Source: a virus. From it: a stretch of DNA of 49,893 bases. Every line of letters begins with the position of its first letter. The first letter of the stretch is position 1. Below the pieces are notes generated by a model, which had not been told where the DNA came from, did no database searches, and saw only the letters and a program-made list of their open reading frames with translations. Both the position numbers and the translations under genes were made by a program. The stretch is from the IMG/VR virus record IMGVR_UViG_3300034062_007461, positions 1 through 49,893 of that record; one strand, 5' to 3'. Positions 1 to 49,893 of this stretch are shown piece by piece.

Positions 1-28
1 AATATTATCTACAATATAGGGATTCTAC

Positions 29-196
29 ATGGATATTCAGCCAAAAGACATAAGTAAAGGTCATTTTTATATCAGTTTGATTAAAAGTGGAATGCGAATT
101 ATAGCAGGTGCATACTTAATCACGGGTGATTTTGTTATTGCCGGTCTATTGTTAATTACTGCAGAACTATTGGGCATTCTTGAGGAGTTGGTATGA
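29..196 (+). CDS. small membrane protein, 55 aa
   Basis: A 55-residue protein with a hydrophobic stretch over about residues 33-50 (DFVIAGLLLITAELLGI) that is long enough to be one membrane helix. The N-terminal part is polar. An in-frame stop at 17-19 and an AGGG Shine-Dalgarno-like sequence 7 bases before the ATG at 29 support a complete gene rather than a fragment. It overlaps the next gene by four bases (ATGA), which suggests translational coupling. I do not recognise the family, and the function is unknown. Confidence 0.6.
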   Translation: MDIQPKDISKGHFYISLIKSGMRIIAGAYLITGDFVIAGLLLITAELLGILEELV

Positions 197-384
197 ACAA
201 TAACGACACAACAAAACAACGCATGGAAGAATTAATGGCTCCTGTAGAACAACAGATTTTGATGTGCGATAATAGAGAAGATATACTAATGATGGCATGT
301 GCTATGATGCAACGTACTCATGAGATATTTGTAAATGAATTGGGTGAGGATGGTGCTAAAATAATGTATGAAGATTATGTATAA
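193..384 (+). CDS. hypothetical protein, 63 aa
   Basis: A small acidic, Met-rich protein of 63 residues, predicted mostly helical with no membrane segment. The start overlaps the previous stop as ATGA, and a GAGGAG ribosome site lies about 6 bases upstream, so the start is well supported. The following gene begins inside its 3' end. It belongs to a string of coupled small phage genes; no motif suggests a function. Confidence 0.65.
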   Translation: MNNNDTTKQRMEELMAPVEQQILMCDNREDILMMACAMMQRTHEIFVNELGEDGAKIMYEDYV

Positions 385-544
385 AGATTCTAAATTTAGA
401 TTGTGGGTTTTTAGATTATGGCATGAAAATCTAGAAGAAAGATTCCTACACAAAGAAGAACAAATAACTATTCAAGAATATTGGGAAAAATATAAATGGT
501 GGATAAAAAGAGAATATCGACATCAAACACGAAAGAACAAATAA
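368..544 (+). CDS. hypothetical Trp-rich basic protein, 58 aa
   Basis: A short frame of 58 residues, rich in Trp, Lys, Arg and Glu (WVFRLW, WEKYKWWIKREY). It overlaps the preceding gene by 17 bases and its TAA overlaps the next ATG (TAATG). The alternative start at 377 (MYKDSK) would remove most of the upstream overlap. No Shine-Dalgarno sequence is obvious, so it is probably translated by coupling. The close fit between both neighbours is the main evidence that it is real. Confidence 0.5.
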   Translation: MKIMYKDSKFRLWVFRLWHENLEERFLHKEEQITIQEYWEKYKWWIKREYRHQTRKNK

Positions 545-747
545 TGAGTTTTAGAAATCAAATCATCGATGCAACCGCAGCACGATACACCGCAGATATT
601 GAACAGTTACGAATTGACGCTGAAGTATTATTACAACATACTGTGGGTGTGCCAGGTTCATCTAGCACCTGTGCATCATTCGATGCCATAGTAACACAGA
701 TTGCTTATTTGGAATCGAAGCTCGCATCTTTGTCATTATTTAAATGA
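544..747 (+). CDS. hypothetical protein, 67 aa
   Basis: The frame could be extended upstream to 496, but that would lie inside the previous gene. The ATG at 544 forms a TAATG junction with the upstream stop and gives a 67-residue product beginning MSFRNQIIDATAA. The sequence looks helical (ARYTADIEQLRIDAEVLL, then IAYLESKLASL) and may form a short coiled coil. I recall similar small proteins in T4-like marine phages, but no function is known. Confidence 0.65.
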   Translation: MSFRNQIIDATAARYTADIEQLRIDAEVLLQHTVGVPGSSSTCASFDAIVTQIAYLESKLASLSLFK

Positions 748-1016
748 AAATCAAAGACGGAGAGACATTTGAACAATGGTCTGAAAGAGTCAGACAATTT
801 GAATTCGGTTATGCCATGCAAGCATTGGCACACGGAACGCCCGCTGACACAATACTAGAACAGATGTCTATTCGCATCACAAATAAAATGAAACATTATA
901 TTCTCATTTGCATCAAAGTACCTTACAGTTATGATGTGAATAAAAATAAACTTGAATACGAACAAATAATGAAACTGATATCTCCGGTTGCGGATCATGT
1001 CACTTGGGATAATTAA
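744..1016 (+). CDS. hypothetical protein, 90 aa
   Basis: A 90-residue protein whose start overlaps the previous stop as ATGA. The N-terminal half (GETFEQWSERVRQFEFGYAM) is a charged amphipathic helix. The middle reads MSIRITNKMKHYILICIKV. Similar small proteins occur, from memory, in T4-like aquatic phages without a known role. It is the longest gene in the plus-strand string. Confidence 0.65.
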   Translation: MKIKDGETFEQWSERVRQFEFGYAMQALAHGTPADTILEQMSIRITNKMKHYILICIKVPYSYDVNKNKLEYEQIMKLISPVADHVTWDN

Positions 1017-1018
1017 AA

Positions 1019-1108
1019 ATGAAACACACAATTTATTACGTTTTAATCGTGGCAGTATCCACAGCTGCTGTCGCAGTGCAGATACTTTATAACTTACACA
1101 GAGTTTAG
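1019..1108 (+). CDS. possible single-pass micropeptide, 29 aa
   Basis: A 29-codon frame starting two bases after the preceding stop. It encodes one hydrophobic segment (YYVLIVAVSTAAVAVQILY) with a basic N-terminus and a short polar tail, as in small phage membrane peptides. Its last 15 bases overlap the convergent minus-strand gene. No clear Shine-Dalgarno sequence is present, so the call rests on position and hydrophobic pattern. Confidence 0.4.
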   Translation: MKHTIYYVLIVAVSTAAVAVQILYNLHRV

Positions 1109-1414
1109 GCCTTCTAACTCTCGATCTGATTCTGTTATTACCAGAGTCGTGTTGGGCATTATCTTTAGCAATGCCTTTTGTATCTCATCTAAAGACTTGC
1201 CTTGAATTAAAAATGCTTCAGGGTTCAGAGTCCATAAGTATACTTGATCTCCGTGATGCTCAACTCGGCATTCTATATACTTTTCCTGTTCACTGGGAGG
1301 AGTAATCATTTTATATTGTTGCATGTCTTTATTAGTTACCGCTCTAATAAAGCCAATTGCATTCCAAATTATCCACGCATAAAATATGCATTCAAGTAGT
1401 TGTTGTATTGTCAT
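1094..1414 (-). CDS. hypothetical protein with N-terminal hydrophobic segment, 106 aa
   Basis: The last gene of the leftward late unit. Residues 8-26 (CIFYAWIIWNAIGFIRAV) are hydrophobic and aromatic and could anchor the protein in a membrane. The rest is soluble-looking and contains a Cys and several acidic residues. It follows an RCC1 fibre gene after a 6-base gap and converges on the plus-strand string. The family is not recognised. Confidence 0.6.
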   Translation of the reverse strand: MTIQQLLECIFYAWIIWNAIGFIRAVTNKDMQQYKMITPPSEQEKYIECRVEHHGDQVYLWTLNPEAFLIQGKSLDEIQKALLKIMPNTTLVITESDRELEGLNSV

Positions 1415-1420
1415 ATGATA

Positions 1421-2557
1421 TTAATCACTGATGGCCATGGTGTGTTGACCACCTGCATCAACCGTTGACCAAGTTGTTAAAGCGCCAACCTGTACTGGAC
1501 TAGATACATATACAGTTGCGCTATTACCTATACCTAATCGACCGGAGCTGCTGTTACCCCACGCCCACATGGTTCCATCTGTTTTAATAGCCATGTTGTG
1601 ATAACTACCTGAAGCAATATTTAACCAATTAGTTAATGCGCCAACCTGTTTTGGGCTTGAATAGTTTGTGGTATTGCCTAATCCTAATTGCCCATTTGAA
1701 TTGCGACCACCCAATCCCCACATGGTACCATCTGTTTTAATGGCCATGCTATGATAACTACCTGAAGCAATTGTTAACCAAGTTGTTAGGGCACCAACCT
1801 GTACAGGACTAGATCTATATGTTAGATTGCCTAATCCTAATTGCCCATGTGGATTCATACCCCACGACCACATGGTACCATCGGTTTTGATGGCCAAGCT
1901 GTGATTATAACCTGCAGAAATTCGTAACCAAGTAGTTAAAGCACCAATCTGTACTGGACTAGATATATTTGTAGTATTTCCTAGACCCAGTTGTCCCTGT
2001 GCATTATATCCCCACGACCACATAGTACCATCTGTTTTGACGGCCATGCTGTATTGAAAACCTGCATCAATTTTTGACCATGTGGTTAATGCACCAACCT
2101 GTACTGGACTAGATATATTTGTAGTATTTCCTAGACCTAATTTACCGCTGCTACCATTACCCCATGACCACATGGTGCCATCTGTTTTAATAGCCATGCT
2201 ATGATAAGTGCCTCCAGCAATACTTGACCAAGTTGTTAGGGCACCAACCTGTACTGGACTAGATATATCTGTAGTATTACCTAAACCTAATTGGCCGTTT
2301 CCGCCTGAACCCCATGACCACAAGGTACCATCTGTTTTGACTGCCATGGTGTGCTGGCTACCAGCAAAAACTGTTGACCATGTACCTAAAGCACCAACCT
2401 GTACTGGACTAGATATATCTGTAGTATTACCTAAACCCAATCTGCCATAGCTATTTCTACCCCATGACCACAAGTAAAATTCTGGTACAGGAACCGGAGG
2501 ATCCCATGTCTGCACATTCATTCCACCAAGAGCAAAGTTAACATTTGTAATTTGCAT
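1421..2557 (-). CDS. RCC1-type seven-bladed beta-propeller tail adhesin
   Basis: A protein of 378 residues made of RCC1 repeats of about 50 residues, each carrying W-x-W-G, then G-x-L-G-x-G-N-T-T and SSPVQ. The first unit starts at W-S-W-G without its upstream half; that half (TTWSTVDAGGQHTMAI) is at the C-terminus. This gives seven blades with circular closure, as known for RCC1 propellers. An N-terminal peptide MQITNVNFALGGMNVQ and a PPVPVP linker precede the propeller. Blade 6 has W-G-L-G with an extra residue, and blade 7 carries an insertion (NSATVYV). The propeller fold is well supported; a role in host binding is inferred from the phage context. Confidence 0.85.
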   Translation of the reverse strand: MQITNVNFALGGMNVQTWDPPVPVPEFYLWSWGRNSYGRLGLGNTTDISSPVQVGALGTWSTVFAGSQHTMAVKTDGTLWSWGSGGNGQLGLGNTTDISSPVQVGALTTWSSIAGGTYHSMAIKTDGTMWSWGNGSSGKLGLGNTTNISSPVQVGALTTWSKIDAGFQYSMAVKTDGTMWSWGYNAQGQLGLGNTTNISSPVQIGALTTWLRISAGYNHSLAIKTDGTMWSWGMNPHGQLGLGNLTYRSSPVQVGALTTWLTIASGSYHSMAIKTDGTMWGLGGRNSNGQLGLGNTTNYSSPKQVGALTNWLNIASGSYHNMAIKTDGTMWAWGNSSSGRLGIGNSATVYVSSPVQVGALTTWSTVDAGGQHTMAISD

Positions 2558-2569
2558 TTTAATTCTTTC

Positions 2570-3466
2570 TTATACGTTTGCTGTGTTTGTTGATGGGAAT
2601 GCTCGACCGGATCCCCAAATAATTCTTACTGCTCCAGTACCACCAGGGCCCGAGAAGTTAGGTCCATCTGTTGCGCCACCTGCACCCACTACCACAGTAT
2701 AACTTTGACCTGGCACAACTTCAATATTATTTTTCCAACCAAGGCCACCGCCGCCGCCATTGATAGTATAGGTGCCTGAGCCACCACCACCATAGAAACC
2801 GCCAATCCCGCCATTAGTACCCGAACCATTTGGATATTGTACACCATTACCACCACCTGATCCGCCTCTAGCAAAACCGCTACCATTTACTGAACCAAGT
2901 GGCGACCCTATACCGCTTGTGCCTTGACCTAAGATGCCAACACCGCCTCCAGGTCCCCAAACACCTCCACCACCTCCACCGCCTTGGCCATCGCCACCTG
3001 CAATAGTAGCAGTAGGTGCGGCCGTACCTTTACCCGCATCGCCACCGTTTCCTGAATATCCGCCAGCGCCACCGCCACCATAAAAATCAGTACCTGACCC
3101 ATTATAGCTATTACCACCATTGCCACCACCGTCACCTACATAACCACCACCAAAACCATAACCGGCACGCAGAGTACCCACTGCGCCACTATAAGCTCCG
3201 CCTCGACCACCGCCTAATCCTGCCACTGTTACTTGGCTTATAAAATAACTATTGCCGCCATTGGTCACACTTGCTGCAGTACTTGAAGAACGACACCCGC
3301 CACCCCCGCCACCAACCGCCACAACTGCGACGCTATATACTCCAGGTGGGGCAGTCCAACTGAATGTGCCTGCAGTAGTAAATTGAGCTTGACCTGGCGG
3401 AGTCGGAGGAGGCGGAGTAGTAATAATTTGCATTCCGCCCAATAACTCTAATCCCGATAATCGCAT
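2570..3466 (-). CDS. glycine-rich tail tip/adhesin protein
   Basis: A protein of 298 residues. An N-terminal peptide (MRLSGLELLGGMQII) and a PPPPTPP linker lead into a segment reading FTTAGTFSWTAPPGVYSVAV. This is typical of phage glycine-rich fibre proteins, in which a beta strand precedes long poly-glycine loops. Residues from about 55 to 275 are dominated by GGG runs, like the polyglycine-rich adhesins (T4 gp38-like) of tailed phages. The C-terminus GTGAVRIIWG closes the domain. It lies directly upstream of an RCC1 gene with which it shares the N-terminal layout. Receptor binding is inferred. Confidence 0.75.
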   Translation of the reverse strand: MRLSGLELLGGMQIITTPPPPTPPGQAQFTTAGTFSWTAPPGVYSVAVVAVGGGGGGCRSSSTAASVTNGGNSYFISQVTVAGLGGGRGGAYSGAVGTLRAGYGFGGGYVGDGGGNGGNSYNGSGTDFYGGGGAGGYSGNGGDAGKGTAAPTATIAGGDGQGGGGGGGVWGPGGGVGILGQGTSGIGSPLGSVNGSGFARGGSGGGNGVQYPNGSGTNGGIGGFYGGGGSGTYTINGGGGGLGWKNNIEVVPGQSYTVVVGAGGATDGPNFSGPGGTGAVRIIWGSGRAFPSTNTANV

Positions 3467-3467
3467 C

Positions 3468-3869
3468 TTATACCTTTAAATTCTTGATATGAGTTTTATG
3501 TACGCGGCATTGCACTTGGCCGTTGTAATAATCTTCTGTTTCTAAAACTCGTCTATCCATTTGTTCTCTTGCTTCTAAATAATTGCACAAACCTTTGTTT
3601 GGGCATATATGCAGTATCTCTCGTATAAACTTATCCGCACCATGCGTTTCAACATCAGCTTTAACTTCATCAGATGAAGACCAATAATCCCTCCAATCTG
3701 ACTCAACCTTTAATCTTTTCTTCTTACCCTTAACTACCTTTGTTCTGCGAAACCAAAACAACTTTTTACCTATATACTTGCGATTCGTGGCAGTATTGGT
3801 AATCAAGTACACGTAACCATACGCGTCGTCTGGAATAAGTTCTAAAGGGTTTCCGTTATATAGCCACAT
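3468..3869 (-). CDS. GIY-YIG-like nuclease-fold protein
   Basis: A protein of 133 residues. Residues 18-22 (GYVYL) and 31-35 (KYIGK) match the paired strands of the GIY-YIG nuclease domain. R83 and E99 fall where a catalytic Arg and Glu would be expected, and YYNGQ follows. No DNA-binding extension is seen, so a homing endonuclease is less likely than a small phage nuclease or a structural relative. It is the first gene after the late box at 3892-3899, placing it with fibre genes rather than replication genes. The fold call is moderate and activity is unproven. Confidence 0.6.
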   Translation of the reverse strand: MWLYNGNPLELIPDDAYGYVYLITNTATNRKYIGKKLFWFRRTKVVKGKKKRLKVESDWRDYWSSSDEVKADVETHGADKFIREILHICPNKGLCNYLEAREQMDRRVLETEDYYNGQVQCRVHKTHIKNLKV

Positions 3870-3891
3870 CTAAATACCAATATTAAATTAG

Positions 3892-3899
3892 TATTTATA
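3892..3899 (-). promoter_or_regulatory. T4-type late promoter box TATAAATA
   Basis: Exact match on the minus strand to the T4 late promoter -10 element. It sits 23 bases before the ATG at 3869 and overlaps the stop codon of the upstream gene. It would start the unit 3869 to 1094. Confidence 0.6.
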
Positions 3900-4254
3900 C
3901 GGTTTCCCAATAGTCGTTTCCGTCTGAAAAGTTATCACCATCATCCCTAGGTGGAACAAAGAAGTAATCGTCGGGATTTGTCATTATATCTTCGGCGTCT
4001 TCAGCTAATCCGCCGGTTCCCATGATGCCGGCTCGTTGCAGCATTTGGGTTTGTATAGATTTCTTATATCTATGCTCTTCAGATTCTTCGCGTGCCATGT
4101 ATGCCGCTTGCTTTTCTGAAAAGACTTTCTTTTGTTCCGCATTCCATTGTCTGGAATTGGCACAGGCGCGAGAACAGAACTTACCTGGTTTGGTATGCTC
4201 TGTGCTGCACTTAGGACAAGTCTTCGTCTTCGTACTCATCCTGTTGGTCTGCAT
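3895..4254 (-). CDS. zinc-finger protein, 119 aa
   Basis: The N-terminal part has a CPKC pair and, about 13 residues later, CSRAC (C28, C32), a four-Cys zinc-binding finger. The rest is charged, with a long helix (AEQKKVFSEKQAAYMAREESEE) and an acidic tail rich in Asp. The ATG at 4254 has a GGAG nine bases upstream, while the internal ATG at 4239 does not, so the longer form is preferred. Its start lies inside the 3' end of the zinc-ribbon gene before it. A nucleic-acid or protein-binding role is inferred. Confidence 0.6.
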   Translation of the reverse strand: MQTNRMSTKTKTCPKCSTEHTKPGKFCSRACANSRQWNAEQKKVFSEKQAAYMAREESEEHRYKKSIQTQMLQRAGIMGTGGLAEDAEDIMTNPDDYFFVPPRDDGDNFSDGNDYWETV

Positions 4255-4372
4255 CCATATGTGCTCCGCAGAATGGACAAAACTCTACTTTATAATAGTC
4301 TTCGTCAAGATCAAAATTTATCTTGAAGACGCCATCACATTCGACACATTCGTGGTGTTGTTTTCTTGCCAT
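4211..4372 (-). CDS. zinc-ribbon microprotein, 53 aa
   Basis: A 53-codon frame with two Cys pairs, C9-x2-C12 and C32-x2-C35, the second written CPFCGAH, which is a typical zinc ribbon. An acidic tail (DQQDEYEDEDLS) follows. It overlaps the cytidylyltransferase-like gene by 55 bases at its start and the next zinc-finger gene by 44 bases at its end, both in other frames. The two intact Cys pairs make a chance frame unlikely. The function is unknown. Confidence 0.6.
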   Translation of the reverse strand: MARKQHHECVECDGVFKINFDLDEDYYKVEFCPFCGAHMDADQQDEYEDEDLS

Positions 4373-4812
4373 GATAATCCTCTCTTTTTAGTTTCTGCAT
4401 CAAACACTCGTTGACGCAGGTCAGATGAACTAAAGAAATGATCTCGTTTATTGAAATACAATTCTATTCCTCTTTTCAAGCAAATGTCCTTGCCTGTATA
4501 TTCTGTATCTTTATATTCTTCACCTAAGATTCTTACATCAATTGGCAATGCCATAAAGATATCCTCGAGCTCTTTCTCCGTTGAATATACTATAATCTCA
4601 TCAACATGCTTGCATGATGATACCTGAATTTGTCTCTCAATGATTGACTGCACAGGTCTGTTTTTAGATTTTCTATCTATTGTGGGATCGATTTGAATCG
4701 CAGCAATTAGATAATCGCATTGACGCTTTGCCTCTTCCAACATAATCACATGACCTGCATGGAACAGATCAAATGTGGAACACGTAATTCCAATTTTTTT
4801 GTTTACACTCAT
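4318..4812 (-). CDS. cytidylyltransferase-like nucleotidyltransferase
   Basis: A protein of 164 residues starting with a Rossmann-like strand (KIGITCSTFDLFHAGH). H18 and H21 form the HxGH nucleotide-binding motif of the cytidylyltransferase superfamily. The later SSSDLRQRV (about residues 127-135) corresponds to the ISSTxLR motif. Size and motifs resemble glycerol-3-phosphate cytidylyltransferase (TagD/RfaE C-terminal type), which activates a phosphorylated alcohol or sugar with CTP or ATP. The substrate here cannot be told. The start overlaps the dCMP deaminase stop by four bases. Confidence 0.8.
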   Translation of the reverse strand: MSVNKKIGITCSTFDLFHAGHVIMLEEAKRQCDYLIAAIQIDPTIDRKSKNRPVQSIIERQIQVSSCKHVDEIIVYSTEKELEDIFMALPIDVRILGEEYKDTEYTGKDICLKRGIELYFNKRDHFFSSSDLRQRVFDAETKKRGLSWQENNTTNVSNVMASSR

Positions 4813-5273
4813 ATTTTCTCCACTTCAATGTTACACTTATTTAAAAATTCTATACCTTCATCGCTTCTATATTGATTGCGATAAAACACTTTTTTAATCC
4901 CTGCTATATGTATAAGTTTAGCACATTCAAAGCAAGGTGCATGAGTGATATACATCGTAGCCCCTGCACCTGATTCATTTGATTGTGCCAACTTGCCAAT
5001 AGCATTCATTTCAGCATGAATAACTTCTTTCTTTGTTTCATACTTATATGTTCCCATGGTATGCCATGGACCACCTTCGTCAATTATATATTGCGATTCT
5101 TCATATACTTCATTCTCACAATTATTATCCCAGCCCCTGGGTGTGCCGTTATAACCGATAGATATAATTCTGTTATCTTTCTCAACAACAGCACCAACCT
5201 TTAATCGTTTAGCCGATGACAATGTAGAATACGCCTCAGCAACAATCATATGCGTATTATCAAATTTACTCAT
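4809..5273 (-). CDS. dCMP deaminase
   Basis: Deaminates dCMP to dUMP, the substrate for thymidylate synthesis, which links it to ThyX and the ribonucleotide reductase in the same unit. In the 154-residue product the zinc motif HAE (H86, E88) is followed by PCFEC (C114, C117), the classic deaminase signature. IGYNGTPRG near residue 40 is typical of phage and bacterial dCMP deaminases. A longer reading would use TTG; the ATG at 5273 overlaps the upstream stop as ATGA and is preferred. Confidence 0.92.
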   Translation of the reverse strand: MSKFDNTHMIVAEAYSTLSSAKRLKVGAVVEKDNRIISIGYNGTPRGWDNNCENEVYEESQYIIDEGGPWHTMGTYKYETKKEVIHAEMNAIGKLAQSNESGAGATMYITHAPCFECAKLIHIAGIKKVFYRNQYRSDEGIEFLNKCNIEVEKI

Positions 5274-5908
5274 TTCCAACTCACCATTTTAAATCTTTCC
5301 TTAGGTACACCAAAGTATTTACATTTCCAATCACTTTGAGCAAAAAAGTCTAAATGATACCATTCATCTTTATGCTTAAGTATTTCTTTAGCAGCATTAT
5401 CCCAATCTATAGTTGCAAACTCTGCTTGTACTAACAATTTACAGGCTTGCACTTCTTCACAATCAAACCCATCATATTCCCAATGTAATACTTCAAAGCA
5501 ATTGCCGTGCCTATCAACATAATCCATAGAGAAATCTAATCCCCATTTTGGACGTAATGATATAACTTTATGCACTAAAGGTAATTGTTTTGCCCAATAT
5601 GTTAGTTCAGCTAATGCTTCACCTTCATACCCTTTTCGTTCAAATAACAAACTATGGTTTAGAACTGCACCTTCTATCTTAGGATATTGTGTAAACCAAT
5701 CTTCTTTTAATGCTGAACGATGTGGTCTATGTTTTTTATCTTTTTGCCTATTACTATAAGCATAATGTCTTTCCAATTCAGTTAGATCATAACCATTTTG
5801 GTCAAACAGTTCCACATCTTCCGGTGTGGGTGTGTATAATATTTTATCAATGGGTTTAGACCAATAACCATTTGTGTTAAAAGAATTATTGGTTAATTCA
5901 ATTTTCAT
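5270..5908 (-). CDS. conserved-type phage hypothetical protein, 212 aa
   Basis: A soluble 212-residue protein rich in Trp and Tyr, without membrane segments or a motif I can assign. Stretches such as HKVISLRPKWGLDFSMDYVD and CFEVLHWEYDGFD look like an ordered alpha/beta domain. Its stop overlaps the dCMP deaminase start and its own start overlaps the zinc-ribbon gene by 11 bases, so it is part of the early metabolic operon. A link to nucleotide metabolism is suggested only by position. Confidence 0.7.
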   Translation of the reverse strand: MKIELTNNSFNTNGYWSKPIDKILYTPTPEDVELFDQNGYDLTELERHYAYSNRQKDKKHRPHRSALKEDWFTQYPKIEGAVLNHSLLFERKGYEGEALAELTYWAKQLPLVHKVISLRPKWGLDFSMDYVDRHGNCFEVLHWEYDGFDCEEVQACKLLVQAEFATIDWDNAAKEILKHKDEWYHLDFFAQSDWKCKYFGVPKERFKMVSWK

Positions 5909-6074
5909 CCCATTTTCCTTCAGGGCATTTTGCTCCAGGTATCATAGTCTTTGCCCATATAGAGCATCCACATTTATCGCACACCTTAGCACCAATGATA
6001 GTAGTAAGATGTTCACACTTGTCGCAAATTTCTCTGCGTTTTAATGTGAAACTTATTTCATTATTACTATTCAT
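5898..6074 (-). CDS. zinc-ribbon microprotein, 58 aa
   Basis: A 58-codon frame with C17-x2-C20 and C32-x2-C35 (CDKC and CDKCGC) plus C50 in a conserved-looking IPGAKCPEGKW end. This resembles small phage zinc-ribbon proteins of unknown function. It fits between its neighbours with a one-base gap on one side and an 11-base overlap on the other. The intact Cys pairs and tight packing support a real gene. Confidence 0.65.
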   Translation of the reverse strand: MNSNNEISFTLKRREICDKCEHLTTIIGAKVCDKCGCSIWAKTMIPGAKCPEGKWDEN

Positions 6075-6075
6075 T

Positions 6076-6477
6076 TTATTTTATAATAGGTCCGCCTGTT
6101 ATCCACAGTTCACAACTTCTAGTACCCGCACATTTAAAATGTAGTAAATTGCAATATCCTAAATCTGCAGATTCTCTAGTTTTCTCTGCTTCATATGCCT
6201 CTTTACCCATGCCGCCTTCTATACATTTATACATTGCGTCAGTTATATTGAACGCAGCGCAATTAGCACATTGCATAGTCTTGGCCGTTTTTTCACTAAT
6301 ACCCCATTGCTTAGCAGAAACTTTCCAGTAGTCTCCTGGTTCATCTGGATTAGCTGGTCCATAATGATGTTTATCTATAGCTATTTGTCTATTCTTAACA
6401 TTGATGTCTAAATTTTGAGTAGCTATAGGGCATCCGTTTTTAGATGCCTCCGATAATAGTTCTTTAAAAGTTTTCAT
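6076..6477 (-). CDS. cysteine-rich protein, possible metal or Fe-S binder
   Basis: A 133-residue protein. Cysteines are spread as C16 near the N-terminus, a CANC pair (C70, C73), then single Cys in YKCIEG, GYCNLLHFKC and GTRSCELW. This recalls high-potential iron-sulfur or zinc-structured phage proteins. I recall relatives in T4-like aquatic phages but no assigned role. The ATG at 6477 overlaps the NrdB stop as ATGA; a TTG at 6492 gives a slightly longer frame and is not preferred. Sitting next to NrdB it might serve redox chemistry, which is speculation. Confidence 0.65.
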   Translation of the reverse strand: MKTFKELLSEASKNGCPIATQNLDINVKNRQIAIDKHHYGPANPDEPGDYWKVSAKQWGISEKTAKTMQCANCAAFNITDAMYKCIEGGMGKEAYEAEKTRESADLGYCNLLHFKCAGTRSCELWITGGPIIK

Positions 6478-7466
6478 TTTTGTTTTGCCCAAACATCTTC
6501 CCAGTTACCTGTATGTGCTGCCTTAGCATAATCGGTTGCTCTATTCTCAAAGAAGTTAGTGTGAATAGGTGCATTAATCATTTCTTCAACCCAAGGTAGC
6601 GGATTCTTTTTAACCTTCATGATTCCCTTAAGACCAAGACTAATAAGGCGACGATCAGTAATATAACGGATATACTGTTTGACATCTGCAGCATTTAAAT
6701 TTTCCATAGGACCCATGGCAAATGCCAAATCAATAAAGCGTTCTTCGAGTAAGACCATTTGCTCAGCAATTGTATACAATTCACCTTTGAGTTCATCGTT
6801 CCAAATTTCGGGATTCTCTTGTATATATGTTCTGAATAATTTGATCATGGCCTCACAATGCTGAGTCTCATCCACAATAGACCAAGTAACAATTTGTCCC
6901 ATGCCCTTCATTTTACCATGACGAGGAAAATTCAACAACATAATAAAAGAACTAAACAACTGCATACCTTCTGTAAATGCCGAGAAAATAGCAATATGTT
7001 TTGCTGTGTTTTCTTTTGTAGAGTTCTGTTGTGATATATCCAAGACATAATCATGCTTGGCTTTCATTTCTTCATAAGCCAAGAACTCATTATACATTGT
7101 CTCAGGCAATCCTAATGTCTCAATTAAATGGGAATATGCTGCAATATGCAGAGCTTCACGCGCCGCAAAGCCCAATAACATCATTCGCACTTCAGGCTGT
7201 GGAAAGTATGGTAAGTAGTTATTAACATACCCACCTGCAACATCAATATCACCTTGAGTAAAAAATCTAAAGATGTGTGTGAGAAATTGTTTTTCTTCAG
7301 CAGTTAGTTTCTTTTTCCAATCCTTAACATCTTCTACCATTGGTACTTCAGTATGAAGCCAATGTGATTGCTCATGCTTCAACCATGCATCATATGCCCA
7401 TGGATAATTAAATGGCTTAAATGAATCTCGGGTATCTGTAAGATTCGATTTTGTTTTTTTAATCAT
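6474..7466 (-). CDS. nrdB: ribonucleotide reductase beta subunit
   Basis: The 330-residue radical-generating subunit of class I ribonucleotide reductase. The di-iron ligands are visible: D73, E104 and H107 in REALH, E166 in TEGMQ, and E200 and H203 in DETQH. Y111 is four residues after H107, at the position of the tyrosyl radical in E. coli NrdB (Y122). Class Ia-like chemistry is therefore likely. It works with the NrdA encoded two genes upstream to make deoxynucleotides for phage replication. It overlaps the thioredoxin-like gene by 8 bases. Confidence 0.95.
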   Translation of the reverse strand: MIKKTKSNLTDTRDSFKPFNYPWAYDAWLKHEQSHWLHTEVPMVEDVKDWKKKLTAEEKQFLTHIFRFFTQGDIDVAGGYVNNYLPYFPQPEVRMMLLGFAAREALHIAAYSHLIETLGLPETMYNEFLAYEEMKAKHDYVLDISQQNSTKENTAKHIAIFSAFTEGMQLFSSFIMLLNFPRHGKMKGMGQIVTWSIVDETQHCEAMIKLFRTYIQENPEIWNDELKGELYTIAEQMVLLEERFIDLAFAMGPMENLNAADVKQYIRYITDRRLISLGLKGIMKVKKNPLPWVEEMINAPIHTNFFENRATDYAKAAHTGNWEDVWAKQK

Positions 7467-7713
7467 TGAGGAACTCTTCTACTAAATTTTTTGCTCTAAC
7501 GCCTACTAGTCTACCAGCAACATTGCCATTTTCATCTATCTTAACAAGTGTAGGTACACTTCTAATTCCAAATTCAATTGCAACTTCTTGATGCACATCA
7601 ATGTCCACCACTTCAATAGGAATATTCATAGTAGTATTAACTTCTTCAAGTATACTGGCCATTGCTTTACATGGTTGGCACCATGATGCTGTAAATCTTA
7701 TTACTTTTTTCAT
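7459..7713 (-). CDS. thioredoxin-like protein
   Basis: An 84-residue small redox protein with W11-C12-Q-P-C15, the thioredoxin active-site pattern. SVPTLVKI later in the chain supplies the cis-proline strand. It is shorter than bacterial thioredoxin (about 105 residues) and may be called glutaredoxin-like. It lies between NrdA (2-base gap) and NrdB (8-base overlap), so it is very likely the electron donor that reduces the reductase after each turnover. Confidence 0.88.
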   Translation of the reverse strand: MKKVIRFTASWCQPCKAMASILEEVNTTMNIPIEVVDIDVHQEVAIEFGIRSVPTLVKIDENGNVAGRLVGVRAKNLVEEFLND

Positions 7714-7715
7714 TT

Positions 7716-9527
7716 TTATCCTTCACACGCTAAACAAATGTCTTCGGTTGCTAATGCTTTCAAGTCAATCTCTTCCATGACTTGTCGCTCTATTTTCTTT
7801 GATATCTTATCTGCTTTACCAATCTTTTCACTACGGCAATAGTACAATGTCTTTAGGCCTTGTTTCCATGCTTGAAAGTGAACCGCATGAATATATTTAA
7901 TATTGCTATCTGGTCTAAAGAATAGATTAACAGATTGTGCTTGATCTATATATTGCTGTCTGTCTGCAGAATGTTGTACTACCCAACGCTGGTCAATTTC
8001 CATAGATGTTTTAAATACATCTTTGGTCCAATCATCCATCCAGGTAAGGTGTTGCACCGAACCATCATTGGCAATAATGCTTGACCAAATTTCATTGTAA
8101 TCATCTTGATTAACTATATCACCTTCGCCTGAAAGATGTTTTTCAATAACTCTATTCAACCATTTATTTTTGTTGAGCATTGATCCCGATAAAGTATCTT
8201 GTCTATATGCGTTCGCACGAAGCGGCTCAATAGAAGGGGAAGTATTACCCATAATAATAGAAGAAGAAGCGTTTGGAGCAATAGCAAGCATATGAGAGAA
8301 GCGGCGTCCAGTACCTGTCGCATCAGGTGCTTCACCTCGTTCTTTACCCAACTGAATGTTAGCATTATCTAGTTCCTTACGAATGTGTCCAAATATCTTA
8401 TGGTTCAATCCGGTTGCCGATGCTGATTCCCACGGGAGGTTGTTCTTTTGTAAAAGAGCATGCCAACCGAGAGCACCAATACCAATAGACCGTTCGCGGC
8501 TAGCGCTAAATCGTGCGCGCGATATGCTGTCAGGAGCATTATCAATGAAATACTGCAAGACGTTATCGAGCATCTCCGCAACGTCCCGAAGAAAAAGTTT
8601 GTCATCTTTCCAATCATCATAATACTCCAAGTTCAAAGAAGATAAGCAACATACCGCAGTACGATCTTTATCCGTTGGTAAAATAATTTCACTGCACAAA
8701 TTAGATTGTTTAATACTCAGTCCCAACTTCTTTTGGAACTCCGGCATAGCTCTATTGCTACTGTCAATAAAATGTAAATAAGGCTCGCCCGTTTGCATGC
8801 GCATATCTAAAATACGTTGCCACAATTCTCTTGCTGATATTTTATCTTTGACTTCGCCGTTATGTGGATCTTTCAATTCCCAAGTATCATCCATCTCAGG
8901 ATCAATCATAGCACGCTCGATTAGGTGCATAAAGTCATCGGTGATATTGATACCGTGATGCAAATTCAAACAACGCATATTGGGATCGCCCGTTGGCTTT
9001 CTCATCTCTAAAAAGATAAGAATATCGGGATGAGATATATCAAGATAAGCAGCATAAGACCCCCGCCTTGTCCGCCCCTGTCTGTATGCCAAACTACTAG
9101 CGTCATAAGTACGAAGATGAGGCATAACCCCAACGCTTTTATCATCTGAAGATCGAATGCCAATTCCAATTCCAACTCCTCCGCCCATCATGGACAACCA
9201 GTTTACTTCGGCCAAACAATCGACCAACCCTTCTGCACTATCATGTAGATAAGGTAGAAAACATGATATAGGAAGGCCACGCTTACTACGCCCAAAGCTG
9301 AGAATAGGAGTAGAATATGACAACCAATGTCTACTGCTATATTCATACAACCTTTGCGAATGTTTTACATTAGTCCCGAACGTCTTGGAAACATAGGCAA
9401 ACCTTTCCTGAGGAGACACTTCATCCTCTTTCATGTAGCTTTCTTTTAATCTCTTAATACCTAACTCGTCGAATAGACTATCTCTAGTATAATCGACTTT
9501 AATCCCATGCACAATTTCTTGCGTCAT
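7716..9527 (-). CDS. nrdA: ribonucleotide reductase alpha subunit
   Basis: The catalytic subunit of class I ribonucleotide reductase, 603 residues from the ATG at 9527, which has a GGAG five bases upstream; the frame continues further but into the previous gene. N276-x-C278-x-E280 (SNLCSEI) is the active-site triad with the thiyl-radical Cys. C89 and C293 or C294 are the redox pair. C598 and C601 in the tail (CLAC) shuttle electrons. At 603 residues it is clearly shorter than E. coli or T4 NrdA (about 750-760). The N-terminus begins close to the catalytic barrel, so the ATP-cone for dATP inhibition appears to be absent. Confidence 0.95.
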   Translation of the reverse strand: MTQEIVHGIKVDYTRDSLFDELGIKRLKESYMKEDEVSPQERFAYVSKTFGTNVKHSQRLYEYSSRHWLSYSTPILSFGRSKRGLPISCFLPYLHDSAEGLVDCLAEVNWLSMMGGGVGIGIGIRSSDDKSVGVMPHLRTYDASSLAYRQGRTRRGSYAAYLDISHPDILIFLEMRKPTGDPNMRCLNLHHGINITDDFMHLIERAMIDPEMDDTWELKDPHNGEVKDKISARELWQRILDMRMQTGEPYLHFIDSSNRAMPEFQKKLGLSIKQSNLCSEIILPTDKDRTAVCCLSSLNLEYYDDWKDDKLFLRDVAEMLDNVLQYFIDNAPDSISRARFSASRERSIGIGALGWHALLQKNNLPWESASATGLNHKIFGHIRKELDNANIQLGKERGEAPDATGTGRRFSHMLAIAPNASSSIIMGNTSPSIEPLRANAYRQDTLSGSMLNKNKWLNRVIEKHLSGEGDIVNQDDYNEIWSSIIANDGSVQHLTWMDDWTKDVFKTSMEIDQRWVVQHSADRQQYIDQAQSVNLFFRPDSNIKYIHAVHFQAWKQGLKTLYYCRSEKIGKADKISKKIERQVMEEIDLKALATEDICLACEG

Positions 9528-9541
9528 CTTTACTCCAATTT

Positions 9542-9796
9542 TTATTTTACTGTTTCGAATATTTTCTTTTGTATCTGATACCATTCAATCCACGCATCCA
9601 ATTTCACTCCACATTCGTAGTATGTGGTATAATTTAATGTGACAGTCTTTGCAACATCACTCAATTTTGCGTCATCTTTTAATTGTGCTAGGTCAGGGCA
9701 CTTAACCATGATTGCTTCCGGTGCTTCAGGAAATTTGGCAACAACTGGCACTGCCTTGCATCCTGTTAGTAACAATAATAGTAATAGGTATCTCAT
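9542..9796 (-). CDS. o-spanin (Rz1-like outer-membrane lipoprotein)
   Basis: An 84-residue product with an N-terminal hydrophobic signal (RYLLLLLLLTGC) ending in a lipobox with C13 as the lipidated residue. Two more Cys follow (VKCPDL, YYECGV). It overlaps the two-membrane-segment gene upstream by four bases, the usual arrangement of an i-spanin/o-spanin pair. Together they would bridge the periplasm and fuse inner and outer membranes at lysis. This implies a Gram-negative host. Confidence 0.8.
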   Translation of the reverse strand: MRYLLLLLLLTGCKAVPVVAKFPEAPEAIMVKCPDLAQLKDDAKLSDVAKTVTLNYTTYYECGVKLDAWIEWYQIQKKIFETVK

Positions 9797-10218
9797 TCTC
9801 TTTTCGCCGCTTTGTTGTGAGTATCGATTACTTCTTTAGGTATGATGCAAGAATTATCATACTTAACTATTTCTCGATCTATATATCTCACAATGTCTTC
9901 GCCTTTTTCACGAATAACTTTTTCTTGTACTACAACCTTTTGTTGAATCTTAATAGTTTCTTTTTTGCCCGCAACTTCAGCTGCAGCAACTTTTGCTTCC
10001 ATTTCTTTTACCTTGGCGACCCATTGCTCTTCATTGGCAAGCCCGCCTTCAAAGTAAATACCAAATGTGAATACTACAAATCCAATTATTCTCATTGGGA
10101 TATAATACTTATCCACAAATGGAATCTTCTTTAATACCATACTGCCAAGAACAGCAAGCAATCCTGCTATAACAATAGCATGAAAGAAAGCATTAGGTAA
10201 TAGAGATAGATACCACAT
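9793..10218 (-). CDS. i-spanin (Rz-like inner-membrane subunit)
   Basis: A 141-residue product with hydrophobic segments at about residues 12-29 and 40-56. A charged helical region (KVKEMEAKVAAAEVAGKKE and onwards) that could form a coiled coil follows. The C-terminus has CIIPKEVIDTHNKAAK, like the Cys-containing ends of i-spanins. The paired lipoprotein gene starts at its stop codon. The presence of two hydrophobic segments is unusual, since most i-spanins have one. The role is inferred from architecture and partner. Confidence 0.72.
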   Translation of the reverse strand: MWYLSLLPNAFFHAIVIAGLLAVLGSMVLKKIPFVDKYYIPMRIIGFVVFTFGIYFEGGLANEEQWVAKVKEMEAKVAAAEVAGKKETIKIQQKVVVQEKVIREKGEDIVRYIDREIVKYDNSCIIPKEVIDTHNKAAKRE

Positions 10219-10242
10219 TTTTATTTGGGAAGTTTGTAATTA

Positions 10243-10932
10243 TCACTTGGGTTCATTTATCAAGTCTTTAGTCATTGGGAATATTTCCGCAATAACTTCA
10301 GCACAAGCCAGAGCAATCTCAGCATGTTCTTTCTGAGTTCCATTGCCGGCTCTTAGCATTATATAGTGGATGTAACTTCTTAAGGTTCCATTCATATAGA
10401 GTCTACTTACTGTCAATCCCTCAGGCAGCACTGCTCTTGCTTGTTCTTTGGCAATGCCTTTAGAAACAGCCCAAGTATACACGTCTCGAGTCTTATTAAT
10501 TAGATCTCGTTGTAGATTCTGCCACTGATAAGCAATTTGTCGTTGTTCATCATTTTGCAAATCTATATCAACAGAATTTTGACGATTCTTTGTATCTTGT
10601 AAGCGTGCGTCACGAATAACAAAATCTAAATCCTGTGTAGGATCCGCATATCGTTGACTAAACTCTTGAAATGAAAAACTTCTATGACGAAGAATTTGCC
10701 TGGCAATATCTCTTGTTGTTTCAATCTCAACACAAACAGAAACCATTTCAAGCGGTGACCAGTGCTGATGCTTAATCAAATACTTAATCAACTTCTCGGA
10801 TGTTTCTGTGTTATATTGATTTGCGGGATTTGAAACTCTCGCACAAAACGCTACTAGGTCCTGTACATCATACAATCCATCCGACACCAATTCGCGTGTG
10901 GGTTTGCTGTAACTAATTAATTTCACCTTCAT
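10243..10932 (-). CDS. thyX: FAD-dependent thymidylate synthase ThyX
   Basis: Converts dUMP to dTMP using methylene-tetrahydrofolate, FAD and NADPH. Residues 82-96 fit the ThyX signature RHRxxSxxExSxRY exactly. CARVSNP at residues 30-36 is also typical. Its 229 residues match the usual family length. It is one base downstream of the primase stop. With dCMP deaminase and the ribonucleotide reductase it completes a dTTP route encoded by the phage. Confidence 0.95.
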   Translation of the reverse strand: MKVKLISYSKPTRELVSDGLYDVQDLVAFCARVSNPANQYNTETSEKLIKYLIKHQHWSPLEMVSVCVEIETTRDIARQILRHRSFSFQEFSQRYADPTQDLDFVIRDARLQDTKNRQNSVDIDLQNDEQRQIAYQWQNLQRDLINKTRDVYTWAVSKGIAKEQARAVLPEGLTVSRLYMNGTLRSYIHYIMLRAGNGTQKEHAEIALACAEVIAEIFPMTKDLINEPK

Positions 10933-10933
10933 G

Positions 10934-11950
10934 CTAACACCTTTTCCATGCAGTAAATTTCATTTTTGCTTCTAGACCATTATATATGTTCTTGGAAATA
11001 ATCTTTGCTGGGTCTTTATCCGCTAGTATCATATCATTAATATCTTTTTCTTGTAGAGTTTGTGGCCAGATAACAACATTATAATTGCTATTTACCGCTT
11101 TGTCTATAATTTTTGAGACTTCTTTATTTCTAGGTTGATTGTCAAATATAACAACCAACTTGTCTTTTGGTATGCCTAAAGTATCAAGTTTACCAAATGC
11201 TGTACCTGCAACAGCAATACAATTATCAATGAACAAACTATCAATAGGGCCTTCAACCACATATATCTTTTTATTACGATTAACTTTATCAAGACCAAAT
11301 ATAAATGGTCGGTCTTCCGATATCTTAATAGTAACATAGCGCAATGATTCGCCACGCAATGCTCTACAAGTAACACCGGTTAATACGCCTTCAGCATCAT
11401 AAAAAGGAATAACAAGTCTTGGTTCATCGGTCTTTAATGTACCTTTATACTTGTCAGATAATTGCTCGATCTTTCTAATGTCATCGATATAATATAATCC
11501 ATCAAACTTTTCTCTTGGGATTTTTCTATCAAGGCAAAATTTAACTGCTTCATTATCATCCGGTAATTTATCTAAACGATTAAGCAACTCATCAAGAATG
11601 TTTTTCTTTTCAAATACAGGGGCTGCCATTTTAAATGCAGGCTCGGCTTTTTGATGAGGCTTATTCATTGGCATGCCTTCGCTATAACGCTCTAAGACAT
11701 ATTGACTGTACTGCAATGAATCTAATTGTTTTAAGAATGTACCAAAATGCATTGAAACATTACAGTTGTGACACTTGTAAAACAATTCATTTTTTACTGC
11801 ATAGAAGTAGCCGCGGGTTTTATTCTTCTTAACTGAAGAATCACCGCAGATAACACATCGGCAATTATATAAACGGTCATTCTTTTGTTTGAACAACGGT
11901 AAACGATTACTGATTAGTTTAAGATATTTAAGATCAACGAATAAAGACAT
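10934..11950 (-). CDS. DNA primase, T4 gp61-like
   Basis: Makes RNA primers for lagging-strand synthesis. The 338-residue size matches T4 gp61 (about 340). C32-x2-C35 (CVICGDS) and C60-x2-C63 (CHNC) form the N-terminal zinc domain. E233 in VVEGPIDS and D270 in VIFDN are TOPRIM residues. It is the first gene of the metabolic unit: a sigma70 promoter lies just upstream and a hairpin abuts its start codon, with a GGAG inside the hairpin seven bases before the ATG. Confidence 0.88.
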   Translation of the reverse strand: MSLFVDLKYLKLISNRLPLFKQKNDRLYNCRCVICGDSSVKKNKTRGYFYAVKNELFYKCHNCNVSMHFGTFLKQLDSLQYSQYVLERYSEGMPMNKPHQKAEPAFKMAAPVFEKKNILDELLNRLDKLPDDNEAVKFCLDRKIPREKFDGLYYIDDIRKIEQLSDKYKGTLKTDEPRLVIPFYDAEGVLTGVTCRALRGESLRYVTIKISEDRPFIFGLDKVNRNKKIYVVEGPIDSLFIDNCIAVAGTAFGKLDTLGIPKDKLVVIFDNQPRNKEVSKIIDKAVNSNYNVVIWPQTLQEKDINDMILADKDPAKIISKNIYNGLEAKMKFTAWKRC

Positions 11951-11972
11951 AAAAAGGCTCCAGGAGAGCCTT
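11951..11972 (-). terminator. hairpin plus T-run overlapping the primase ribosome site
   Basis: On the minus strand AAGGCTC (11972-11966), loop TCCTG, GAGCCTT (11960-11954) form a 7-bp stem running into five T residues just before the ATG. It is a plausible intrinsic terminator for the unit ending at 11998. The GGAG ribosome site of the primase overlaps the loop and 3' arm, so it may also control translation. Confidence 0.6.
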
Positions 11973-12001
11973 ATTATAATATAGCTAGGCTATAAGGTCA
12001 A
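11973..12001 (-). promoter_or_regulatory. sigma70 promoter TTGACC-17-TATAAT
   Basis: The -35 TTGACC (12001-11996), a 17-base spacer and a perfect -10 TATAAT (11978-11973) point leftward at the primase gene. The -35 overlaps the TGA stop of the preceding gene. Initiation is expected near 11966, inside the hairpin. This is probably the early promoter for the replication and nucleotide block. Confidence 0.75.
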
Positions 12002-12303
12002 TTAAAAAGATGAGCTATTTTATCAATATGGCCAGATAGGAAGCCAATTACGGCTAACCCACCCCATGCCATATAAGTCCATTTATCTTTTATTTTTTCA
12101 ATAGATTCGATTTTGTCGTTTAATGCGGTATGCTGAGAGCAAGAAGCATCGTACATCTTATCGAGTTTAGCGCTAAGATCATCACGTGTTTTATCCAAAC
12201 AGTCGTGCATCTCCTTAACATCAGCTTTTAAAGTATCCATTTTTTCATTGATACCCTCAACCCGGGTCTCTAAGACTCCGATTCTTTCTTGCGAAGTAGC
12301 CAT
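11998..12303 (-). CDS. coiled-coil protein with C-terminal membrane anchor
   Basis: A protein of 101 residues. Residues 4-70 are a heptad-like helix (IGVLETRVEGINEKMDTLK, then ADVKEMHDCLDKTRDDL). One hydrophobic segment (YMAWGGLAVIGFLSGHI) and a short tail follow. The layout is like XhlA/hemolysin-type phage membrane proteins or lysis accessory proteins. The start forms a TAATG junction with the EF-hand gene. It is the last gene of its late unit, ending at the sigma70 promoter. A lysis role is only a possibility. Confidence 0.6.
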   Translation of the reverse strand: MATSQERIGVLETRVEGINEKMDTLKADVKEMHDCLDKTRDDLSAKLDKMYDASCSQHTALNDKIESIEKIKDKWTYMAWGGLAVIGFLSGHIDKIAHLFN

Positions 12304-12596
12304 TATTTTTTCTTCTTGGCTCGTGGAGTAGAAGATTTAACTTTAGCAACAGTTTGTGCAACTGCTTCTTTGGCGTCGTCTAAATCAACTTTACCATCTT
12401 TGTTGATATCTAATACGGTTGCAACTGTTACAGGCTCAGGTGCTTTTTCCTCAACAGGCTCAGGTGCTTTTTCAGCAACAGGAGTATCCGCGACAACCGC
12501 TGTTTCTTTCAAATCAGTAGTGCCAGTCTTAAAAAATCTCACGTAGCCATAATATAAAATTGCAACGATTGCAGCTAACCCTAAAAATATTTCCAT
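12303..12596 (-). CDS. membrane-anchored single EF-hand protein
   Basis: A protein of 97 residues. Residues 3-19 form one membrane helix (IFLGLAAIVAILYYGYV). A Pro/Glu/Ala linker holds a duplicated EKAPEPV unit. Residues 63-74 (DINKDGKVDLDD) have Asp/Asn at positions 1, 3, 5, 9 and 12 of a calcium-binding EF-hand or dockerin-type loop. A Lys-rich tail ends in KKKK. Both junctions are TAATG, so it is tightly coupled to its neighbours. Calcium binding is expected from the loop; the biological role is unknown. Confidence 0.65.
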   Translation of the reverse strand: MEIFLGLAAIVAILYYGYVRFFKTGTTDLKETAVVADTPVAEKAPEPVEEKAPEPVTVATVLDINKDGKVDLDDAKEAVAQTVAKVKSSTPRAKKKK

Positions 12597-13150
12597 TATT
12601 TTCTCCTAATAATACTGTTTTTATTTGTCCAACGTTTCTGTGCTTTTTTGCTAACAGGTGGTTCGCCGGTCAAACCCTTTATACCTAAAGTAACTGCGGC
12701 ATTGTTTGCAGGTGCTGCTGCCGCCATTCCTTCGCCTTCTTCACTAAATTGTTTAAATGTAAACAACTTTTTCTCATACAGGAATTCTTCAACAATCATC
12801 ATTTCAGATTGTAATTCCTCGTTTAATTTATTTATATACTGTGTTTCTAGGTCAATTGGCTCAATGTTTTGATCCAAATTTTCTTTAATAAGAGCATAGG
12901 CTGCAGCTAAAGACAACAATTTTTTGTTATCTATGGGCACTTTTTCAATGATTTTCTTCAATCTAAAAACTAAGCGATGCAATAAAGTATATGCATCTCT
13001 TTCGTTGACAGAATTTAAATCCTGCATTCTTTTTAACTCTTTGCCCTTTGCATCAATGATACCTAATTTATAAGCATCTGTTTGATCAAATGGTGTTACC
13101 AAGAGTTTTAAAATTCTATATGCGATAATGGAATCTACAAATTTTCCCAT
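12596..13150 (-). CDS. conserved phage protein, 184 aa, possibly structural
   Basis: The sequence starts with FVDSIIAYRILKLLVTPF and continues with YTLLHRLVFRLKKIIEKV, helical patterns I recall from uncharacterised proteins of marine T4-like phages. A disordered segment with MAAAAPANN and a basic C-terminus (TNKNSIIRRK) follow. No membrane segment or enzyme motif is apparent. It is one base from the next gene and is transcribed with late structural genes. The function is not known. Confidence 0.65.
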   Translation of the reverse strand: MGKFVDSIIAYRILKLLVTPFDQTDAYKLGIIDAKGKELKRMQDLNSVNERDAYTLLHRLVFRLKKIIEKVPIDNKKLLSLAAAYALIKENLDQNIEPIDLETQYINKLNEELQSEMMIVEEFLYEKKLFTFKQFSEEGEGMAAAAPANNAAVTLGIKGLTGEPPVSKKAQKRWTNKNSIIRRK

Positions 13151-13151
13151 T

Positions 13152-13541
13152 TTATACTTTTCTTAATACGTTTGCTATGGTTGAATCTATTGGAATATCG
13201 GCATCTAAAATAATTTGACTGCTTGATATAACAACCTTTTCAGGCATATAATTTAAAAATACCAAAAATGTTTTTAACTGAGGCCAGAATCTTTCTTCTG
13301 TTTTAAAGAACAACATCTTTGTTGCCGCCTCAACTCCAAACAAATTGTTTATGACAATGATATGATTAATTATCAATCTTTCTTTTAGGCCTTTATCACT
13401 ATGATACTTGCCCAATAGACGTTTAATATATTTAAATCGTTTAATGTCATCTAAGAATTCTGCCATACCTTTACAGTAGGGGTTATCATAGTGTTTCATT
13501 GCATACATAATAAAACTTTCTTCAGTCAAATCAAAAACCAT
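13152..13541 (-). CDS. conserved phage hypothetical protein, 129 aa
   Basis: A helical 129-residue protein starting MVFDLTEESFIMYAMKHYD, with RLIINHIIVINNLFGVEAAT and FWPQLKTFLVFLNYMPE. This pattern is, from memory, widespread in T4-like aquatic phages as a protein family of unknown function. It sits between the tail-assembly-like gene (6-base gap) and another conserved unknown (1-base gap), which hints at a structural or assembly role. Confidence 0.65.
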   Translation of the reverse strand: MVFDLTEESFIMYAMKHYDNPYCKGMAEFLDDIKRFKYIKRLLGKYHSDKGLKERLIINHIIVINNLFGVEAATKMLFFKTEERFWPQLKTFLVFLNYMPEKVVISSSQIILDADIPIDSTIANVLRKV

Positions 13542-13547
13542 TCTGTG

Positions 13548-14075
13548 TTATTCTAGTGGATTCGTCGGCCAAGTAACATCACTTATTGTTTTAATTTTAG
13601 TAGTGCCCTCAACATAACCATTCACATCTAGATCTCTAAGTGCTTGTCTGTATGCCAATACATCTGCGAATTGTTGATCTGTTAGTTTATGGGAAATATT
13701 TAACAAAGTCTCTTCTTGATGTCTTTGTAAAATGTAATCAGTATTATATATCAACATTTCTCGTTGAGCAGATGCAGGAACTCTTGCAGTATTCATTGCC
13801 AAGTCTGCAATAGCCGCCTGTTCGATATTTGCCAAGTGTTCTGCGATCCAAACAATTGCGGGCAAACTTGAACCGGAAGAAACGACACCATTTAGTTCTT
13901 CAACCGCATAAAGGTTTCTGTCTGGTTCATATGAAACTCTACGGACAGTATCTGTAAATGGAAAATTTGTGTGTTCTATAAACACAGATGGGGCAGAAAA
14001 TAAATAACCCGTACCATTGAATCTACAAGATACTGTTCCATTATAAAAATCTATTGAGACATAGTTATGTAACAT
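13548..14075 (-). CDS. tail fibre assembly / tail assembly chaperone-like protein
   Basis: The C-terminal third (LTDQQFADVLAYRQALRDL, then TWPTNPLE) matches the typical end of phage tail-assembly chaperone proteins, where a helix of the form YRQALRDL precedes a WP-x-x-P. The N-terminal part is beta-rich and lacks known motifs. AAGGA lies upstream of the start. The gene directly follows the collar-type fibre gene, as such chaperones usually do, so it may fold or attach that fibre. Confidence 0.65.
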   Translation of the reverse strand: MLHNYVSIDFYNGTVSCRFNGTGYLFSAPSVFIEHTNFPFTDTVRRVSYEPDRNLYAVEELNGVVSSGSSLPAIVWIAEHLANIEQAAIADLAMNTARVPASAQREMLIYNTDYILQRHQEETLLNISHKLTDQQFADVLAYRQALRDLDVNGYVEGTTKIKTISDVTWPTNPLE

Positions 14076-14087
14076 TATGTTTCCTTG

Positions 14088-15515
14088 TTATACTAATTGA
14101 ATAAACGCAACACGATATGTTCCGGGGTCGTGTGTTGCTGTACCACCCGCAACCGTAACTGTGTGCGTATGACTTACGCCTACACTTTGATGGCCGGTTT
14201 GGGTTGTTCTAACTCCACTACCTACTACTTGCGCAGTAGCATGTTGGTGAACCCAATCCCCATACGCTCCGCTTGATGAAAAAGTAAGCGTATTCGAAGT
14301 CTCAACCGCTTGGTCCGACGCTGATGTGGAATATCCTAAAAAATATCCTCGCATGTCGACAGTATTATTCGCGCCATCACACAATTTCCAATAAGAAGGC
14401 AATTCAGATAATGTGCCGTCATACATAACCATAGTACTTCCAAATGCAGGATCTGCAGTTGCGGCCACCCACATTTTCATTAGTTTACCTTTTATTGAAT
14501 CTGGGGTAAATGTGCATGTTACATCGTGGTTATGATTTTGTCCTGTTCCTGAAGCTACATTATTTACACCCGATCCGGCACTAGAAGAACTTCTTACTCC
14601 GCCCTGTATGTGATCGTGTTGACCGTTTGTTCCCGTTGTCCCGGATACGCTCGCAGGAACTGCGGCCACCTCTGCCACCCCTGTAGAAACTCCGCGAACA
14701 TATCGGTTATATGTTGTTCCAAGTTTCTGGGTCCAACCATTTTTATTTGAAGAATTAATATGTATTGTATTGGATGGGAATGTTGTTTGATTACTGGATG
14801 CTCTTAACAATGTAACATTGCCGGTATGTGGTCTGGCATTGGTAACAGTTGCGGGGGCAATCGTTAAATCATGACTATGTTCTCCTGCAGGATTAGCAGC
14901 TATACCGGTTATTGCCCCAGCATTTATACTTGAATTAAATTCATACCCAGATGTTTGTGTATGTGACCCAGCTAGCCCCAATGAAAATGTATACGATACA
15001 TTTGTAGCTGGGGAAGTACTTGTTCCTATTTCTGCTTGCGTAGTTGTACCTTGTAGATATAAATTATCTGCTGCGGAATATCTAGGCCATGACGCATTGC
15101 TTGGATCGGACCCATTGTATAAAATAATTGTGCCGGCAGGTATAGTTGGATTTAATGTTGTAACTTGATTACTCACAACTCCGGTTTTTGATCTACCTAA
15201 TTTATTATATGAATAAACAGTAAAAGTATAAGTTGATGCTGGAGTTAAATTCTCCATAGTGATTGTTGCGCTTGCAATAGTTGTTACAATACTTACATTT
15301 GACCCAGTATTAGATGTTGCAGATATTTCAAACCCTTCGGAGAAAGTATATCCGTCGATATTTGTAACACTATAACTTAAAACTACATTAGATAAAGCAG
15401 GCGAACTTGCAGTAATAGTACCAGTTATGCTAGGCAAACCAATCTCATTGGGATCACCCATTAACTGAGCTTTGCCCGTTATACTTATATTCGATGACGT
15501 AATTTGTAACGACAT
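14088..15515 (-). CDS. tail fibre with fibronectin-III-like and collar domains
   Basis: A protein of 475 residues. Residues of about 30-130 look like a fibronectin type III domain (YTFSEGFEISA, then LTPASTYTFTVYSYNKLG). Two collar-like modules follow: one begins PAGTIILYNG, the other reads YWKLCDGANN then VDMRGYFLGYS. Several H-x-H pairs (EHSHD, QHDHI, QNHNHD, VHQHA, SHTHT) resemble the metal-binding His pairs on T4 gp12-type short fibres. The C-terminus FIQLV is typical of collar domains. Host adsorption is the likely role. Confidence 0.8.
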   Translation of the reverse strand: MSLQITSSNISITGKAQLMGDPNEIGLPSITGTITASSPALSNVVLSYSVTNIDGYTFSEGFEISATSNTGSNVSIVTTIASATITMENLTPASTYTFTVYSYNKLGRSKTGVVSNQVTTLNPTIPAGTIILYNGSDPSNASWPRYSAADNLYLQGTTTQAEIGTSTSPATNVSYTFSLGLAGSHTQTSGYEFNSSINAGAITGIAANPAGEHSHDLTIAPATVTNARPHTGNVTLLRASSNQTTFPSNTIHINSSNKNGWTQKLGTTYNRYVRGVSTGVAEVAAVPASVSGTTGTNGQHDHIQGGVRSSSSAGSGVNNVASGTGQNHNHDVTCTFTPDSIKGKLMKMWVAATADPAFGSTMVMYDGTLSELPSYWKLCDGANNTVDMRGYFLGYSTSASDQAVETSNTLTFSSSGAYGDWVHQHATAQVVGSGVRTTQTGHQSVGVSHTHTVTVAGGTATHDPGTYRVAFIQLV

Positions 15516-15560
15516 TATTCTATCTTTATTGTTTTCTAAAATTCATGAGTATAACAATTA

Positions 15561-16460
15561 TCATAACTTAGTTAATCGCACTGCACCCTGCGCCCAGGTT
15601 GTTACCAACGTGCCAGTATTTTCTCTCACAATATTAGATGCGATTGGATTAACATAAGAATTGGGTGAGCTGGTATTTAAACTATCGTATCCACCTGCAG
15701 GACCAACCGAATCATCTGTACCATTTCCACCACCGAACCCACCATATGTGGTTTGGTTGTTATACCCTGCTCCCGTGCCATTTATACTTTGATTTTTCCA
15801 ATTAGTATTGAATCCTGTTCCGACTGTTCCATCTGCTGAGCTTGAAGCAGTTGCAGGAGTTGAAAATCTTCCTTCACGTTGTCCTAGACCGCCAGCTGCA
15901 ACTAATAATGCTGTCATATCACCAGCTGAAAAGGTCGAACTTCCGCTAGATGATTTTGCAACAACAGTAAATCCTCCGCCAGCCCCGCCCGCAAAATCCA
16001 AGCTACCCGAATTTCCACTTGCGCCCGCGCCTCCTATTGTTATCCAAAGTACATCTCCAGAGTTTAACGTAAAATCTCCTTGTACCGCAGATCCTACGAC
16101 AGACGGTTTATCAGTCGGTCCCCCGGATCCACCTTGCGATTTTATACGCCAGGTACCGGTTTCTGGAATTGTAAAATATATGTAACCAGCCGCGGAAGGT
16201 ATTTTAATATATGTGGCAGCAACCATTGCATCATATGCTCCGGTTTGAGATGTTGAATTAAAATACCCATATATCTCTGCAGCAGTTTGTCCGGAAATAG
16301 GAGTAGTATCATTTGGACCGGAAGTTGTCCTACTTGAAGATACTGTTATTGGACTAGAATAAACGTATAAACCTGAGGGTGCAGGTGCTCCTGGCGGAGG
16401 CGTCTCACCGGAGGTTATTCTTCCGGAAAAACTAACATTATTTAAAGTAAATCTTGCCAT
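15561..16460 (-). CDS. glycine-rich tail fibre protein
   Basis: A protein of 299 residues. An N-terminal beta-type peptide (MARFTLNNVSFSGRIT) and a PPPGAPAP linker are followed by an unusual middle section (ISGQTAAEIYGYFNSTSQ). A glycine-rich domain then begins YIYFTIPETGTWRIKSQG. The GG content is lower than in the other four glycine-rich proteins of the window, and the C-terminus reads WAQGAVRLTKL. It lies between a small structural gene (1-base gap) and the collar fibre. A tip or adhesin role is inferred. Confidence 0.65.
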   Translation of the reverse strand: MARFTLNNVSFSGRITSGETPPPGAPAPSGLYVYSSPITVSSSRTTSGPNDTTPISGQTAAEIYGYFNSTSQTGAYDAMVAATYIKIPSAAGYIYFTIPETGTWRIKSQGGSGGPTDKPSVVGSAVQGDFTLNSGDVLWITIGGAGASGNSGSLDFAGGAGGGFTVVAKSSSGSSTFSAGDMTALLVAAGGLGQREGRFSTPATASSSADGTVGTGFNTNWKNQSINGTGAGYNNQTTYGGFGGGNGTDDSVGPAGGYDSLNTSSPNSYVNPIASNIVRENTGTLVTTWAQGAVRLTKL

Positions 16461-16461
16461 G

Positions 16462-16902
16462 TTATGCTACCCGAGCAGTCCCGCCTATCATAAACCATTT
16501 GTTGTCGGTATACAATAATGTTGCGCTATCACCCACATTGCTAAAAATAATGTTTGCGTTGTTGGCAACATTGGTATTTAAAATAAACGAACCGTTGGCA
16601 GTGGATGTTGTTAACAATACTTTAACTTGACCATTGGCACCGTTGGGAATAGCTATAGTACTTTGAGAAGAACCTACTCCCAAGTATGTTATGGGAGTGG
16701 TTATGTTAACAGTGCTGGCAGAAGTCATATCCTGAGGAGTTCCGCCAAGTACAATATTACCTTTTATTGTGGGATCAGTAATCCCGGCAAATAAAATAGA
16801 TGTGGTGACTTGTTTGCTTACACCGCTTTGAACCAGATACATTGCATCGGGTTTGTTAACTTGTGTTGCTGCGGTTAATTCTGATAATTTTGATTTTGCC
16901 AT
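16462..16902 (-). CDS. putative fibre/baseplate structural protein, 146 aa
   Basis: The first gene after the late box at 16928. It begins AKSKLSELTAATQVNKPDAMYLVQ, a phrase common at the N-terminus of phage fibre and baseplate attachment proteins. The rest is beta-rich (NIVLGGTPQD, ITTPITYLGVG, ATLLYTDNKWFMIGG) and resembles the ends of fibre domains. There are no catalytic motifs. It may connect the following glycine-rich fibre to the particle. Confidence 0.6.
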   Translation of the reverse strand: MAKSKLSELTAATQVNKPDAMYLVQSGVSKQVTTSILFAGITDPTIKGNIVLGGTPQDMTSASTVNITTPITYLGVGSSQSTIAIPNGANGQVKVLLTTSTANGSFILNTNVANNANIIFSNVGDSATLLYTDNKWFMIGGTARVA

Positions 16903-16927
16903 TCTGGTACCAATTGCGTCTGTTAGT

Positions 16928-16935
16928 TATTTATA
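16928..16935 (-). promoter_or_regulatory. T4-type late promoter box TATAAATA
   Basis: Exact late element on the minus strand, 26 bases before the ATG at 16902. It would drive the unit 16902 to 11998. Confidence 0.6.
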
Positions 16936-16947
16936 ACGTGTAAAACA

Positions 16948-17739
16948 TTATTTAAGTCCCAATTCTTTACGAATCTTTGTGGCAGAGATTGAATGTGTGG
17001 CATCATCAAACACTTCTTGTTCAATTTTATATCCAACATCTCGACCATATGTAATGTTTACAATATTTGGAACAACCTGAATCTCATATTGTCCCTGATA
17101 TAATGTATCAAGATCTCGTCTAATGTAGCTCTTAACCTGTTCGATAGCAAAGGGATTGGAACCATTCCAACCTTGGCAATCTCTGATCTGAATAACAACC
17201 TGTCCGGTCTTGGCAATTGATCTTTCGAACAATGCTCGGTGTCCAGGGTGCCAAGGTTGCCAACGACCTAGCATCTGTACTGTTTCTTTTTGCCAGTCAA
17301 ATACTGGTCTGCGTCTGTTATCATAAATGTGAGCCACAATAAACTCTGCCCACTTCTCTGCATTTTGTTCTGTTATTCTAAAGTCATATACATCTGGCGG
17401 CACAAATGCCTTGTTGGTATCTTCAAAGCGGCCTTTTTCAATAGTATCAACCCAGACAGTCCAGTCTGCTTTGAAATTGTTTCGCATCTCGGCCAAAGGT
17501 GCAACGAAATCGCAAATAACATAATCAGTTGTCATGCCATCAGCAAGTTCTCGCATACGCAAACTTTGACGAATACGACCTTCTCGACTGAAATCCCAAT
17601 CATTGTATTTTTTACGAACATCATCAGCATTGAGCCAAGAAACTGTTTTCTTTTCTCTTTGCAGGTATTCTAAAATATATTGGGAAAGATATGTCTTGCC
17701 CGCACCTGGTAAACCCATTACTAAAATTCTCTGTGTCAT
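16948..17739 (-). CDS. APS-kinase-like / HxGH nucleotidyltransferase fusion
   Basis: Two enzymes in 263 residues. The N-terminal half has a Walker A motif GLPGAGKT (residues 9-16), NADDVR and VICDFVAPLAEMR, as in adenylylsulfate kinases. The C-terminal half has H164-P-G-H167 in GRWQPWHPGH and ISATKIR (251-257), the nucleotidyltransferase motifs of NMN adenylyltransferases and ATP sulfurylases. The short second domain favours an NadM/NadR-like NAD salvage enzyme, but PAPS synthesis for the nearby sulfotransferases is an alternative. GGAGTGA precedes the start. Confidence 0.8.
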   Translation of the reverse strand: MTQRILVMGLPGAGKTYLSQYILEYLQREKKTVSWLNADDVRKKYNDWDFSREGRIRQSLRMRELADGMTTDYVICDFVAPLAEMRNNFKADWTVWVDTIEKGRFEDTNKAFVPPDVYDFRITEQNAEKWAEFIVAHIYDNRRRPVFDWQKETVQMLGRWQPWHPGHRALFERSIAKTGQVVIQIRDCQGWNGSNPFAIEQVKSYIRRDLDTLYQGQYEIQVVPNIVNITYGRDVGYKIEQEVFDDATHSISATKIRKELGLK

Positions 17740-17770
17740 AATTTAATCACTCCATGTTAAAATTGTTTAT

Positions 17771-17778
17771 TATTTATT
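17771..17778 (-). promoter_or_regulatory. late promoter-like box AATAAATA
   Basis: One mismatch from TATAAATA on the minus strand, 32 bases before the ATG at 17739. The same variant occurs at 34650 and 41631. Confidence 0.4.
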
Positions 17779-17799
17779 GCCTGTTAAAAACTAAAATTT

Positions 17800-18951
17800 T
17801 TAATTTGTAATAGATAGCATATTTGCTCCGGCTGCAACACTGTACCATGTTGTAGACGAACCAACTTGTACTGGACTGGATCTATGTGTAGTATTGCCTA
17901 AACCAAGTGAGCCGGATCCATTTGCGCCCCATGTCCATAATGTACCATCGGTTTTGATTGCAGCACTAGTAAGATTACCAGCGGAAACCATTGACCAATT
18001 TGTTAGTGCGCCAACCTGTACTGGGCTAGATTTGCTGATAGTAGTGCCGTCACCTAAATTGCCGTAAGTAGTATTATATCCCCATGACCATAACGTTCCA
18101 TCTGTTTTTATTGCTAAGGTATAACCGTCACCACCATCAATACTTGACCACGTAGTCAATGCGCCAATTTGTACTGGACTGGATCTATATATAGTAGTGC
18201 CGTCACCTACATTGCCGTAATAATTGTAGCCCCAGCTCCATAAGGTGCCGTCTGTTTTAATGGCCGCGCTGGTGGACGACGCCGCGGCTATCTTTGACCA
18301 AGTTGTTAGTGCACCAATTTGTTTTGGACTTGAATAATCTGTGGTATTACCCAAGCCTAATCGGCCAGAGCCACCACTACCCCAAGCCCACATGGTACCA
18401 TCTGTTTTGACGGCTATGGTATGCAGAGAGCCGCCAGCAATTTTTGACCATGTGGTTAAAGCACCAATCTGTACTGGACTTGATCTGAATGCGGTATCAC
18501 CTAACCCCAATTGCCCCATGCCAGTGCCATAATTTCCGCCCCATGACCACAAGGTACCATCTGTTTTAATGGCCAGGCTGTGACTATAGCCTGCAGCAAT
18601 ACTCAACCAAGTAGTTAAAGCACCAACTTGTACTGGGCTAGATACTCTACCAGATGGATATGTGCCAACTGGTTCGCCATTGCCCAATTGCCCAAATTGA
18701 TTATATCCCCAGGTCCACAAGGTGCCATCAATTTTTGTTGCCATGCTGTACTGACCGCCTGTGGCAATCTGTGACCATGTGGTTAGTGCGCCAATCTGCA
18801 CAGGACTAGATCTATCAATAGTAGATCCGTCACCAACTGCGCCGTAGGCATTATACCCCCATCCCTGTAGGTAATATACTGGCGGAATTGGAAAGACTGC
18901 TTGCGCGCTAACGTCGCCGACGAAATTTAAGCCTGAAAAAGTAAATGCCAT
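17800..18951 (-). CDS. RCC1-type seven-bladed propeller adhesin
   Basis: The promoter-distal member of the array, 383 residues. The N-terminal peptide is MAFTFSGLNFVGDVSAQ, with linker FPIPP. Blade 1 has Q-G-W-G in place of W-S-W-G. Blades 1, 5 and 6 carry a GDG-T-I loop instead of GLGNTT. Blade 2 has a 9-10 residue insertion (EPVGTYPSGRV) before SSPVQ. These make it one of the more divergent propellers. The closing half-blade ends AAGANMLSIT, where the usual His is replaced by Asn. Confidence 0.83.
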   Translation of the reverse strand: MAFTFSGLNFVGDVSAQAVFPIPPVYYLQGWGYNAYGAVGDGSTIDRSSPVQIGALTTWSQIATGGQYSMATKIDGTLWTWGYNQFGQLGNGEPVGTYPSGRVSSPVQVGALTTWLSIAAGYSHSLAIKTDGTLWSWGGNYGTGMGQLGLGDTAFRSSPVQIGALTTWSKIAGGSLHTIAVKTDGTMWAWGSGGSGRLGLGNTTDYSSPKQIGALTTWSKIAAASSTSAAIKTDGTLWSWGYNYYGNVGDGTTIYRSSPVQIGALTTWSSIDGGDGYTLAIKTDGTLWSWGYNTTYGNLGDGTTISKSSPVQVGALTNWSMVSAGNLTSAAIKTDGTLWTWGANGSGSLGLGNTTHRSSPVQVGSSTTWYSVAAGANMLSITN

Positions 18952-18963
18952 TTTGTTGTTCTT

Positions 18964-20085
18964 TTAATTTGAGATTGCCAGGATCACGTAGTCTGTGTTC
19001 GTAACACTAATCCACGTAGTGCGTGCGCCAATTTGTTTAGGGCTTGAATATGCTGTAGTATTACCTAAACCCAATGTGCTATTGCCACCGGTACCCCATG
19101 ACCACAATGTACCATCTGTTTTAATTGCGTGGGCGGTGTAGCCTTTACTACTAACACTTGACCAAGTAGTCAATGCACCAATTTGAACCGGACTAGATCT
19201 ACTTGTAGTATCTCCTACCCCAAGGGCACCTTGATAATTTCTTCCCCACGACCACATTGTGCCATCGGTTTTAATGGCATATCCGCTTTCTGAACCTGCA
19301 TTAATCGTTGACCAATTAGTTAGAGCACCAATTTGTTTTGGGCTTGAATATGCTGTAGTATTTCCTAAACCAAGTCTACCATGTGCATTTGTTCCCCACG
19401 ACCACATGGTACCATCTGTTTTAATGGCCATGCTGTAGTATAATGCAGAAACATTTAACCAAGCTGTTAGAGCACCAACTTGTACTGGACTAGATCTGTT
19501 ATTAGTATCTCCTAAGCCCAACTGACCGTTAGTATTGCTTCCCCACGACCATAAGGTACCATCTGTTTTAACGGCCAGGCAATGATATGTTCCACCAGAA
19601 ATATTTAGCCAATTGGTTAATGCACCAATCTGTACTGGACTGGATCTGTTATTAGTATCTCCTAAGCCTAATGATCCTTGACCATTTCCGCCCCAAGCCC
19701 ACAATGCGCCGTTTGTGTTAATAGCAACACCACCATTAAATCTAGCGGATATCTTTGCCCATGTAGTTAGAGCACCAATTTGTTTAGGACTAGAATACCG
19801 TGTGGTATTACCTAGGCCTAAATGTCCCGAATCGTTGTAACCCCATGTCCACATGGTACCATCGGTTTTAAGGGCTAGACTGTAAAGATATTGCCCAGCA
19901 GTACTACTCCAATTAGTCAATGCCCCAACCTGATTCGGACTAGATCTACTTGCGGTATCGCCTAGCCCAAGTTGCCCAAAGTTCTGGTATCCCCATGACC
20001 ATAAGTAAAATTCTGGAGGAGCGGGATGAGTAGTTGTGAGGTTAAGACCGGTTATTCCGCTTATGCCAGATAAAGTAAATGCCAT
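18964..20085 (-). CDS. RCC1-type seven-bladed propeller adhesin
   Basis: A 373-residue propeller with N-terminal peptide MAFTLSGISGITGLNL and linker HPAPP. The first loop reads SSPNQ. Blades 3 and 4 share the loop GLGDTNNRSS, which suggests a recent blade duplication or conversion. Three blades (2, 5, 7) have the YSSPKQ loop and the others RSSPVQ, so two loop types are interleaved. The final half-blade begins GARTTW rather than GALTTW. Confidence 0.85.
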   Translation of the reverse strand: MAFTLSGISGITGLNLTTTHPAPPEFYLWSWGYQNFGQLGLGDTASRSSPNQVGALTNWSSTAGQYLYSLALKTDGTMWTWGYNDSGHLGLGNTTRYSSPKQIGALTTWAKISARFNGGVAINTNGALWAWGGNGQGSLGLGDTNNRSSPVQIGALTNWLNISGGTYHCLAVKTDGTLWSWGSNTNGQLGLGDTNNRSSPVQVGALTAWLNVSALYYSMAIKTDGTMWSWGTNAHGRLGLGNTTAYSSPKQIGALTNWSTINAGSESGYAIKTDGTMWSWGRNYQGALGVGDTTSRSSPVQIGALTTWSSVSSKGYTAHAIKTDGTLWSWGTGGNSTLGLGNTTAYSSPKQIGARTTWISVTNTDYVILAISN

Positions 20086-20101
20086 TTTGTTTTTCTTTTA
20101 A

Positions 20102-21250
20102 TTAATAGTAACCGATTGCTGCAGAGTGATAAAAAGTACCGGCAGCGGCATTTGTCCAAGCTGATAATGAACCTACTTGTGTTGGACTAGATCTATCTAA
20201 AGTATCTCCTAGCCCAAGATTACCTGTACTTTGATATGTATCACCCCAAGACCATAGTGTGCCATCTGTTTTAATTGCCAACGTAAAATACGAGCCCGAG
20301 TAAACGTTTCCCCAATTAGTTAATGCACCAACCTGTACTGGACTAGATCTATCTGTAGTATTGCCTAACCCTAATCGTCCATCTGCACCGTAACCCCATG
20401 ACCACATGGTACCATCTGTTTTAATGGCCATATGATAATAATTACCAGCAGAAACCTTAGACCAATTTGTAAGGGAACCTACCTGTACTGGGCTAGATCT
20501 ATGTGTAGTATCACCTTGGCCGAGTTCTCCATAAAAATTACTTCCAGTTGTCCATAATGTACCGTCTGTTTTAATTGCGGCCAGATGATATGGACCTGCA
20601 GAAACTGTTGACCAAGTTGTTAAAGCACCAATCTGTACTGGACTAGATCTATCTGTAGTATTACCTTGACCTAATTGTCCGTAGGTATTTTTACCCCATC
20701 CCCACATTGTACCATTGGTTTTAATTGCATGAACGGTTCTATAATTGCCAGCTGAAACTTTTAACCAATTTGTAAGGGAACCTACCTGTACTGGGCTGTC
20801 TCTATTTGATTCATCTCCTAATCCCAATGCACCTTTATAATTATTTCCCCATGCCCACAATGTTCCGTCTGTTTTAACTGCGGCAGTGTGATAACCTCCA
20901 CCGTCAAAACTATCAGCATTGCCGGCCCAATTAGTTAATGCACCAACTTGTTTTGGACTTGAATAAGTTGTAGTATTACCCAGCCCCAATATTCCAGATA
21001 CACCGTATCCCCATGTCCATAATGTACCATCGGTTTTAACCGATATTTTATGATAACCTCCGGCAGCAACTCTTAACCAATTAGACAATGCGCCAATTTG
21101 CACTGGGGTAGATTTATCAATTGTAGTTCCGTCACCTAGTGCACCATATCCACCATCACCCCAACTCCAAAGGTAATACCCCGGAGGAGTGGGTTGAATT
21201 ATGTTAATTGTTACCCCTGCGTATCCGCCGCCTGAAAATGTAACTGCCAT
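20102..21250 (-). CDS. RCC1-type seven-bladed propeller adhesin
   Basis: A 382-residue propeller with N-terminal peptide MAVTFSGGGYAGVTINI and linker QPTPP. Blade 5 starts W-T-T-G instead of W-S-W-G. The half before blade 3 contains an insertion (AGNADSFDGGGYH). Blades 4 and 5 have GQG in place of GLG. The 31-base stretch AATTTGTAAGG to CTGGGCT recurs at two blade boundaries, near 20467 and 20767. The C-terminus is IGYY rather than the usual ISN. Confidence 0.84.
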   Translation of the reverse strand: MAVTFSGGGYAGVTINIIQPTPPGYYLWSWGDGGYGALGDGTTIDKSTPVQIGALSNWLRVAAGGYHKISVKTDGTLWTWGYGVSGILGLGNTTTYSSPKQVGALTNWAGNADSFDGGGYHTAAVKTDGTLWAWGNNYKGALGLGDESNRDSPVQVGSLTNWLKVSAGNYRTVHAIKTNGTMWGWGKNTYGQLGQGNTTDRSSPVQIGALTTWSTVSAGPYHLAAIKTDGTLWTTGSNFYGELGQGDTTHRSSPVQVGSLTNWSKVSAGNYYHMAIKTDGTMWSWGYGADGRLGLGNTTDRSSPVQVGALTNWGNVYSGSYFTLAIKTDGTLWSWGDTYQSTGNLGLGDTLDRSSPTQVGSLSAWTNAAAGTFYHSAAIGYY

Positions 21251-21277
21251 TTTTTGTTCTTTTCTTTTTTTTAATTT

Positions 21278-22405
21278 TTAGTTACTGATGGCCATGCTGT
21301 GAAAATAACCTGCGGCAACACTTGACCAATTAGTTAAAGCCCCAATTTGCACCGGACTAGATCTATCTGTAGTATTTCCTAAACCCAATTGACCCGTATT
21401 ATTAAAACCCCATGACCACATGGTACCGTCTGTTTTGATGGATAGGTTGTGATATTCACCGGCATCAACACTTGACCAAGTGGTTAACGCGCCAATTTGT
21501 GTTGGACTAGATCTATTTGCGGTATCGCCTAAACCCAATCGCCCCGCATAATTTCTACCCCATACCCACATGGTACCATCTGTTTTAATGGCCAAGTTAT
21601 GATATTGACCAGCAGCAATATTTAACCAATTAGTTAAAGATCCAACTTGTTTTGGACTAGAATAGTATGTCGTATTACCTACCCCCAATTGCCCAAAATT
21701 ATTTTTACCCCATAACCACATGGTTCCATCTGTTTTAATTGCCGATGTGTGCTCATAACCTGCAGCAATATTTAACCAATTAGTTAAAGATCCAACTTGT
21801 TTTGGACTAGAATAGTATGTCGTATTACCTAGGCCTAATTGCCCTTTACCCCCAATACCCCATACCCACATGGTACCATCTGTTTTAATGGCCAAGTTAT
21901 GATATTGACCAGCAACAATATTTGACCATGTGTTTAATGCACCAACCTGTACTGGACTAGATACAGATGTAGTATTACCTAGGCCTAATCGCCCGGCGGA
22001 CCCGTTACCCCATACCCACATAGTACCATCTGTTTTGAGCGCCAGATTGTGTTGACCACCTGCACCAATTTTTGCCCAGGTAGTTAATGCACCAATTTGT
22101 ACTGGATTTGAATAATTTGTGGTATTACCTAAACCTAATTGACCAAGGCTACCCGATCCCCAAGACCATAGTGTACCATCTGTTTTAATGGCCAAGTTAT
22201 GATATTGACCAGCAGCAATATTTAACCAATTAGTTAAAGCCCCAACTTGTACAGGACTAGATCTATCGGTAGTATTGCCTAATCCTAATTGACCTGAATT
22301 ATTTCTGCCCCATGACCACAGGTATTGCGGAGGAGGTGGCGGCGGAGCTGGGCATACTAGATTAAACCCGCCCCTTGTTGAAAAACCTGAAAAGGTAAAT
22401 GCCAT
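21278..22405 (-). CDS. RCC1-type seven-bladed propeller adhesin
   Basis: A 375-residue propeller starting MAFTFSGFSTRGGFNL, with linker PAPPPPPP. The frame extends upstream to 22459, but those codons lie within the previous gene; the ATG at 22405 matches the start of the paralogues. Three blades read W-V-W-G and one W-L-W-G. Two blades share 70 identical bases, and the AAGTTATGATATTGACCAGC string occurs three times, so this gene shows the freshest internal duplication. Confidence 0.85.
   Translation of the reverse strand: MAFTFSGFSTRGGFNLVCPAPPPPPPQYLWSWGRNNSGQLGLGNTTDRSSPVQVGALTNWLNIAAGQYHNLAIKTDGTLWSWGSGSLGQLGLGNTTNYSNPVQIGALTTWAKIGAGGQHNLALKTDGTMWVWGNGSAGRLGLGNTTSVSSPVQVGALNTWSNIVAGQYHNLAIKTDGTMWVWGIGGKGQLGLGNTTYYSSPKQVGSLTNWLNIAAGYEHTSAIKTDGTMWLWGKNNFGQLGVGNTTYYSSPKQVGSLTNWLNIAAGQYHNLAIKTDGTMWVWGRNYAGRLGLGDTANRSSPTQIGALTTWSSVDAGEYHNLSIKTDGTMWSWGFNNTGQLGLGNTTDRSSPVQIGALTNWSSVAAGYFHSMAISN
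21612..21681. repeat. 70-base exact direct repeat, copy 1
   Basis: Identical to 21762-21831, offset by exactly 150 bases, which is one 50-residue RCC1 blade. The repeat spans the AAG-to-SSPKQ part of the blade. Confidence 0.85.
21762..21831. repeat. 70-base exact direct repeat, copy 2
   Basis: Second copy of 21612-21681 within the same propeller gene. The flanks diverge abruptly (ACCCCC against AGGCCT after the repeat), as expected after blade duplication or gene conversion. Confidence 0.85.
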
Positions 22406-22418
22406 TTTGTTTTTCTTT

Positions 22419-23549
22419 TTATCCGATAGCCAGGCTGAAAGAACCACCTGCAGAAACATTTGCCCAATTTGTTAATGATCCAATCTGCACTGGACTAGAT
22501 CTATTTGTGATATCGCCTATACCCAATCGACCAGATTGATTATCGCCCCATGACCACATGGTACCATCTGTTTTAATGGCCAGATTGTGTTCAACACCCC
22601 CTGAAATATTTAACCAAGTAGTTAATGCACCAACTTGTACTGGACTAGATCTATTTGTAGTATCTCCTAACCCCAATGAGCCTACTGCATTTCTTCCCCA
22701 AGACCATAAAGTACCATCTGTTTTTACAGCCAGGCCGTGATAATACCCAGCGGAAACACTTTGCCAAGTAGTTAATGCGCCAATCTGTACAGGACTAGAT
22801 CTATTTGTAGTATCGCCCAATCCAAGTTCGCCGTAACCATTAGCGCCCCATGTCCATAAAGTTCCATCTGTTTTAGTTGCGAGGGCACCAAATCTAATAT
22901 TAGTAATATTTGACCAAGTGGTTAAAGCGCCAATTTGTTGTGGGCTAGATGTATTTGTAGTATTACCCAATCCCAATTGCCCGTTAGACCCTTGTCCCCA
23001 TGACCACATAGTACCATTGGTTTTAATTGCTGCAGCACCGTTTCCAGCAAGTGAAATTATAATTGCCCAATCAGTTAAGGAACCTACTTGTACTGGACTA
23101 GAATATGATGTAGTATTGCCCAATCCTAACTTGTAACCATAATTACCACCCCACGCCCATAAGGTACCATTGGTTTTTATAGCAAACATATTAGACGCTT
23201 TCCCTGTACTAATATTTGCCCAAGTAGTTAAAGCTCCAATCTGTTTTGGAGAAGAATAATATGTAGTATTACCTAAGCCTAATTGACCTGCATAATTTCT
23301 GCCCCAAGACCACATTGTGCCATCTGTTTTTAGAGCCATTGCCCAACCTTCTGCTGCAGCAATACTTGACCAAGTGGTCAATGCACCAATCTGTTTTGGA
23401 GAAGAATAATCTGTAGTATTACCTAACCCCAATCGACCACTAATACCTTGACCCCATGACCAAAGATAATATATCGGAGGTGGTGGTGGTTGAGTAGTGG
23501 TAAATGATATACCCGAATAATTGCCGATACCTGAAATAGTAAATGCCAT
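22419..23549 (-). CDS. RCC1-type seven-bladed propeller adhesin
   Basis: A 376-residue propeller with N-terminal peptide MAFTISGIGNYSGISF and linker QPPPPP. Blade 3 is altered (GGNYGYKLGLG). Blade 4 carries SSPQQ. The half-blade before blade 5 has a rare sequence (ITNIRFGALATKT) lacking the usual AG-x-x-H. The C-terminus stops at SLAIG, two or three residues earlier than in its paralogues. The stop lies 13 bases before the next start. Confidence 0.84.
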   Translation of the reverse strand: MAFTISGIGNYSGISFTTTQPPPPPIYYLWSWGQGISGRLGLGNTTDYSSPKQIGALTTWSSIAAAEGWAMALKTDGTMWSWGRNYAGQLGLGNTTYYSSPKQIGALTTWANISTGKASNMFAIKTNGTLWAWGGNYGYKLGLGNTTSYSSPVQVGSLTDWAIIISLAGNGAAAIKTNGTMWSWGQGSNGQLGLGNTTNTSSPQQIGALTTWSNITNIRFGALATKTDGTLWTWGANGYGELGLGDTTNRSSPVQIGALTTWQSVSAGYYHGLAVKTDGTLWSWGRNAVGSLGLGDTTNRSSPVQVGALTTWLNISGGVEHNLAIKTDGTMWSWGDNQSGRLGIGDITNRSSPVQIGSLTNWANVSAGGSFSLAIG

Positions 23550-23564
23550 TTTGTTCTCTTTTTA

Positions 23565-24698
23565 TTAATAGCTAATAGCCAAAGTGAACGTACCAACTGC
23601 ATCAATCTTTGACCAATTAGTTGATGAACCAATCTGTGTTGGGCTTGATCTATTTGTGGTATCACCTAACCCCAATCGACCGGATCCATTTCCACCCCAA
23701 GCCCACATGGTACCATCTGTTTTAATGGCCACGCTGTGACTTCTACCGGCATCAATACTTGACCAATTGGTTAAAGCACCAACTTGAACTGGGCTTATAT
23801 ATTGAGTGGTACCACCTAAACCTAACATTCCTATATAATTGCGACCCCATCCCCACAAGGTGCCATTATTTTTCAGGGCCACGCTGTGAGCATATTTACC
23901 CCCAGCAACACTTAACCAATTGGTTAGACCCCCTACCTGTTTTGGGCTAGAATAATATGTATAATTATTTAATCCTAACTGACCAAAAGCATTCATCCCC
24001 CATGACCATAACGTACCATCTGTTTTGACGGCCATACTGGCCCTATACCCTCCAGCAATATTTAACCAAGTAGTTAATGAACCAATTTGTACTGGACTAG
24101 ATCTATTTGAGGTATCGCCTAGCCCCAGTGAACCGTGTTGATTAACTCCCCATGCCCACATGGTACCATCTGTTTTAATGGCCATGGTATGCTGACCACC
24201 TGCATTAATCTTTGACCAAGTAGTTAATGCACCAATTTGTACTGGACTAGATATACTTGTAGTATTGCCTAACCCCAATCGACCGCTATTATTATAACCC
24301 CATGACCACATGGTACCATCTGTTTTAATGGCTATGTTGTAGAAGAAACTTCCTTCAATTGTTGCCCAATTGGTTCCTGCGCCAATCTGTACTGGACTAG
24401 ATCTATCTGTAAGATCCCCCAAACCTAACTGCCCCGTATCATTGTAACCCCATGACCATAAGGTACCATCTGTTTTGAGGGCCATGCCGTGATTATACCC
24501 GGCAGCAATATTCAACCAAGAGCCTAGCGAACCAATTTGTTTTGGACTTGAATAACTTGTAGTATTACCTAAACCTAGTCGACCGTCGCTTCCACTACCC
24601 CACGACCATAGATAAGATGTTGGTTCGGGAGGTGGAGGTGGAGTATACACCATGTCGAAACTACCTTTTGTGGTTATACCCGAAAAAATTAATGGCAT
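23565..24698 (-). CDS. RCC1-type seven-bladed propeller adhesin
   Basis: A 377-residue propeller with N-terminal peptide MPLIFSGITTKGSFDMVY and linker PPPPPEP. Blade 5 has GLNNYTYYSS and blade 6 GLGGTTQYIS in place of the GNTT loop. The half-blade before blade 3 is aromatic (EGSFFYNIAIKT). The final half-blade reads IDAVGTFTLAIS and lacks the AG-x-x-H pattern. Variation is concentrated in the same three loop positions as in the other members. Confidence 0.84.
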   Translation of the reverse strand: MPLIFSGITTKGSFDMVYTPPPPPEPTSYLWSWGSGSDGRLGLGNTTSYSSPKQIGSLGSWLNIAAGYNHGMALKTDGTLWSWGYNDTGQLGLGDLTDRSSPVQIGAGTNWATIEGSFFYNIAIKTDGTMWSWGYNNSGRLGLGNTTSISSPVQIGALTTWSKINAGGQHTMAIKTDGTMWAWGVNQHGSLGLGDTSNRSSPVQIGSLTTWLNIAGGYRASMAVKTDGTLWSWGMNAFGQLGLNNYTYYSSPKQVGGLTNWLSVAGGKYAHSVALKNNGTLWGWGRNYIGMLGLGGTTQYISPVQVGALTNWSSIDAGRSHSVAIKTDGTMWAWGGNGSGRLGLGDTTNRSSPTQIGSSTNWSKIDAVGTFTLAISY

Positions 24699-24716
24699 TT
24701 TTTTTTATTCTTTTTA

Positions 24717-25823
24717 TTAATTACTGATGGCATGGCTAAAATAACTACCTGCAGCAACACTTAACCATTTTGTTAATGCGCCAATCTGTACTGGACTAGA
24801 TCTATTGGTAGTAGTGCTGTCGCCTACTTGACCATTTCCGTTACCGCCATGTCCCCATAATGTGCCATCTGTTTTAATAGCCAATACATGTCGAGGACCT
24901 GCAGTAACATTTGACCAAGTTGTTAAAGCGCCAATTTGTACTGGATTAGATCTGTCTGTAGCATCACCTAAACCCAATTGTCCTTCATCATTGTTACCCC
25001 ATGACCACATGGTACCATCTGTTTTGATTGCAACACTGCCAGCAGAATGAACAGCAACCTTTGACCAAGTAGTTAAGGCACCGATCTGTGTTGGGTTAAC
25101 TGCGTTAGAGGTATTACCTAATCCCAATCTGTTATTTTGACCGCTACCCCATGTCCACAAGGTACCATTTGTTTTAACTGCCACGGCGTGATACCACGAA
25201 ATTGCAAATGTTGACCAATTGGTATCTGTACCAACTTGTACTGGACTAGAACCGGCTCTACCTTGCGTTGCTTCGCCTCCACCAGAGCCTATCGACCACA
25301 ACGTACCATCAGTTTTGCCGGCAAGGGTAAAGTACCTACCTGCAGAAACATTCAACCAAGTTGTTAGTGCACCTACTTGTTTTGGACTTGAATATGGTGA
25401 AGTATTACCTACACCTAATTGCCCGTAGCTATTACCACCCCATGCCCACATGGTACCATCCGTTTTAACTGCCATGGTGTGATTTCTACCTCCAGAAACT
25501 CGTGACCAAGTTGTTAGTGCACCTACTTGTTTGGGACTTGAATAGTTTGTAGTATTACCTACACCCAATTGACCAACATTGTTTATACCCCAAGACCATA
25601 GACTACCATCGGCTTTGATAGCCATGCCATGATAACCTCCTGCGGCAACACTTAACCAAGTAGTTAAAGCACCAATTTGTACTGGACTAGATCTATTTGT
25701 GGTATCGCCTAACCCCAATCGACCAGAGCTATTACCGCCCCATGACCATAAGTAAAATTCTGGTGGTGGTGGAGGAGGCTGAATATTGACTCCGCCTAAT
25801 ATAGTTATTCCGATTAGATCCAT
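24717..25823 (-). CDS. RCC1-type propeller adhesin with one degenerate blade
   Basis: A 368-residue protein with N-terminal peptide MDLIGITILGGVNIQ and a run of six prolines. Blade 4 is degenerate: after W-S-I-G it reads SGGGEATQGRAGSSPVQ and has lost GLGNTT. The next half-blade (FAISWYHAVAVKT) is also unusual. Blade 7 starts W-G-H-G and ends VGDSTTTNRSS. The other blades are canonical. Loss of one loop without loss of frame suggests tolerated or selected divergence on one face. Confidence 0.83.
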   Translation of the reverse strand: MDLIGITILGGVNIQPPPPPPEFYLWSWGGNSSGRLGLGDTTNRSSPVQIGALTTWLSVAAGGYHGMAIKADGSLWSWGINNVGQLGVGNTTNYSSPKQVGALTTWSRVSGGRNHTMAVKTDGTMWAWGGNSYGQLGVGNTSPYSSPKQVGALTTWLNVSAGRYFTLAGKTDGTLWSIGSGGGEATQGRAGSSPVQVGTDTNWSTFAISWYHAVAVKTNGTLWTWGSGQNNRLGLGNTSNAVNPTQIGALTTWSKVAVHSAGSVAIKTDGTMWSWGNNDEGQLGLGDATDRSNPVQIGALTTWSNVTAGPRHVLAIKTDGTLWGHGGNGNGQVGDSTTTNRSSPVQIGALTKWLSVAAGSYFSHAISN

Positions 25824-25852
25824 TTTGTTTTCTTATTATCTTTTACAATTTA

Positions 25853-26731
25853 TTAAAATGTTATTGAACCAGAACTGGTCCATTTATATATTCTATATCC
25901 GCCGGATACTATTACGTTGGGAGATCCTGTTGTATTTGATGCGGCCGGATTAATATCTTCGTAACGAAGTATAACTATACCGGAACCACCAGCTCCGGAA
26001 CCGCTACCGTTGCCTACTTGATTACCGCCGCCGCCACCGCCGGTATTTACATTGCCGGCAGCATTACCGGCACCGCCGCCGTATCCTATACTAGCTGTGA
26101 TATCGGATCCGCCACCAACGCCACCGGATCCGCCTCCGGCATATCCAACACTTGTACCGGATATAGAGGAGTTTATACCTGCTCCACCAAAACCGCCGGC
26201 GGTGGTGGTGGCTGCTGCTCCAACTGCGCCAGCGCCACCACCACCGCCACCGCCACCAGTTTCTTGGCCACCACCAGCTCCGCCATTATAGCCTTGTCTT
26301 GGTGGTCCAGCAGTTCCAGAACCGCCGCCACTTGCTAGTCTACCACCTTGACCACCACCCGATCCACCGTTATTTATAGAACCTATGCTGCCGCCGGCGG
26401 CATTACCTGCACCACCGCCGATTGCTGTTGCAGTTCCGCTTATTGATGAATTTGCCCCAACACCGCCATTTAGTCCGTTGTTATTTCCTGTAGCAGTGCC
26501 GCCGGCACCTACTGTAATAGTAAGTGTAGAGCTACTAACTAACAAGGCTGTTCCTGTTAATAATCCGCCGGCGCCACCACCGCCACCACCGCCCCGCTGG
26601 TTATCAGCTGATCCACCACCTGCACCGCCCGCGACTACAAGGTATTCTATAGTAGGAGTCACCGGCGGTGTTGGAATATGCACCGCAGTCAATGCTCCGT
26701 TTATTCTTACGCCTGAAATTGTTAGTGCCAT
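25853..26731 (-). CDS. glycine-rich tail tip protein
   Basis: A 292-residue product. The N-terminal peptide MALTISGVRINGALTAVH is nearly the same as in the RCC1 gene just upstream (MALTISGFTITGNLNAVH), yet the body is different. After PTPP the chain reads IEYLVVAGGAGGG, followed by about 190 glycine-rich residues, then GIVILRYEDI and the closing GGYRIYKWTSSGSITF. It interrupts the RCC1 array. A shared anchor with an exchanged receptor-binding body is the simplest reading. Confidence 0.8.
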   Translation of the reverse strand: MALTISGVRINGALTAVHIPTPPVTPTIEYLVVAGGAGGGSADNQRGGGGGGGAGGLLTGTALLVSSSTLTITVGAGGTATGNNNGLNGGVGANSSISGTATAIGGGAGNAAGGSIGSINNGGSGGGQGGRLASGGGSGTAGPPRQGYNGGAGGGQETGGGGGGGGAGAVGAAATTTAGGFGGAGINSSISGTSVGYAGGGSGGVGGGSDITASIGYGGGAGNAAGNVNTGGGGGGNQVGNGSGSGAGGSGIVILRYEDINPAASNTTGSPNVIVSGGYRIYKWTSSGSITF

Positions 26732-26747
26732 TTTGTTCTTTTAATTT

Positions 26748-27890
26748 TTAGCTACTGATGGCTAAAGACCATCGTTGACCTGCGGCAACACTTGACCAAT
26801 TAGTCAATGAACCCACTTGAATCGGACTAACTACCGGTGTAGTAGTAGTGCCATCACCTACTTCACCATATGAATTCCTGCCCCAAGACCACAAGGTACT
26901 GTTAGTTTTAATTGCCAAATTATGATATCTACCCGCGGAAATCTTTAACCAATTGGTTAACGCGCCAATTTGGGTTGGACTAGATCTACGTTCTTGATCA
27001 CCTAATCCCAATCTACCGGCGCCAGTGTTACTATTATCACCCCATGACCACATGGTGCCATCTGTTTTAATGGCCACGCAGTGACTACTACCTCCAGCAA
27101 TACTTGCCCAAGTAGTACCTGCACCAACTTGTGTTGGACTAGAATAATCTGTAGTATTGCCTAGTCCCAACATGCCATAAGCATTTCTACCCCAAGTCCA
27201 TATGGTACCATCTGTTTTAACTGCAATACCGTGATAAGAACCCCCAGAAACTCTTAACCAATTGGTTAATGCGCCAATTTGTACTGGGCTAGATACATTT
27301 GTAACATTACCTAAGCCTAGTGCACCAAAAGTATCATTTCTACCCCAAGACCATATGGTACCATCTGTTTTAATTGCAGCGGTCCAACTTCCCGAACCTG
27401 CAGAAACACTTGCCCAAGTGGTGCCTGCACCAATTTGTACTGGACTAGATACACTTGTGGTATTGCCTAAACCCAATTGACCATAATTATTTTTACCCCA
27501 TGACCACAAGGTGCCATCTGTTTTAACGGCCATGCTGTGATACCTACCTGCACTAACATTTAACCAAGTAGTTAATGCACCAACCTGTACTGGACTAGAT
27601 GTATTTGTAGTATTGCCAAGGCCTAATTGACCATCGCCATTGAGACCCCATGCCCACATGGTACCATCTGTTTTAGTCGATAAACTGTGATAGCCCGCCG
27701 CAATATTTAACCAAGTAGTTAATGCGCCGACTTGTGTTGGACTAGCTACATTTGTAGTATTGCCTAACCCTAATTGACCGGCATTGTTTCTGCCAAAACT
27801 CCATAGGTAATATATTGGTGGAGGAGGAGGTGGAATATGCACCGCATTAAGATTACCGGTTATAGTAAAACCGGAGATGGTCAGGGCCAT
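26748..27890 (-). CDS. RCC1-type seven-bladed propeller adhesin
   Basis: A 380-residue propeller, the first RCC1 gene of the array. Six prolines follow the N-terminal peptide. Blade 1 is W-S-F-G. Blades 4 (RNDTFGA) and 6 (DNSNTGAGR, then DQERRSS) contain loop insertions. Blade 7 has EVGDGTTTTPVVSP. Two half-blades start GAGTTWAS in place of GALTTW. A GAGGTG ribosome site precedes the ATG at 27890. Confidence 0.85.
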   Translation of the reverse strand: MALTISGFTITGNLNAVHIPPPPPPIYYLWSFGRNNAGQLGLGNTTNVASPTQVGALTTWLNIAAGYHSLSTKTDGTMWAWGLNGDGQLGLGNTTNTSSPVQVGALTTWLNVSAGRYHSMAVKTDGTLWSWGKNNYGQLGLGNTTSVSSPVQIGAGTTWASVSAGSGSWTAAIKTDGTIWSWGRNDTFGALGLGNVTNVSSPVQIGALTNWLRVSGGSYHGIAVKTDGTIWTWGRNAYGMLGLGNTTDYSSPTQVGAGTTWASIAGGSSHCVAIKTDGTMWSWGDNSNTGAGRLGLGDQERRSSPTQIGALTNWLKISAGRYHNLAIKTNSTLWSWGRNSYGEVGDGTTTTPVVSPIQVGSLTNWSSVAAGQRWSLAISS

Positions 27891-27910
27891 ATTACACCTC
27901 TTCTTTTAAA

Positions 27911-28297
27911 TTAAACTAACGCGTCTAATTCGTCGTGTGTTGTTGCGGCGGTAACTGCTGCAACTTTAGAGTCTGCTGTAGCTTGTGCTGCAGCAATTGC
28001 TTCTGCGGTATGAGTTCCAGGTGTCATCTCATTTTGCATATTCATGCGAGCAACCGCAAAATTAGCATTAGAAATCATGCTGTTTTTACGATCTTCAACT
28101 GTGATATCTACTGCATCCCAGATGATTTGAACTGGATCTACGTTTAGATCATAGCGGTGAGCCGCAAACTGTTGACGATGTGCAACTAGTTCAGCACGAA
28201 CTTCTACTGCATTTCTCCAGCCTTCTTGGCCTTCGGGTGGTGCAGAGTCCCAAACTTGTTTAACTTCGCCGTCTAATACTTGTACAAATAATGCCAT
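27911..28297 (-). CDS. phage tail-associated hypothetical protein, 128 aa
   Basis: The N-terminus ALFVQVLDGEVKQVWDS, then DPVQIIWDAVDITVEDRK, is of a type seen, from memory, beside fibre genes in cyanophages and pelagiphages. The C-terminal half is Ala/Thr-rich and helical, with a duplicated AAVTAATTHDELDAL end, like fibre-assembly helpers. AGGAG lies 7 bases before the ATG and a late box lies upstream. It heads the RCC1 array unit, so a role in attaching or assembling the propellers is possible. Confidence 0.6.
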   Translation of the reverse strand: MALFVQVLDGEVKQVWDSAPPEGQEGWRNAVEVRAELVAHRQQFAAHRYDLNVDPVQIIWDAVDITVEDRKNSMISNANFAVARMNMQNEMTPGTHTAEAIAAAQATADSKVAAVTAATTHDELDALV

Positions 28298-28331
28298 TTT
28301 TAATCTCCTAATGTTAAATGGGTGTCTGTTA

Positions 28332-28339
28332 TATTTATA
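28332..28339 (-). promoter_or_regulatory. T4-type late promoter box TATAAATA
   Basis: Exact late element, 35 bases before the ATG at 28297. It would drive the whole RCC1 array, about 10.5 kb. Confidence 0.6.
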
Positions 28340-28364
28340 ATATAAGATATTCCAAATTTTCGGT

Positions 28365-28991
28365 TTAACCCGGTTGTAGGAATATAAGGTGTGTCAATCT
28401 ACTGTTGTTAACGTCTGTTCCAAAATGTTGGCCCATATGGTGCCATAACCAGGGCCTGAACAGCACTGCCCGATTAAACTTAATGTCTACATTCAATTCG
28501 GTTTTCCATAAATCAGTATTTATACCCTCAGTTTCAAAGAAATTTCGCATATCTTCAAATGTTTTTACTCCAATTGCGTCACTTTCGGTGTAATCTTTAG
28601 GGGCAATAGTCATACCGGTTCTTTTATGGGAAACAATTTTTGTCCCGGCATCTCTACCTTCATAATGCTCGGGCAGACTTAAATAAACTACTCCTGCCCA
28701 TGTTTGCCCGGGGGTTGGATCAAAATGCACAATTTGTTTTGCAATGTCTTTTTCTCTAGTATGTCTGAAATATCCGTTGGCTGAAGGCTTTGCAGGCTTT
28801 ACGGTTTCGCCAGTTGCTTTACATAACATTTTTGTAATGGTTGTATCCCAATACGATCTCGTGGTGTTTAGCCCTGGATAGTTGGGTGTCAGGCCTTCTG
28901 GCTCATACTCCGCGTTCAATGCCATATCCCGCATCATATAAGGATCGGAATAAAAATCATCTATAACTATTACTTTTTTATCAAATTCCAT
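28365..28991 (-). CDS. 2OG-Fe(II) oxygenase-like protein (DUF6445 type)
   Basis: A 208-residue product from the ATG at 28991; the frame reaches 29057, but inside the previous gene. H89-x-D91 (VHFDPTPGQTWAGVVYL) fits the iron-binding H-x-D of the 2-oxoglutarate dioxygenase fold. Distal His residues lie in RPWLWHHMGQHFG (H184, H185, H189), with R198 as a possible 2OG ligand. The opening VIVIDDFYSDP is typical of DUF6445-like proteins in phages and bacteria. The substrate is unknown; hydroxylation of a sugar, peptide or fibre residue is possible. It overlaps the sulfotransferase gene. Confidence 0.65.
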   Translation of the reverse strand: MEFDKKVIVIDDFYSDPYMMRDMALNAEYEPEGLTPNYPGLNTTRSYWDTTITKMLCKATGETVKPAKPSANGYFRHTREKDIAKQIVHFDPTPGQTWAGVVYLSLPEHYEGRDAGTKIVSHKRTGMTIAPKDYTESDAIGVKTFEDMRNFFETEGINTDLWKTELNVDIKFNRAVLFRPWLWHHMGQHFGTDVNNSRLTHLIFLQPG

Positions 28992-29763
28992 TTTTAATAT
29001 CAAACTGTGAAAAATATTTACATAAACTCTCACCAAGTACTTCTTGTGCAGAATCACTGGTCTTTTCTAATTTACCTCTGATTGTATGCAGATCTTTCAA
29101 TCCCCATGCAGTATCTTTGGCTTCACCGCAAGTATTTGTGATACTATCGAACTTGTGGTCATATCTATTTATTTCCAAGAAATCGTATATCTTATTAATT
29201 GTGTCTTGAGGTGTTTGTACTAGATCATCATACTGCACAAAATATAAATTTTCTTTATAATTTTTCATGCCTATCTGTAAACTTTCCCACGGATCTCTAA
29301 TATAGGATTCCCACAGTTCCATTGCTCTTGTGTTTGTATTTATCGGCTTGCGCTTTTTTTTCAATGCTGCATCAATAAAATTGTTTGGATCTTTATTAAG
29401 TAGCTTGATGAAACTTGTGACAACTTCCGCAACCGGTCTGTTGGTACAAATGACCTTGGGGTTTTCAGAAATGTGTAGCTTTGCTGGCATAACATTCCTT
29501 GCCCAAGCTCTGTGCTTGTCTATAATATGAGGCTTCTTTATGCTCTCATAATATGCTTTGGGTAACGCAGTGTATATGGATGCAGATTGATTTTCAACAT
29601 CAAAGGTATATTGCTGAGTAACTCTATTGAGTGCCTCATTTTGCAGGCATAACAAATCCAATAAAGGACTTGTGGGGGAAACATATACCTCTGGATTTTG
29701 ATTTAAAATTGATCCAAGCAATGTTGAACCTGATCTAGGTAAGCCGCTTAAAAAGTATATCAT
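28981..29763 (-). CDS. sulfotransferase
   Basis: A 260-residue product. G7-L-P-R-S-G-S-T14 is the PAPS 5'-phosphosulfate-binding loop of the sulfotransferase superfamily. TNRPVAEVVTSF carries the Arg of the 3'-phosphate-binding site, and LYFVQYDDLVQTPQDT is the usual late motif. It would transfer sulfate from PAPS to a hydroxyl, probably on a glycan. It overlaps the fused sulfotransferase gene by four bases and shares the NQNP and STTS-like segments with it, so the two are paralogues. Confidence 0.82.
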   Translation of the reverse strand: MIYFLSGLPRSGSTLLGSILNQNPEVYVSPTSPLLDLLCLQNEALNRVTQQYTFDVENQSASIYTALPKAYYESIKKPHIIDKHRAWARNVMPAKLHISENPKVICTNRPVAEVVTSFIKLLNKDPNNFIDAALKKKRKPINTNTRAMELWESYIRDPWESLQIGMKNYKENLYFVQYDDLVQTPQDTINKIYDFLEINRYDHKFDSITNTCGEAKDTAWGLKDLHTIRGKLEKTSDSAQEVLGESLCKYFSQFDIKNGI

Positions 29764-31517
29764 TGTATATTCATTCCCAAAAGTTTTTCTCTAACTTTCA
29801 CAAAAGGTGCTTCCCAATCTCCGTATTTTTCTTGGCGCATCAAGGTAAAGCAATCATAATAGGGAGTACGATCTCCATCTAATGCATATAAGAAGTATGG
29901 CATAATTGGAGTAACAACCCAGGTATCAACACCCATAGCACCAGCAAGGTGACTGACAGATGTGCATGAACTAATTACCAGATCACATTCGGCAACTGCT
30001 TTACGAGTATCTTCCCATGTATTTAATGGAACTTTTCTAACCCAGAATGGACATTCATCTTCGCCCTCATCTCTTTGCAAGCTAATAAACTCTGCATTGA
30101 TACCTCGAAGTGCCTCAAACATTAATTCTGATGGGAACTTCTTATGATGCTCATGCTCAAATTGTGGGTTGCCTTGCCATCTCAATCCAATACGCATCTT
30201 TTTGCCTTTGATTGAGAATGGCTTTCTAATGTAAGGTGCGCCGGATATGTCGTCAAGTTCTAATCCCAACGGAACAGCTGCAGACATACCTGCTACCCAG
30301 AAATCATGATATACTCCATAGATTGATTCGTGTTGCACAACTGCGGATACACCCTCAACATCTATAAACAAAGATGCCAACATACCAGTACAACATACCA
30401 TGACTTTACATCCTCGATCTGCAATAACTTTTGCATAACGAACTTGGTGTATTTGATCTCCCAATCCACCTTCAAGGTATAGCATTACGATACCTTTTGT
30501 TTTTCCATCCCACATAGGCATAGGTGTATCTGGTCTACTGTTTCCAAACACACCAACAATCCGACCACGATCCATTAGGCTATAACCTTTTTGGATTTCA
30601 CCTTGACGCAAATAATACCAACCTCTGTTATAAGCTGCTCTATGGTTAAGTGGTTCAGCTGCTTCTATTTTTTGAGAAAGTCTCCAACCTTCATCGAAGT
30701 CTCCTCGGGTACTTGCTTCGAGTTGAAAATCAAGATCGTGTTTTTCTTGTACTGTTCTTGGAGTTTTTAACCAGAACTCACCCTGACAGAATGTGGGATA
30801 ATGATGCTTTAATAATTCTCTCGGGTCTTGATTATGCTGACGCTGTAGTACAGGTTTAATATCATGCATACCTGCATACCCGTGAATGTTCTCATCGTCT
30901 TCTGATACTGTAGAACCATCAATATTCCCAAAGTCATAATTAAAATCTGGTAGACCCAAGAACTCATGAATACGTTTTAGTTCTTTCTTGGGATCTTTAA
31001 CTAAATCCTCATACTCAACAAACAGGAAATTTTCTGGGGCAAATTTATACCCTTCTTGCAATGAGATATAAGCTGCCTTCAAGTGATCCATTAACTGACC
31101 TGAATAGATAAGTTGATCTAAGTCTGTGGGTTTTGCCACACGAACAAAAGATGCAGCACAATCGGGCACGGAACGAACCGTTGCAATAACTTTAGGTCTT
31201 CTTTCAAGAACCGCAGACATGGCTGCCATAATTTGTGGAATAGGCCATCCGCGAGATTTATCTATAACAACGGGCTTGTCTACATCTGAGTAAAACGCAT
31301 CAATAGTCCCTCGCATTGTTGCCGCCAATTTAGAACGATCCGCATCGTTCTCATTTAATAACCCAGCACTATGCCAAGTATTTGCCAAGCCATCTAAGGC
31401 ATGGACCAACCCAGATGTTGTACTAACATGGGTCATTGGATTTTGATTTAAAATGGCTGCCAGAACTGTAGAACCAGAGCGGGGAATGCCTGCAAGAAAA
31501 TGTAGTTGTTTATTCAT
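29760..31517 (-). CDS. sulfotransferase fused to GT9-like glycosyltransferase
   Basis: A 585-residue product with two catalytic parts. Residues 1 to about 250 are a sulfotransferase (G10-I-P-R-S-G-S-T17; TVRSVPDCAASF; FVEYEDLVKDP). A TPR-like helical pair (residues about 275-315) connects it to a second domain. That domain begins LYLEGGLGDQIHQVRYAK and continues with RIGLRWQGNPQF and LVISSCTSVSHLAGAM, as in heptosyltransferase/GT9-type enzymes. It could both glycosylate and sulfate one target. It has its own sigma70 promoter. The acceptor cannot be told. Confidence 0.8.
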   Translation of the reverse strand: MNKQLHFLAGIPRSGSTVLAAILNQNPMTHVSTTSGLVHALDGLANTWHSAGLLNENDADRSKLAATMRGTIDAFYSDVDKPVVIDKSRGWPIPQIMAAMSAVLERRPKVIATVRSVPDCAASFVRVAKPTDLDQLIYSGQLMDHLKAAYISLQEGYKFAPENFLFVEYEDLVKDPKKELKRIHEFLGLPDFNYDFGNIDGSTVSEDDENIHGYAGMHDIKPVLQRQHNQDPRELLKHHYPTFCQGEFWLKTPRTVQEKHDLDFQLEASTRGDFDEGWRLSQKIEAAEPLNHRAAYNRGWYYLRQGEIQKGYSLMDRGRIVGVFGNSRPDTPMPMWDGKTKGIVMLYLEGGLGDQIHQVRYAKVIADRGCKVMVCCTGMLASLFIDVEGVSAVVQHESIYGVYHDFWVAGMSAAVPLGLELDDISGAPYIRKPFSIKGKKMRIGLRWQGNPQFEHEHHKKFPSELMFEALRGINAEFISLQRDEGEDECPFWVRKVPLNTWEDTRKAVAECDLVISSCTSVSHLAGAMGVDTWVVTPIMPYFLYALDGDRTPYYDCFTLMRQEKYGDWEAPFVKVREKLLGMNIQ

Positions 31518-31549
31518 AAAATCACCTAATTATTGTGGTATATACTAAT

Positions 31550-31578
31550 ATTTTATCGGATTTAAGATATTTTGTCAA
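31550..31578 (-). promoter_or_regulatory. sigma70 promoter TTGACA-17-TAAAAT
   Basis: Consensus -35 TTGACA (31578-31573), a 17-base spacer, -10 TAAAAT (31555-31550) on the minus strand, 33 bases before the ATG at 31517. The -35 overlaps the TGA stop of the upstream gene, as at the primase promoter. It suggests early or host-polymerase expression of the sulfotransferase genes. Confidence 0.7.
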
Positions 31579-32351
31579 TACTTATCCCACCATTCTCTCC
31601 AATTTATAAATGGATCCTTTTCGGTATCGAATTGCATATGTAGTGCAAGACTTGGAATCGGTATAAGCAAAAAATATCCGCGTGTTTTAAACAACTGATT
31701 AATGGATTCATCTTCCATTGTTGGGGATACTTTACTTGTTCCCATTTTATAAAACAAATCCCATTCGTTTTTTATAATGCTAATGTGCGTCATAAAACAA
31801 CTTGAAGTCAAGATGTTTGTTCTCCAATGTCTACCTGAAGATTGTACTACGTATGAGGGAATTTGTGTATTTACCGGAATGTAATGATAGGGATCATTGA
31901 ATGGGAAAATACTAACAGGTTTATTTAATCTGGTGCTGGCATCTACCCAGGTGTTGACCATATCACGAATTGCGTTTATTTCATATAGGTAATCATCTTG
32001 AACAAAGTATACTAGGTCTTTACCAAATTGTTTGCCGTGTTCGTAACATCTAAGAATTGAGGGCATAATGCCTCTTGTTTCCAATTGCGTAATGTTATAT
32101 GGTACATTGCATTTAGATGCAATACTTATTAGTTTATCGAATGAAGCCTCATCCGAATGATCGTCAAATACTTGCAGGGAAATATCAACGTGCGGTAATA
32201 GATCAGATGCATAGTTAATCGATTCAACAAGACTTGTAACGCATCTGCGCATAATTTCAGCTTTGTCTGTACCGCAGTATCTTTGTTTTGTAGTATCTCT
32301 GCTTTTTACGGAATGTGTCTGCAATACTACTAATAGATTCAATTTATTCAT
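31575..32351 (-). CDS. GT2-like (GT-A fold) glycosyltransferase
   Basis: A 258-residue product. The N-terminal strand LNLLVVLQTH is followed by a segment that counts and orders sugars (RYCGTDKAEIMRRCVTSLVESI). VFDDHSDEAS and FVQDDYL give the acidic pairs expected for nucleotide-sugar and metal binding in GT-A enzymes. The C-terminal MEDESINQLF may hold the catalytic acid. It overlaps the methyltransferase gene by four bases. Its donor and acceptor are unknown. Confidence 0.65.
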   Translation of the reverse strand: MNKLNLLVVLQTHSVKSRDTTKQRYCGTDKAEIMRRCVTSLVESINYASDLLPHVDISLQVFDDHSDEASFDKLISIASKCNVPYNITQLETRGIMPSILRCYEHGKQFGKDLVYFVQDDYLYEINAIRDMVNTWVDASTRLNKPVSIFPFNDPYHYIPVNTQIPSYVVQSSGRHWRTNILTSSCFMTHISIIKNEWDLFYKMGTSKVSPTMEDESINQLFKTRGYFLLIPIPSLALHMQFDTEKDPFINWREWWDKY

Positions 32352-32893
32352 TCTTTAATTACCTTCAATTTAATATTAACTTCCATGATAATGTTATTGT
32401 GTTCTTGCACATATCTTTCAACTTCTTCTTCGGGTCTGCCGTTGAATATTTTATAATATCTTTGATCAGGAATATTTTCCACTTCTGCAAGCTCAAAGTC
32501 TACATTGTAATAATGCGCCAATCTAGAAGCAGATTCTCCTCGTTGTTTGCATAGATCATTGTATTTTTTACTAAAAAGCCCTAATCCTTCAGCAGTTATT
32601 GGTCTACGATGTGTTGGATCATTTGCAAAATATTCATGTCTATGATGTGGTACTACAATATCAATTATAGCATCATGCTTACAAACACGATATAGTTCTT
32701 TGATTGCGTGAAAATACCCTTCGCCCATGTGCTCTAACACATGATGCGCAATTACTTCTTCTACGGAGTTATCTTCAAACGGCCATGTGTCGTTTTCGAG
32801 ATCAAATTTAAAATCAGGATTACAATTATCATCGTAATCACAATTTAAAAATCCATCATATTGTTTATCACCTGCTCCAATATTTAATTTCAT
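32348..32893 (-). CDS. SAM-dependent methyltransferase
   Basis: A 181-residue product starting KLNIGAGDKQYDGFLNCDYD, with the glycine motif I and an acidic end to strand 2 that bind S-adenosylmethionine. DTWPFEDNSVEEVIAHHVLEH is the post-II region of sugar- or small-molecule methyltransferases (Methyltransf_11-like). DIVVPHHRHEYF follows. GGAA precedes the ATG. Together with the glycosyltransferases it suggests assembly of a modified glycan. Confidence 0.75.
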   Translation of the reverse strand: MKLNIGAGDKQYDGFLNCDYDDNCNPDFKFDLENDTWPFEDNSVEEVIAHHVLEHMGEGYFHAIKELYRVCKHDAIIDIVVPHHRHEYFANDPTHRRPITAEGLGLFSKKYNDLCKQRGESASRLAHYYNVDFELAEVENIPDQRYYKIFNGRPEEEVERYVQEHNNIIMEVNIKLKVIKE

Positions 32894-32908
32894 AATATTT
32901 CCAATAAT

Positions 32909-33400
32909 TTACTTTTCTATTAATCTAAAAATTTGCACAATTCCACTATCAAATGAATGGAATAACCAAGGCCTGAAAAATACAGCTTGCCCCGGTTTCA
33001 ACTGATGGTTAACCATTAGATCCCATTCAAATAAATTTCTATAATTGTGTTGGTATCCGTCTAATGCAGTTAATGCGCCGGATTTGTGTTCAAAGATGTT
33101 AAATGTAGATTGATCTATTGCGACTACAAGTAACCATTCCTTTAAAGAATCAAATCCTTCGAAGTGTATCAGTAATTCGGGGAATCGAAACACGCCCGAC
33201 TTTTCTCTATCAACTGTAACATCTTTACCAAGTACGGTTGAGAATAGTTTATCTGCGTCTGCAGGGATGTGATTGAAATTTAATATTTCTTTACCAAACT
33301 CAGTTGATTGAAAGTTTAAACCTCTAACCACATTATGTAAATTGGTTGCGCTTTCTACATTATAAAATTCATCAACCGTCATTGTTTTAATTAATGCCAT
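32909..33400 (-). CDS. 2OG-Fe(II) oxygenase/cupin-like protein, 163 aa
   Basis: The core ends with LKPGQAVFFRPWLFHSF, close to the VLFRPWLWHHM motif of the oxygenase-like protein encoded at 28365-28991, so both probably share a jelly-roll fold. HFEGFDSLKEWLLVVAID precedes it. A clear H-x-D is not obvious, and metal binding may be altered or lost. It is the first gene after the late-type box at 33435. Enzymatic activity is uncertain. Confidence 0.5.
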   Translation of the reverse strand: MALIKTMTVDEFYNVESATNLHNVVRGLNFQSTEFGKEILNFNHIPADADKLFSTVLGKDVTVDREKSGVFRFPELLIHFEGFDSLKEWLLVVAIDQSTFNIFEHKSGALTALDGYQHNYRNLFEWDLMVNHQLKPGQAVFFRPWLFHSFDSGIVQIFRLIEK

Positions 33401-33434
33401 ACTAAAATATTCCCGTTATAATTTAATTATATAT

Positions 33435-33442
33435 TATTTATC
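33435..33442 (-). promoter_or_regulatory. late promoter-like box GATAAATA
   Basis: One mismatch from TATAAATA, 35 bases before the ATG at 33400. It overlaps the upstream stop as TGATAAATA, as at 43371. Confidence 0.42.
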
Positions 33443-34634
33443 ATCCTAATCCTATACTATGGCTGTATCCAGTAGCTACAGTAAGCCAATTTGTTAAGGA
33501 TCCGACCTGGTTTGGCTCACTTCTACCAAAAGTATCTCCAAGACCAAGTTTACCGTTAAAGTTATCTCCCCAAGACCACAATGTACCGTCGGTTTTAGTT
33601 ATTATGCACTGAGTGTTCAAAGCTCCAGTCCCAGCATTTGACCAAGTTGTTAATGCACCAACTTGTTTTGGACTAGAATAACTTGTGGTATTACCTAAAC
33701 CCAATTGTCCAGATGATCCTCTACCCCATGTCCACAATGTACCATCAGTTTTAATTGCCGCGCAGCTATTATACATCGCACGAATTTTTGACCAATTTGT
33801 TAATGCCCCAATTTGTACTGGGCTTGAAAAGTATGTAATATTACTTAGACCTAATTGACCATAACCATTATTTCCCCAGCTCCACATAGTACCATCAGTT
33901 TTAATAGCAATCGAAAAATTGGATTGTCCCCCGCAACTACCACGTGCCCAAGTTGTTAATGCACCAATCTGTACTGGACTAGATCTATGCGCAGTATCGC
34001 CTAGTCCTAATTTGCCATGATGGTTCGCGCCCCATGACCACATAGTACCATCTGTTTTAATGGCTATGGAGTGATCAACACCGGAGGAAACACTTGACCA
34101 ATTTGTTAATGCCCCAATTTGTACTGGACTAGATATATTTGTAGTATTACCTAAACCAAGCTGACCTAAGTTATTTTTACCCCACGACCAAATAGTACCA
34201 TCTGTTTTGATGGCCATGCTGCAACCGAAGCCTGAACTAACACGAGACCAAGTGGTTAATGCACCAATCTGCACTGGACTAGATCTATTTGTAGTATCAC
34301 CTAAGCCCAATACGCCTTGATAATTTTCACCCCATGCCCATAAGGTGCCGTCGGTTTTAATTGCTTGACTATTTGAGTATCCTGCACCTACAACAGACCA
34401 ATTCAAAGACCCAACTTGTTTTGGACTTGAATAATTTGTCGTATTGCCTATACCTATTTGACCACTGCTACCGCTCCCCCATGAATATATTTTATATACT
34501 ACCGGAGGCGCAGGCCAAATGCCTGCTCGTTTTGCCTGCATTTGATCTGCAGGATTAAAAATTCCAGAAGCAGATGAAGTATTAACTACTGTGGGTGTTG
34601 CAGATATTAATCCGCCGTAATACTTTTTAACCAT
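33441..34634 (-). CDS. RCC1 propeller adhesin with long fibre-type N-terminus
   Basis: A 397-residue product. Instead of the short peptide it starts with about 41 residues (KKYYGGLISATPTVVNTS, then SASGIFNPADQMQAKRAGIWP). This type of leader is common on phage fibre and structural proteins. A seven-blade propeller follows, with blade 1 I-Y-S-W-G and a closing half-blade ending HSIGLG. Blade 5 has GLSNITYFSS. The leader nearly matches that of the next gene upstream, while the propellers differ. Confidence 0.84.
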   Translation of the reverse strand: MVKKYYGGLISATPTVVNTSSASGIFNPADQMQAKRAGIWPAPPVVYKIYSWGSGSSGQIGIGNTTNYSSPKQVGSLNWSVVGAGYSNSQAIKTDGTLWAWGENYQGVLGLGDTTNRSSPVQIGALTTWSRVSSGFGCSMAIKTDGTIWSWGKNNLGQLGLGNTTNISSPVQIGALTNWSSVSSGVDHSIAIKTDGTMWSWGANHHGKLGLGDTAHRSSPVQIGALTTWARGSCGGQSNFSIAIKTDGTMWSWGNNGYGQLGLSNITYFSSPVQIGALTNWSKIRAMYNSCAAIKTDGTLWTWGRGSSGQLGLGNTTSYSSPKQVGALTTWSNAGTGALNTQCIITKTDGTLWSWGDNFNGKLGLGDTFGRSEPNQVGSLTNWLTVATGYSHSIGLG

Positions 34635-34649
34635 ATTAATTTATATTGT

Positions 34650-34657
34650 TATTTATT
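34650..34657 (-). promoter_or_regulatory. late promoter-like box AATAAATA
   Basis: One mismatch from TATAAATA. It overlaps the stop of the upstream RCC1 gene and lies only 16 bases before the ATG at 34634, giving a very short leader if used. Confidence 0.3.
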
Positions 34658-35864
34658 GCTTAGTAGCCAACACGAATCGATGGGAATTTCCTGCAACAAC
34701 ATCTATCCAGGTAGTCAACGATCCAACTTGATTTGGACTAGTATTATTAAAAATATAGCCTTGTGCCAGGACTCCACCCTGATCACTTCCCCATGCCCAT
34801 AATGTACCATTTGTTTTAATTGCGGTGGTGAAATAATTACCTGCAGAAACTTTTAACCAATTAGTTAAAGCTCCAACTTGGTTCCAAACGTATGTACTCG
34901 AAGTTCCGTTATTTCCCAGTTCTCCATATGAATTCTGGCCAATAGTCCATAATGTACCATCAGTTTTAGTTGCTGCATTGTGGTTGCGGTTAGCAGCAAC
35001 CGACGCCCAATTTGTGCCTGAGCCAACTTGTGTTGGCTCAGATCTTTTTACAGTATCCCCAAATCCTAATCTGCCCTGAAAACCACTTCCATTAGTCCCC
35101 CAGGCATACAACGTACCATCTGTTTTAATTGCAAAACTTGTATTATAACCTGCAGAAATCTTTAGCCAAGTGGTTAGAGCACCAATCTGTTTTGGACTCG
35201 AATATGCTGTAGTATTACCTAAACCCAATTGACCGTCATTAGCAGATCCCCAACTCCACAATGTACCATCGGTTTTAACTGCCAAACAATGAAATTGAAC
35301 AACTGAAGTAGTTTTCCAATTGGTTAAAGCGCCAATTTGTTTAGGAGAAGAATAATAAGTACTATTACCTAGACCCAGTACTCCGGCGTTATTAGCACCA
35401 CAACTCCACATCGTGCCATCGGTTTTAACTGCAATAAAGCATTGTAAACCTGCGCTAACACTTTCCCAATTAGCTAATGCACCTACTTGCGTTGGACTAG
35501 AAACTGGTGTGGTATTACCAAGACCCAAACGACCATACCCATTTCTTCCCCAGGCCCAAAATGTTCCGTCAGTTTTAATAGAATATCCTGAGTGTCCTCC
35601 GGCTGCTATAGTTTTCCAATTGGTTAAAGATCCAACTTGTTTAGGTGAGGAATAAAGGTTAGTATTACCTAAGCCAAGGTTACCATATGAATTTTGCCCC
35701 CAAGACCAAAGATTGTATGGGATAGGAGGTGCTGCAGGCGTAGGCCAATTGCCTGCTCGTTTTGCCTGCATTTGTTGAGTAGGATTGAATATTCCAGAAG
35801 CGGATGAAGTATTAACTACCGTTTTGGTGGCAGATATTAGTCCTCCATAATACCTTCTTTTCAT
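34653..35864 (-). CDS. RCC1 propeller adhesin with long fibre-type N-terminus
   Basis: A 403-residue product, the longest propeller. Its leader (KRRYYGGLISATKTVV, then SASGIFNPTQQMQAKRAGNWP) is the twin of that in the downstream gene. Blade 3 is W-S-C-G, blade 5 Y-A-W-G with an insertion (NGSGFQGR), blade 6 W-T-I-G with NNGTSSTYVWNQ, and blade 7 GVLAQGYIFNNTSPNQ. It is the most divergent RCC1 protein of the window. One base separates it from the small structural gene upstream. Confidence 0.83.
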   Translation of the reverse strand: MKRRYYGGLISATKTVVNTSSASGIFNPTQQMQAKRAGNWPTPAAPPIPYNLWSWGQNSYGNLGLGNTNLYSSPKQVGSLTNWKTIAAGGHSGYSIKTDGTFWAWGRNGYGRLGLGNTTPVSSPTQVGALANWESVSAGLQCFIAVKTDGTMWSCGANNAGVLGLGNSTYYSSPKQIGALTNWKTTSVVQFHCLAVKTDGTLWSWGSANDGQLGLGNTTAYSSPKQIGALTTWLKISAGYNTSFAIKTDGTLYAWGTNGSGFQGRLGFGDTVKRSEPTQVGSGTNWASVAANRNHNAATKTDGTLWTIGQNSYGELGNNGTSSTYVWNQVGALTNWLKVSAGNYFTTAIKTNGTLWAWGSDQGGVLAQGYIFNNTSPNQVGSLTTWIDVVAGNSHRFVLATKQ

Positions 35865-35865
35865 A

Positions 35866-36237
35866 TTAGCTTATATCCTCATAACTGCAAGTTACGTGAA
35901 GAACATTTCCAGTATCTGCAGTTGCCCCTAAACTTGTATTTTCTTCCAAGTAATATTGACTGCTTTTATCTATAACATTTAATGTACTGTTTCCAGGAAC
36001 CGTTGTCCGGCCAACAATATTAAATGCATTGCCACTCAAGCTAGCTGCAGAATAATAACTTATTGTTACATTTGCAGACGTTGAAGTGTAATTTGAAACG
36101 TTCAATACATTTATCTTTAAACATTTGCCAGAACTAGCGGCATTGTTTAGTATAGAAGTTGCAGTTATAGTTGTTAAGTTTGCTCCCGCTGTTTTACCAT
36201 TGATTATTGTTGCGCCGATTATGTTTGGTGCTGCCAT
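35866..36237 (-). CDS. small beta-rich structural protein, 123 aa
   Basis: A beta-rich 123-residue product (IIGATIINGKTAGANL, then LKINVLNVSNYTSTSANVTI). The order of features, with a VLNVSN strand, a serine-rich turn and TVPGNSTLNVIDK, resembles the two 109-residue proteins at 42648 and 45480. It is likely a third member of that family. GGAGG precedes the ATG. It is one base from both neighbours, directly below the giant fibre, so it may be a fibre accessory. Confidence 0.6.
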   Translation of the reverse strand: MAAPNIIGATIINGKTAGANLTTITATSILNNAASSGKCLKINVLNVSNYTSTSANVTISYYSAASLSGNAFNIVGRTTVPGNSTLNVIDKSSQYYLEENTSLGATADTGNVLHVTCSYEDIS

Positions 36238-36238
36238 G

Positions 36239-39200
36239 TTATCCTCCGAATATTAATGAATAGCCCACTGCTGCAGCTGCGCTTCCGCCTGCGCCTCCGC
36301 TACCAACAGTAGTCCAACCTGATGAAGTGTATACAACCAACGCGTTTGCGGTTGTGTTATAAACTGTATCGCCTTGTAATGCAGTTGCTAAAGCATTAGT
36401 ATTAGAATAATTTGCAAATCTTATTGGCGTTGAAGCCTGTACTCTGCCGGTCGATTGTGGCGATAATAAAATATTACCAGATGTTGATATTGTTAAATCA
36501 CCAAATCCATTAATAATTCCTGCAGTATTGCCAGAACTTAATGTTACAACAGATGAATTTGCACCTGTTGCAAGAATAATATTTCCGCCGGATGTAATAT
36601 TAACATTACCCGCGGAGAAAATTGTTCCACCAGCTGCGCCTGTACCATTGGCATAGAATGCGTTTGCTATTACGTTACCGGTGTTAATGTTGCCGGTATA
36701 AGTTATTAGGAACGCGGCAACATTGGCATTGGCAAATTGACTACCTTGTGGGTTTGCTGCAAGATAAGCAATAACATTTGAAACAACTCTTGCATTTGTA
36801 TAATATAAGTTACCACTTGAAGCAAGTTCTGCAACATTGGCAGTTGTTAAATTAGCCTGCGTAACTGACCCACCGGCTGATATACCAGTAACCGTTCCTC
36901 TAAATGTTATCGGACTGTTGACAAAAATGTTACCGCCAGCCAAATTCAAATTACCTGTAGCACTTAACAATAAGTTACTAGATGTCGATAATTCTGCAGA
37001 GCCTGTACCTGTAGCAATAAATGTATTTGCAATTATGTTTCCGCTTGCAAGAACATTTGAAGCTGTTAAATTAATGGTATTATTTTGAGCAATAATGTTC
37101 AAATTACCGGTTGAATTTAATGTGCCGGACGTTGCTGAAGGTGAAATAACTGTGTTAGCTATAACATTACCTGCGGAAATATTACCGGTATATGTTGTTA
37201 AGAATGCACTCACATTTGCATTACTATAACTTCCGCTTGTAGGATTTGTTAATAGATATGCTGCAACATTGGCATTACCATATGTACCGCCTTGTGGGTT
37301 TGCCGCAAGATAAGCAATAACATTTGAAACAACTCTTGCATTGGTGTAATATAGGTTGTTTAATTCTGTTACATTTGCCGTTGTTAAATTAGCCTGAGTA
37401 ACCGATGCACTTGCAATACCCGTAACCGTTCCTCTGAATGTTATAGGGCTATTGACAAAAATGTTACCACCTGCCAAATTTAAATTGCCGGTCGCGCTTA
37501 ATAACAAATTGCTTGAAGTTGAAAGTTCTGCGGAACCTGTACCTGTAGCAGTGAATGTGTTAGCAACAATATTGCCAGATGCAAGAACAGTATTTGCAGT
37601 TAAATTAATTGTGTCACCGGAAACAATGTTCAAATTACCAGTTGAATTTAATGTGCCAGATGTTGCAAACGGTGAAATAACTGTGTTAGCAATAACATTG
37701 CCAGCATTAATATTGCCGGTATATGTTGTCAGGAATGCGCCGACATTAGCATTACCAAAATTACTTATTATTGGATTTGCCGTTAAATAAGCAGTAACAT
37801 TAGATAACACACGAGCATTTGTGTAATATAAATTGCCACTTGCGGCATTTTCATTTACATTTGCAGTGTTTAAATTAGCAGTTAATGCATAAGATGATAG
37901 TACTCCAATAACATTAGAATAAACTCTTGCATTTGTGTAGTATAGATTTGAACCTTCAGCAATACTAGAAGTCGTTAAGGTTAACCCTGTTAATCCTCCT
38001 CTTAATACCAGATTACCATTAACAAAAACATTTGGAGCAGTTAAGTTCAAATTACCGGCTGCACTTAATAATAAATTACTTGTGGATACTATTTCACCGG
38101 AACCTGCACCTGCTGATATAAATGTATTTGCAACAATGTTGCCTGATACCAATACGTTGGGCGTGGTTAAATTAATTGTACCCACCGCAGTAATATTTAA
38201 ATTGCCAGTAGATGTTAGTGTAGCTGATGTTGCCGTAGGAGAAACAAAGCTGTTAGAAATTATATTTCCTGCAGAAAGATTGCCCGTATATGTTGTTAAG
38301 AATGAAGCAACATTGGCATTACTAAATGATGAAGATGCTGTAGGAGCAGCCCAGAATAAATTGCCTGTGCCATTTGTTTGCAGTATATACCCGGTCACCC
38401 CATCGGTCTTTGGCCATGCTTGCCCATCTAATATAATTCTACCTGTGCCGTTTGCAACCAATTCTATGTTGGAATTTCCGGTAGTTGATATAGATAGAAC
38501 ACCCACGTTGTCTATTATGCCGCCGGTTAAAATTAAGTTACCTGCAGCAATGTTACCAGTGTATGTTGGCAATGCCGCTTCAATATTTGATAATACTCGA
38601 GCATTGGTATAATATAAGTTTGAACCTTCGGCAATGCTTGATGTTGTTAGTGTTAATCCAGTTATTCCGCCTCTTAGTACTAAATTGCCGTTAACAAAAA
38701 CATTCGATGATGTTAAGTTAAGATTACCGGCTGCACTTAATAACAAGTTACTTGTGGATGCAACTTCGCCTGAGCCTGCACCGGTCGATATAAAATTATT
38801 TGCTACAACATTACCTGACACCAATACGTTTGGTGTTGTTAAATTAATTGTTCCGGCCGCAGTAATATTCAAATTACCCGTTGATGTCAATGTTGCTGAA
38901 GTTGCGGTTGGCGATACAAAACTATTGGCAATTACATTACCGGCACTTAGATTGCCAGTATAAGTTGTTAAGAAAGAACTCACATTGGCATTGCCAAAAC
39001 TAACAGTCGCAGGATTTGCTGCTAAATATGCAATAACATTTGATACTACTCTGGCATTGGTATAATATAAGTTTGAACCTTCAGCAATGTTTGAAGTAGA
39101 CAATGCTGATAATGCGCTTATAACATTAGAGTAAACTCTTGCATTCGTGTAGTATAAGTTTGAACCTTCAGCAATGCTTGATGTTGTTAAAGTTAAGCCT

Positions 39201-41602
39201 GACAGAGCACCTCGTAATACTAAATTGCCATTAACAAATACATTTGAAGATGTTAAGTTTAAATTACCAGCTGCGCTTAATAATATATTGCTTGTGGATG
39301 TAAGTTCTGCAGAGCCTGAGCCGGTTGCAATAAATGTATTTGCTACAATATTGCCTGACACCAACACATTGGTTGTTGTTAAATTAATTGCACCTGCCGC
39401 AGTAATATTCAAATTGCCGGTAGATGTTATTGTTGCCGCTATTGCAGTAGGTGACAGAATTGTATTTGCAATTACATTACCTGCACTAATGTTACCGGTG
39501 TATGTTGTTAGGAATGAAGCAACATTGGCATTGGCAAATGATGATGCAGGTGCTGCCCAAAATAAGTTGCCTGTACCATTTGTTTGTAGTACATAACCAT
39601 TAATGCCATCGGTATGTGGCCATGCCTGCCCATCTAATAAAATTCTGCCATTACCTGCCGCAGATAATTCTATGTTGGAATTTGAAGTGGTTGCAATTGT
39701 CAATACACCAACATTATCTATTATTCCACCTGTCAATATTAAATTACCTGCAGCAAGATTGCCGGTGTATGTTGATAGGAATGATGCAACATTGGCGTTA
39801 CTAAAACTACCACTTACCGGATTTGCCGCAAGGTAAGCAGTAATATTTGATAAAACTCTGGCATTGGTATAGAAAATGCTATTGCCGGATTCAATTACGT
39901 TGGCCGTATATAGATTCAACCAAGTTGTTGCAGAAATATTACCCGCACTAATTAAATTGGCGCCTGTAAACGAACCACCGGAACCACTGCCTGTTATAAT
40001 GTTATTGGCAACAATATTGCCCGATGCAATAACATTCGGAGATGTCAAATTAATTGCACCTAACGCAGTAATATTCAAATTACCTGTTGATGTTATTGTT
40101 GCAGCTATTGCTGTAGGTGAAATAATTGTATTGGCAATAACATTGCCTGCAGTAATATTACCGGTGTATGTTGTTAGAAACGCACCTACATTTGCGTTAC
40201 CATATGTACTAATTGCGGGATTTGCTGCCAAATATGCAATAACATTTGATACTACTCTGGCGTTGGTGTAATATAAATTGTTTAATTCCGCAACATTGGC
40301 TGTGGTTAAATCTACTACATTGGCTTTTAATCTTAAATTAGACTCAACTTGAGCATTAACTCTGGCATTTGTATAGAATAGATTGTTTGTACCTTCAGTA
40401 ATACCATTTGTATTGCCTGAGAATGATGATGCACCTACTCCCGTTAGAGAAGAACCATCACCAAAGAATTTTGTTGCGATTACATTACCAGATGCAATAA
40501 CATTGCCGGAATTTAATGTAATATTTCCAGTGCCCGTGATATTAACATTACCGGTAGAAGATAATGTAGCAGAGCCTGTACCTACTGATATAAATGTATT
40601 TGCAATTAAATTACCGCTTGCAATAACATTTGTGGAATTGATATTGACTGCACCTGCGGCAGTCATTGTAATGTTTCCAGTAGATGTAATCAACCCAGCA
40701 GATGCGCTTGCTGATATAAATCCATTTGCTATTACATTACCAGTAACATTTAGATTGCCTGTGATATTATTAACATTTACGGAAACGCCAGTCAAATTAG
40801 CAGAGATTTGACCATTAGCAGCGATAATAATGTTATTACCCTGTAATGACGGCATTAATGCTATAACATTGGATGCTACTCTGGCATTTGTATAGTATAA
40901 ATTATTACCTTCAGCAACATTGGCAGTTGTTAAATCAACTACATTGGCCTTGGCAGCCAATAATGATACCACATTGGCAAAAACTCTGGCATTGGTAAAA
41001 TAAAGATTACTTGCAGATTCTGTTACATTTGCAGTAAAAATTCCAGAATAACTATTTGCTGTTAAAGGTCCGTTAACAACAATACTTGATCCAGTTAAAG
41101 TAACGACGCCGGTTGCGGATATTGATACGTTGCCGGTGGATGATAATAATCCAGAGCCTGGGCCGGTTGATATAAAAGTGTTGGCAATAACATTGCCAGT
41201 TGCGATAACATTTGTAGAGTTGATATTGACTGCACCCGCAGCAGTCATGGTGATGTTGCCAGAGGATGAAATTAAGCCAGCAGAAGCACTTGTGGAAACG
41301 AAACCATTGGCAATTACATTGCCGCTAACATTCAAGTTGCCAGTAACAGAAGAAACACTTACCGCAGACAGGTTTGCTGAAATAAGACCATTTGCTGCAA
41401 TAGAGATATTATCGCCGGCAACAAGAGCGCCGATTGCCCTGGCGTTACTGAAATATACATTACCAGAACTTGTGTTTCCCGATTCAATAACATTACCGGT
41501 AAATATACTTTGGAAGGAAACATTGCCGGTGTTGGCACCCAGCAATTGGCCGTTACTTCCTCCATTTCCACTGATTAAACTTACATCTATTTTGCGAGCC
41601 AT
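36239..41602 (-). CDS. giant repeat-rich tail fibre, 1787 aa
   Basis: A very long beta-repeat protein. About a dozen copies of a module with LYYTNARV and SNVIAYLAANP alternate with TYTGNISAGNVIAN and STGNLNITA units. Each turn looks like a beta-helix or triple-helical fibre shaft. FFGDGSSLTGV and AWPHTDGINGYVLQTNGTG are modules known from phage tail fibres. The C-terminus (GDTVYNTTANALVVYTSSGW) matches fibre tips. A late-type box precedes it. It may carry the tip proteins encoded nearby; this is inferred. Confidence 0.85.
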   Translation of the reverse strand: MARKIDVSLISGNGGSNGQLLGANTGNVSFQSIFTGNVIESGNTSSGNVYFSNARAIGALVAGDNISIAANGLISANLSAVSVSSVTGNLNVSGNVIANGFVSTSASAGLISSSGNITMTAAGAVNINSTNVIATGNVIANTFISTGPGSGLLSSTGNVSISATGVVTLTGSSIVVNGPLTANSYSGIFTANVTESASNLYFTNARVFANVVSLLAAKANVVDLTTANVAEGNNLYYTNARVASNVIALMPSLQGNNIIIAANGQISANLTGVSVNVNNITGNLNVTGNVIANGFISASASAGLITSTGNITMTAAGAVNINSTNVIASGNLIANTFISVGTGSATLSSTGNVNITGTGNITLNSGNVIASGNVIATKFFGDGSSLTGVGASSFSGNTNGITEGTNNLFYTNARVNAQVESNLRLKANVVDLTTANVAELNNLYYTNARVVSNVIAYLAANPAISTYGNANVGAFLTTYTGNITAGNVIANTIISPTAIAATITSTGNLNITALGAINLTSPNVIASGNIVANNIITGSGSGGSFTGANLISAGNISATTWLNLYTANVIESGNSIFYTNARVLSNITAYLAANPVSGSFSNANVASFLSTYTGNLAAGNLILTGGIIDNVGVLTIATTSNSNIELSAAGNGRILLDGQAWPHTDGINGYVLQTNGTGNLFWAAPASSFANANVASFLTTYTGNISAGNVIANTILSPTAIAATITSTGNLNITAAGAINLTTTNVLVSGNIVANTFIATGSGSAELTSTSNILLSAAGNLNLTSSNVFVNGNLVLRGALSGLTLTTSSIAEGSNLYYTNARVYSNVISALSALSTSNIAEGSNLYYTNARVVSNVIAYLAANPATVSFGNANVSSFLTTYTGNLSAGNVIANSFVSPTATSATLTSTGNLNITAAGTINLTTPNVLVSGNVVANNFISTGAGSGEVASTSNLLLSAAGNLNLTSSNVFVNGNLVLRGGITGLTLTTSSIAEGSNLYYTNARVLSNIEAALPTYTGNIAAGNLILTGGIIDNVGVLSISTTGNSNIELVANGTGRIILDGQAWPKTDGVTGYILQTNGTGNLFWAAPTASSSFSNANVASFLTTYTGNLSAGNIISNSFVSPTATSATLTSTGNLNITAVGTINLTTPNVLVSGNIVANTFISAGAGSGEIVSTSNLLLSAAGNLNLTAPNVFVNGNLVLRGGLTGLTLTTSSIAEGSNLYYTNARVYSNVIGVLSSYALTANLNTANVNENAASGNLYYTNARVLSNVTAYLTANPIISNFGNANVGAFLTTYTGNINAGNVIANTVISPFATSGTLNSTGNLNIVSGDTINLTANTVLASGNIVANTFTATGTGSAELSTSSNLLLSATGNLNLAGGNIFVNSPITFRGTVTGIASASVTQANLTTANVTELNNLYYTNARVVSNVIAYLAANPQGGTYGNANVAAYLLTNPTSGSYSNANVSAFLTTYTGNISAGNVIANTVISPSATSGTLNSTGNLNIIAQNNTINLTASNVLASGNIIANTFIATGTGSAELSTSSNLLLSATGNLNLAGGNIFVNSPITFRGTVTGISAGGSVTQANLTTANVAELASSGNLYYTNARVVSNVIAYLAANPQGSQFANANVAAFLITYTGNINTGNVIANAFYANGTGAAGGTIFSAGNVNITSGGNIILATGANSSVVTLSSGNTAGIINGFGDLTISTSGNILLSPQSTGRVQASTPIRFANYSNTNALATALQGDTVYNTTANALVVYTSSGWTTVGSGGAGGSAAAAVGYSLIFGG

Positions 41603-41630
41603 CTCTTGACCTTTTTATTGTTATCTACTA

Positions 41631-41638
41631 TATTTATT
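41631..41638 (-). promoter_or_regulatory. late promoter-like box AATAAATA
   Basis: One mismatch from TATAAATA, 29 bases before the ATG of the giant fibre gene. Confidence 0.42.
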
Positions 41639-41655
41639 GCCAACGATTATTCTAC

Positions 41656-42648
41656 TTAAAACGTAATGGATCCTGAACTGGTCCATTGATATATTCTATA
41701 TCCGCCGGATACTATTACGTTAGGTGACCCTGTTGTACTTGTTGCTGATGAAAATGTATCTGCATAGCGGATGATTACAGTACCAGAACCTCCGGAACCA
41801 GCTATACCAGTTGTCCATCCTAAACCTCCACCACCACCGCCGGTATTTACGTTGCCAGATGTTGCACTTGCTGTTCCACTAGCCGCCATAACGCCTGCAC
41901 CACCACCTCCGGAACCACCATTTCCAGCAGTAGAGCCACCTTCACCGCCACCGCCACCGCCACCAGCATAATAAGTTGCAGTCCCGGTAATAGAACTAAC
42001 TGCACCAATGCCGCCATTGCCACCTGTTCCCGGAGAAGTACCATTTCCGTTTGCACCGACACCTCCCGCTCCGCCACCGCCACCAGCAACATAAATTGTA
42101 TTAGGACTAGTTCCGCGTGTTCCCGAACCACCATTATTACCTTGTCCTGCAGTACCTGTTCCACCAGCAATAGTTGTAAAAGAAGCAGCAGAAGAACCAC
42201 CGCCACCAGAACCGCCATTAGCGCCAACTGAAACATATGCGCCACCACCGCCGCCGCCTATTGCTGTTACCGTAGTAAATCCAGAACCAGATATACTTGA
42301 GTTAGCACCAGAAGCGGCTCGATTATTTGTTTGAGTTTGTGTTCCTTGTATTCCAACACCACCTGCGCCAACTGTTATTGTGTATGTAACACTAACGGCT
42401 ACGTTTGCCGTATTAGTTAGTAATCCACCTGCTCCGCCGCCGCCTCCGTCTGCTGAACCTCCTGCTCCTCCGCCAGCAACTACTAGATATTCTACCGTTG
42501 AAGTTGGAACAGGTGGCGGGGGCGGTTCTCCTGCAACTAAAATATTAACACTGACTTTTTGTCTTGCAATGGCACGAAAATTGTTCGCAGATGCAGAAAA
42601 CTTTTGTGTAGTACTAACTTTTGCAGCACTATACTTCCGTAAGGTCAT
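41656..42648 (-). CDS. glycine-rich tail tip protein
   Basis: A 330-residue product. The N-terminus is unlike the others: a basic, helical-looking stretch (RKYSAAKVSTTQKFSASANNF) precedes PPPPPVP. The body starts VEYLVVAGGGAGGS and runs about 220 glycine-rich residues. TVIIRYADTF and GGYRIYQWTSSGSITF close it, as in the proteins at 25853 and 43377. The start overlaps the stop of the 109-residue gene (TAATG), so attachment may differ from the short-peptide class. Confidence 0.78.
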   Translation of the reverse strand: MTLRKYSAAKVSTTQKFSASANNFRAIARQKVSVNILVAGEPPPPPVPTSTVEYLVVAGGGAGGSADGGGGGAGGLLTNTANVAVSVTYTITVGAGGVGIQGTQTQTNNRAASGANSSISGSGFTTVTAIGGGGGGAYVSVGANGGSGGGGSSAASFTTIAGGTGTAGQGNNGGSGTRGTSPNTIYVAGGGGGAGGVGANGNGTSPGTGGNGGIGAVSSITGTATYYAGGGGGGGEGGSTAGNGGSGGGGAGVMAASGTASATSGNVNTGGGGGGLGWTTGIAGSGGSGTVIIRYADTFSSATSTTGSPNVIVSGGYRIYQWTSSGSITF

Positions 42649-42977
42649 TAGGTAACCTCAGTGCCGAACAGATTAAAACTAATATTTGTGGTATTTGCAT
42701 ATACTGTTACAACGTCTGTGGCAGCCAATGTTACACCGATTGTTAGCGATATTGAATCCAAAGCAGGAACAGTTGCATCAAAGGCAATATAATGTTTGTT
42801 TGCCAGCGTTTCACCTGCAGGTCTTACTGCAATGCGATATGCTGCTGCACTGGCATTTTGATTACAAACTGATATTGTAGAAGTAACTGCACTTGTGCCC
42901 GACGGAACAGTATACAGTGTATTTGCTGTACCTGCTGAAGGACTGATCTGTCCCAATACTTTATATGTTATCGCCAT
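42648..42977 (-). CDS. small beta-rich structural protein, 109 aa
   Basis: A 109-residue product with TLYTVPSGTSAVTSTISVCN, IAVRPAGETLANKHYIAFD and a C-terminal LAATDVVTVYANTTNISFN. Nearly the same sequence is encoded at 45480-45809. Such proteins are, from memory, common next to fibre genes of aquatic T4-like phages. TAATG coupling joins it to the following glycine-rich gene. A capping, joining or head-decoration role is possible. Confidence 0.7.
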   Translation of the reverse strand: MAITYKVLGQISPSAGTANTLYTVPSGTSAVTSTISVCNQNASAAAYRIAVRPAGETLANKHYIAFDATVPALDSISLTIGVTLAATDVVTVYANTTNISFNLFGTEVT

Positions 42978-42986
42978 TTTTATCTC

Positions 42987-43346
42987 TTATTCTGTTGTTG
43001 TAACAACTTCTACCCAATTTTGAACTTCTTCGTTCCATGCATAAATTTTATCATCATCTGGTTTTGCTATAGGTGCTTCCCATAAGCAAGTATTTTCATT
43101 TAATACCCAAGAATTAAATGGTGTTGGTGGTATAAATGCATCTCTTGTTGCATCATACCTATAACCAATACCAGCATAATTTTTTCGTAATGGAGTACCC
43201 CCATTGATGTGAACGCCTGCATGAGTGTTATAGCTTGTTTGTACCCAGCTTGCGGGATCACCAAACAAACCAGTATCAATTACATCTTGCTCGACAACGA
43301 TAACCTGTGTAACGATACCGTTTTCTACTTTTGCGAAATGGCTCAT
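42987..43346 (-). CDS. phage tail/fibre-associated protein, 119 aa
   Basis: The sequence SHFAKVENGIVTQVIVVEQD, VQTSYNTHAGVHINGG and AGIGYRYDATRDAFIPP is of a type I recall as very common in cyanophage and pelagiphage fibre regions. The Trp-rich end (NSWVLNENTCLWEAP, then YAWNEEVQNW) is part of the same pattern. It is downstream of the GATAAATA box at 43371. The exact role is not known, but a virion structural or fibre-assembly protein fits. Confidence 0.7.
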   Translation of the reverse strand: MSHFAKVENGIVTQVIVVEQDVIDTGLFGDPASWVQTSYNTHAGVHINGGTPLRKNYAGIGYRYDATRDAFIPPTPFNSWVLNENTCLWEAPIAKPDDDKIYAWNEEVQNWVEVVTTTE

Positions 43347-43370
43347 TTTAAAAAACTCCTATTTTCCTGT

Positions 43371-43378
43371 TATTTATC
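43371..43378 (-). promoter_or_regulatory. late promoter-like box GATAAATA
   Basis: One mismatch from TATAAATA, 25 bases before the ATG at 43346. It overlaps the upstream stop as TGATAAATA. Confidence 0.42.
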
Positions 43379-44336
43379 AGAATGTTATTGAACCGGATGA
43401 GGTAAATTGATATATTCTATATCCGCCAGATACTGTTACGTTAGGTGAACCTGTTGTAGCTGTTGCTGCATTATATGTATCTGCATAGCGAAGGATTACA
43501 ATTCCAGAACCACCAGCACCGCCAGAAAATCTTGATCCTGAATAAGCACCGCCACCACCACCCCCACCTCCAGAATTAGTGCCGCCGGCGCCACCGGCGC
43601 CACCGGTTGTTCCACTTGCTCCTCCGTTACTTCCGCCTGCACCGGATAATCCTGAACCAGAAGAACCTCCCCCACCTCCCCCCCCACCGCCGCCGCCGCC
43701 AGCAGAAAGTCTATAACCGCTACCGCCACCGCCGCCAGCATAATATGTTGCAGTTCCGGAAATATCAGTTGATGTACCGGAACCGCCGGTACCGCCAGTA
43801 GGGGATGCACTTGCAGGCCCCGCATTACCTCCAACAGTATTAGAGCCACCTCCACCTCCACCAGCACCATCGATAGAACCATTTAATCCACCTCCACCAT
43901 TATTGCCTTGACTAGGTGATGTTGATGGCGTGTTTCCTGCACCGCCTGTTGTTGGTATAGTAGGAGATAAACCGTAACCTGTACCACCACCGGATCCACC
44001 AGAAGCGCCATTTAATCCAACTGAGGTAGTTCCATAACCCCCGCCAGTTGAGGTAATATCTCCAAATACAGAATTTGATCCCGAAATACCGTTGCCTCCG
44101 CCAGAGCCACCGGACCCACCACCGCCAACGGTAACAGTAATAGCAGAACCAGATGTTACAGAGTAACCAGCCGCAGTTCTGTACCCACCAGCACCGCCAC
44201 CGCCACCATCAGAGCCACCACCACCTCCACCAGCAACTACTAGATATTCAACTGTTGGGGTAGGAGAAGGAGGAGGCGGAGTAATTGTTAGGGCTACCCC
44301 TGATCCGATTGAGATACCATTGAATGAAATTGCCAT
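43377..44336 (-). CDS. glycine-rich tail tip protein
   Basis: A 319-residue product with N-terminal peptide MAISFNGISIGSGVALTI and linker PPPPSPTP. VEYLVVAGGGGGGS opens a long glycine-rich body of about 230 residues. IVILRYADTY and GGYRIYQFTSSGSITF close it. The peptide belongs to the same type as the RCC1 proteins, while the body matches 25853 and 41656. It lies between an RCC1 gene and the 119-residue gene. Confidence 0.8.
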   Translation of the reverse strand: MAISFNGISIGSGVALTITPPPPSPTPTVEYLVVAGGGGGGSDGGGGGAGGYRTAAGYSVTSGSAITVTVGGGGSGGSGGGNGISGSNSVFGDITSTGGGYGTTSVGLNGASGGSGGGTGYGLSPTIPTTGGAGNTPSTSPSQGNNGGGGLNGSIDGAGGGGGGSNTVGGNAGPASASPTGGTGGSGTSTDISGTATYYAGGGGGSGYRLSAGGGGGGGGGGGGSSGSGLSGAGGSNGGASGTTGGAGGAGGTNSGGGGGGGGAYSGSRFSGGAGGSGIVILRYADTYNAATATTGSPNVTVSGGYRIYQFTSSGSITF

Positions 44337-44351
44337 TTTTTTACTTTTAAT

Positions 44352-45470
44352 TTATGACGAGATTGCAGTTGAATGTCTATATCCTGCAGAAACATTCAAC
44401 CAATTAGTTAAAGCACCAATTTGTACTGGACTAGATCTATTTGTGGTATTACCTTGACCTAATTGACCGTAGCTATTACCGCCCCATGACCACAGTGTAC
44501 CGTCGGTTTTAACTGCCGTAGTATGGAATTGTCCCGCATCAATTTTTGACCAAGTAGTCAATGCTCCAACTTGTACAGGGCTAAATATATCAGTAGTATT
44601 ACCTAAACCCAATCGGCCTGTCTCGCCTGAACCCCAAGCCCATAATGTACCATCTGTTTTAATGGCTACATTATGCTGATATGCTGCTTCTATAATTGAC
44701 CAATTGGTCAACGCACCAACTTGTGCTGGACTAGAACCACCGCCCGATCCTCCATCTTGTCCTGCATTGTTTCTACCCCAAGCCCACAATGTACCATTGG
44801 TTTTAATGGCAATCGTATGATGGTCTCCGCTAGTACAGCGCAACCAATTATTTAATGCGCCAACTTGCACAGGACTAGATCTATAAAATGTATTGCCCTG
44901 GCCCAACTGCCCATAAAAATTATTTCCCCATGACCACAGGGTACCATCGGTTTTTACGGCAAACGACGATGAACCGCCGGTGCCAATACTCGCCCACGTG
45001 GTTAATGCGCCAACTTGTTTGGGACTTGAATATGCTGTAGTATTACCGAAGCCAAGTTGTCCCGAGCCATTGGTTCCCCATGCCCACATGGTGCCATCTG
45101 TTTTTATAGCCAAACTATGCTCGCGGCCGCTGGCCAGACTACTCCAACCGGTTAATGCGCCAACTTGTACTGGACTAGATCTTGCGGTTGTAGTATTATC
45201 CCCCAATTGTCCACTGGCGTTATTACCCCAACTCCATAATGTACCATCTGTTTTTATAGCTGTATTATGATACCCACCGCCAGCAACACTTAACCAATTA
45301 CCCAGGGCACCAATTTGCGTGGGGCTCGATCTATTTGTGGTATCTCCCACGCCCAATCTCCCGTGGTAATTTACTCCCCATGACCATAAGTAAAATTCTG
45401 GTGGCGGAGGCAGATCAGGTGTCTCGTATGAAAATGTTCCACCAAATGTTAGATTTTGAAATGTGATCAT
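44352..45470 (-). CDS. RCC1-type seven-bladed propeller adhesin
   Basis: A 372-residue propeller with N-terminal peptide MITFQNLTFGGTFSYE and linker PDLPPPP. Blade 5 is altered: GRNNAGQ is followed by DGGSGGGSSPAQ, which replaces GLGNTT. Several loops use GQG for GLG. It stands apart from the main array, between the 109-residue structural gene and a glycine-rich gene, directly after the second giant fibre. Confidence 0.85.
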   Translation of the reverse strand: MITFQNLTFGGTFSYETPDLPPPPEFYLWSWGVNYHGRLGVGDTTNRSSPTQIGALGNWLSVAGGGYHNTAIKTDGTLWSWGNNASGQLGDNTTTARSSPVQVGALTGWSSLASGREHSLAIKTDGTMWAWGTNGSGQLGFGNTTAYSSPKQVGALTTWASIGTGGSSSFAVKTDGTLWSWGNNFYGQLGQGNTFYRSSPVQVGALNNWLRCTSGDHHTIAIKTNGTLWAWGRNNAGQDGGSGGGSSPAQVGALTNWSIIEAAYQHNVAIKTDGTLWAWGSGETGRLGLGNTTDIFSPVQVGALTTWSKIDAGQFHTTAVKTDGTLWSWGGNSYGQLGQGNTTNRSSPVQIGALTNWLNVSAGYRHSTAISS

Positions 45471-45479
45471 GTTTTTATA

Positions 45480-45809
45480 TTACTTATTCTCTGATCCAAA
45501 TACGCTGAAACTAACATTGGATGTATTTGCAGAAACTGTTACCACATCCGTTGCAGCTAAAGTTATACCAGCAGTAATGCCCAATGATTCATTTCCGGCA
45601 AGTGAAGTATTGAATGAGAAATAATGTTTGGAAGCCAGGGTCTCGCCAGCGGGTCTTATGGCAATACTAAATGTTGCAGACGAGGTTGAATAGTTGCAAA
45701 CATTTAGAGTAGATATTACTGCACTGGTATCAGAGGGAACCGAATACAATGTGGTATTTGTATTCCCTGCTGGATTTGATTGACCAAGAACTTTAAATTG
45801 TAAAGCCAT
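45480..45809 (-). CDS. small beta-rich structural protein, 109 aa
   Basis: A paralogue of the protein encoded at 42648-42977, with the same length and landmarks (TLYSVPSDTSAVISTLNVCN; RPAGETLASKHYFSF; LAATDVVTVSANTSNVSF; a closing FG-x-E). It lies 10 bases below the second giant fibre. Its paralogue at 42648 lies instead just above the glycine-rich gene that precedes the first giant fibre. The duplication of this small gene with a giant gene hints that they work together. Confidence 0.7.
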   Translation of the reverse strand: MALQFKVLGQSNPAGNTNTTLYSVPSDTSAVISTLNVCNYSTSSATFSIAIRPAGETLASKHYFSFNTSLAGNESLGITAGITLAATDVVTVSANTSNVSFSVFGSENK

Positions 45810-45819
45810 ATTTTTATTC

Positions 45820-48800
45820 TCACAATCCTGCTAATAAGAACGGATTAAACGTCTGTGTTGTTATTGCCTCATTACCGAAGAATTTAACTTCAATTGTAGA
45901 GTTTGGTGATGGAGTGGGAATCAATGTTAATATTGTTCCTGATACTGTGTAGTCCGTAGTAGGAATCTGAACCAATCCGTCTATGGTAACAATGATACGT
46001 CTTGCTAACGATACAGAAGTGCCCAATGTTATATTTGCATTACCACCTGCGAATGTTTGACTATCTGTAATAGCATGTACGCCACCGCTGATTAAACCAT
46101 TGGCTGCAAGAGTTATACCTTCACCTGCGGTCAACGCAGATACCACACGGGCATTTGTGAAATATAAGTTACTACCAACTTCTGCAACATTGGCAGTTGT
46201 CAGCCCAACAATAGCTGTTGCGAATACTGTTGCACTTACGTTGGCTGAAATTCTACCGTTCGCTTCAATTGTAATATTGTTTCCAGCCAATGTTGGTAAC
46301 AATGCAATAACATTAGAGTAAACTCTGGTGTTTGTGTAATATAAATTATTTGTGCCTTCAGTAATACCATTTGTATTACCTGTAAATGATGATGCACCTA
46401 CACCCGTTAAAGATGAACCATCACCAAAGAATTTTGTTGCAGTTACATTGCCAGTTGCTACAATATTGCTTGAATTTAAATTAATATTGGCCGCAGTTAT
46501 GCTAACATTGCTTGCTGCATTGATATTAAAATTACTGGTAGACGTTATCGAACCTGTACCTGTAGCAGTTGATATGAATGTATTAGAATATACGTTGCCC
46601 GTTAATATAATATTTCCACCAGAAACAATATTAAAGTCACCGGTTGCCGTTAATGTACCTGTACCGGTTGCTGCAGCAATAAAGCTATTGGCAATAACGT
46701 TGCCTGCATTAATGTTACCGGTATATGTTGTTAGGAATGCACCTACATTTGCGTTACCATATGTGCTAATTACTGGATTGGCCGCAAGATACGCAATAAC
46801 ATTAGATACCACGCGAGCATTTGAGTAATATAAATTGCCGCCAAATTCATTTACGTTGGCTGTGTTTAAGCCTGTAACCGAACTTGCGTTCAATGTCGTT
46901 GTAGATGAAATCTGACCATTTCCGCTGATTGATATACCAGAACCTGCGGACAATGCAGAAACAACTCTTGCATTTGTAAAATATAAATTACCGCTTGTTT
47001 CAATAACATTAGCAGTATATAAACCAACCCAGTTTACAGCTGTAATGGTATTTGTGCTAATTAGGTTAGCCTCCGTAATAGAGCCACCTGTTCCGCCACC
47101 TACAATAGTGTTCGCAAAAATAACGCTAGCAGAAATATTATTTGCGCTAATTAAATTAGCACCCGTAATAGAACCGCCTAAGCCTTGGCCTGCAATAATC
47201 GCATTAGCATTAATATTGCCCGCATTAATATTGCCGGTATACGTTGTTAGGAATGCACCTACATTGGCATTACCAAATGTTCCGCCCTGTGGATTTGCTG
47301 CAAGATATGCCGTAACATTTGATAATACTCTGGCATTTGTGTAATATAAATTACTATTTGATTCGGATACGTTAGCAGTGGTCAAGCCAACAATGGATAA
47401 AACATTTACTGTTGCACTAGCTGTAGCAGAAATTCTACCATTTGCGGCAATTGTAATATTATCGCCGGCCAAGGATGGTAAGAATCCTATAACATTTGAT
47501 TGAACTCTTGCATTTGTAAAATATAAATTACCACTTGTTTCAATTACGTTGGCTGTGTATAAACCAATCCAATTTACTGAAGAAATGTTATTTGTGCTGA
47601 TCAAATTAGCACCAGTAACAGAACCTCCAGAGCCACCACCAATAATGGTGTTTGCAGTAATAACACTTGCAGAAATATTATTTGCGCTAATTAAATTAGC
47701 ACCAGTAATAGAACCACCTAAACCAGTTCCCGAAATAATCGCATTAGCAATTACATTGCCTGCACTAATGTTACCAGTATATGTTGTTAGGAAAGCCCCA
47801 ACATTGGCATTGCCATAAGTACTAATTACCGGATTTGCTGCAAGGTAAGCGGTAACATTTGACAATACTCTGGCATTTGAATAATATAAATTGCCACCAA
47901 ATTCATTTACGTTGGCTGTGTTTAAGCCTGTAACAGAACTTGCGTTTACTGTTGCTGTAGATGATATTTGGCCGTTTGCAGATAATGAAATACCTGAGCC
48001 TGCGGACAATGCAGAAACAACTCTGGCATTTGTAAAATATAAATTACCACTGGTTTCAATAACATTCGCAGTATATAAATTGTGCCATGTTGTTGATGAA
48101 ATTCTTCCCGCAGTAACATTTCCAGTTGTTACGATATTGTTTGAATTTAAATTAATGTTACTTGCTGTTATATTAACATTGCCGGCAGCATTAATATTAA
48201 AGTCGGATGTTGATGCAATTGATCCAGAGCCTGTTGCGGTAGATATAAATGTATTGGCAAAAACATTACCTGTTAATCTAATGTTGCCGCCGGAAACAAT
48301 ATTAAAATCGCCAGTGGCGTTTAATGTACCTGTACCTGGTGCAGTAGATATAAAACTATTTGCAATTACATTACCAGCACTAATATTACCGGTATACGTT
48401 GTTAGGAAAGCGCTCACATTAGCTGTGCCAAATGTGCCAACTTGCGGATTTGCTTCAAGATATGCAGTAACATTCGATAACACACGAGCATTTGTATAAT
48501 ATAAATTGCTATTTGATTCTGATACGTTAGCTGTGTTCAAACCTACAACTGAACTTGCGTTTACTGTTGTTGTGGATGAAATTTGTCCGTTACCGCTAAT
48601 TGCAATACCGGAACCAGCTGACAATGCAGAAACAACTCTGGCATTTGTAAAATACAAATTACCACTGGTTTCAATTACATTTGCTGTGTATAGTCCAAGC
48701 CAATTTACAGATGAAATATTATTTGTACTAATTAGGTTAGCACCTGTAAACGAACCGCCTGTTCCTGAACCAGTAATAATTGTGTTAGCAATTACATTAC

Positions 48801-49893
48801 CAGCACTAATGTTACCTGTATATGCAGATAACAGTGCAATAACATTAGCATATACTCTTGCGTTTGTATAATATAAATTGCCTGCAACTTCTGTTACGTT
48901 TGCAGTAGATAAATTGTTAACAGTTGTTTCAATTGTTGCTGTTACATTTGCCGTTGCACGAATCGTACCTGTAGCCGGGTCATAGATAATTGTAGAGTCG
49001 CCAGCGCTTAATGCCGCTCTTGCAAGAGCATTACTAAAATACTTGTTAGTGCCTTCGGTTAAATTACTTGTGGTGAAGTTGCTTAATGTTGATACTGTAC
49101 CTTGTACATTACCAAATAATGTGGTAGCCGATAAATTTGCCAATCTAAATGACGCGTGCGCAGTATTGATAAAGATGTTTGCATCGGGTGCAGGATCGTA
49201 GTTATCAAATACTTTAAATGTTCCGTCGGTTGCATCTCTAAAGAAACCGGCATTATGATATACGCCATCGTTATAGTTAAATGCAATACCTAGATCCGGA
49301 TTTGCAGATGGTGAACCATTGTTCAAATAAATCATATTGTCCGATATGGACAAATTATTTGAGCTGTGAGTTGTTACATTACCGTAAAAATTTACAGGCC
49401 CGGTAACATTTAATCCACCAAATGTAACATTTGAAGATGTGGATACATTTTGACCAATTGAAATACCGCCGGTTGTGTTATCATATGATACGCCAGTATC
49501 GCCAGATAATGCAGATCTTACACGAGAATTTGTATAATAAAGATTGTTTAGTTCTGTAACATTGGCAGTTGTAATATTTGCTGTTAAAGGACCGTTAATA
49601 ACAACGCCATCACTACCGCTTAAAGTAACAATGCCGATCGCAGATACTGTTACGTTGCCAGTAGATGATATTAATCCTGAGCCTGGACCGGTTGATACAA
49701 AATTATTTGCAATTACATTGCCGCTAACATTCAAATTACCAACAACACTATTAACAGCTACCGCTAATAAATTAGCAGAAATTCTACCATTTGCAGCAAT
49801 AATAATATTATCGCCGGCTAATGTGGGTAACAACGCAATAACATTAGATGCTACTCTTGCATTGGTATAATATAAATTGTTTAATTCTACAAC
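45820..49893 (-). CDS. giant repeat-rich tail fibre, N-terminus beyond the window
   Basis: A partial gene of at least 1357 codons. The frame stays open to the right edge, where it reads NNLYYTNARVASNV, so the true start is outside. It repeats the LYYTNARV, AGNVIAN and STGNLNI-type modules of the 1787-residue fibre and shares the FFGDGSSLTGVGASSF module. A globular-looking segment (SDNMIYLNNGSPSANPDLG, then YHNAGFFRDATDGTF) is typical of T4-like fibres. The C-terminus differs: RRIIVTIDGLVQIPTTDY then VKFFGNEAI. Confidence 0.85.
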   Translation of the reverse strand, partial: VVELNNLYYTNARVASNVIALLPTLAGDNIIIAANGRISANLLAVAVNSVVGNLNVSGNVIANNFVSTGPGSGLISSTGNVTVSAIGIVTLSGSDGVVINGPLTANITTANVTELNNLYYTNSRVRSALSGDTGVSYDNTTGGISIGQNVSTSSNVTFGGLNVTGPVNFYGNVTTHSSNNLSISDNMIYLNNGSPSANPDLGIAFNYNDGVYHNAGFFRDATDGTFKVFDNYDPAPDANIFINTAHASFRLANLSATTLFGNVQGTVSTLSNFTTSNLTEGTNKYFSNALARAALSAGDSTIIYDPATGTIRATANVTATIETTVNNLSTANVTEVAGNLYYTNARVYANVIALLSAYTGNISAGNVIANTIITGSGTGGSFTGANLISTNNISSVNWLGLYTANVIETSGNLYFTNARVVSALSAGSGIAISGNGQISSTTTVNASSVVGLNTANVSESNSNLYYTNARVLSNVTAYLEANPQVGTFGTANVSAFLTTYTGNISAGNVIANSFISTAPGTGTLNATGDFNIVSGGNIRLTGNVFANTFISTATGSGSIASTSDFNINAAGNVNITASNINLNSNNIVTTGNVTAGRISSTTWHNLYTANVIETSGNLYFTNARVVSALSAGSGISLSANGQISSTATVNASSVTGLNTANVNEFGGNLYYSNARVLSNVTAYLAANPVISTYGNANVGAFLTTYTGNISAGNVIANAIISGTGLGGSITGANLISANNISASVITANTIIGGGSGGSVTGANLISTNNISSVNWIGLYTANVIETSGNLYFTNARVQSNVIGFLPSLAGDNITIAANGRISATASATVNVLSIVGLTTANVSESNSNLYYTNARVLSNVTAYLAANPQGGTFGNANVGAFLTTYTGNINAGNINANAIIAGQGLGGSITGANLISANNISASVIFANTIVGGGTGGSITEANLISTNTITAVNWVGLYTANVIETSGNLYFTNARVVSALSAGSGISISGNGQISSTTTLNASSVTGLNTANVNEFGGNLYYSNARVVSNVIAYLAANPVISTYGNANVGAFLTTYTGNINAGNVIANSFIAAATGTGTLTATGDFNIVSGGNIILTGNVYSNTFISTATGTGSITSTSNFNINAASNVSITAANINLNSSNIVATGNVTATKFFGDGSSLTGVGASSFTGNTNGITEGTNNLYYTNTRVYSNVIALLPTLAGNNITIEANGRISANVSATVFATAIVGLTTANVAEVGSNLYFTNARVVSALTAGEGITLAANGLISGGVHAITDSQTFAGGNANITLGTSVSLARRIIVTIDGLVQIPTTDYTVSGTILTLIPTPSPNSTIEVKFFGNEAITTQTFNPFLLAGL

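Follow-up and report, generated by a model that had tools for sequence, protein, structure and literature searches.

Seven-bladed RCC1 propellers on common anchors as putative exchangeable tail-fibre tips of an uncultured lake phage

Twelve RCC1 proteins with seven blades each

The 49,893-nt stretch of DNA analysed here (the window; IMG/VR record IMGVR_UViG_3300034062_007461) is a fragment of an uncultured lake virus of bacteria and is contained in a longer record, of 82,535 nt, from that virus; it raises the question of what a phage does with twelve RCC1 proteins, whose propeller-tip coding spans some 13–14 kb of genome. An initial annotation had counted seven blades in each of these proteins, about 84 in all, and had put them forward as receptor-binding candidates. 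All twelve ORFs were indeed found, with reading frames that are all open and separated by short gaps (Table 1; genes are named by their lower coordinate). The gene at 21278 probably starts with MAFTFSG... rather than at the first ATG of its ORF (22459). A tRNA search of the window returned none.

Table 1. RCC1, Gly-rich and fibre-related genes of the window
Coordinates	Strand	Feature	Basis or remark
1421..2557	-	RCC1 propeller protein, 7 blades	anchor put in class IV by pattern
2570..3466	-	Gly-rich protein, class IV anchor	Pfam Gly_rich_2 below cut-off only
13548..14075	-	tail fibre assembly-like protein	
15561..16460	-	putative additional protein with a class IV anchor	weak Gly-rich match (PF12810, below cut-off)
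17800..18951	-	RCC1 propeller protein, 7 blades, class IV anchor (MAFTFSG...)	PF00415, anchor comparison
18964..20085	-	RCC1 propeller protein, 7 blades, class IV anchor	PF00415, anchor comparison
20102..21250	-	RCC1 propeller protein, 7 blades, class IV anchor	PF00415, anchor comparison
21278..22405	-	RCC1 propeller protein, 7 blades, class IV anchor; start likely 22405	PF00415, anchor comparison
22419..23549	-	RCC1 propeller protein, 7 blades, class IV anchor	PF00415, anchor comparison
23565..24698	-	RCC1 propeller protein, 7 blades, class IV anchor	PF00415, anchor comparison
24717..25823	-	RCC1 propeller protein, 7 blades, blade 4 degenerate, class IV anchor	6 PF00415 stretches
25853..26731	-	Gly-rich protein (PF21722) within RCC1 block, class IV anchor	
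26748..27890	-	RCC1 propeller protein, 7 blades, class IV anchor, closely resembling the one on neighbouring Gly-rich 25853	
33441..34634	-	RCC1 propeller protein, 7 blades, class III anchor (YYGGLISAT...QMQAKRAGxWP)	
34653..35864	-	RCC1 propeller protein, 7 blades, class III anchor	
35866..36237	-	small protein, 123 aa, proposed connector	family encoded between the fibre and tip genes of relatives
36239..41602	-	long fibre-like structural protein, 1787 aa, C-terminus ...AAAAVGYSLIFGG	phrog_697
41656..42648	-	Gly-rich protein, anchor different and unclassified	
42648..42977	-	small phrog_1276 protein, 109 aa	matches tail fibre PHROGs
43377..44336	-	Gly-rich protein (phrog_2295), class IV anchor	modelled (AF2); matched by chains of the Bxb1 tail tip and the Pam3 fibre
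44352..45470	-	RCC1 propeller protein, 7 blades, modelled	class IV anchor by pattern only
45480..45809	-	small phrog_1276 protein, 109 aa	separates a fibre gene from RCC1/Gly-rich genes
45820..49893	-	long fibre-like structural protein; N-terminus beyond window, in longer record	phrog_697, phrog_2952

The Pfam RCC1 profile (PF00415), a check that had been proposed at the outset, matched all twelve proteins as members of the RCC1 repeat superfamily and recovered 83 of the 84 repeats (82 above the family cut-off). By hmmscan, seven RCC1 stretches were seen in 10 of the 11 proteins scanned and six in 24717, whose blade 4 has lost its G-loop, while 44352 has seven PF00415 places, one of them under the cut-off. 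Cutting the twelve proteins at repeat boundaries yielded 84 units of 46–56 residues each, the degenerate blade of 24717 included, in agreement with the number first claimed.

Structure prediction, likewise proposed earlier, was applied to 44352. The AF2 model (54-row alignment; mean pLDDT 92.3, pTM 0.88) is a closed ring of seven four-strand blades, with 28 strands arranged as 1 + 6x4 + 3; the ring is closed in this one model, and the other eleven proteins have seven blades by repeat count. The circular 'velcro' closure of the initial annotation thus stands for this model, although it joins one strand from the N-terminus to three others instead of two half-blades. It had taken every protein to begin in mid-blade; the first 24 to about 51 residues of the twelve proteins are non-propeller. 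The closest solved folds are UVR8, HERC2, HERC1, RCC1 and RPGR, with Foldseek E-values against eukaryotic RCC1-superfamily propellers down to 2e-35.

The same blade number recurred in relatives, which were surveyed with a blade HMM built from the window's own blades and without counting ORFs truncated at locus ends. After removal of same-virus loci and the eight window loci, seven blades were found in 275/280 complete RCC1 ORFs of the fetched loci (176/180 after 95% dereplication), and in all 39 ORFs of the 20 loci (not dereplicated) that had been fetched by anchor motif and not by RCC1. In the locus-wide cutting of blade units, copies of one locus were recounted and the window's virus was also present, in L009. 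Strict seven-fold architecture is therefore no peculiarity of this phage, and the earlier suggestion of selection for the closed fold fits this comparison.

Similar anchors precede RCC1 propellers and other domains

Three things had escaped the initial annotation: the anchors, the Gly-rich proteins that share them, and the gene for the proposed connector. A short, Pro-rich N-terminal anchor of one kind (class IV) is present in 10 of the 12 RCC1 proteins, so that one anchor type is used ten times, and the remaining two carry another (class III). The anchor classes, like the fibre motif and the tip-kind rules used below, are regular expressions composed after the sequences had been inspected, and they leave 16 of 176 surveyed propellers classed as 'other'.

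The class IV kind also fronts Gly-rich proteins of the window. The anchors of Gly-rich 25853 and RCC1 26748 resemble each other with z=8.1 and those of Gly-rich 2570 and RCC1 24717 with z=5.0 (each reached by 0/1000 shuffles); for RCC1 1421 and Gly-rich 2570 the value is z=4.9 (1/1000). Across the 30 Gly-rich/RCC1 anchor pairs, 16 scores were reached by at most 10 of 1000 shuffles and 14 by more than 10. For 44352 and 1421, anchor similarity to most of the others is only weak; that of 1421 has weak similarity to the other two Gly-rich anchors, and that of 44352 has no significant similarity to the Gly-rich anchors of the window.

Beyond the window, a search with the class IV anchor returned 32 stretches, of which four belong to this virus, six to one other kind of virus, whose tip protein is Gly-rich, and 22 appear to be fortuitous. 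With the class III anchor a single phage record was matched (E 0.006), and the anchor of 34653 resembles the start of a lectin-annotated protein in phage record DSL-LC04. A domain-blind search was run with two anchor motifs irrespective of what follows them. After removal of proteins below 90 aa and of duplicates by their last 60 residues, 193 of 202 motif places lay within 45 aa of an ATG. Behind the motifs we found RCC1, Gly-rich, other propeller and lectin domains: among the 131 proteins scanned (of 137 distinct ones, 6 under 150 aa being left out, and cut at 420 aa), Gly_rich_2 occurred in 52, RCC1_2 in 20, DUF7483 in 17, the SBBP propeller in 12, and Laminin_G_3 and Lcl_C in 11 each. By sequence, distal domains are exchanged behind common anchors, which may correspond to the N-terminal fibre-docking part of gp38-type adhesins. 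In a literature search that covered mostly titles and the beginnings of abstracts, we met no description of RCC1 propellers as phage tips that have an anchor in common with Gly-rich ones.

In structural alignment, the model of Gly-rich 43377 matched the Bxb1 tail tip (Z 14.0, 3.3 Å, 170 residues) and the Pam3 fibre (Z 13.5, 2.6 Å, 166 residues), the next match having a Z of 5.7; Foldseek alone gave a best E of 0.0016. S16 gp38 was absent from the structural-alignment rows of this model, and no phage record was hit by tblastn with a Gly-rich query.

Tip genes follow fibre genes and a small intervening gene

Two window orders, 36239 - 35866 - 34653 - 33441 and 45820 - 45480 - 44352 - 43377, run from a long fibre gene through a small gene to tips encoded as separate downstream genes, as is the case for gp38. 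The order of fibre, one ~125-aa protein and tips recurs as a conserved arrangement in relatives, where, with same-virus loci and the eight window loci removed, 65 of the 69 genes intervening between fibre and tip belong to one family irrespective of tip kind. The 35866 protein fits this family profile with E 1e-45 (the profile itself includes 35866) and had no match in a PHROG search. After the same removal of loci, a fibre C-terminal motif was found in 68/166 ORFs located one gene from the first tip versus 30/1864 ORFs without a tip among the next three genes, ORFs close to locus ends being entered in the latter class.

The main RCC1 block (27890-17800) has no fibre gene directly before it, and the IFG ending is absent from the fibre adjoining 44352 (45820). 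Elsewhere, a phrog_1276-type domain related to 42648 is fused to an RCC1 propeller (47% over 107 aa), and PollyC and Littlefix proteins named tail fibre have RCC1-fold matches. T4-like late promoters were considered and set aside as weak, as TATAAATA occurs six times in the window against 7.35 expected by chance. All six copies are on the coding strand, one of them 34 nt before gene 27911, at the head of the main RCC1 block.

A more variable propeller face, and near-constant stretches between records of the virus

Variability differed between the two faces of the propeller, with the BC+DA loops at 1.96 bits versus 0.94 for AB+CD (one-sided p 0.019). The comparison draws on 27 loop positions, with strands taken from a single model; two positions above 3 bits (34 and 43) fall in strands and not in loops. 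Over the stretches of the window that were compared with three other records of the virus, there was 1 mismatch in 9,885 nt and none in 15,539, 13,654 and 5,308 nt. Searches for a reverse transcriptase (PF00078) in the possibly incomplete sequences G000, G001 and G005 gave no match. On these two grounds, and within the span of the available records, we rejected a retroelement as a source of rapid variation.

A tree of 176 propellers had little resolution, with 87 of its 173 inner branches open. Anchor labels nevertheless required 68 changes on it compared with a shuffled mean of 88.4 (as low in 0/200 shuffles), and anchor and propeller are therefore linked, but loosely. Class IV needs five changes on this tree and the starred branches force only two, so that a single expansion in this lineage is one possible origin.

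A role as fibre tips and its alternatives

Because similar leader peptides carry other phage tip folds, the RCC1 proteins look like swappable fibre tips. Given the computed fold of one member, the seven repeats in all twelve, the common anchors, gene order, fusion and pattern of variability, we consider it likely that the twelve are virion proteins that serve as exchangeable distal tail-fibre tips, docked by the anchor and binding the host surface with the variable face of the propeller. Each tip would consist of the short anchor, a Pro-rich linker and a closed seven-blade propeller; the anchor would attach it to the virion, probably to a long-fibre end, assisted by the ~125-aa product of the gene that separates fibre and tip genes. 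The propeller would have a conserved and a variable face, the latter binding a structure on the host surface, probably a glycan. RCC1 propellers, Gly-rich sandwiches, other propellers and lectins would then be alternative tips on the same anchor kinds. Shared anchors, gene order, fusions and the presence of RCC1-like GAP32_001 among the GAP32 virion proteins (PMC5259590) support the receptor-binding part of the initial annotation; binding itself, the type of ligand, the docking partner and the place on the virion we infer. Virions of W70 likewise contain RCC1 proteins (PMC11370258). The docking site of class I, II and IV anchors may differ from that of class III, the fibre - connector - tip order could reflect co-inheritance rather than contact, and presence in GAP32 and W70 virions would be compatible with various positions on the particle.

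The twelve might instead decorate the surface of head, sheath or 'hair' fibres and help sticking to polysaccharide or particles without receptor choice. Twelve copies would be many for fibre positions, and phAPEC6, with eleven RCC1-like proteins, is described as hairy on tail and head (PMC7247149); CBB, however, is hairy but lacks the GAP32_001 protein (PMC5259590), the tip genes come after a fibre and a conserved small gene here and in many relatives, and the Gly-rich partner is like fibre and tail-tip chains, so that we regard decoration as unlikely. Condensation or ordering of phage DNA in the head, in the way that eukaryotic RCC1 binds chromatin, has been suggested in print for phAPEC6 and W70 (PMC7247149, PMC11370258). 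The 44352 model does resemble nucleosome-bound RCC1 chains, and eight of the twelve proteins have a net charge of +4 to +14. The other four are nevertheless near neutral (-0.7 to +1.5), the genes adjoin fibre genes, proteins named tail fibre contain RCC1 folds, and anchors of similar kinds are found on Gly-rich, lectin and other propeller domains; the idea fits poorly, and we think it very improbable.

Still less credence can be given to a recombining cassette array without a single function, in which duplicates form a store of variants and few are expressed or displayed. Blades are about equally alike within a protein (0.576), at the same position (0.582) and otherwise (0.566), exact repeats of up to 70 nt occur inside 21278, locus L094 has a remnant of two blades, and some 121Q copies look broken; on the other hand, the intact, closely spaced frames, the seven blades kept by nearly all surveyed ORFs and the near-identity between records of the virus argue against it. 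A role in the infected cell, for instance as inhibitors or regulators, has next to no likelihood. PHROGs does place RCC1 families under DNA, RNA and nucleotide metabolism, an annotation by name, yet RCC1-like proteins were detected in virions of other phages (PMC5259590, PMC11370258), readily so for three W70 proteins of phrog_4219 (PMC11370258), a family also matched by the window proteins. Moreover, the anchors are common with tip folds and the genes adjoin structural genes.

Within the fibre-tip reading, it is conceivable, if rather doubtful, that the thirteen or so tips on one anchor (ten RCC1, three Gly-rich) are made together and compete for the same docking sites, such that the virions of one clone carry random mixtures. 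Nine of these ~thirteen would come from one contiguous block. If true, mixed display would provide built-in alternatives without gene switching, mutation or retroelement, and would hold for the 121Q and phAPEC6 arrays too.

The leader peptides in common with tip folds further suggest that related 'DNA condensation' proteins of other phages are really host-recognition parts, and the common anchors turn this into a testable claim for RCC1 proteins, including those of W70, which infects laboratory E. coli (K-12 MG1655; PMC11370258). Anchor peptides and the ~125-aa connector family also offer a sequence handle on tip proteins of any fold in uncultured phages.

Comparison with known systems

That a phage should carry so many RCC1 proteins is only partly unusual, as published reports count 13 RCC1-like proteins in 121Q besides the eleven of phAPEC6 (PMC5259590, PMC7247149). 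The 121Q proteins (about 370–400 aa) likewise form a tandem array, and in 121Q and GAP32 an N-terminal peptide is common to RCC1-like proteins and a Gly-rich (121Q) or annotated virion structural protein (GAP32): 11 of the 13 ORFs of 121Q gp236-248 begin with MLPFxRM, one of them being Gly-rich by sequence, and GAP32_001 and GAP32_002 have like N-terminal starts. Their MLPFxRMVKYGN peptide, however, bears no visible likeness to the window anchors, and the blades of the jumbo phages 121Q, phAPEC6 and GAP32 are far more diverged, with 0-1 PF00415 stretches in the five proteins scanned; a Pfam scan of 121Q gp243 matched no family. The 121Q array, annotated as DNA condensation, also differs from the window in having no gene annotated as fibre in the surrounding 24.5 kb.

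The Kyanoviridae phages S-SRM01 and BUCT-ZZ01 have RCC1 proteins encoded near baseplate or tail-fibre genes. The RCC1 genes of S-SRM01 come after baseplate and long-tail-fibre genes, but they number three, have another anchor type and include one six-blade member, whereas the ZZ01 protein has 14 blade matches in a single chain. With eukaryotic UVR8, HERC2 and RCC1 the phage proteins share the closed seven-blade ring, from which they differ by anchor and linker; the likeness to Ran-, nucleosome- and UV-B-related proteins is one of fold only.

The T4-like gp38 adhesins of S16, T2 and PP01 are separate tip proteins whose N-terminal part fits them to the fibre and is exchangeable (PMC12892980). 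The twelve are also separate proteins, and their Gly-rich partner resembles phage Gly-rich fibre chains. Unlike gp38, they end in an RCC1 propeller and not in a PGII (polyglycine II) sandwich, have an anchor of about 24–50 aa with a Pro-rich linker, and occur as many paralogues per genome. RCC1 arrays in phages are already known, while the common anchors, the connector family and the ten-fold use of one anchor seem to be new.

Seven-bladed propellers in the window and its relatives

The minus strand carried all twelve RCC1 ORFs of the initial annotation at the positions it gave (1421, 17800, 18964, 20102, 21278, 22419, 23565, 24717, 26748, 33441, 34653 and 44352; genes are named by start coordinate). 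PF00415 matched 83 places in the window and cutting at repeat boundaries yielded 84 blade units, bearing out seven blades in each protein if the degenerate fourth blade of 24717 is counted. The AF2 model of 44352 (54-row alignment; pLDDT 92.3, pTM 0.88) contained one strand (residues 27–32), then six groups of four and finally three (345–371), forming seven four-strand blades in which the N-terminal strand completed the last. The circular closure that had been claimed was thus recovered, whereas the split was not into half-blades but into 1 + 3 strands. The closest solved folds were UVR8, HERC2, HERC1, RCC1 and RPGR.

Seven blades is the rule of this RCC1 family beyond the window. Copies included, the complete ORFs of the window, 80 fetched loci, S-SRM01 and fragments of additional records numbered 243, of which 238 had seven blades, four six and one two. 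The count was 275 of 280 over all loci with the window's virus taken once, 176 of 180 after dereplication, and 39 of 39 in loci fetched via the anchor motif. The last blade ended at most 5 residues from the ORF end in 140 of 176 propellers. Such proteins are rare among annotated phage records, as tblastn with 44352 matched 52 of 50,697 (16 over at least 80% of its length).

Loop variability over 1232 blades averaged 0.94 bits for AB and CD (10 positions) and 1.96 bits for BC and DA (17 positions; one-sided p 0.019). From the antiparallel strand order, the BC and DA loops would share one face. Blade positions 6, 8, 9, 39, 40 and 41 exceeded 3 bits and were rich in Tyr, Asn, Ser, Phe and His; positions 34 and 43, within strands, also exceeded 3 bits, and the variable positions differed among all 84 window blades. 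This resembles the pattern of a binding face, as a pattern rather than a proof.

Anchors common to different candidate tips

All twelve RCC1 proteins started with an anchor, consisting of a short N-terminal segment and a Pro-rich stretch. Ten fitted class IV, M-x-x-hydrophobic-SG...G...P(P) (44352 and 1421 by pattern, not by strong similarity), and two class III. The same kind of front end was present on three Gly-rich window proteins. Gly-rich 25853 resembled its RCC1 neighbour 26748 over the first 19 residues (z = 8.1), and the anchor of Gly-rich 2570 resembled that of 24717 (z = 5.0), with 0 of 1000 shuffles as good in either case; for 16 of 30 Gly-rich/RCC1 anchor pairs, no more than 10 of 1000 shuffles did as well. 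Across these proteins, then, the distal fold changes and the front end stays.

The 61 distinct loci with at least two RCC1 genes included the class orders I-II (17), I-II-I-II (12) and I-II-III (11), and an anchor class was repeated in 23 of them. Most relatives use each class once or twice, which makes the window an outlier.

When the viral collection was scanned with DNA patterns of the class II and III anchors only, ignoring domains, 193 of 202 matches lay at an ORF start. The 131 distinct anchored proteins scanned gave matches to Gly_rich_2 (52), RCC1_2 (20), DUF7483 (17), SBBP propeller (12), Laminin_G_3 (11), Lcl_C (11), DUF5122 propeller (6) and fn3 (5); the names given by PHROG included virion structural protein, tail fibre and tail protein, and a large number had none. 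In the lake phage record DSL-LC04, a lectin-annotated protein (43% over 44 residues, E 0.006) and a Gly-rich protein both started with a class III-like segment. For class IV, this approach yielded mostly chance matches, plus a single type of Gly-rich protein from other viruses.

The model of Gly-rich 43377 (pLDDT 84.3; residues 1–17 mostly below 50) matched, among re-aligned Foldseek candidates, the tail tip of mycobacteriophage Bxb1 (Z 14.0) and the fibre of cyanophage Pam3 (Z 13.5 and 12.8), with the next-best match far below (Z 5.7). In T4-like phages, Gly-rich gp38 tips bind receptors and attach to their fibre through the N-terminal part, according to PMC12892980.

A proposed fibre-tip connector

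The fibre C-terminal motif (...IAxAxIFGF and the like) occurred in 68 of 166 ORFs separated from the first tip gene by exactly one gene. Elsewhere it was found in 8 of 231 ORFs directly before the first tip, 14 of 128 two genes before, and 30 of 1864 without a tip among the next three genes. One family of 119–139 aa, including window 35866, supplied 65 of the 69 intervening genes regardless of the next tip (29 Gly-rich, 18 RCC1, 18 other anchored), and we propose it as the fibre-tip connector. The remaining four presumably comprise three HNH endonuclease genes and a spurious ORF.

The window's second fibre/tip set uses the phrog_1276 proteins 45480 and 42648, which are weakly similar to the connector family (E 0.004–0.01) and have relatives annotated as virion structural or tail fibre-like. 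Another virus record (G005) encodes a fusion protein that joins a phrog_1276-type domain (47% over 107 aa) to an RCC1 propeller. The pieces covered of the 124-kb virus record behind L075 and L093 contained 8 full-length RCC1 ORFs.

Coordinates of features in the window and in fetched loci (L)
Feature	Record	Coordinates
121Q array, 'putative DNA condensation'	L358 (KM507819)	11590–24523
GAP32_001 and GAP32_002, N-terminal peptide of the 121Q MLPFxRM..YGN kind	L360	1615–3750
RCC1 propellers with long N-terminal parts (209–513 aa in L075 and L093, one of these parts a phrog_1276-type domain)	L075	4387–6351
As preceding	L093	5245–12985
Two-blade remnant, anchor nearly identical to that of 17800	L094	9894–10265
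Presumed HNH endonuclease gene at the usual connector place, fibre to tips	L027	3301
As preceding	L033	1345
As preceding	L086	3753
Presumed sulfotransferase, glycosyltransferase, methyltransferase and 2OG-oxygenase genes between two tip blocks	window	28365–33400
phrog_7759 gene (unknown function) between two Gly-rich tip genes	window	42987–43346
Very repetitive fibre proteins (NVIANTFIS...STGN), internal repeats 77–85% DNA identity	window	36239–41602; 45820–49893

The virus

The window is one entire IMG/VR record and is contained in an 82,535-nt record (0 mismatches over 15,539, 1,489 and 105 nt compared), where the RCC1 places listed reappear, each displaced by the same distance. Two further records share long stretches with it (1 mismatch in 9,885 nt; 0 in 13,654 and 5,308 nt). 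Its ribonucleotide reductase, thymidylate synthase and DNA primase genes, together with the best primase matches among those listed (Methylophilales, Synechococcus and Pelagibacter phages, 42–43% identity), point to a T4-like phage. The sequence TATAAATA occurred at six places, all on the minus (coding) strand, a total not above chance. In S-SRM01, annotations of the sulfotransferase, glycosyltransferase, methyltransferase and 2OG-oxygenase types stand among RCC1 genes.

Tail-fibre tips or DNA condensation

The window RCC1 proteins are best read as exchangeable tail-fibre tips. A role in condensing DNA has been suggested for phage RCC1 proteins in PMC7247149 and PMC11370258, and 11 of the 13 ORFs gp236-248 of phage 121Q are annotated accordingly. 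An MLPFxRM(V/M/I)(K/N)YGN start occurs on 11 of these 13, including gp243, which is Gly-rich by sequence and has no Pfam match; gp239/240 and gp237/238 appear to be broken copies. GAP32_001 (RCC1-like) and GAP32_002 (annotated as a virion structural protein) have similar N-terminal starts, and we take the end of GAP32_002 to be LamG-like. DNA condensation does not account for lectins and Gly-rich tips behind similar front ends.

Mass spectrometry detected GAP32_001 in virions, as reported in PMC5259590, and W70 virions contain three RCC1 proteins of phrog_4219, as stated in PMC11370258. RCC1-fold matches in Pseudomonas phages Littlefix and PollyC lie in proteins named tail fibre or bearing a T7 tail-fibre N-terminal domain. 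Phages with multiple RCC1 copies were already known; what is added here is the sharing of anchors, the proposed connector family and the use of a single anchor class by ten RCC1 tips of the same genome.
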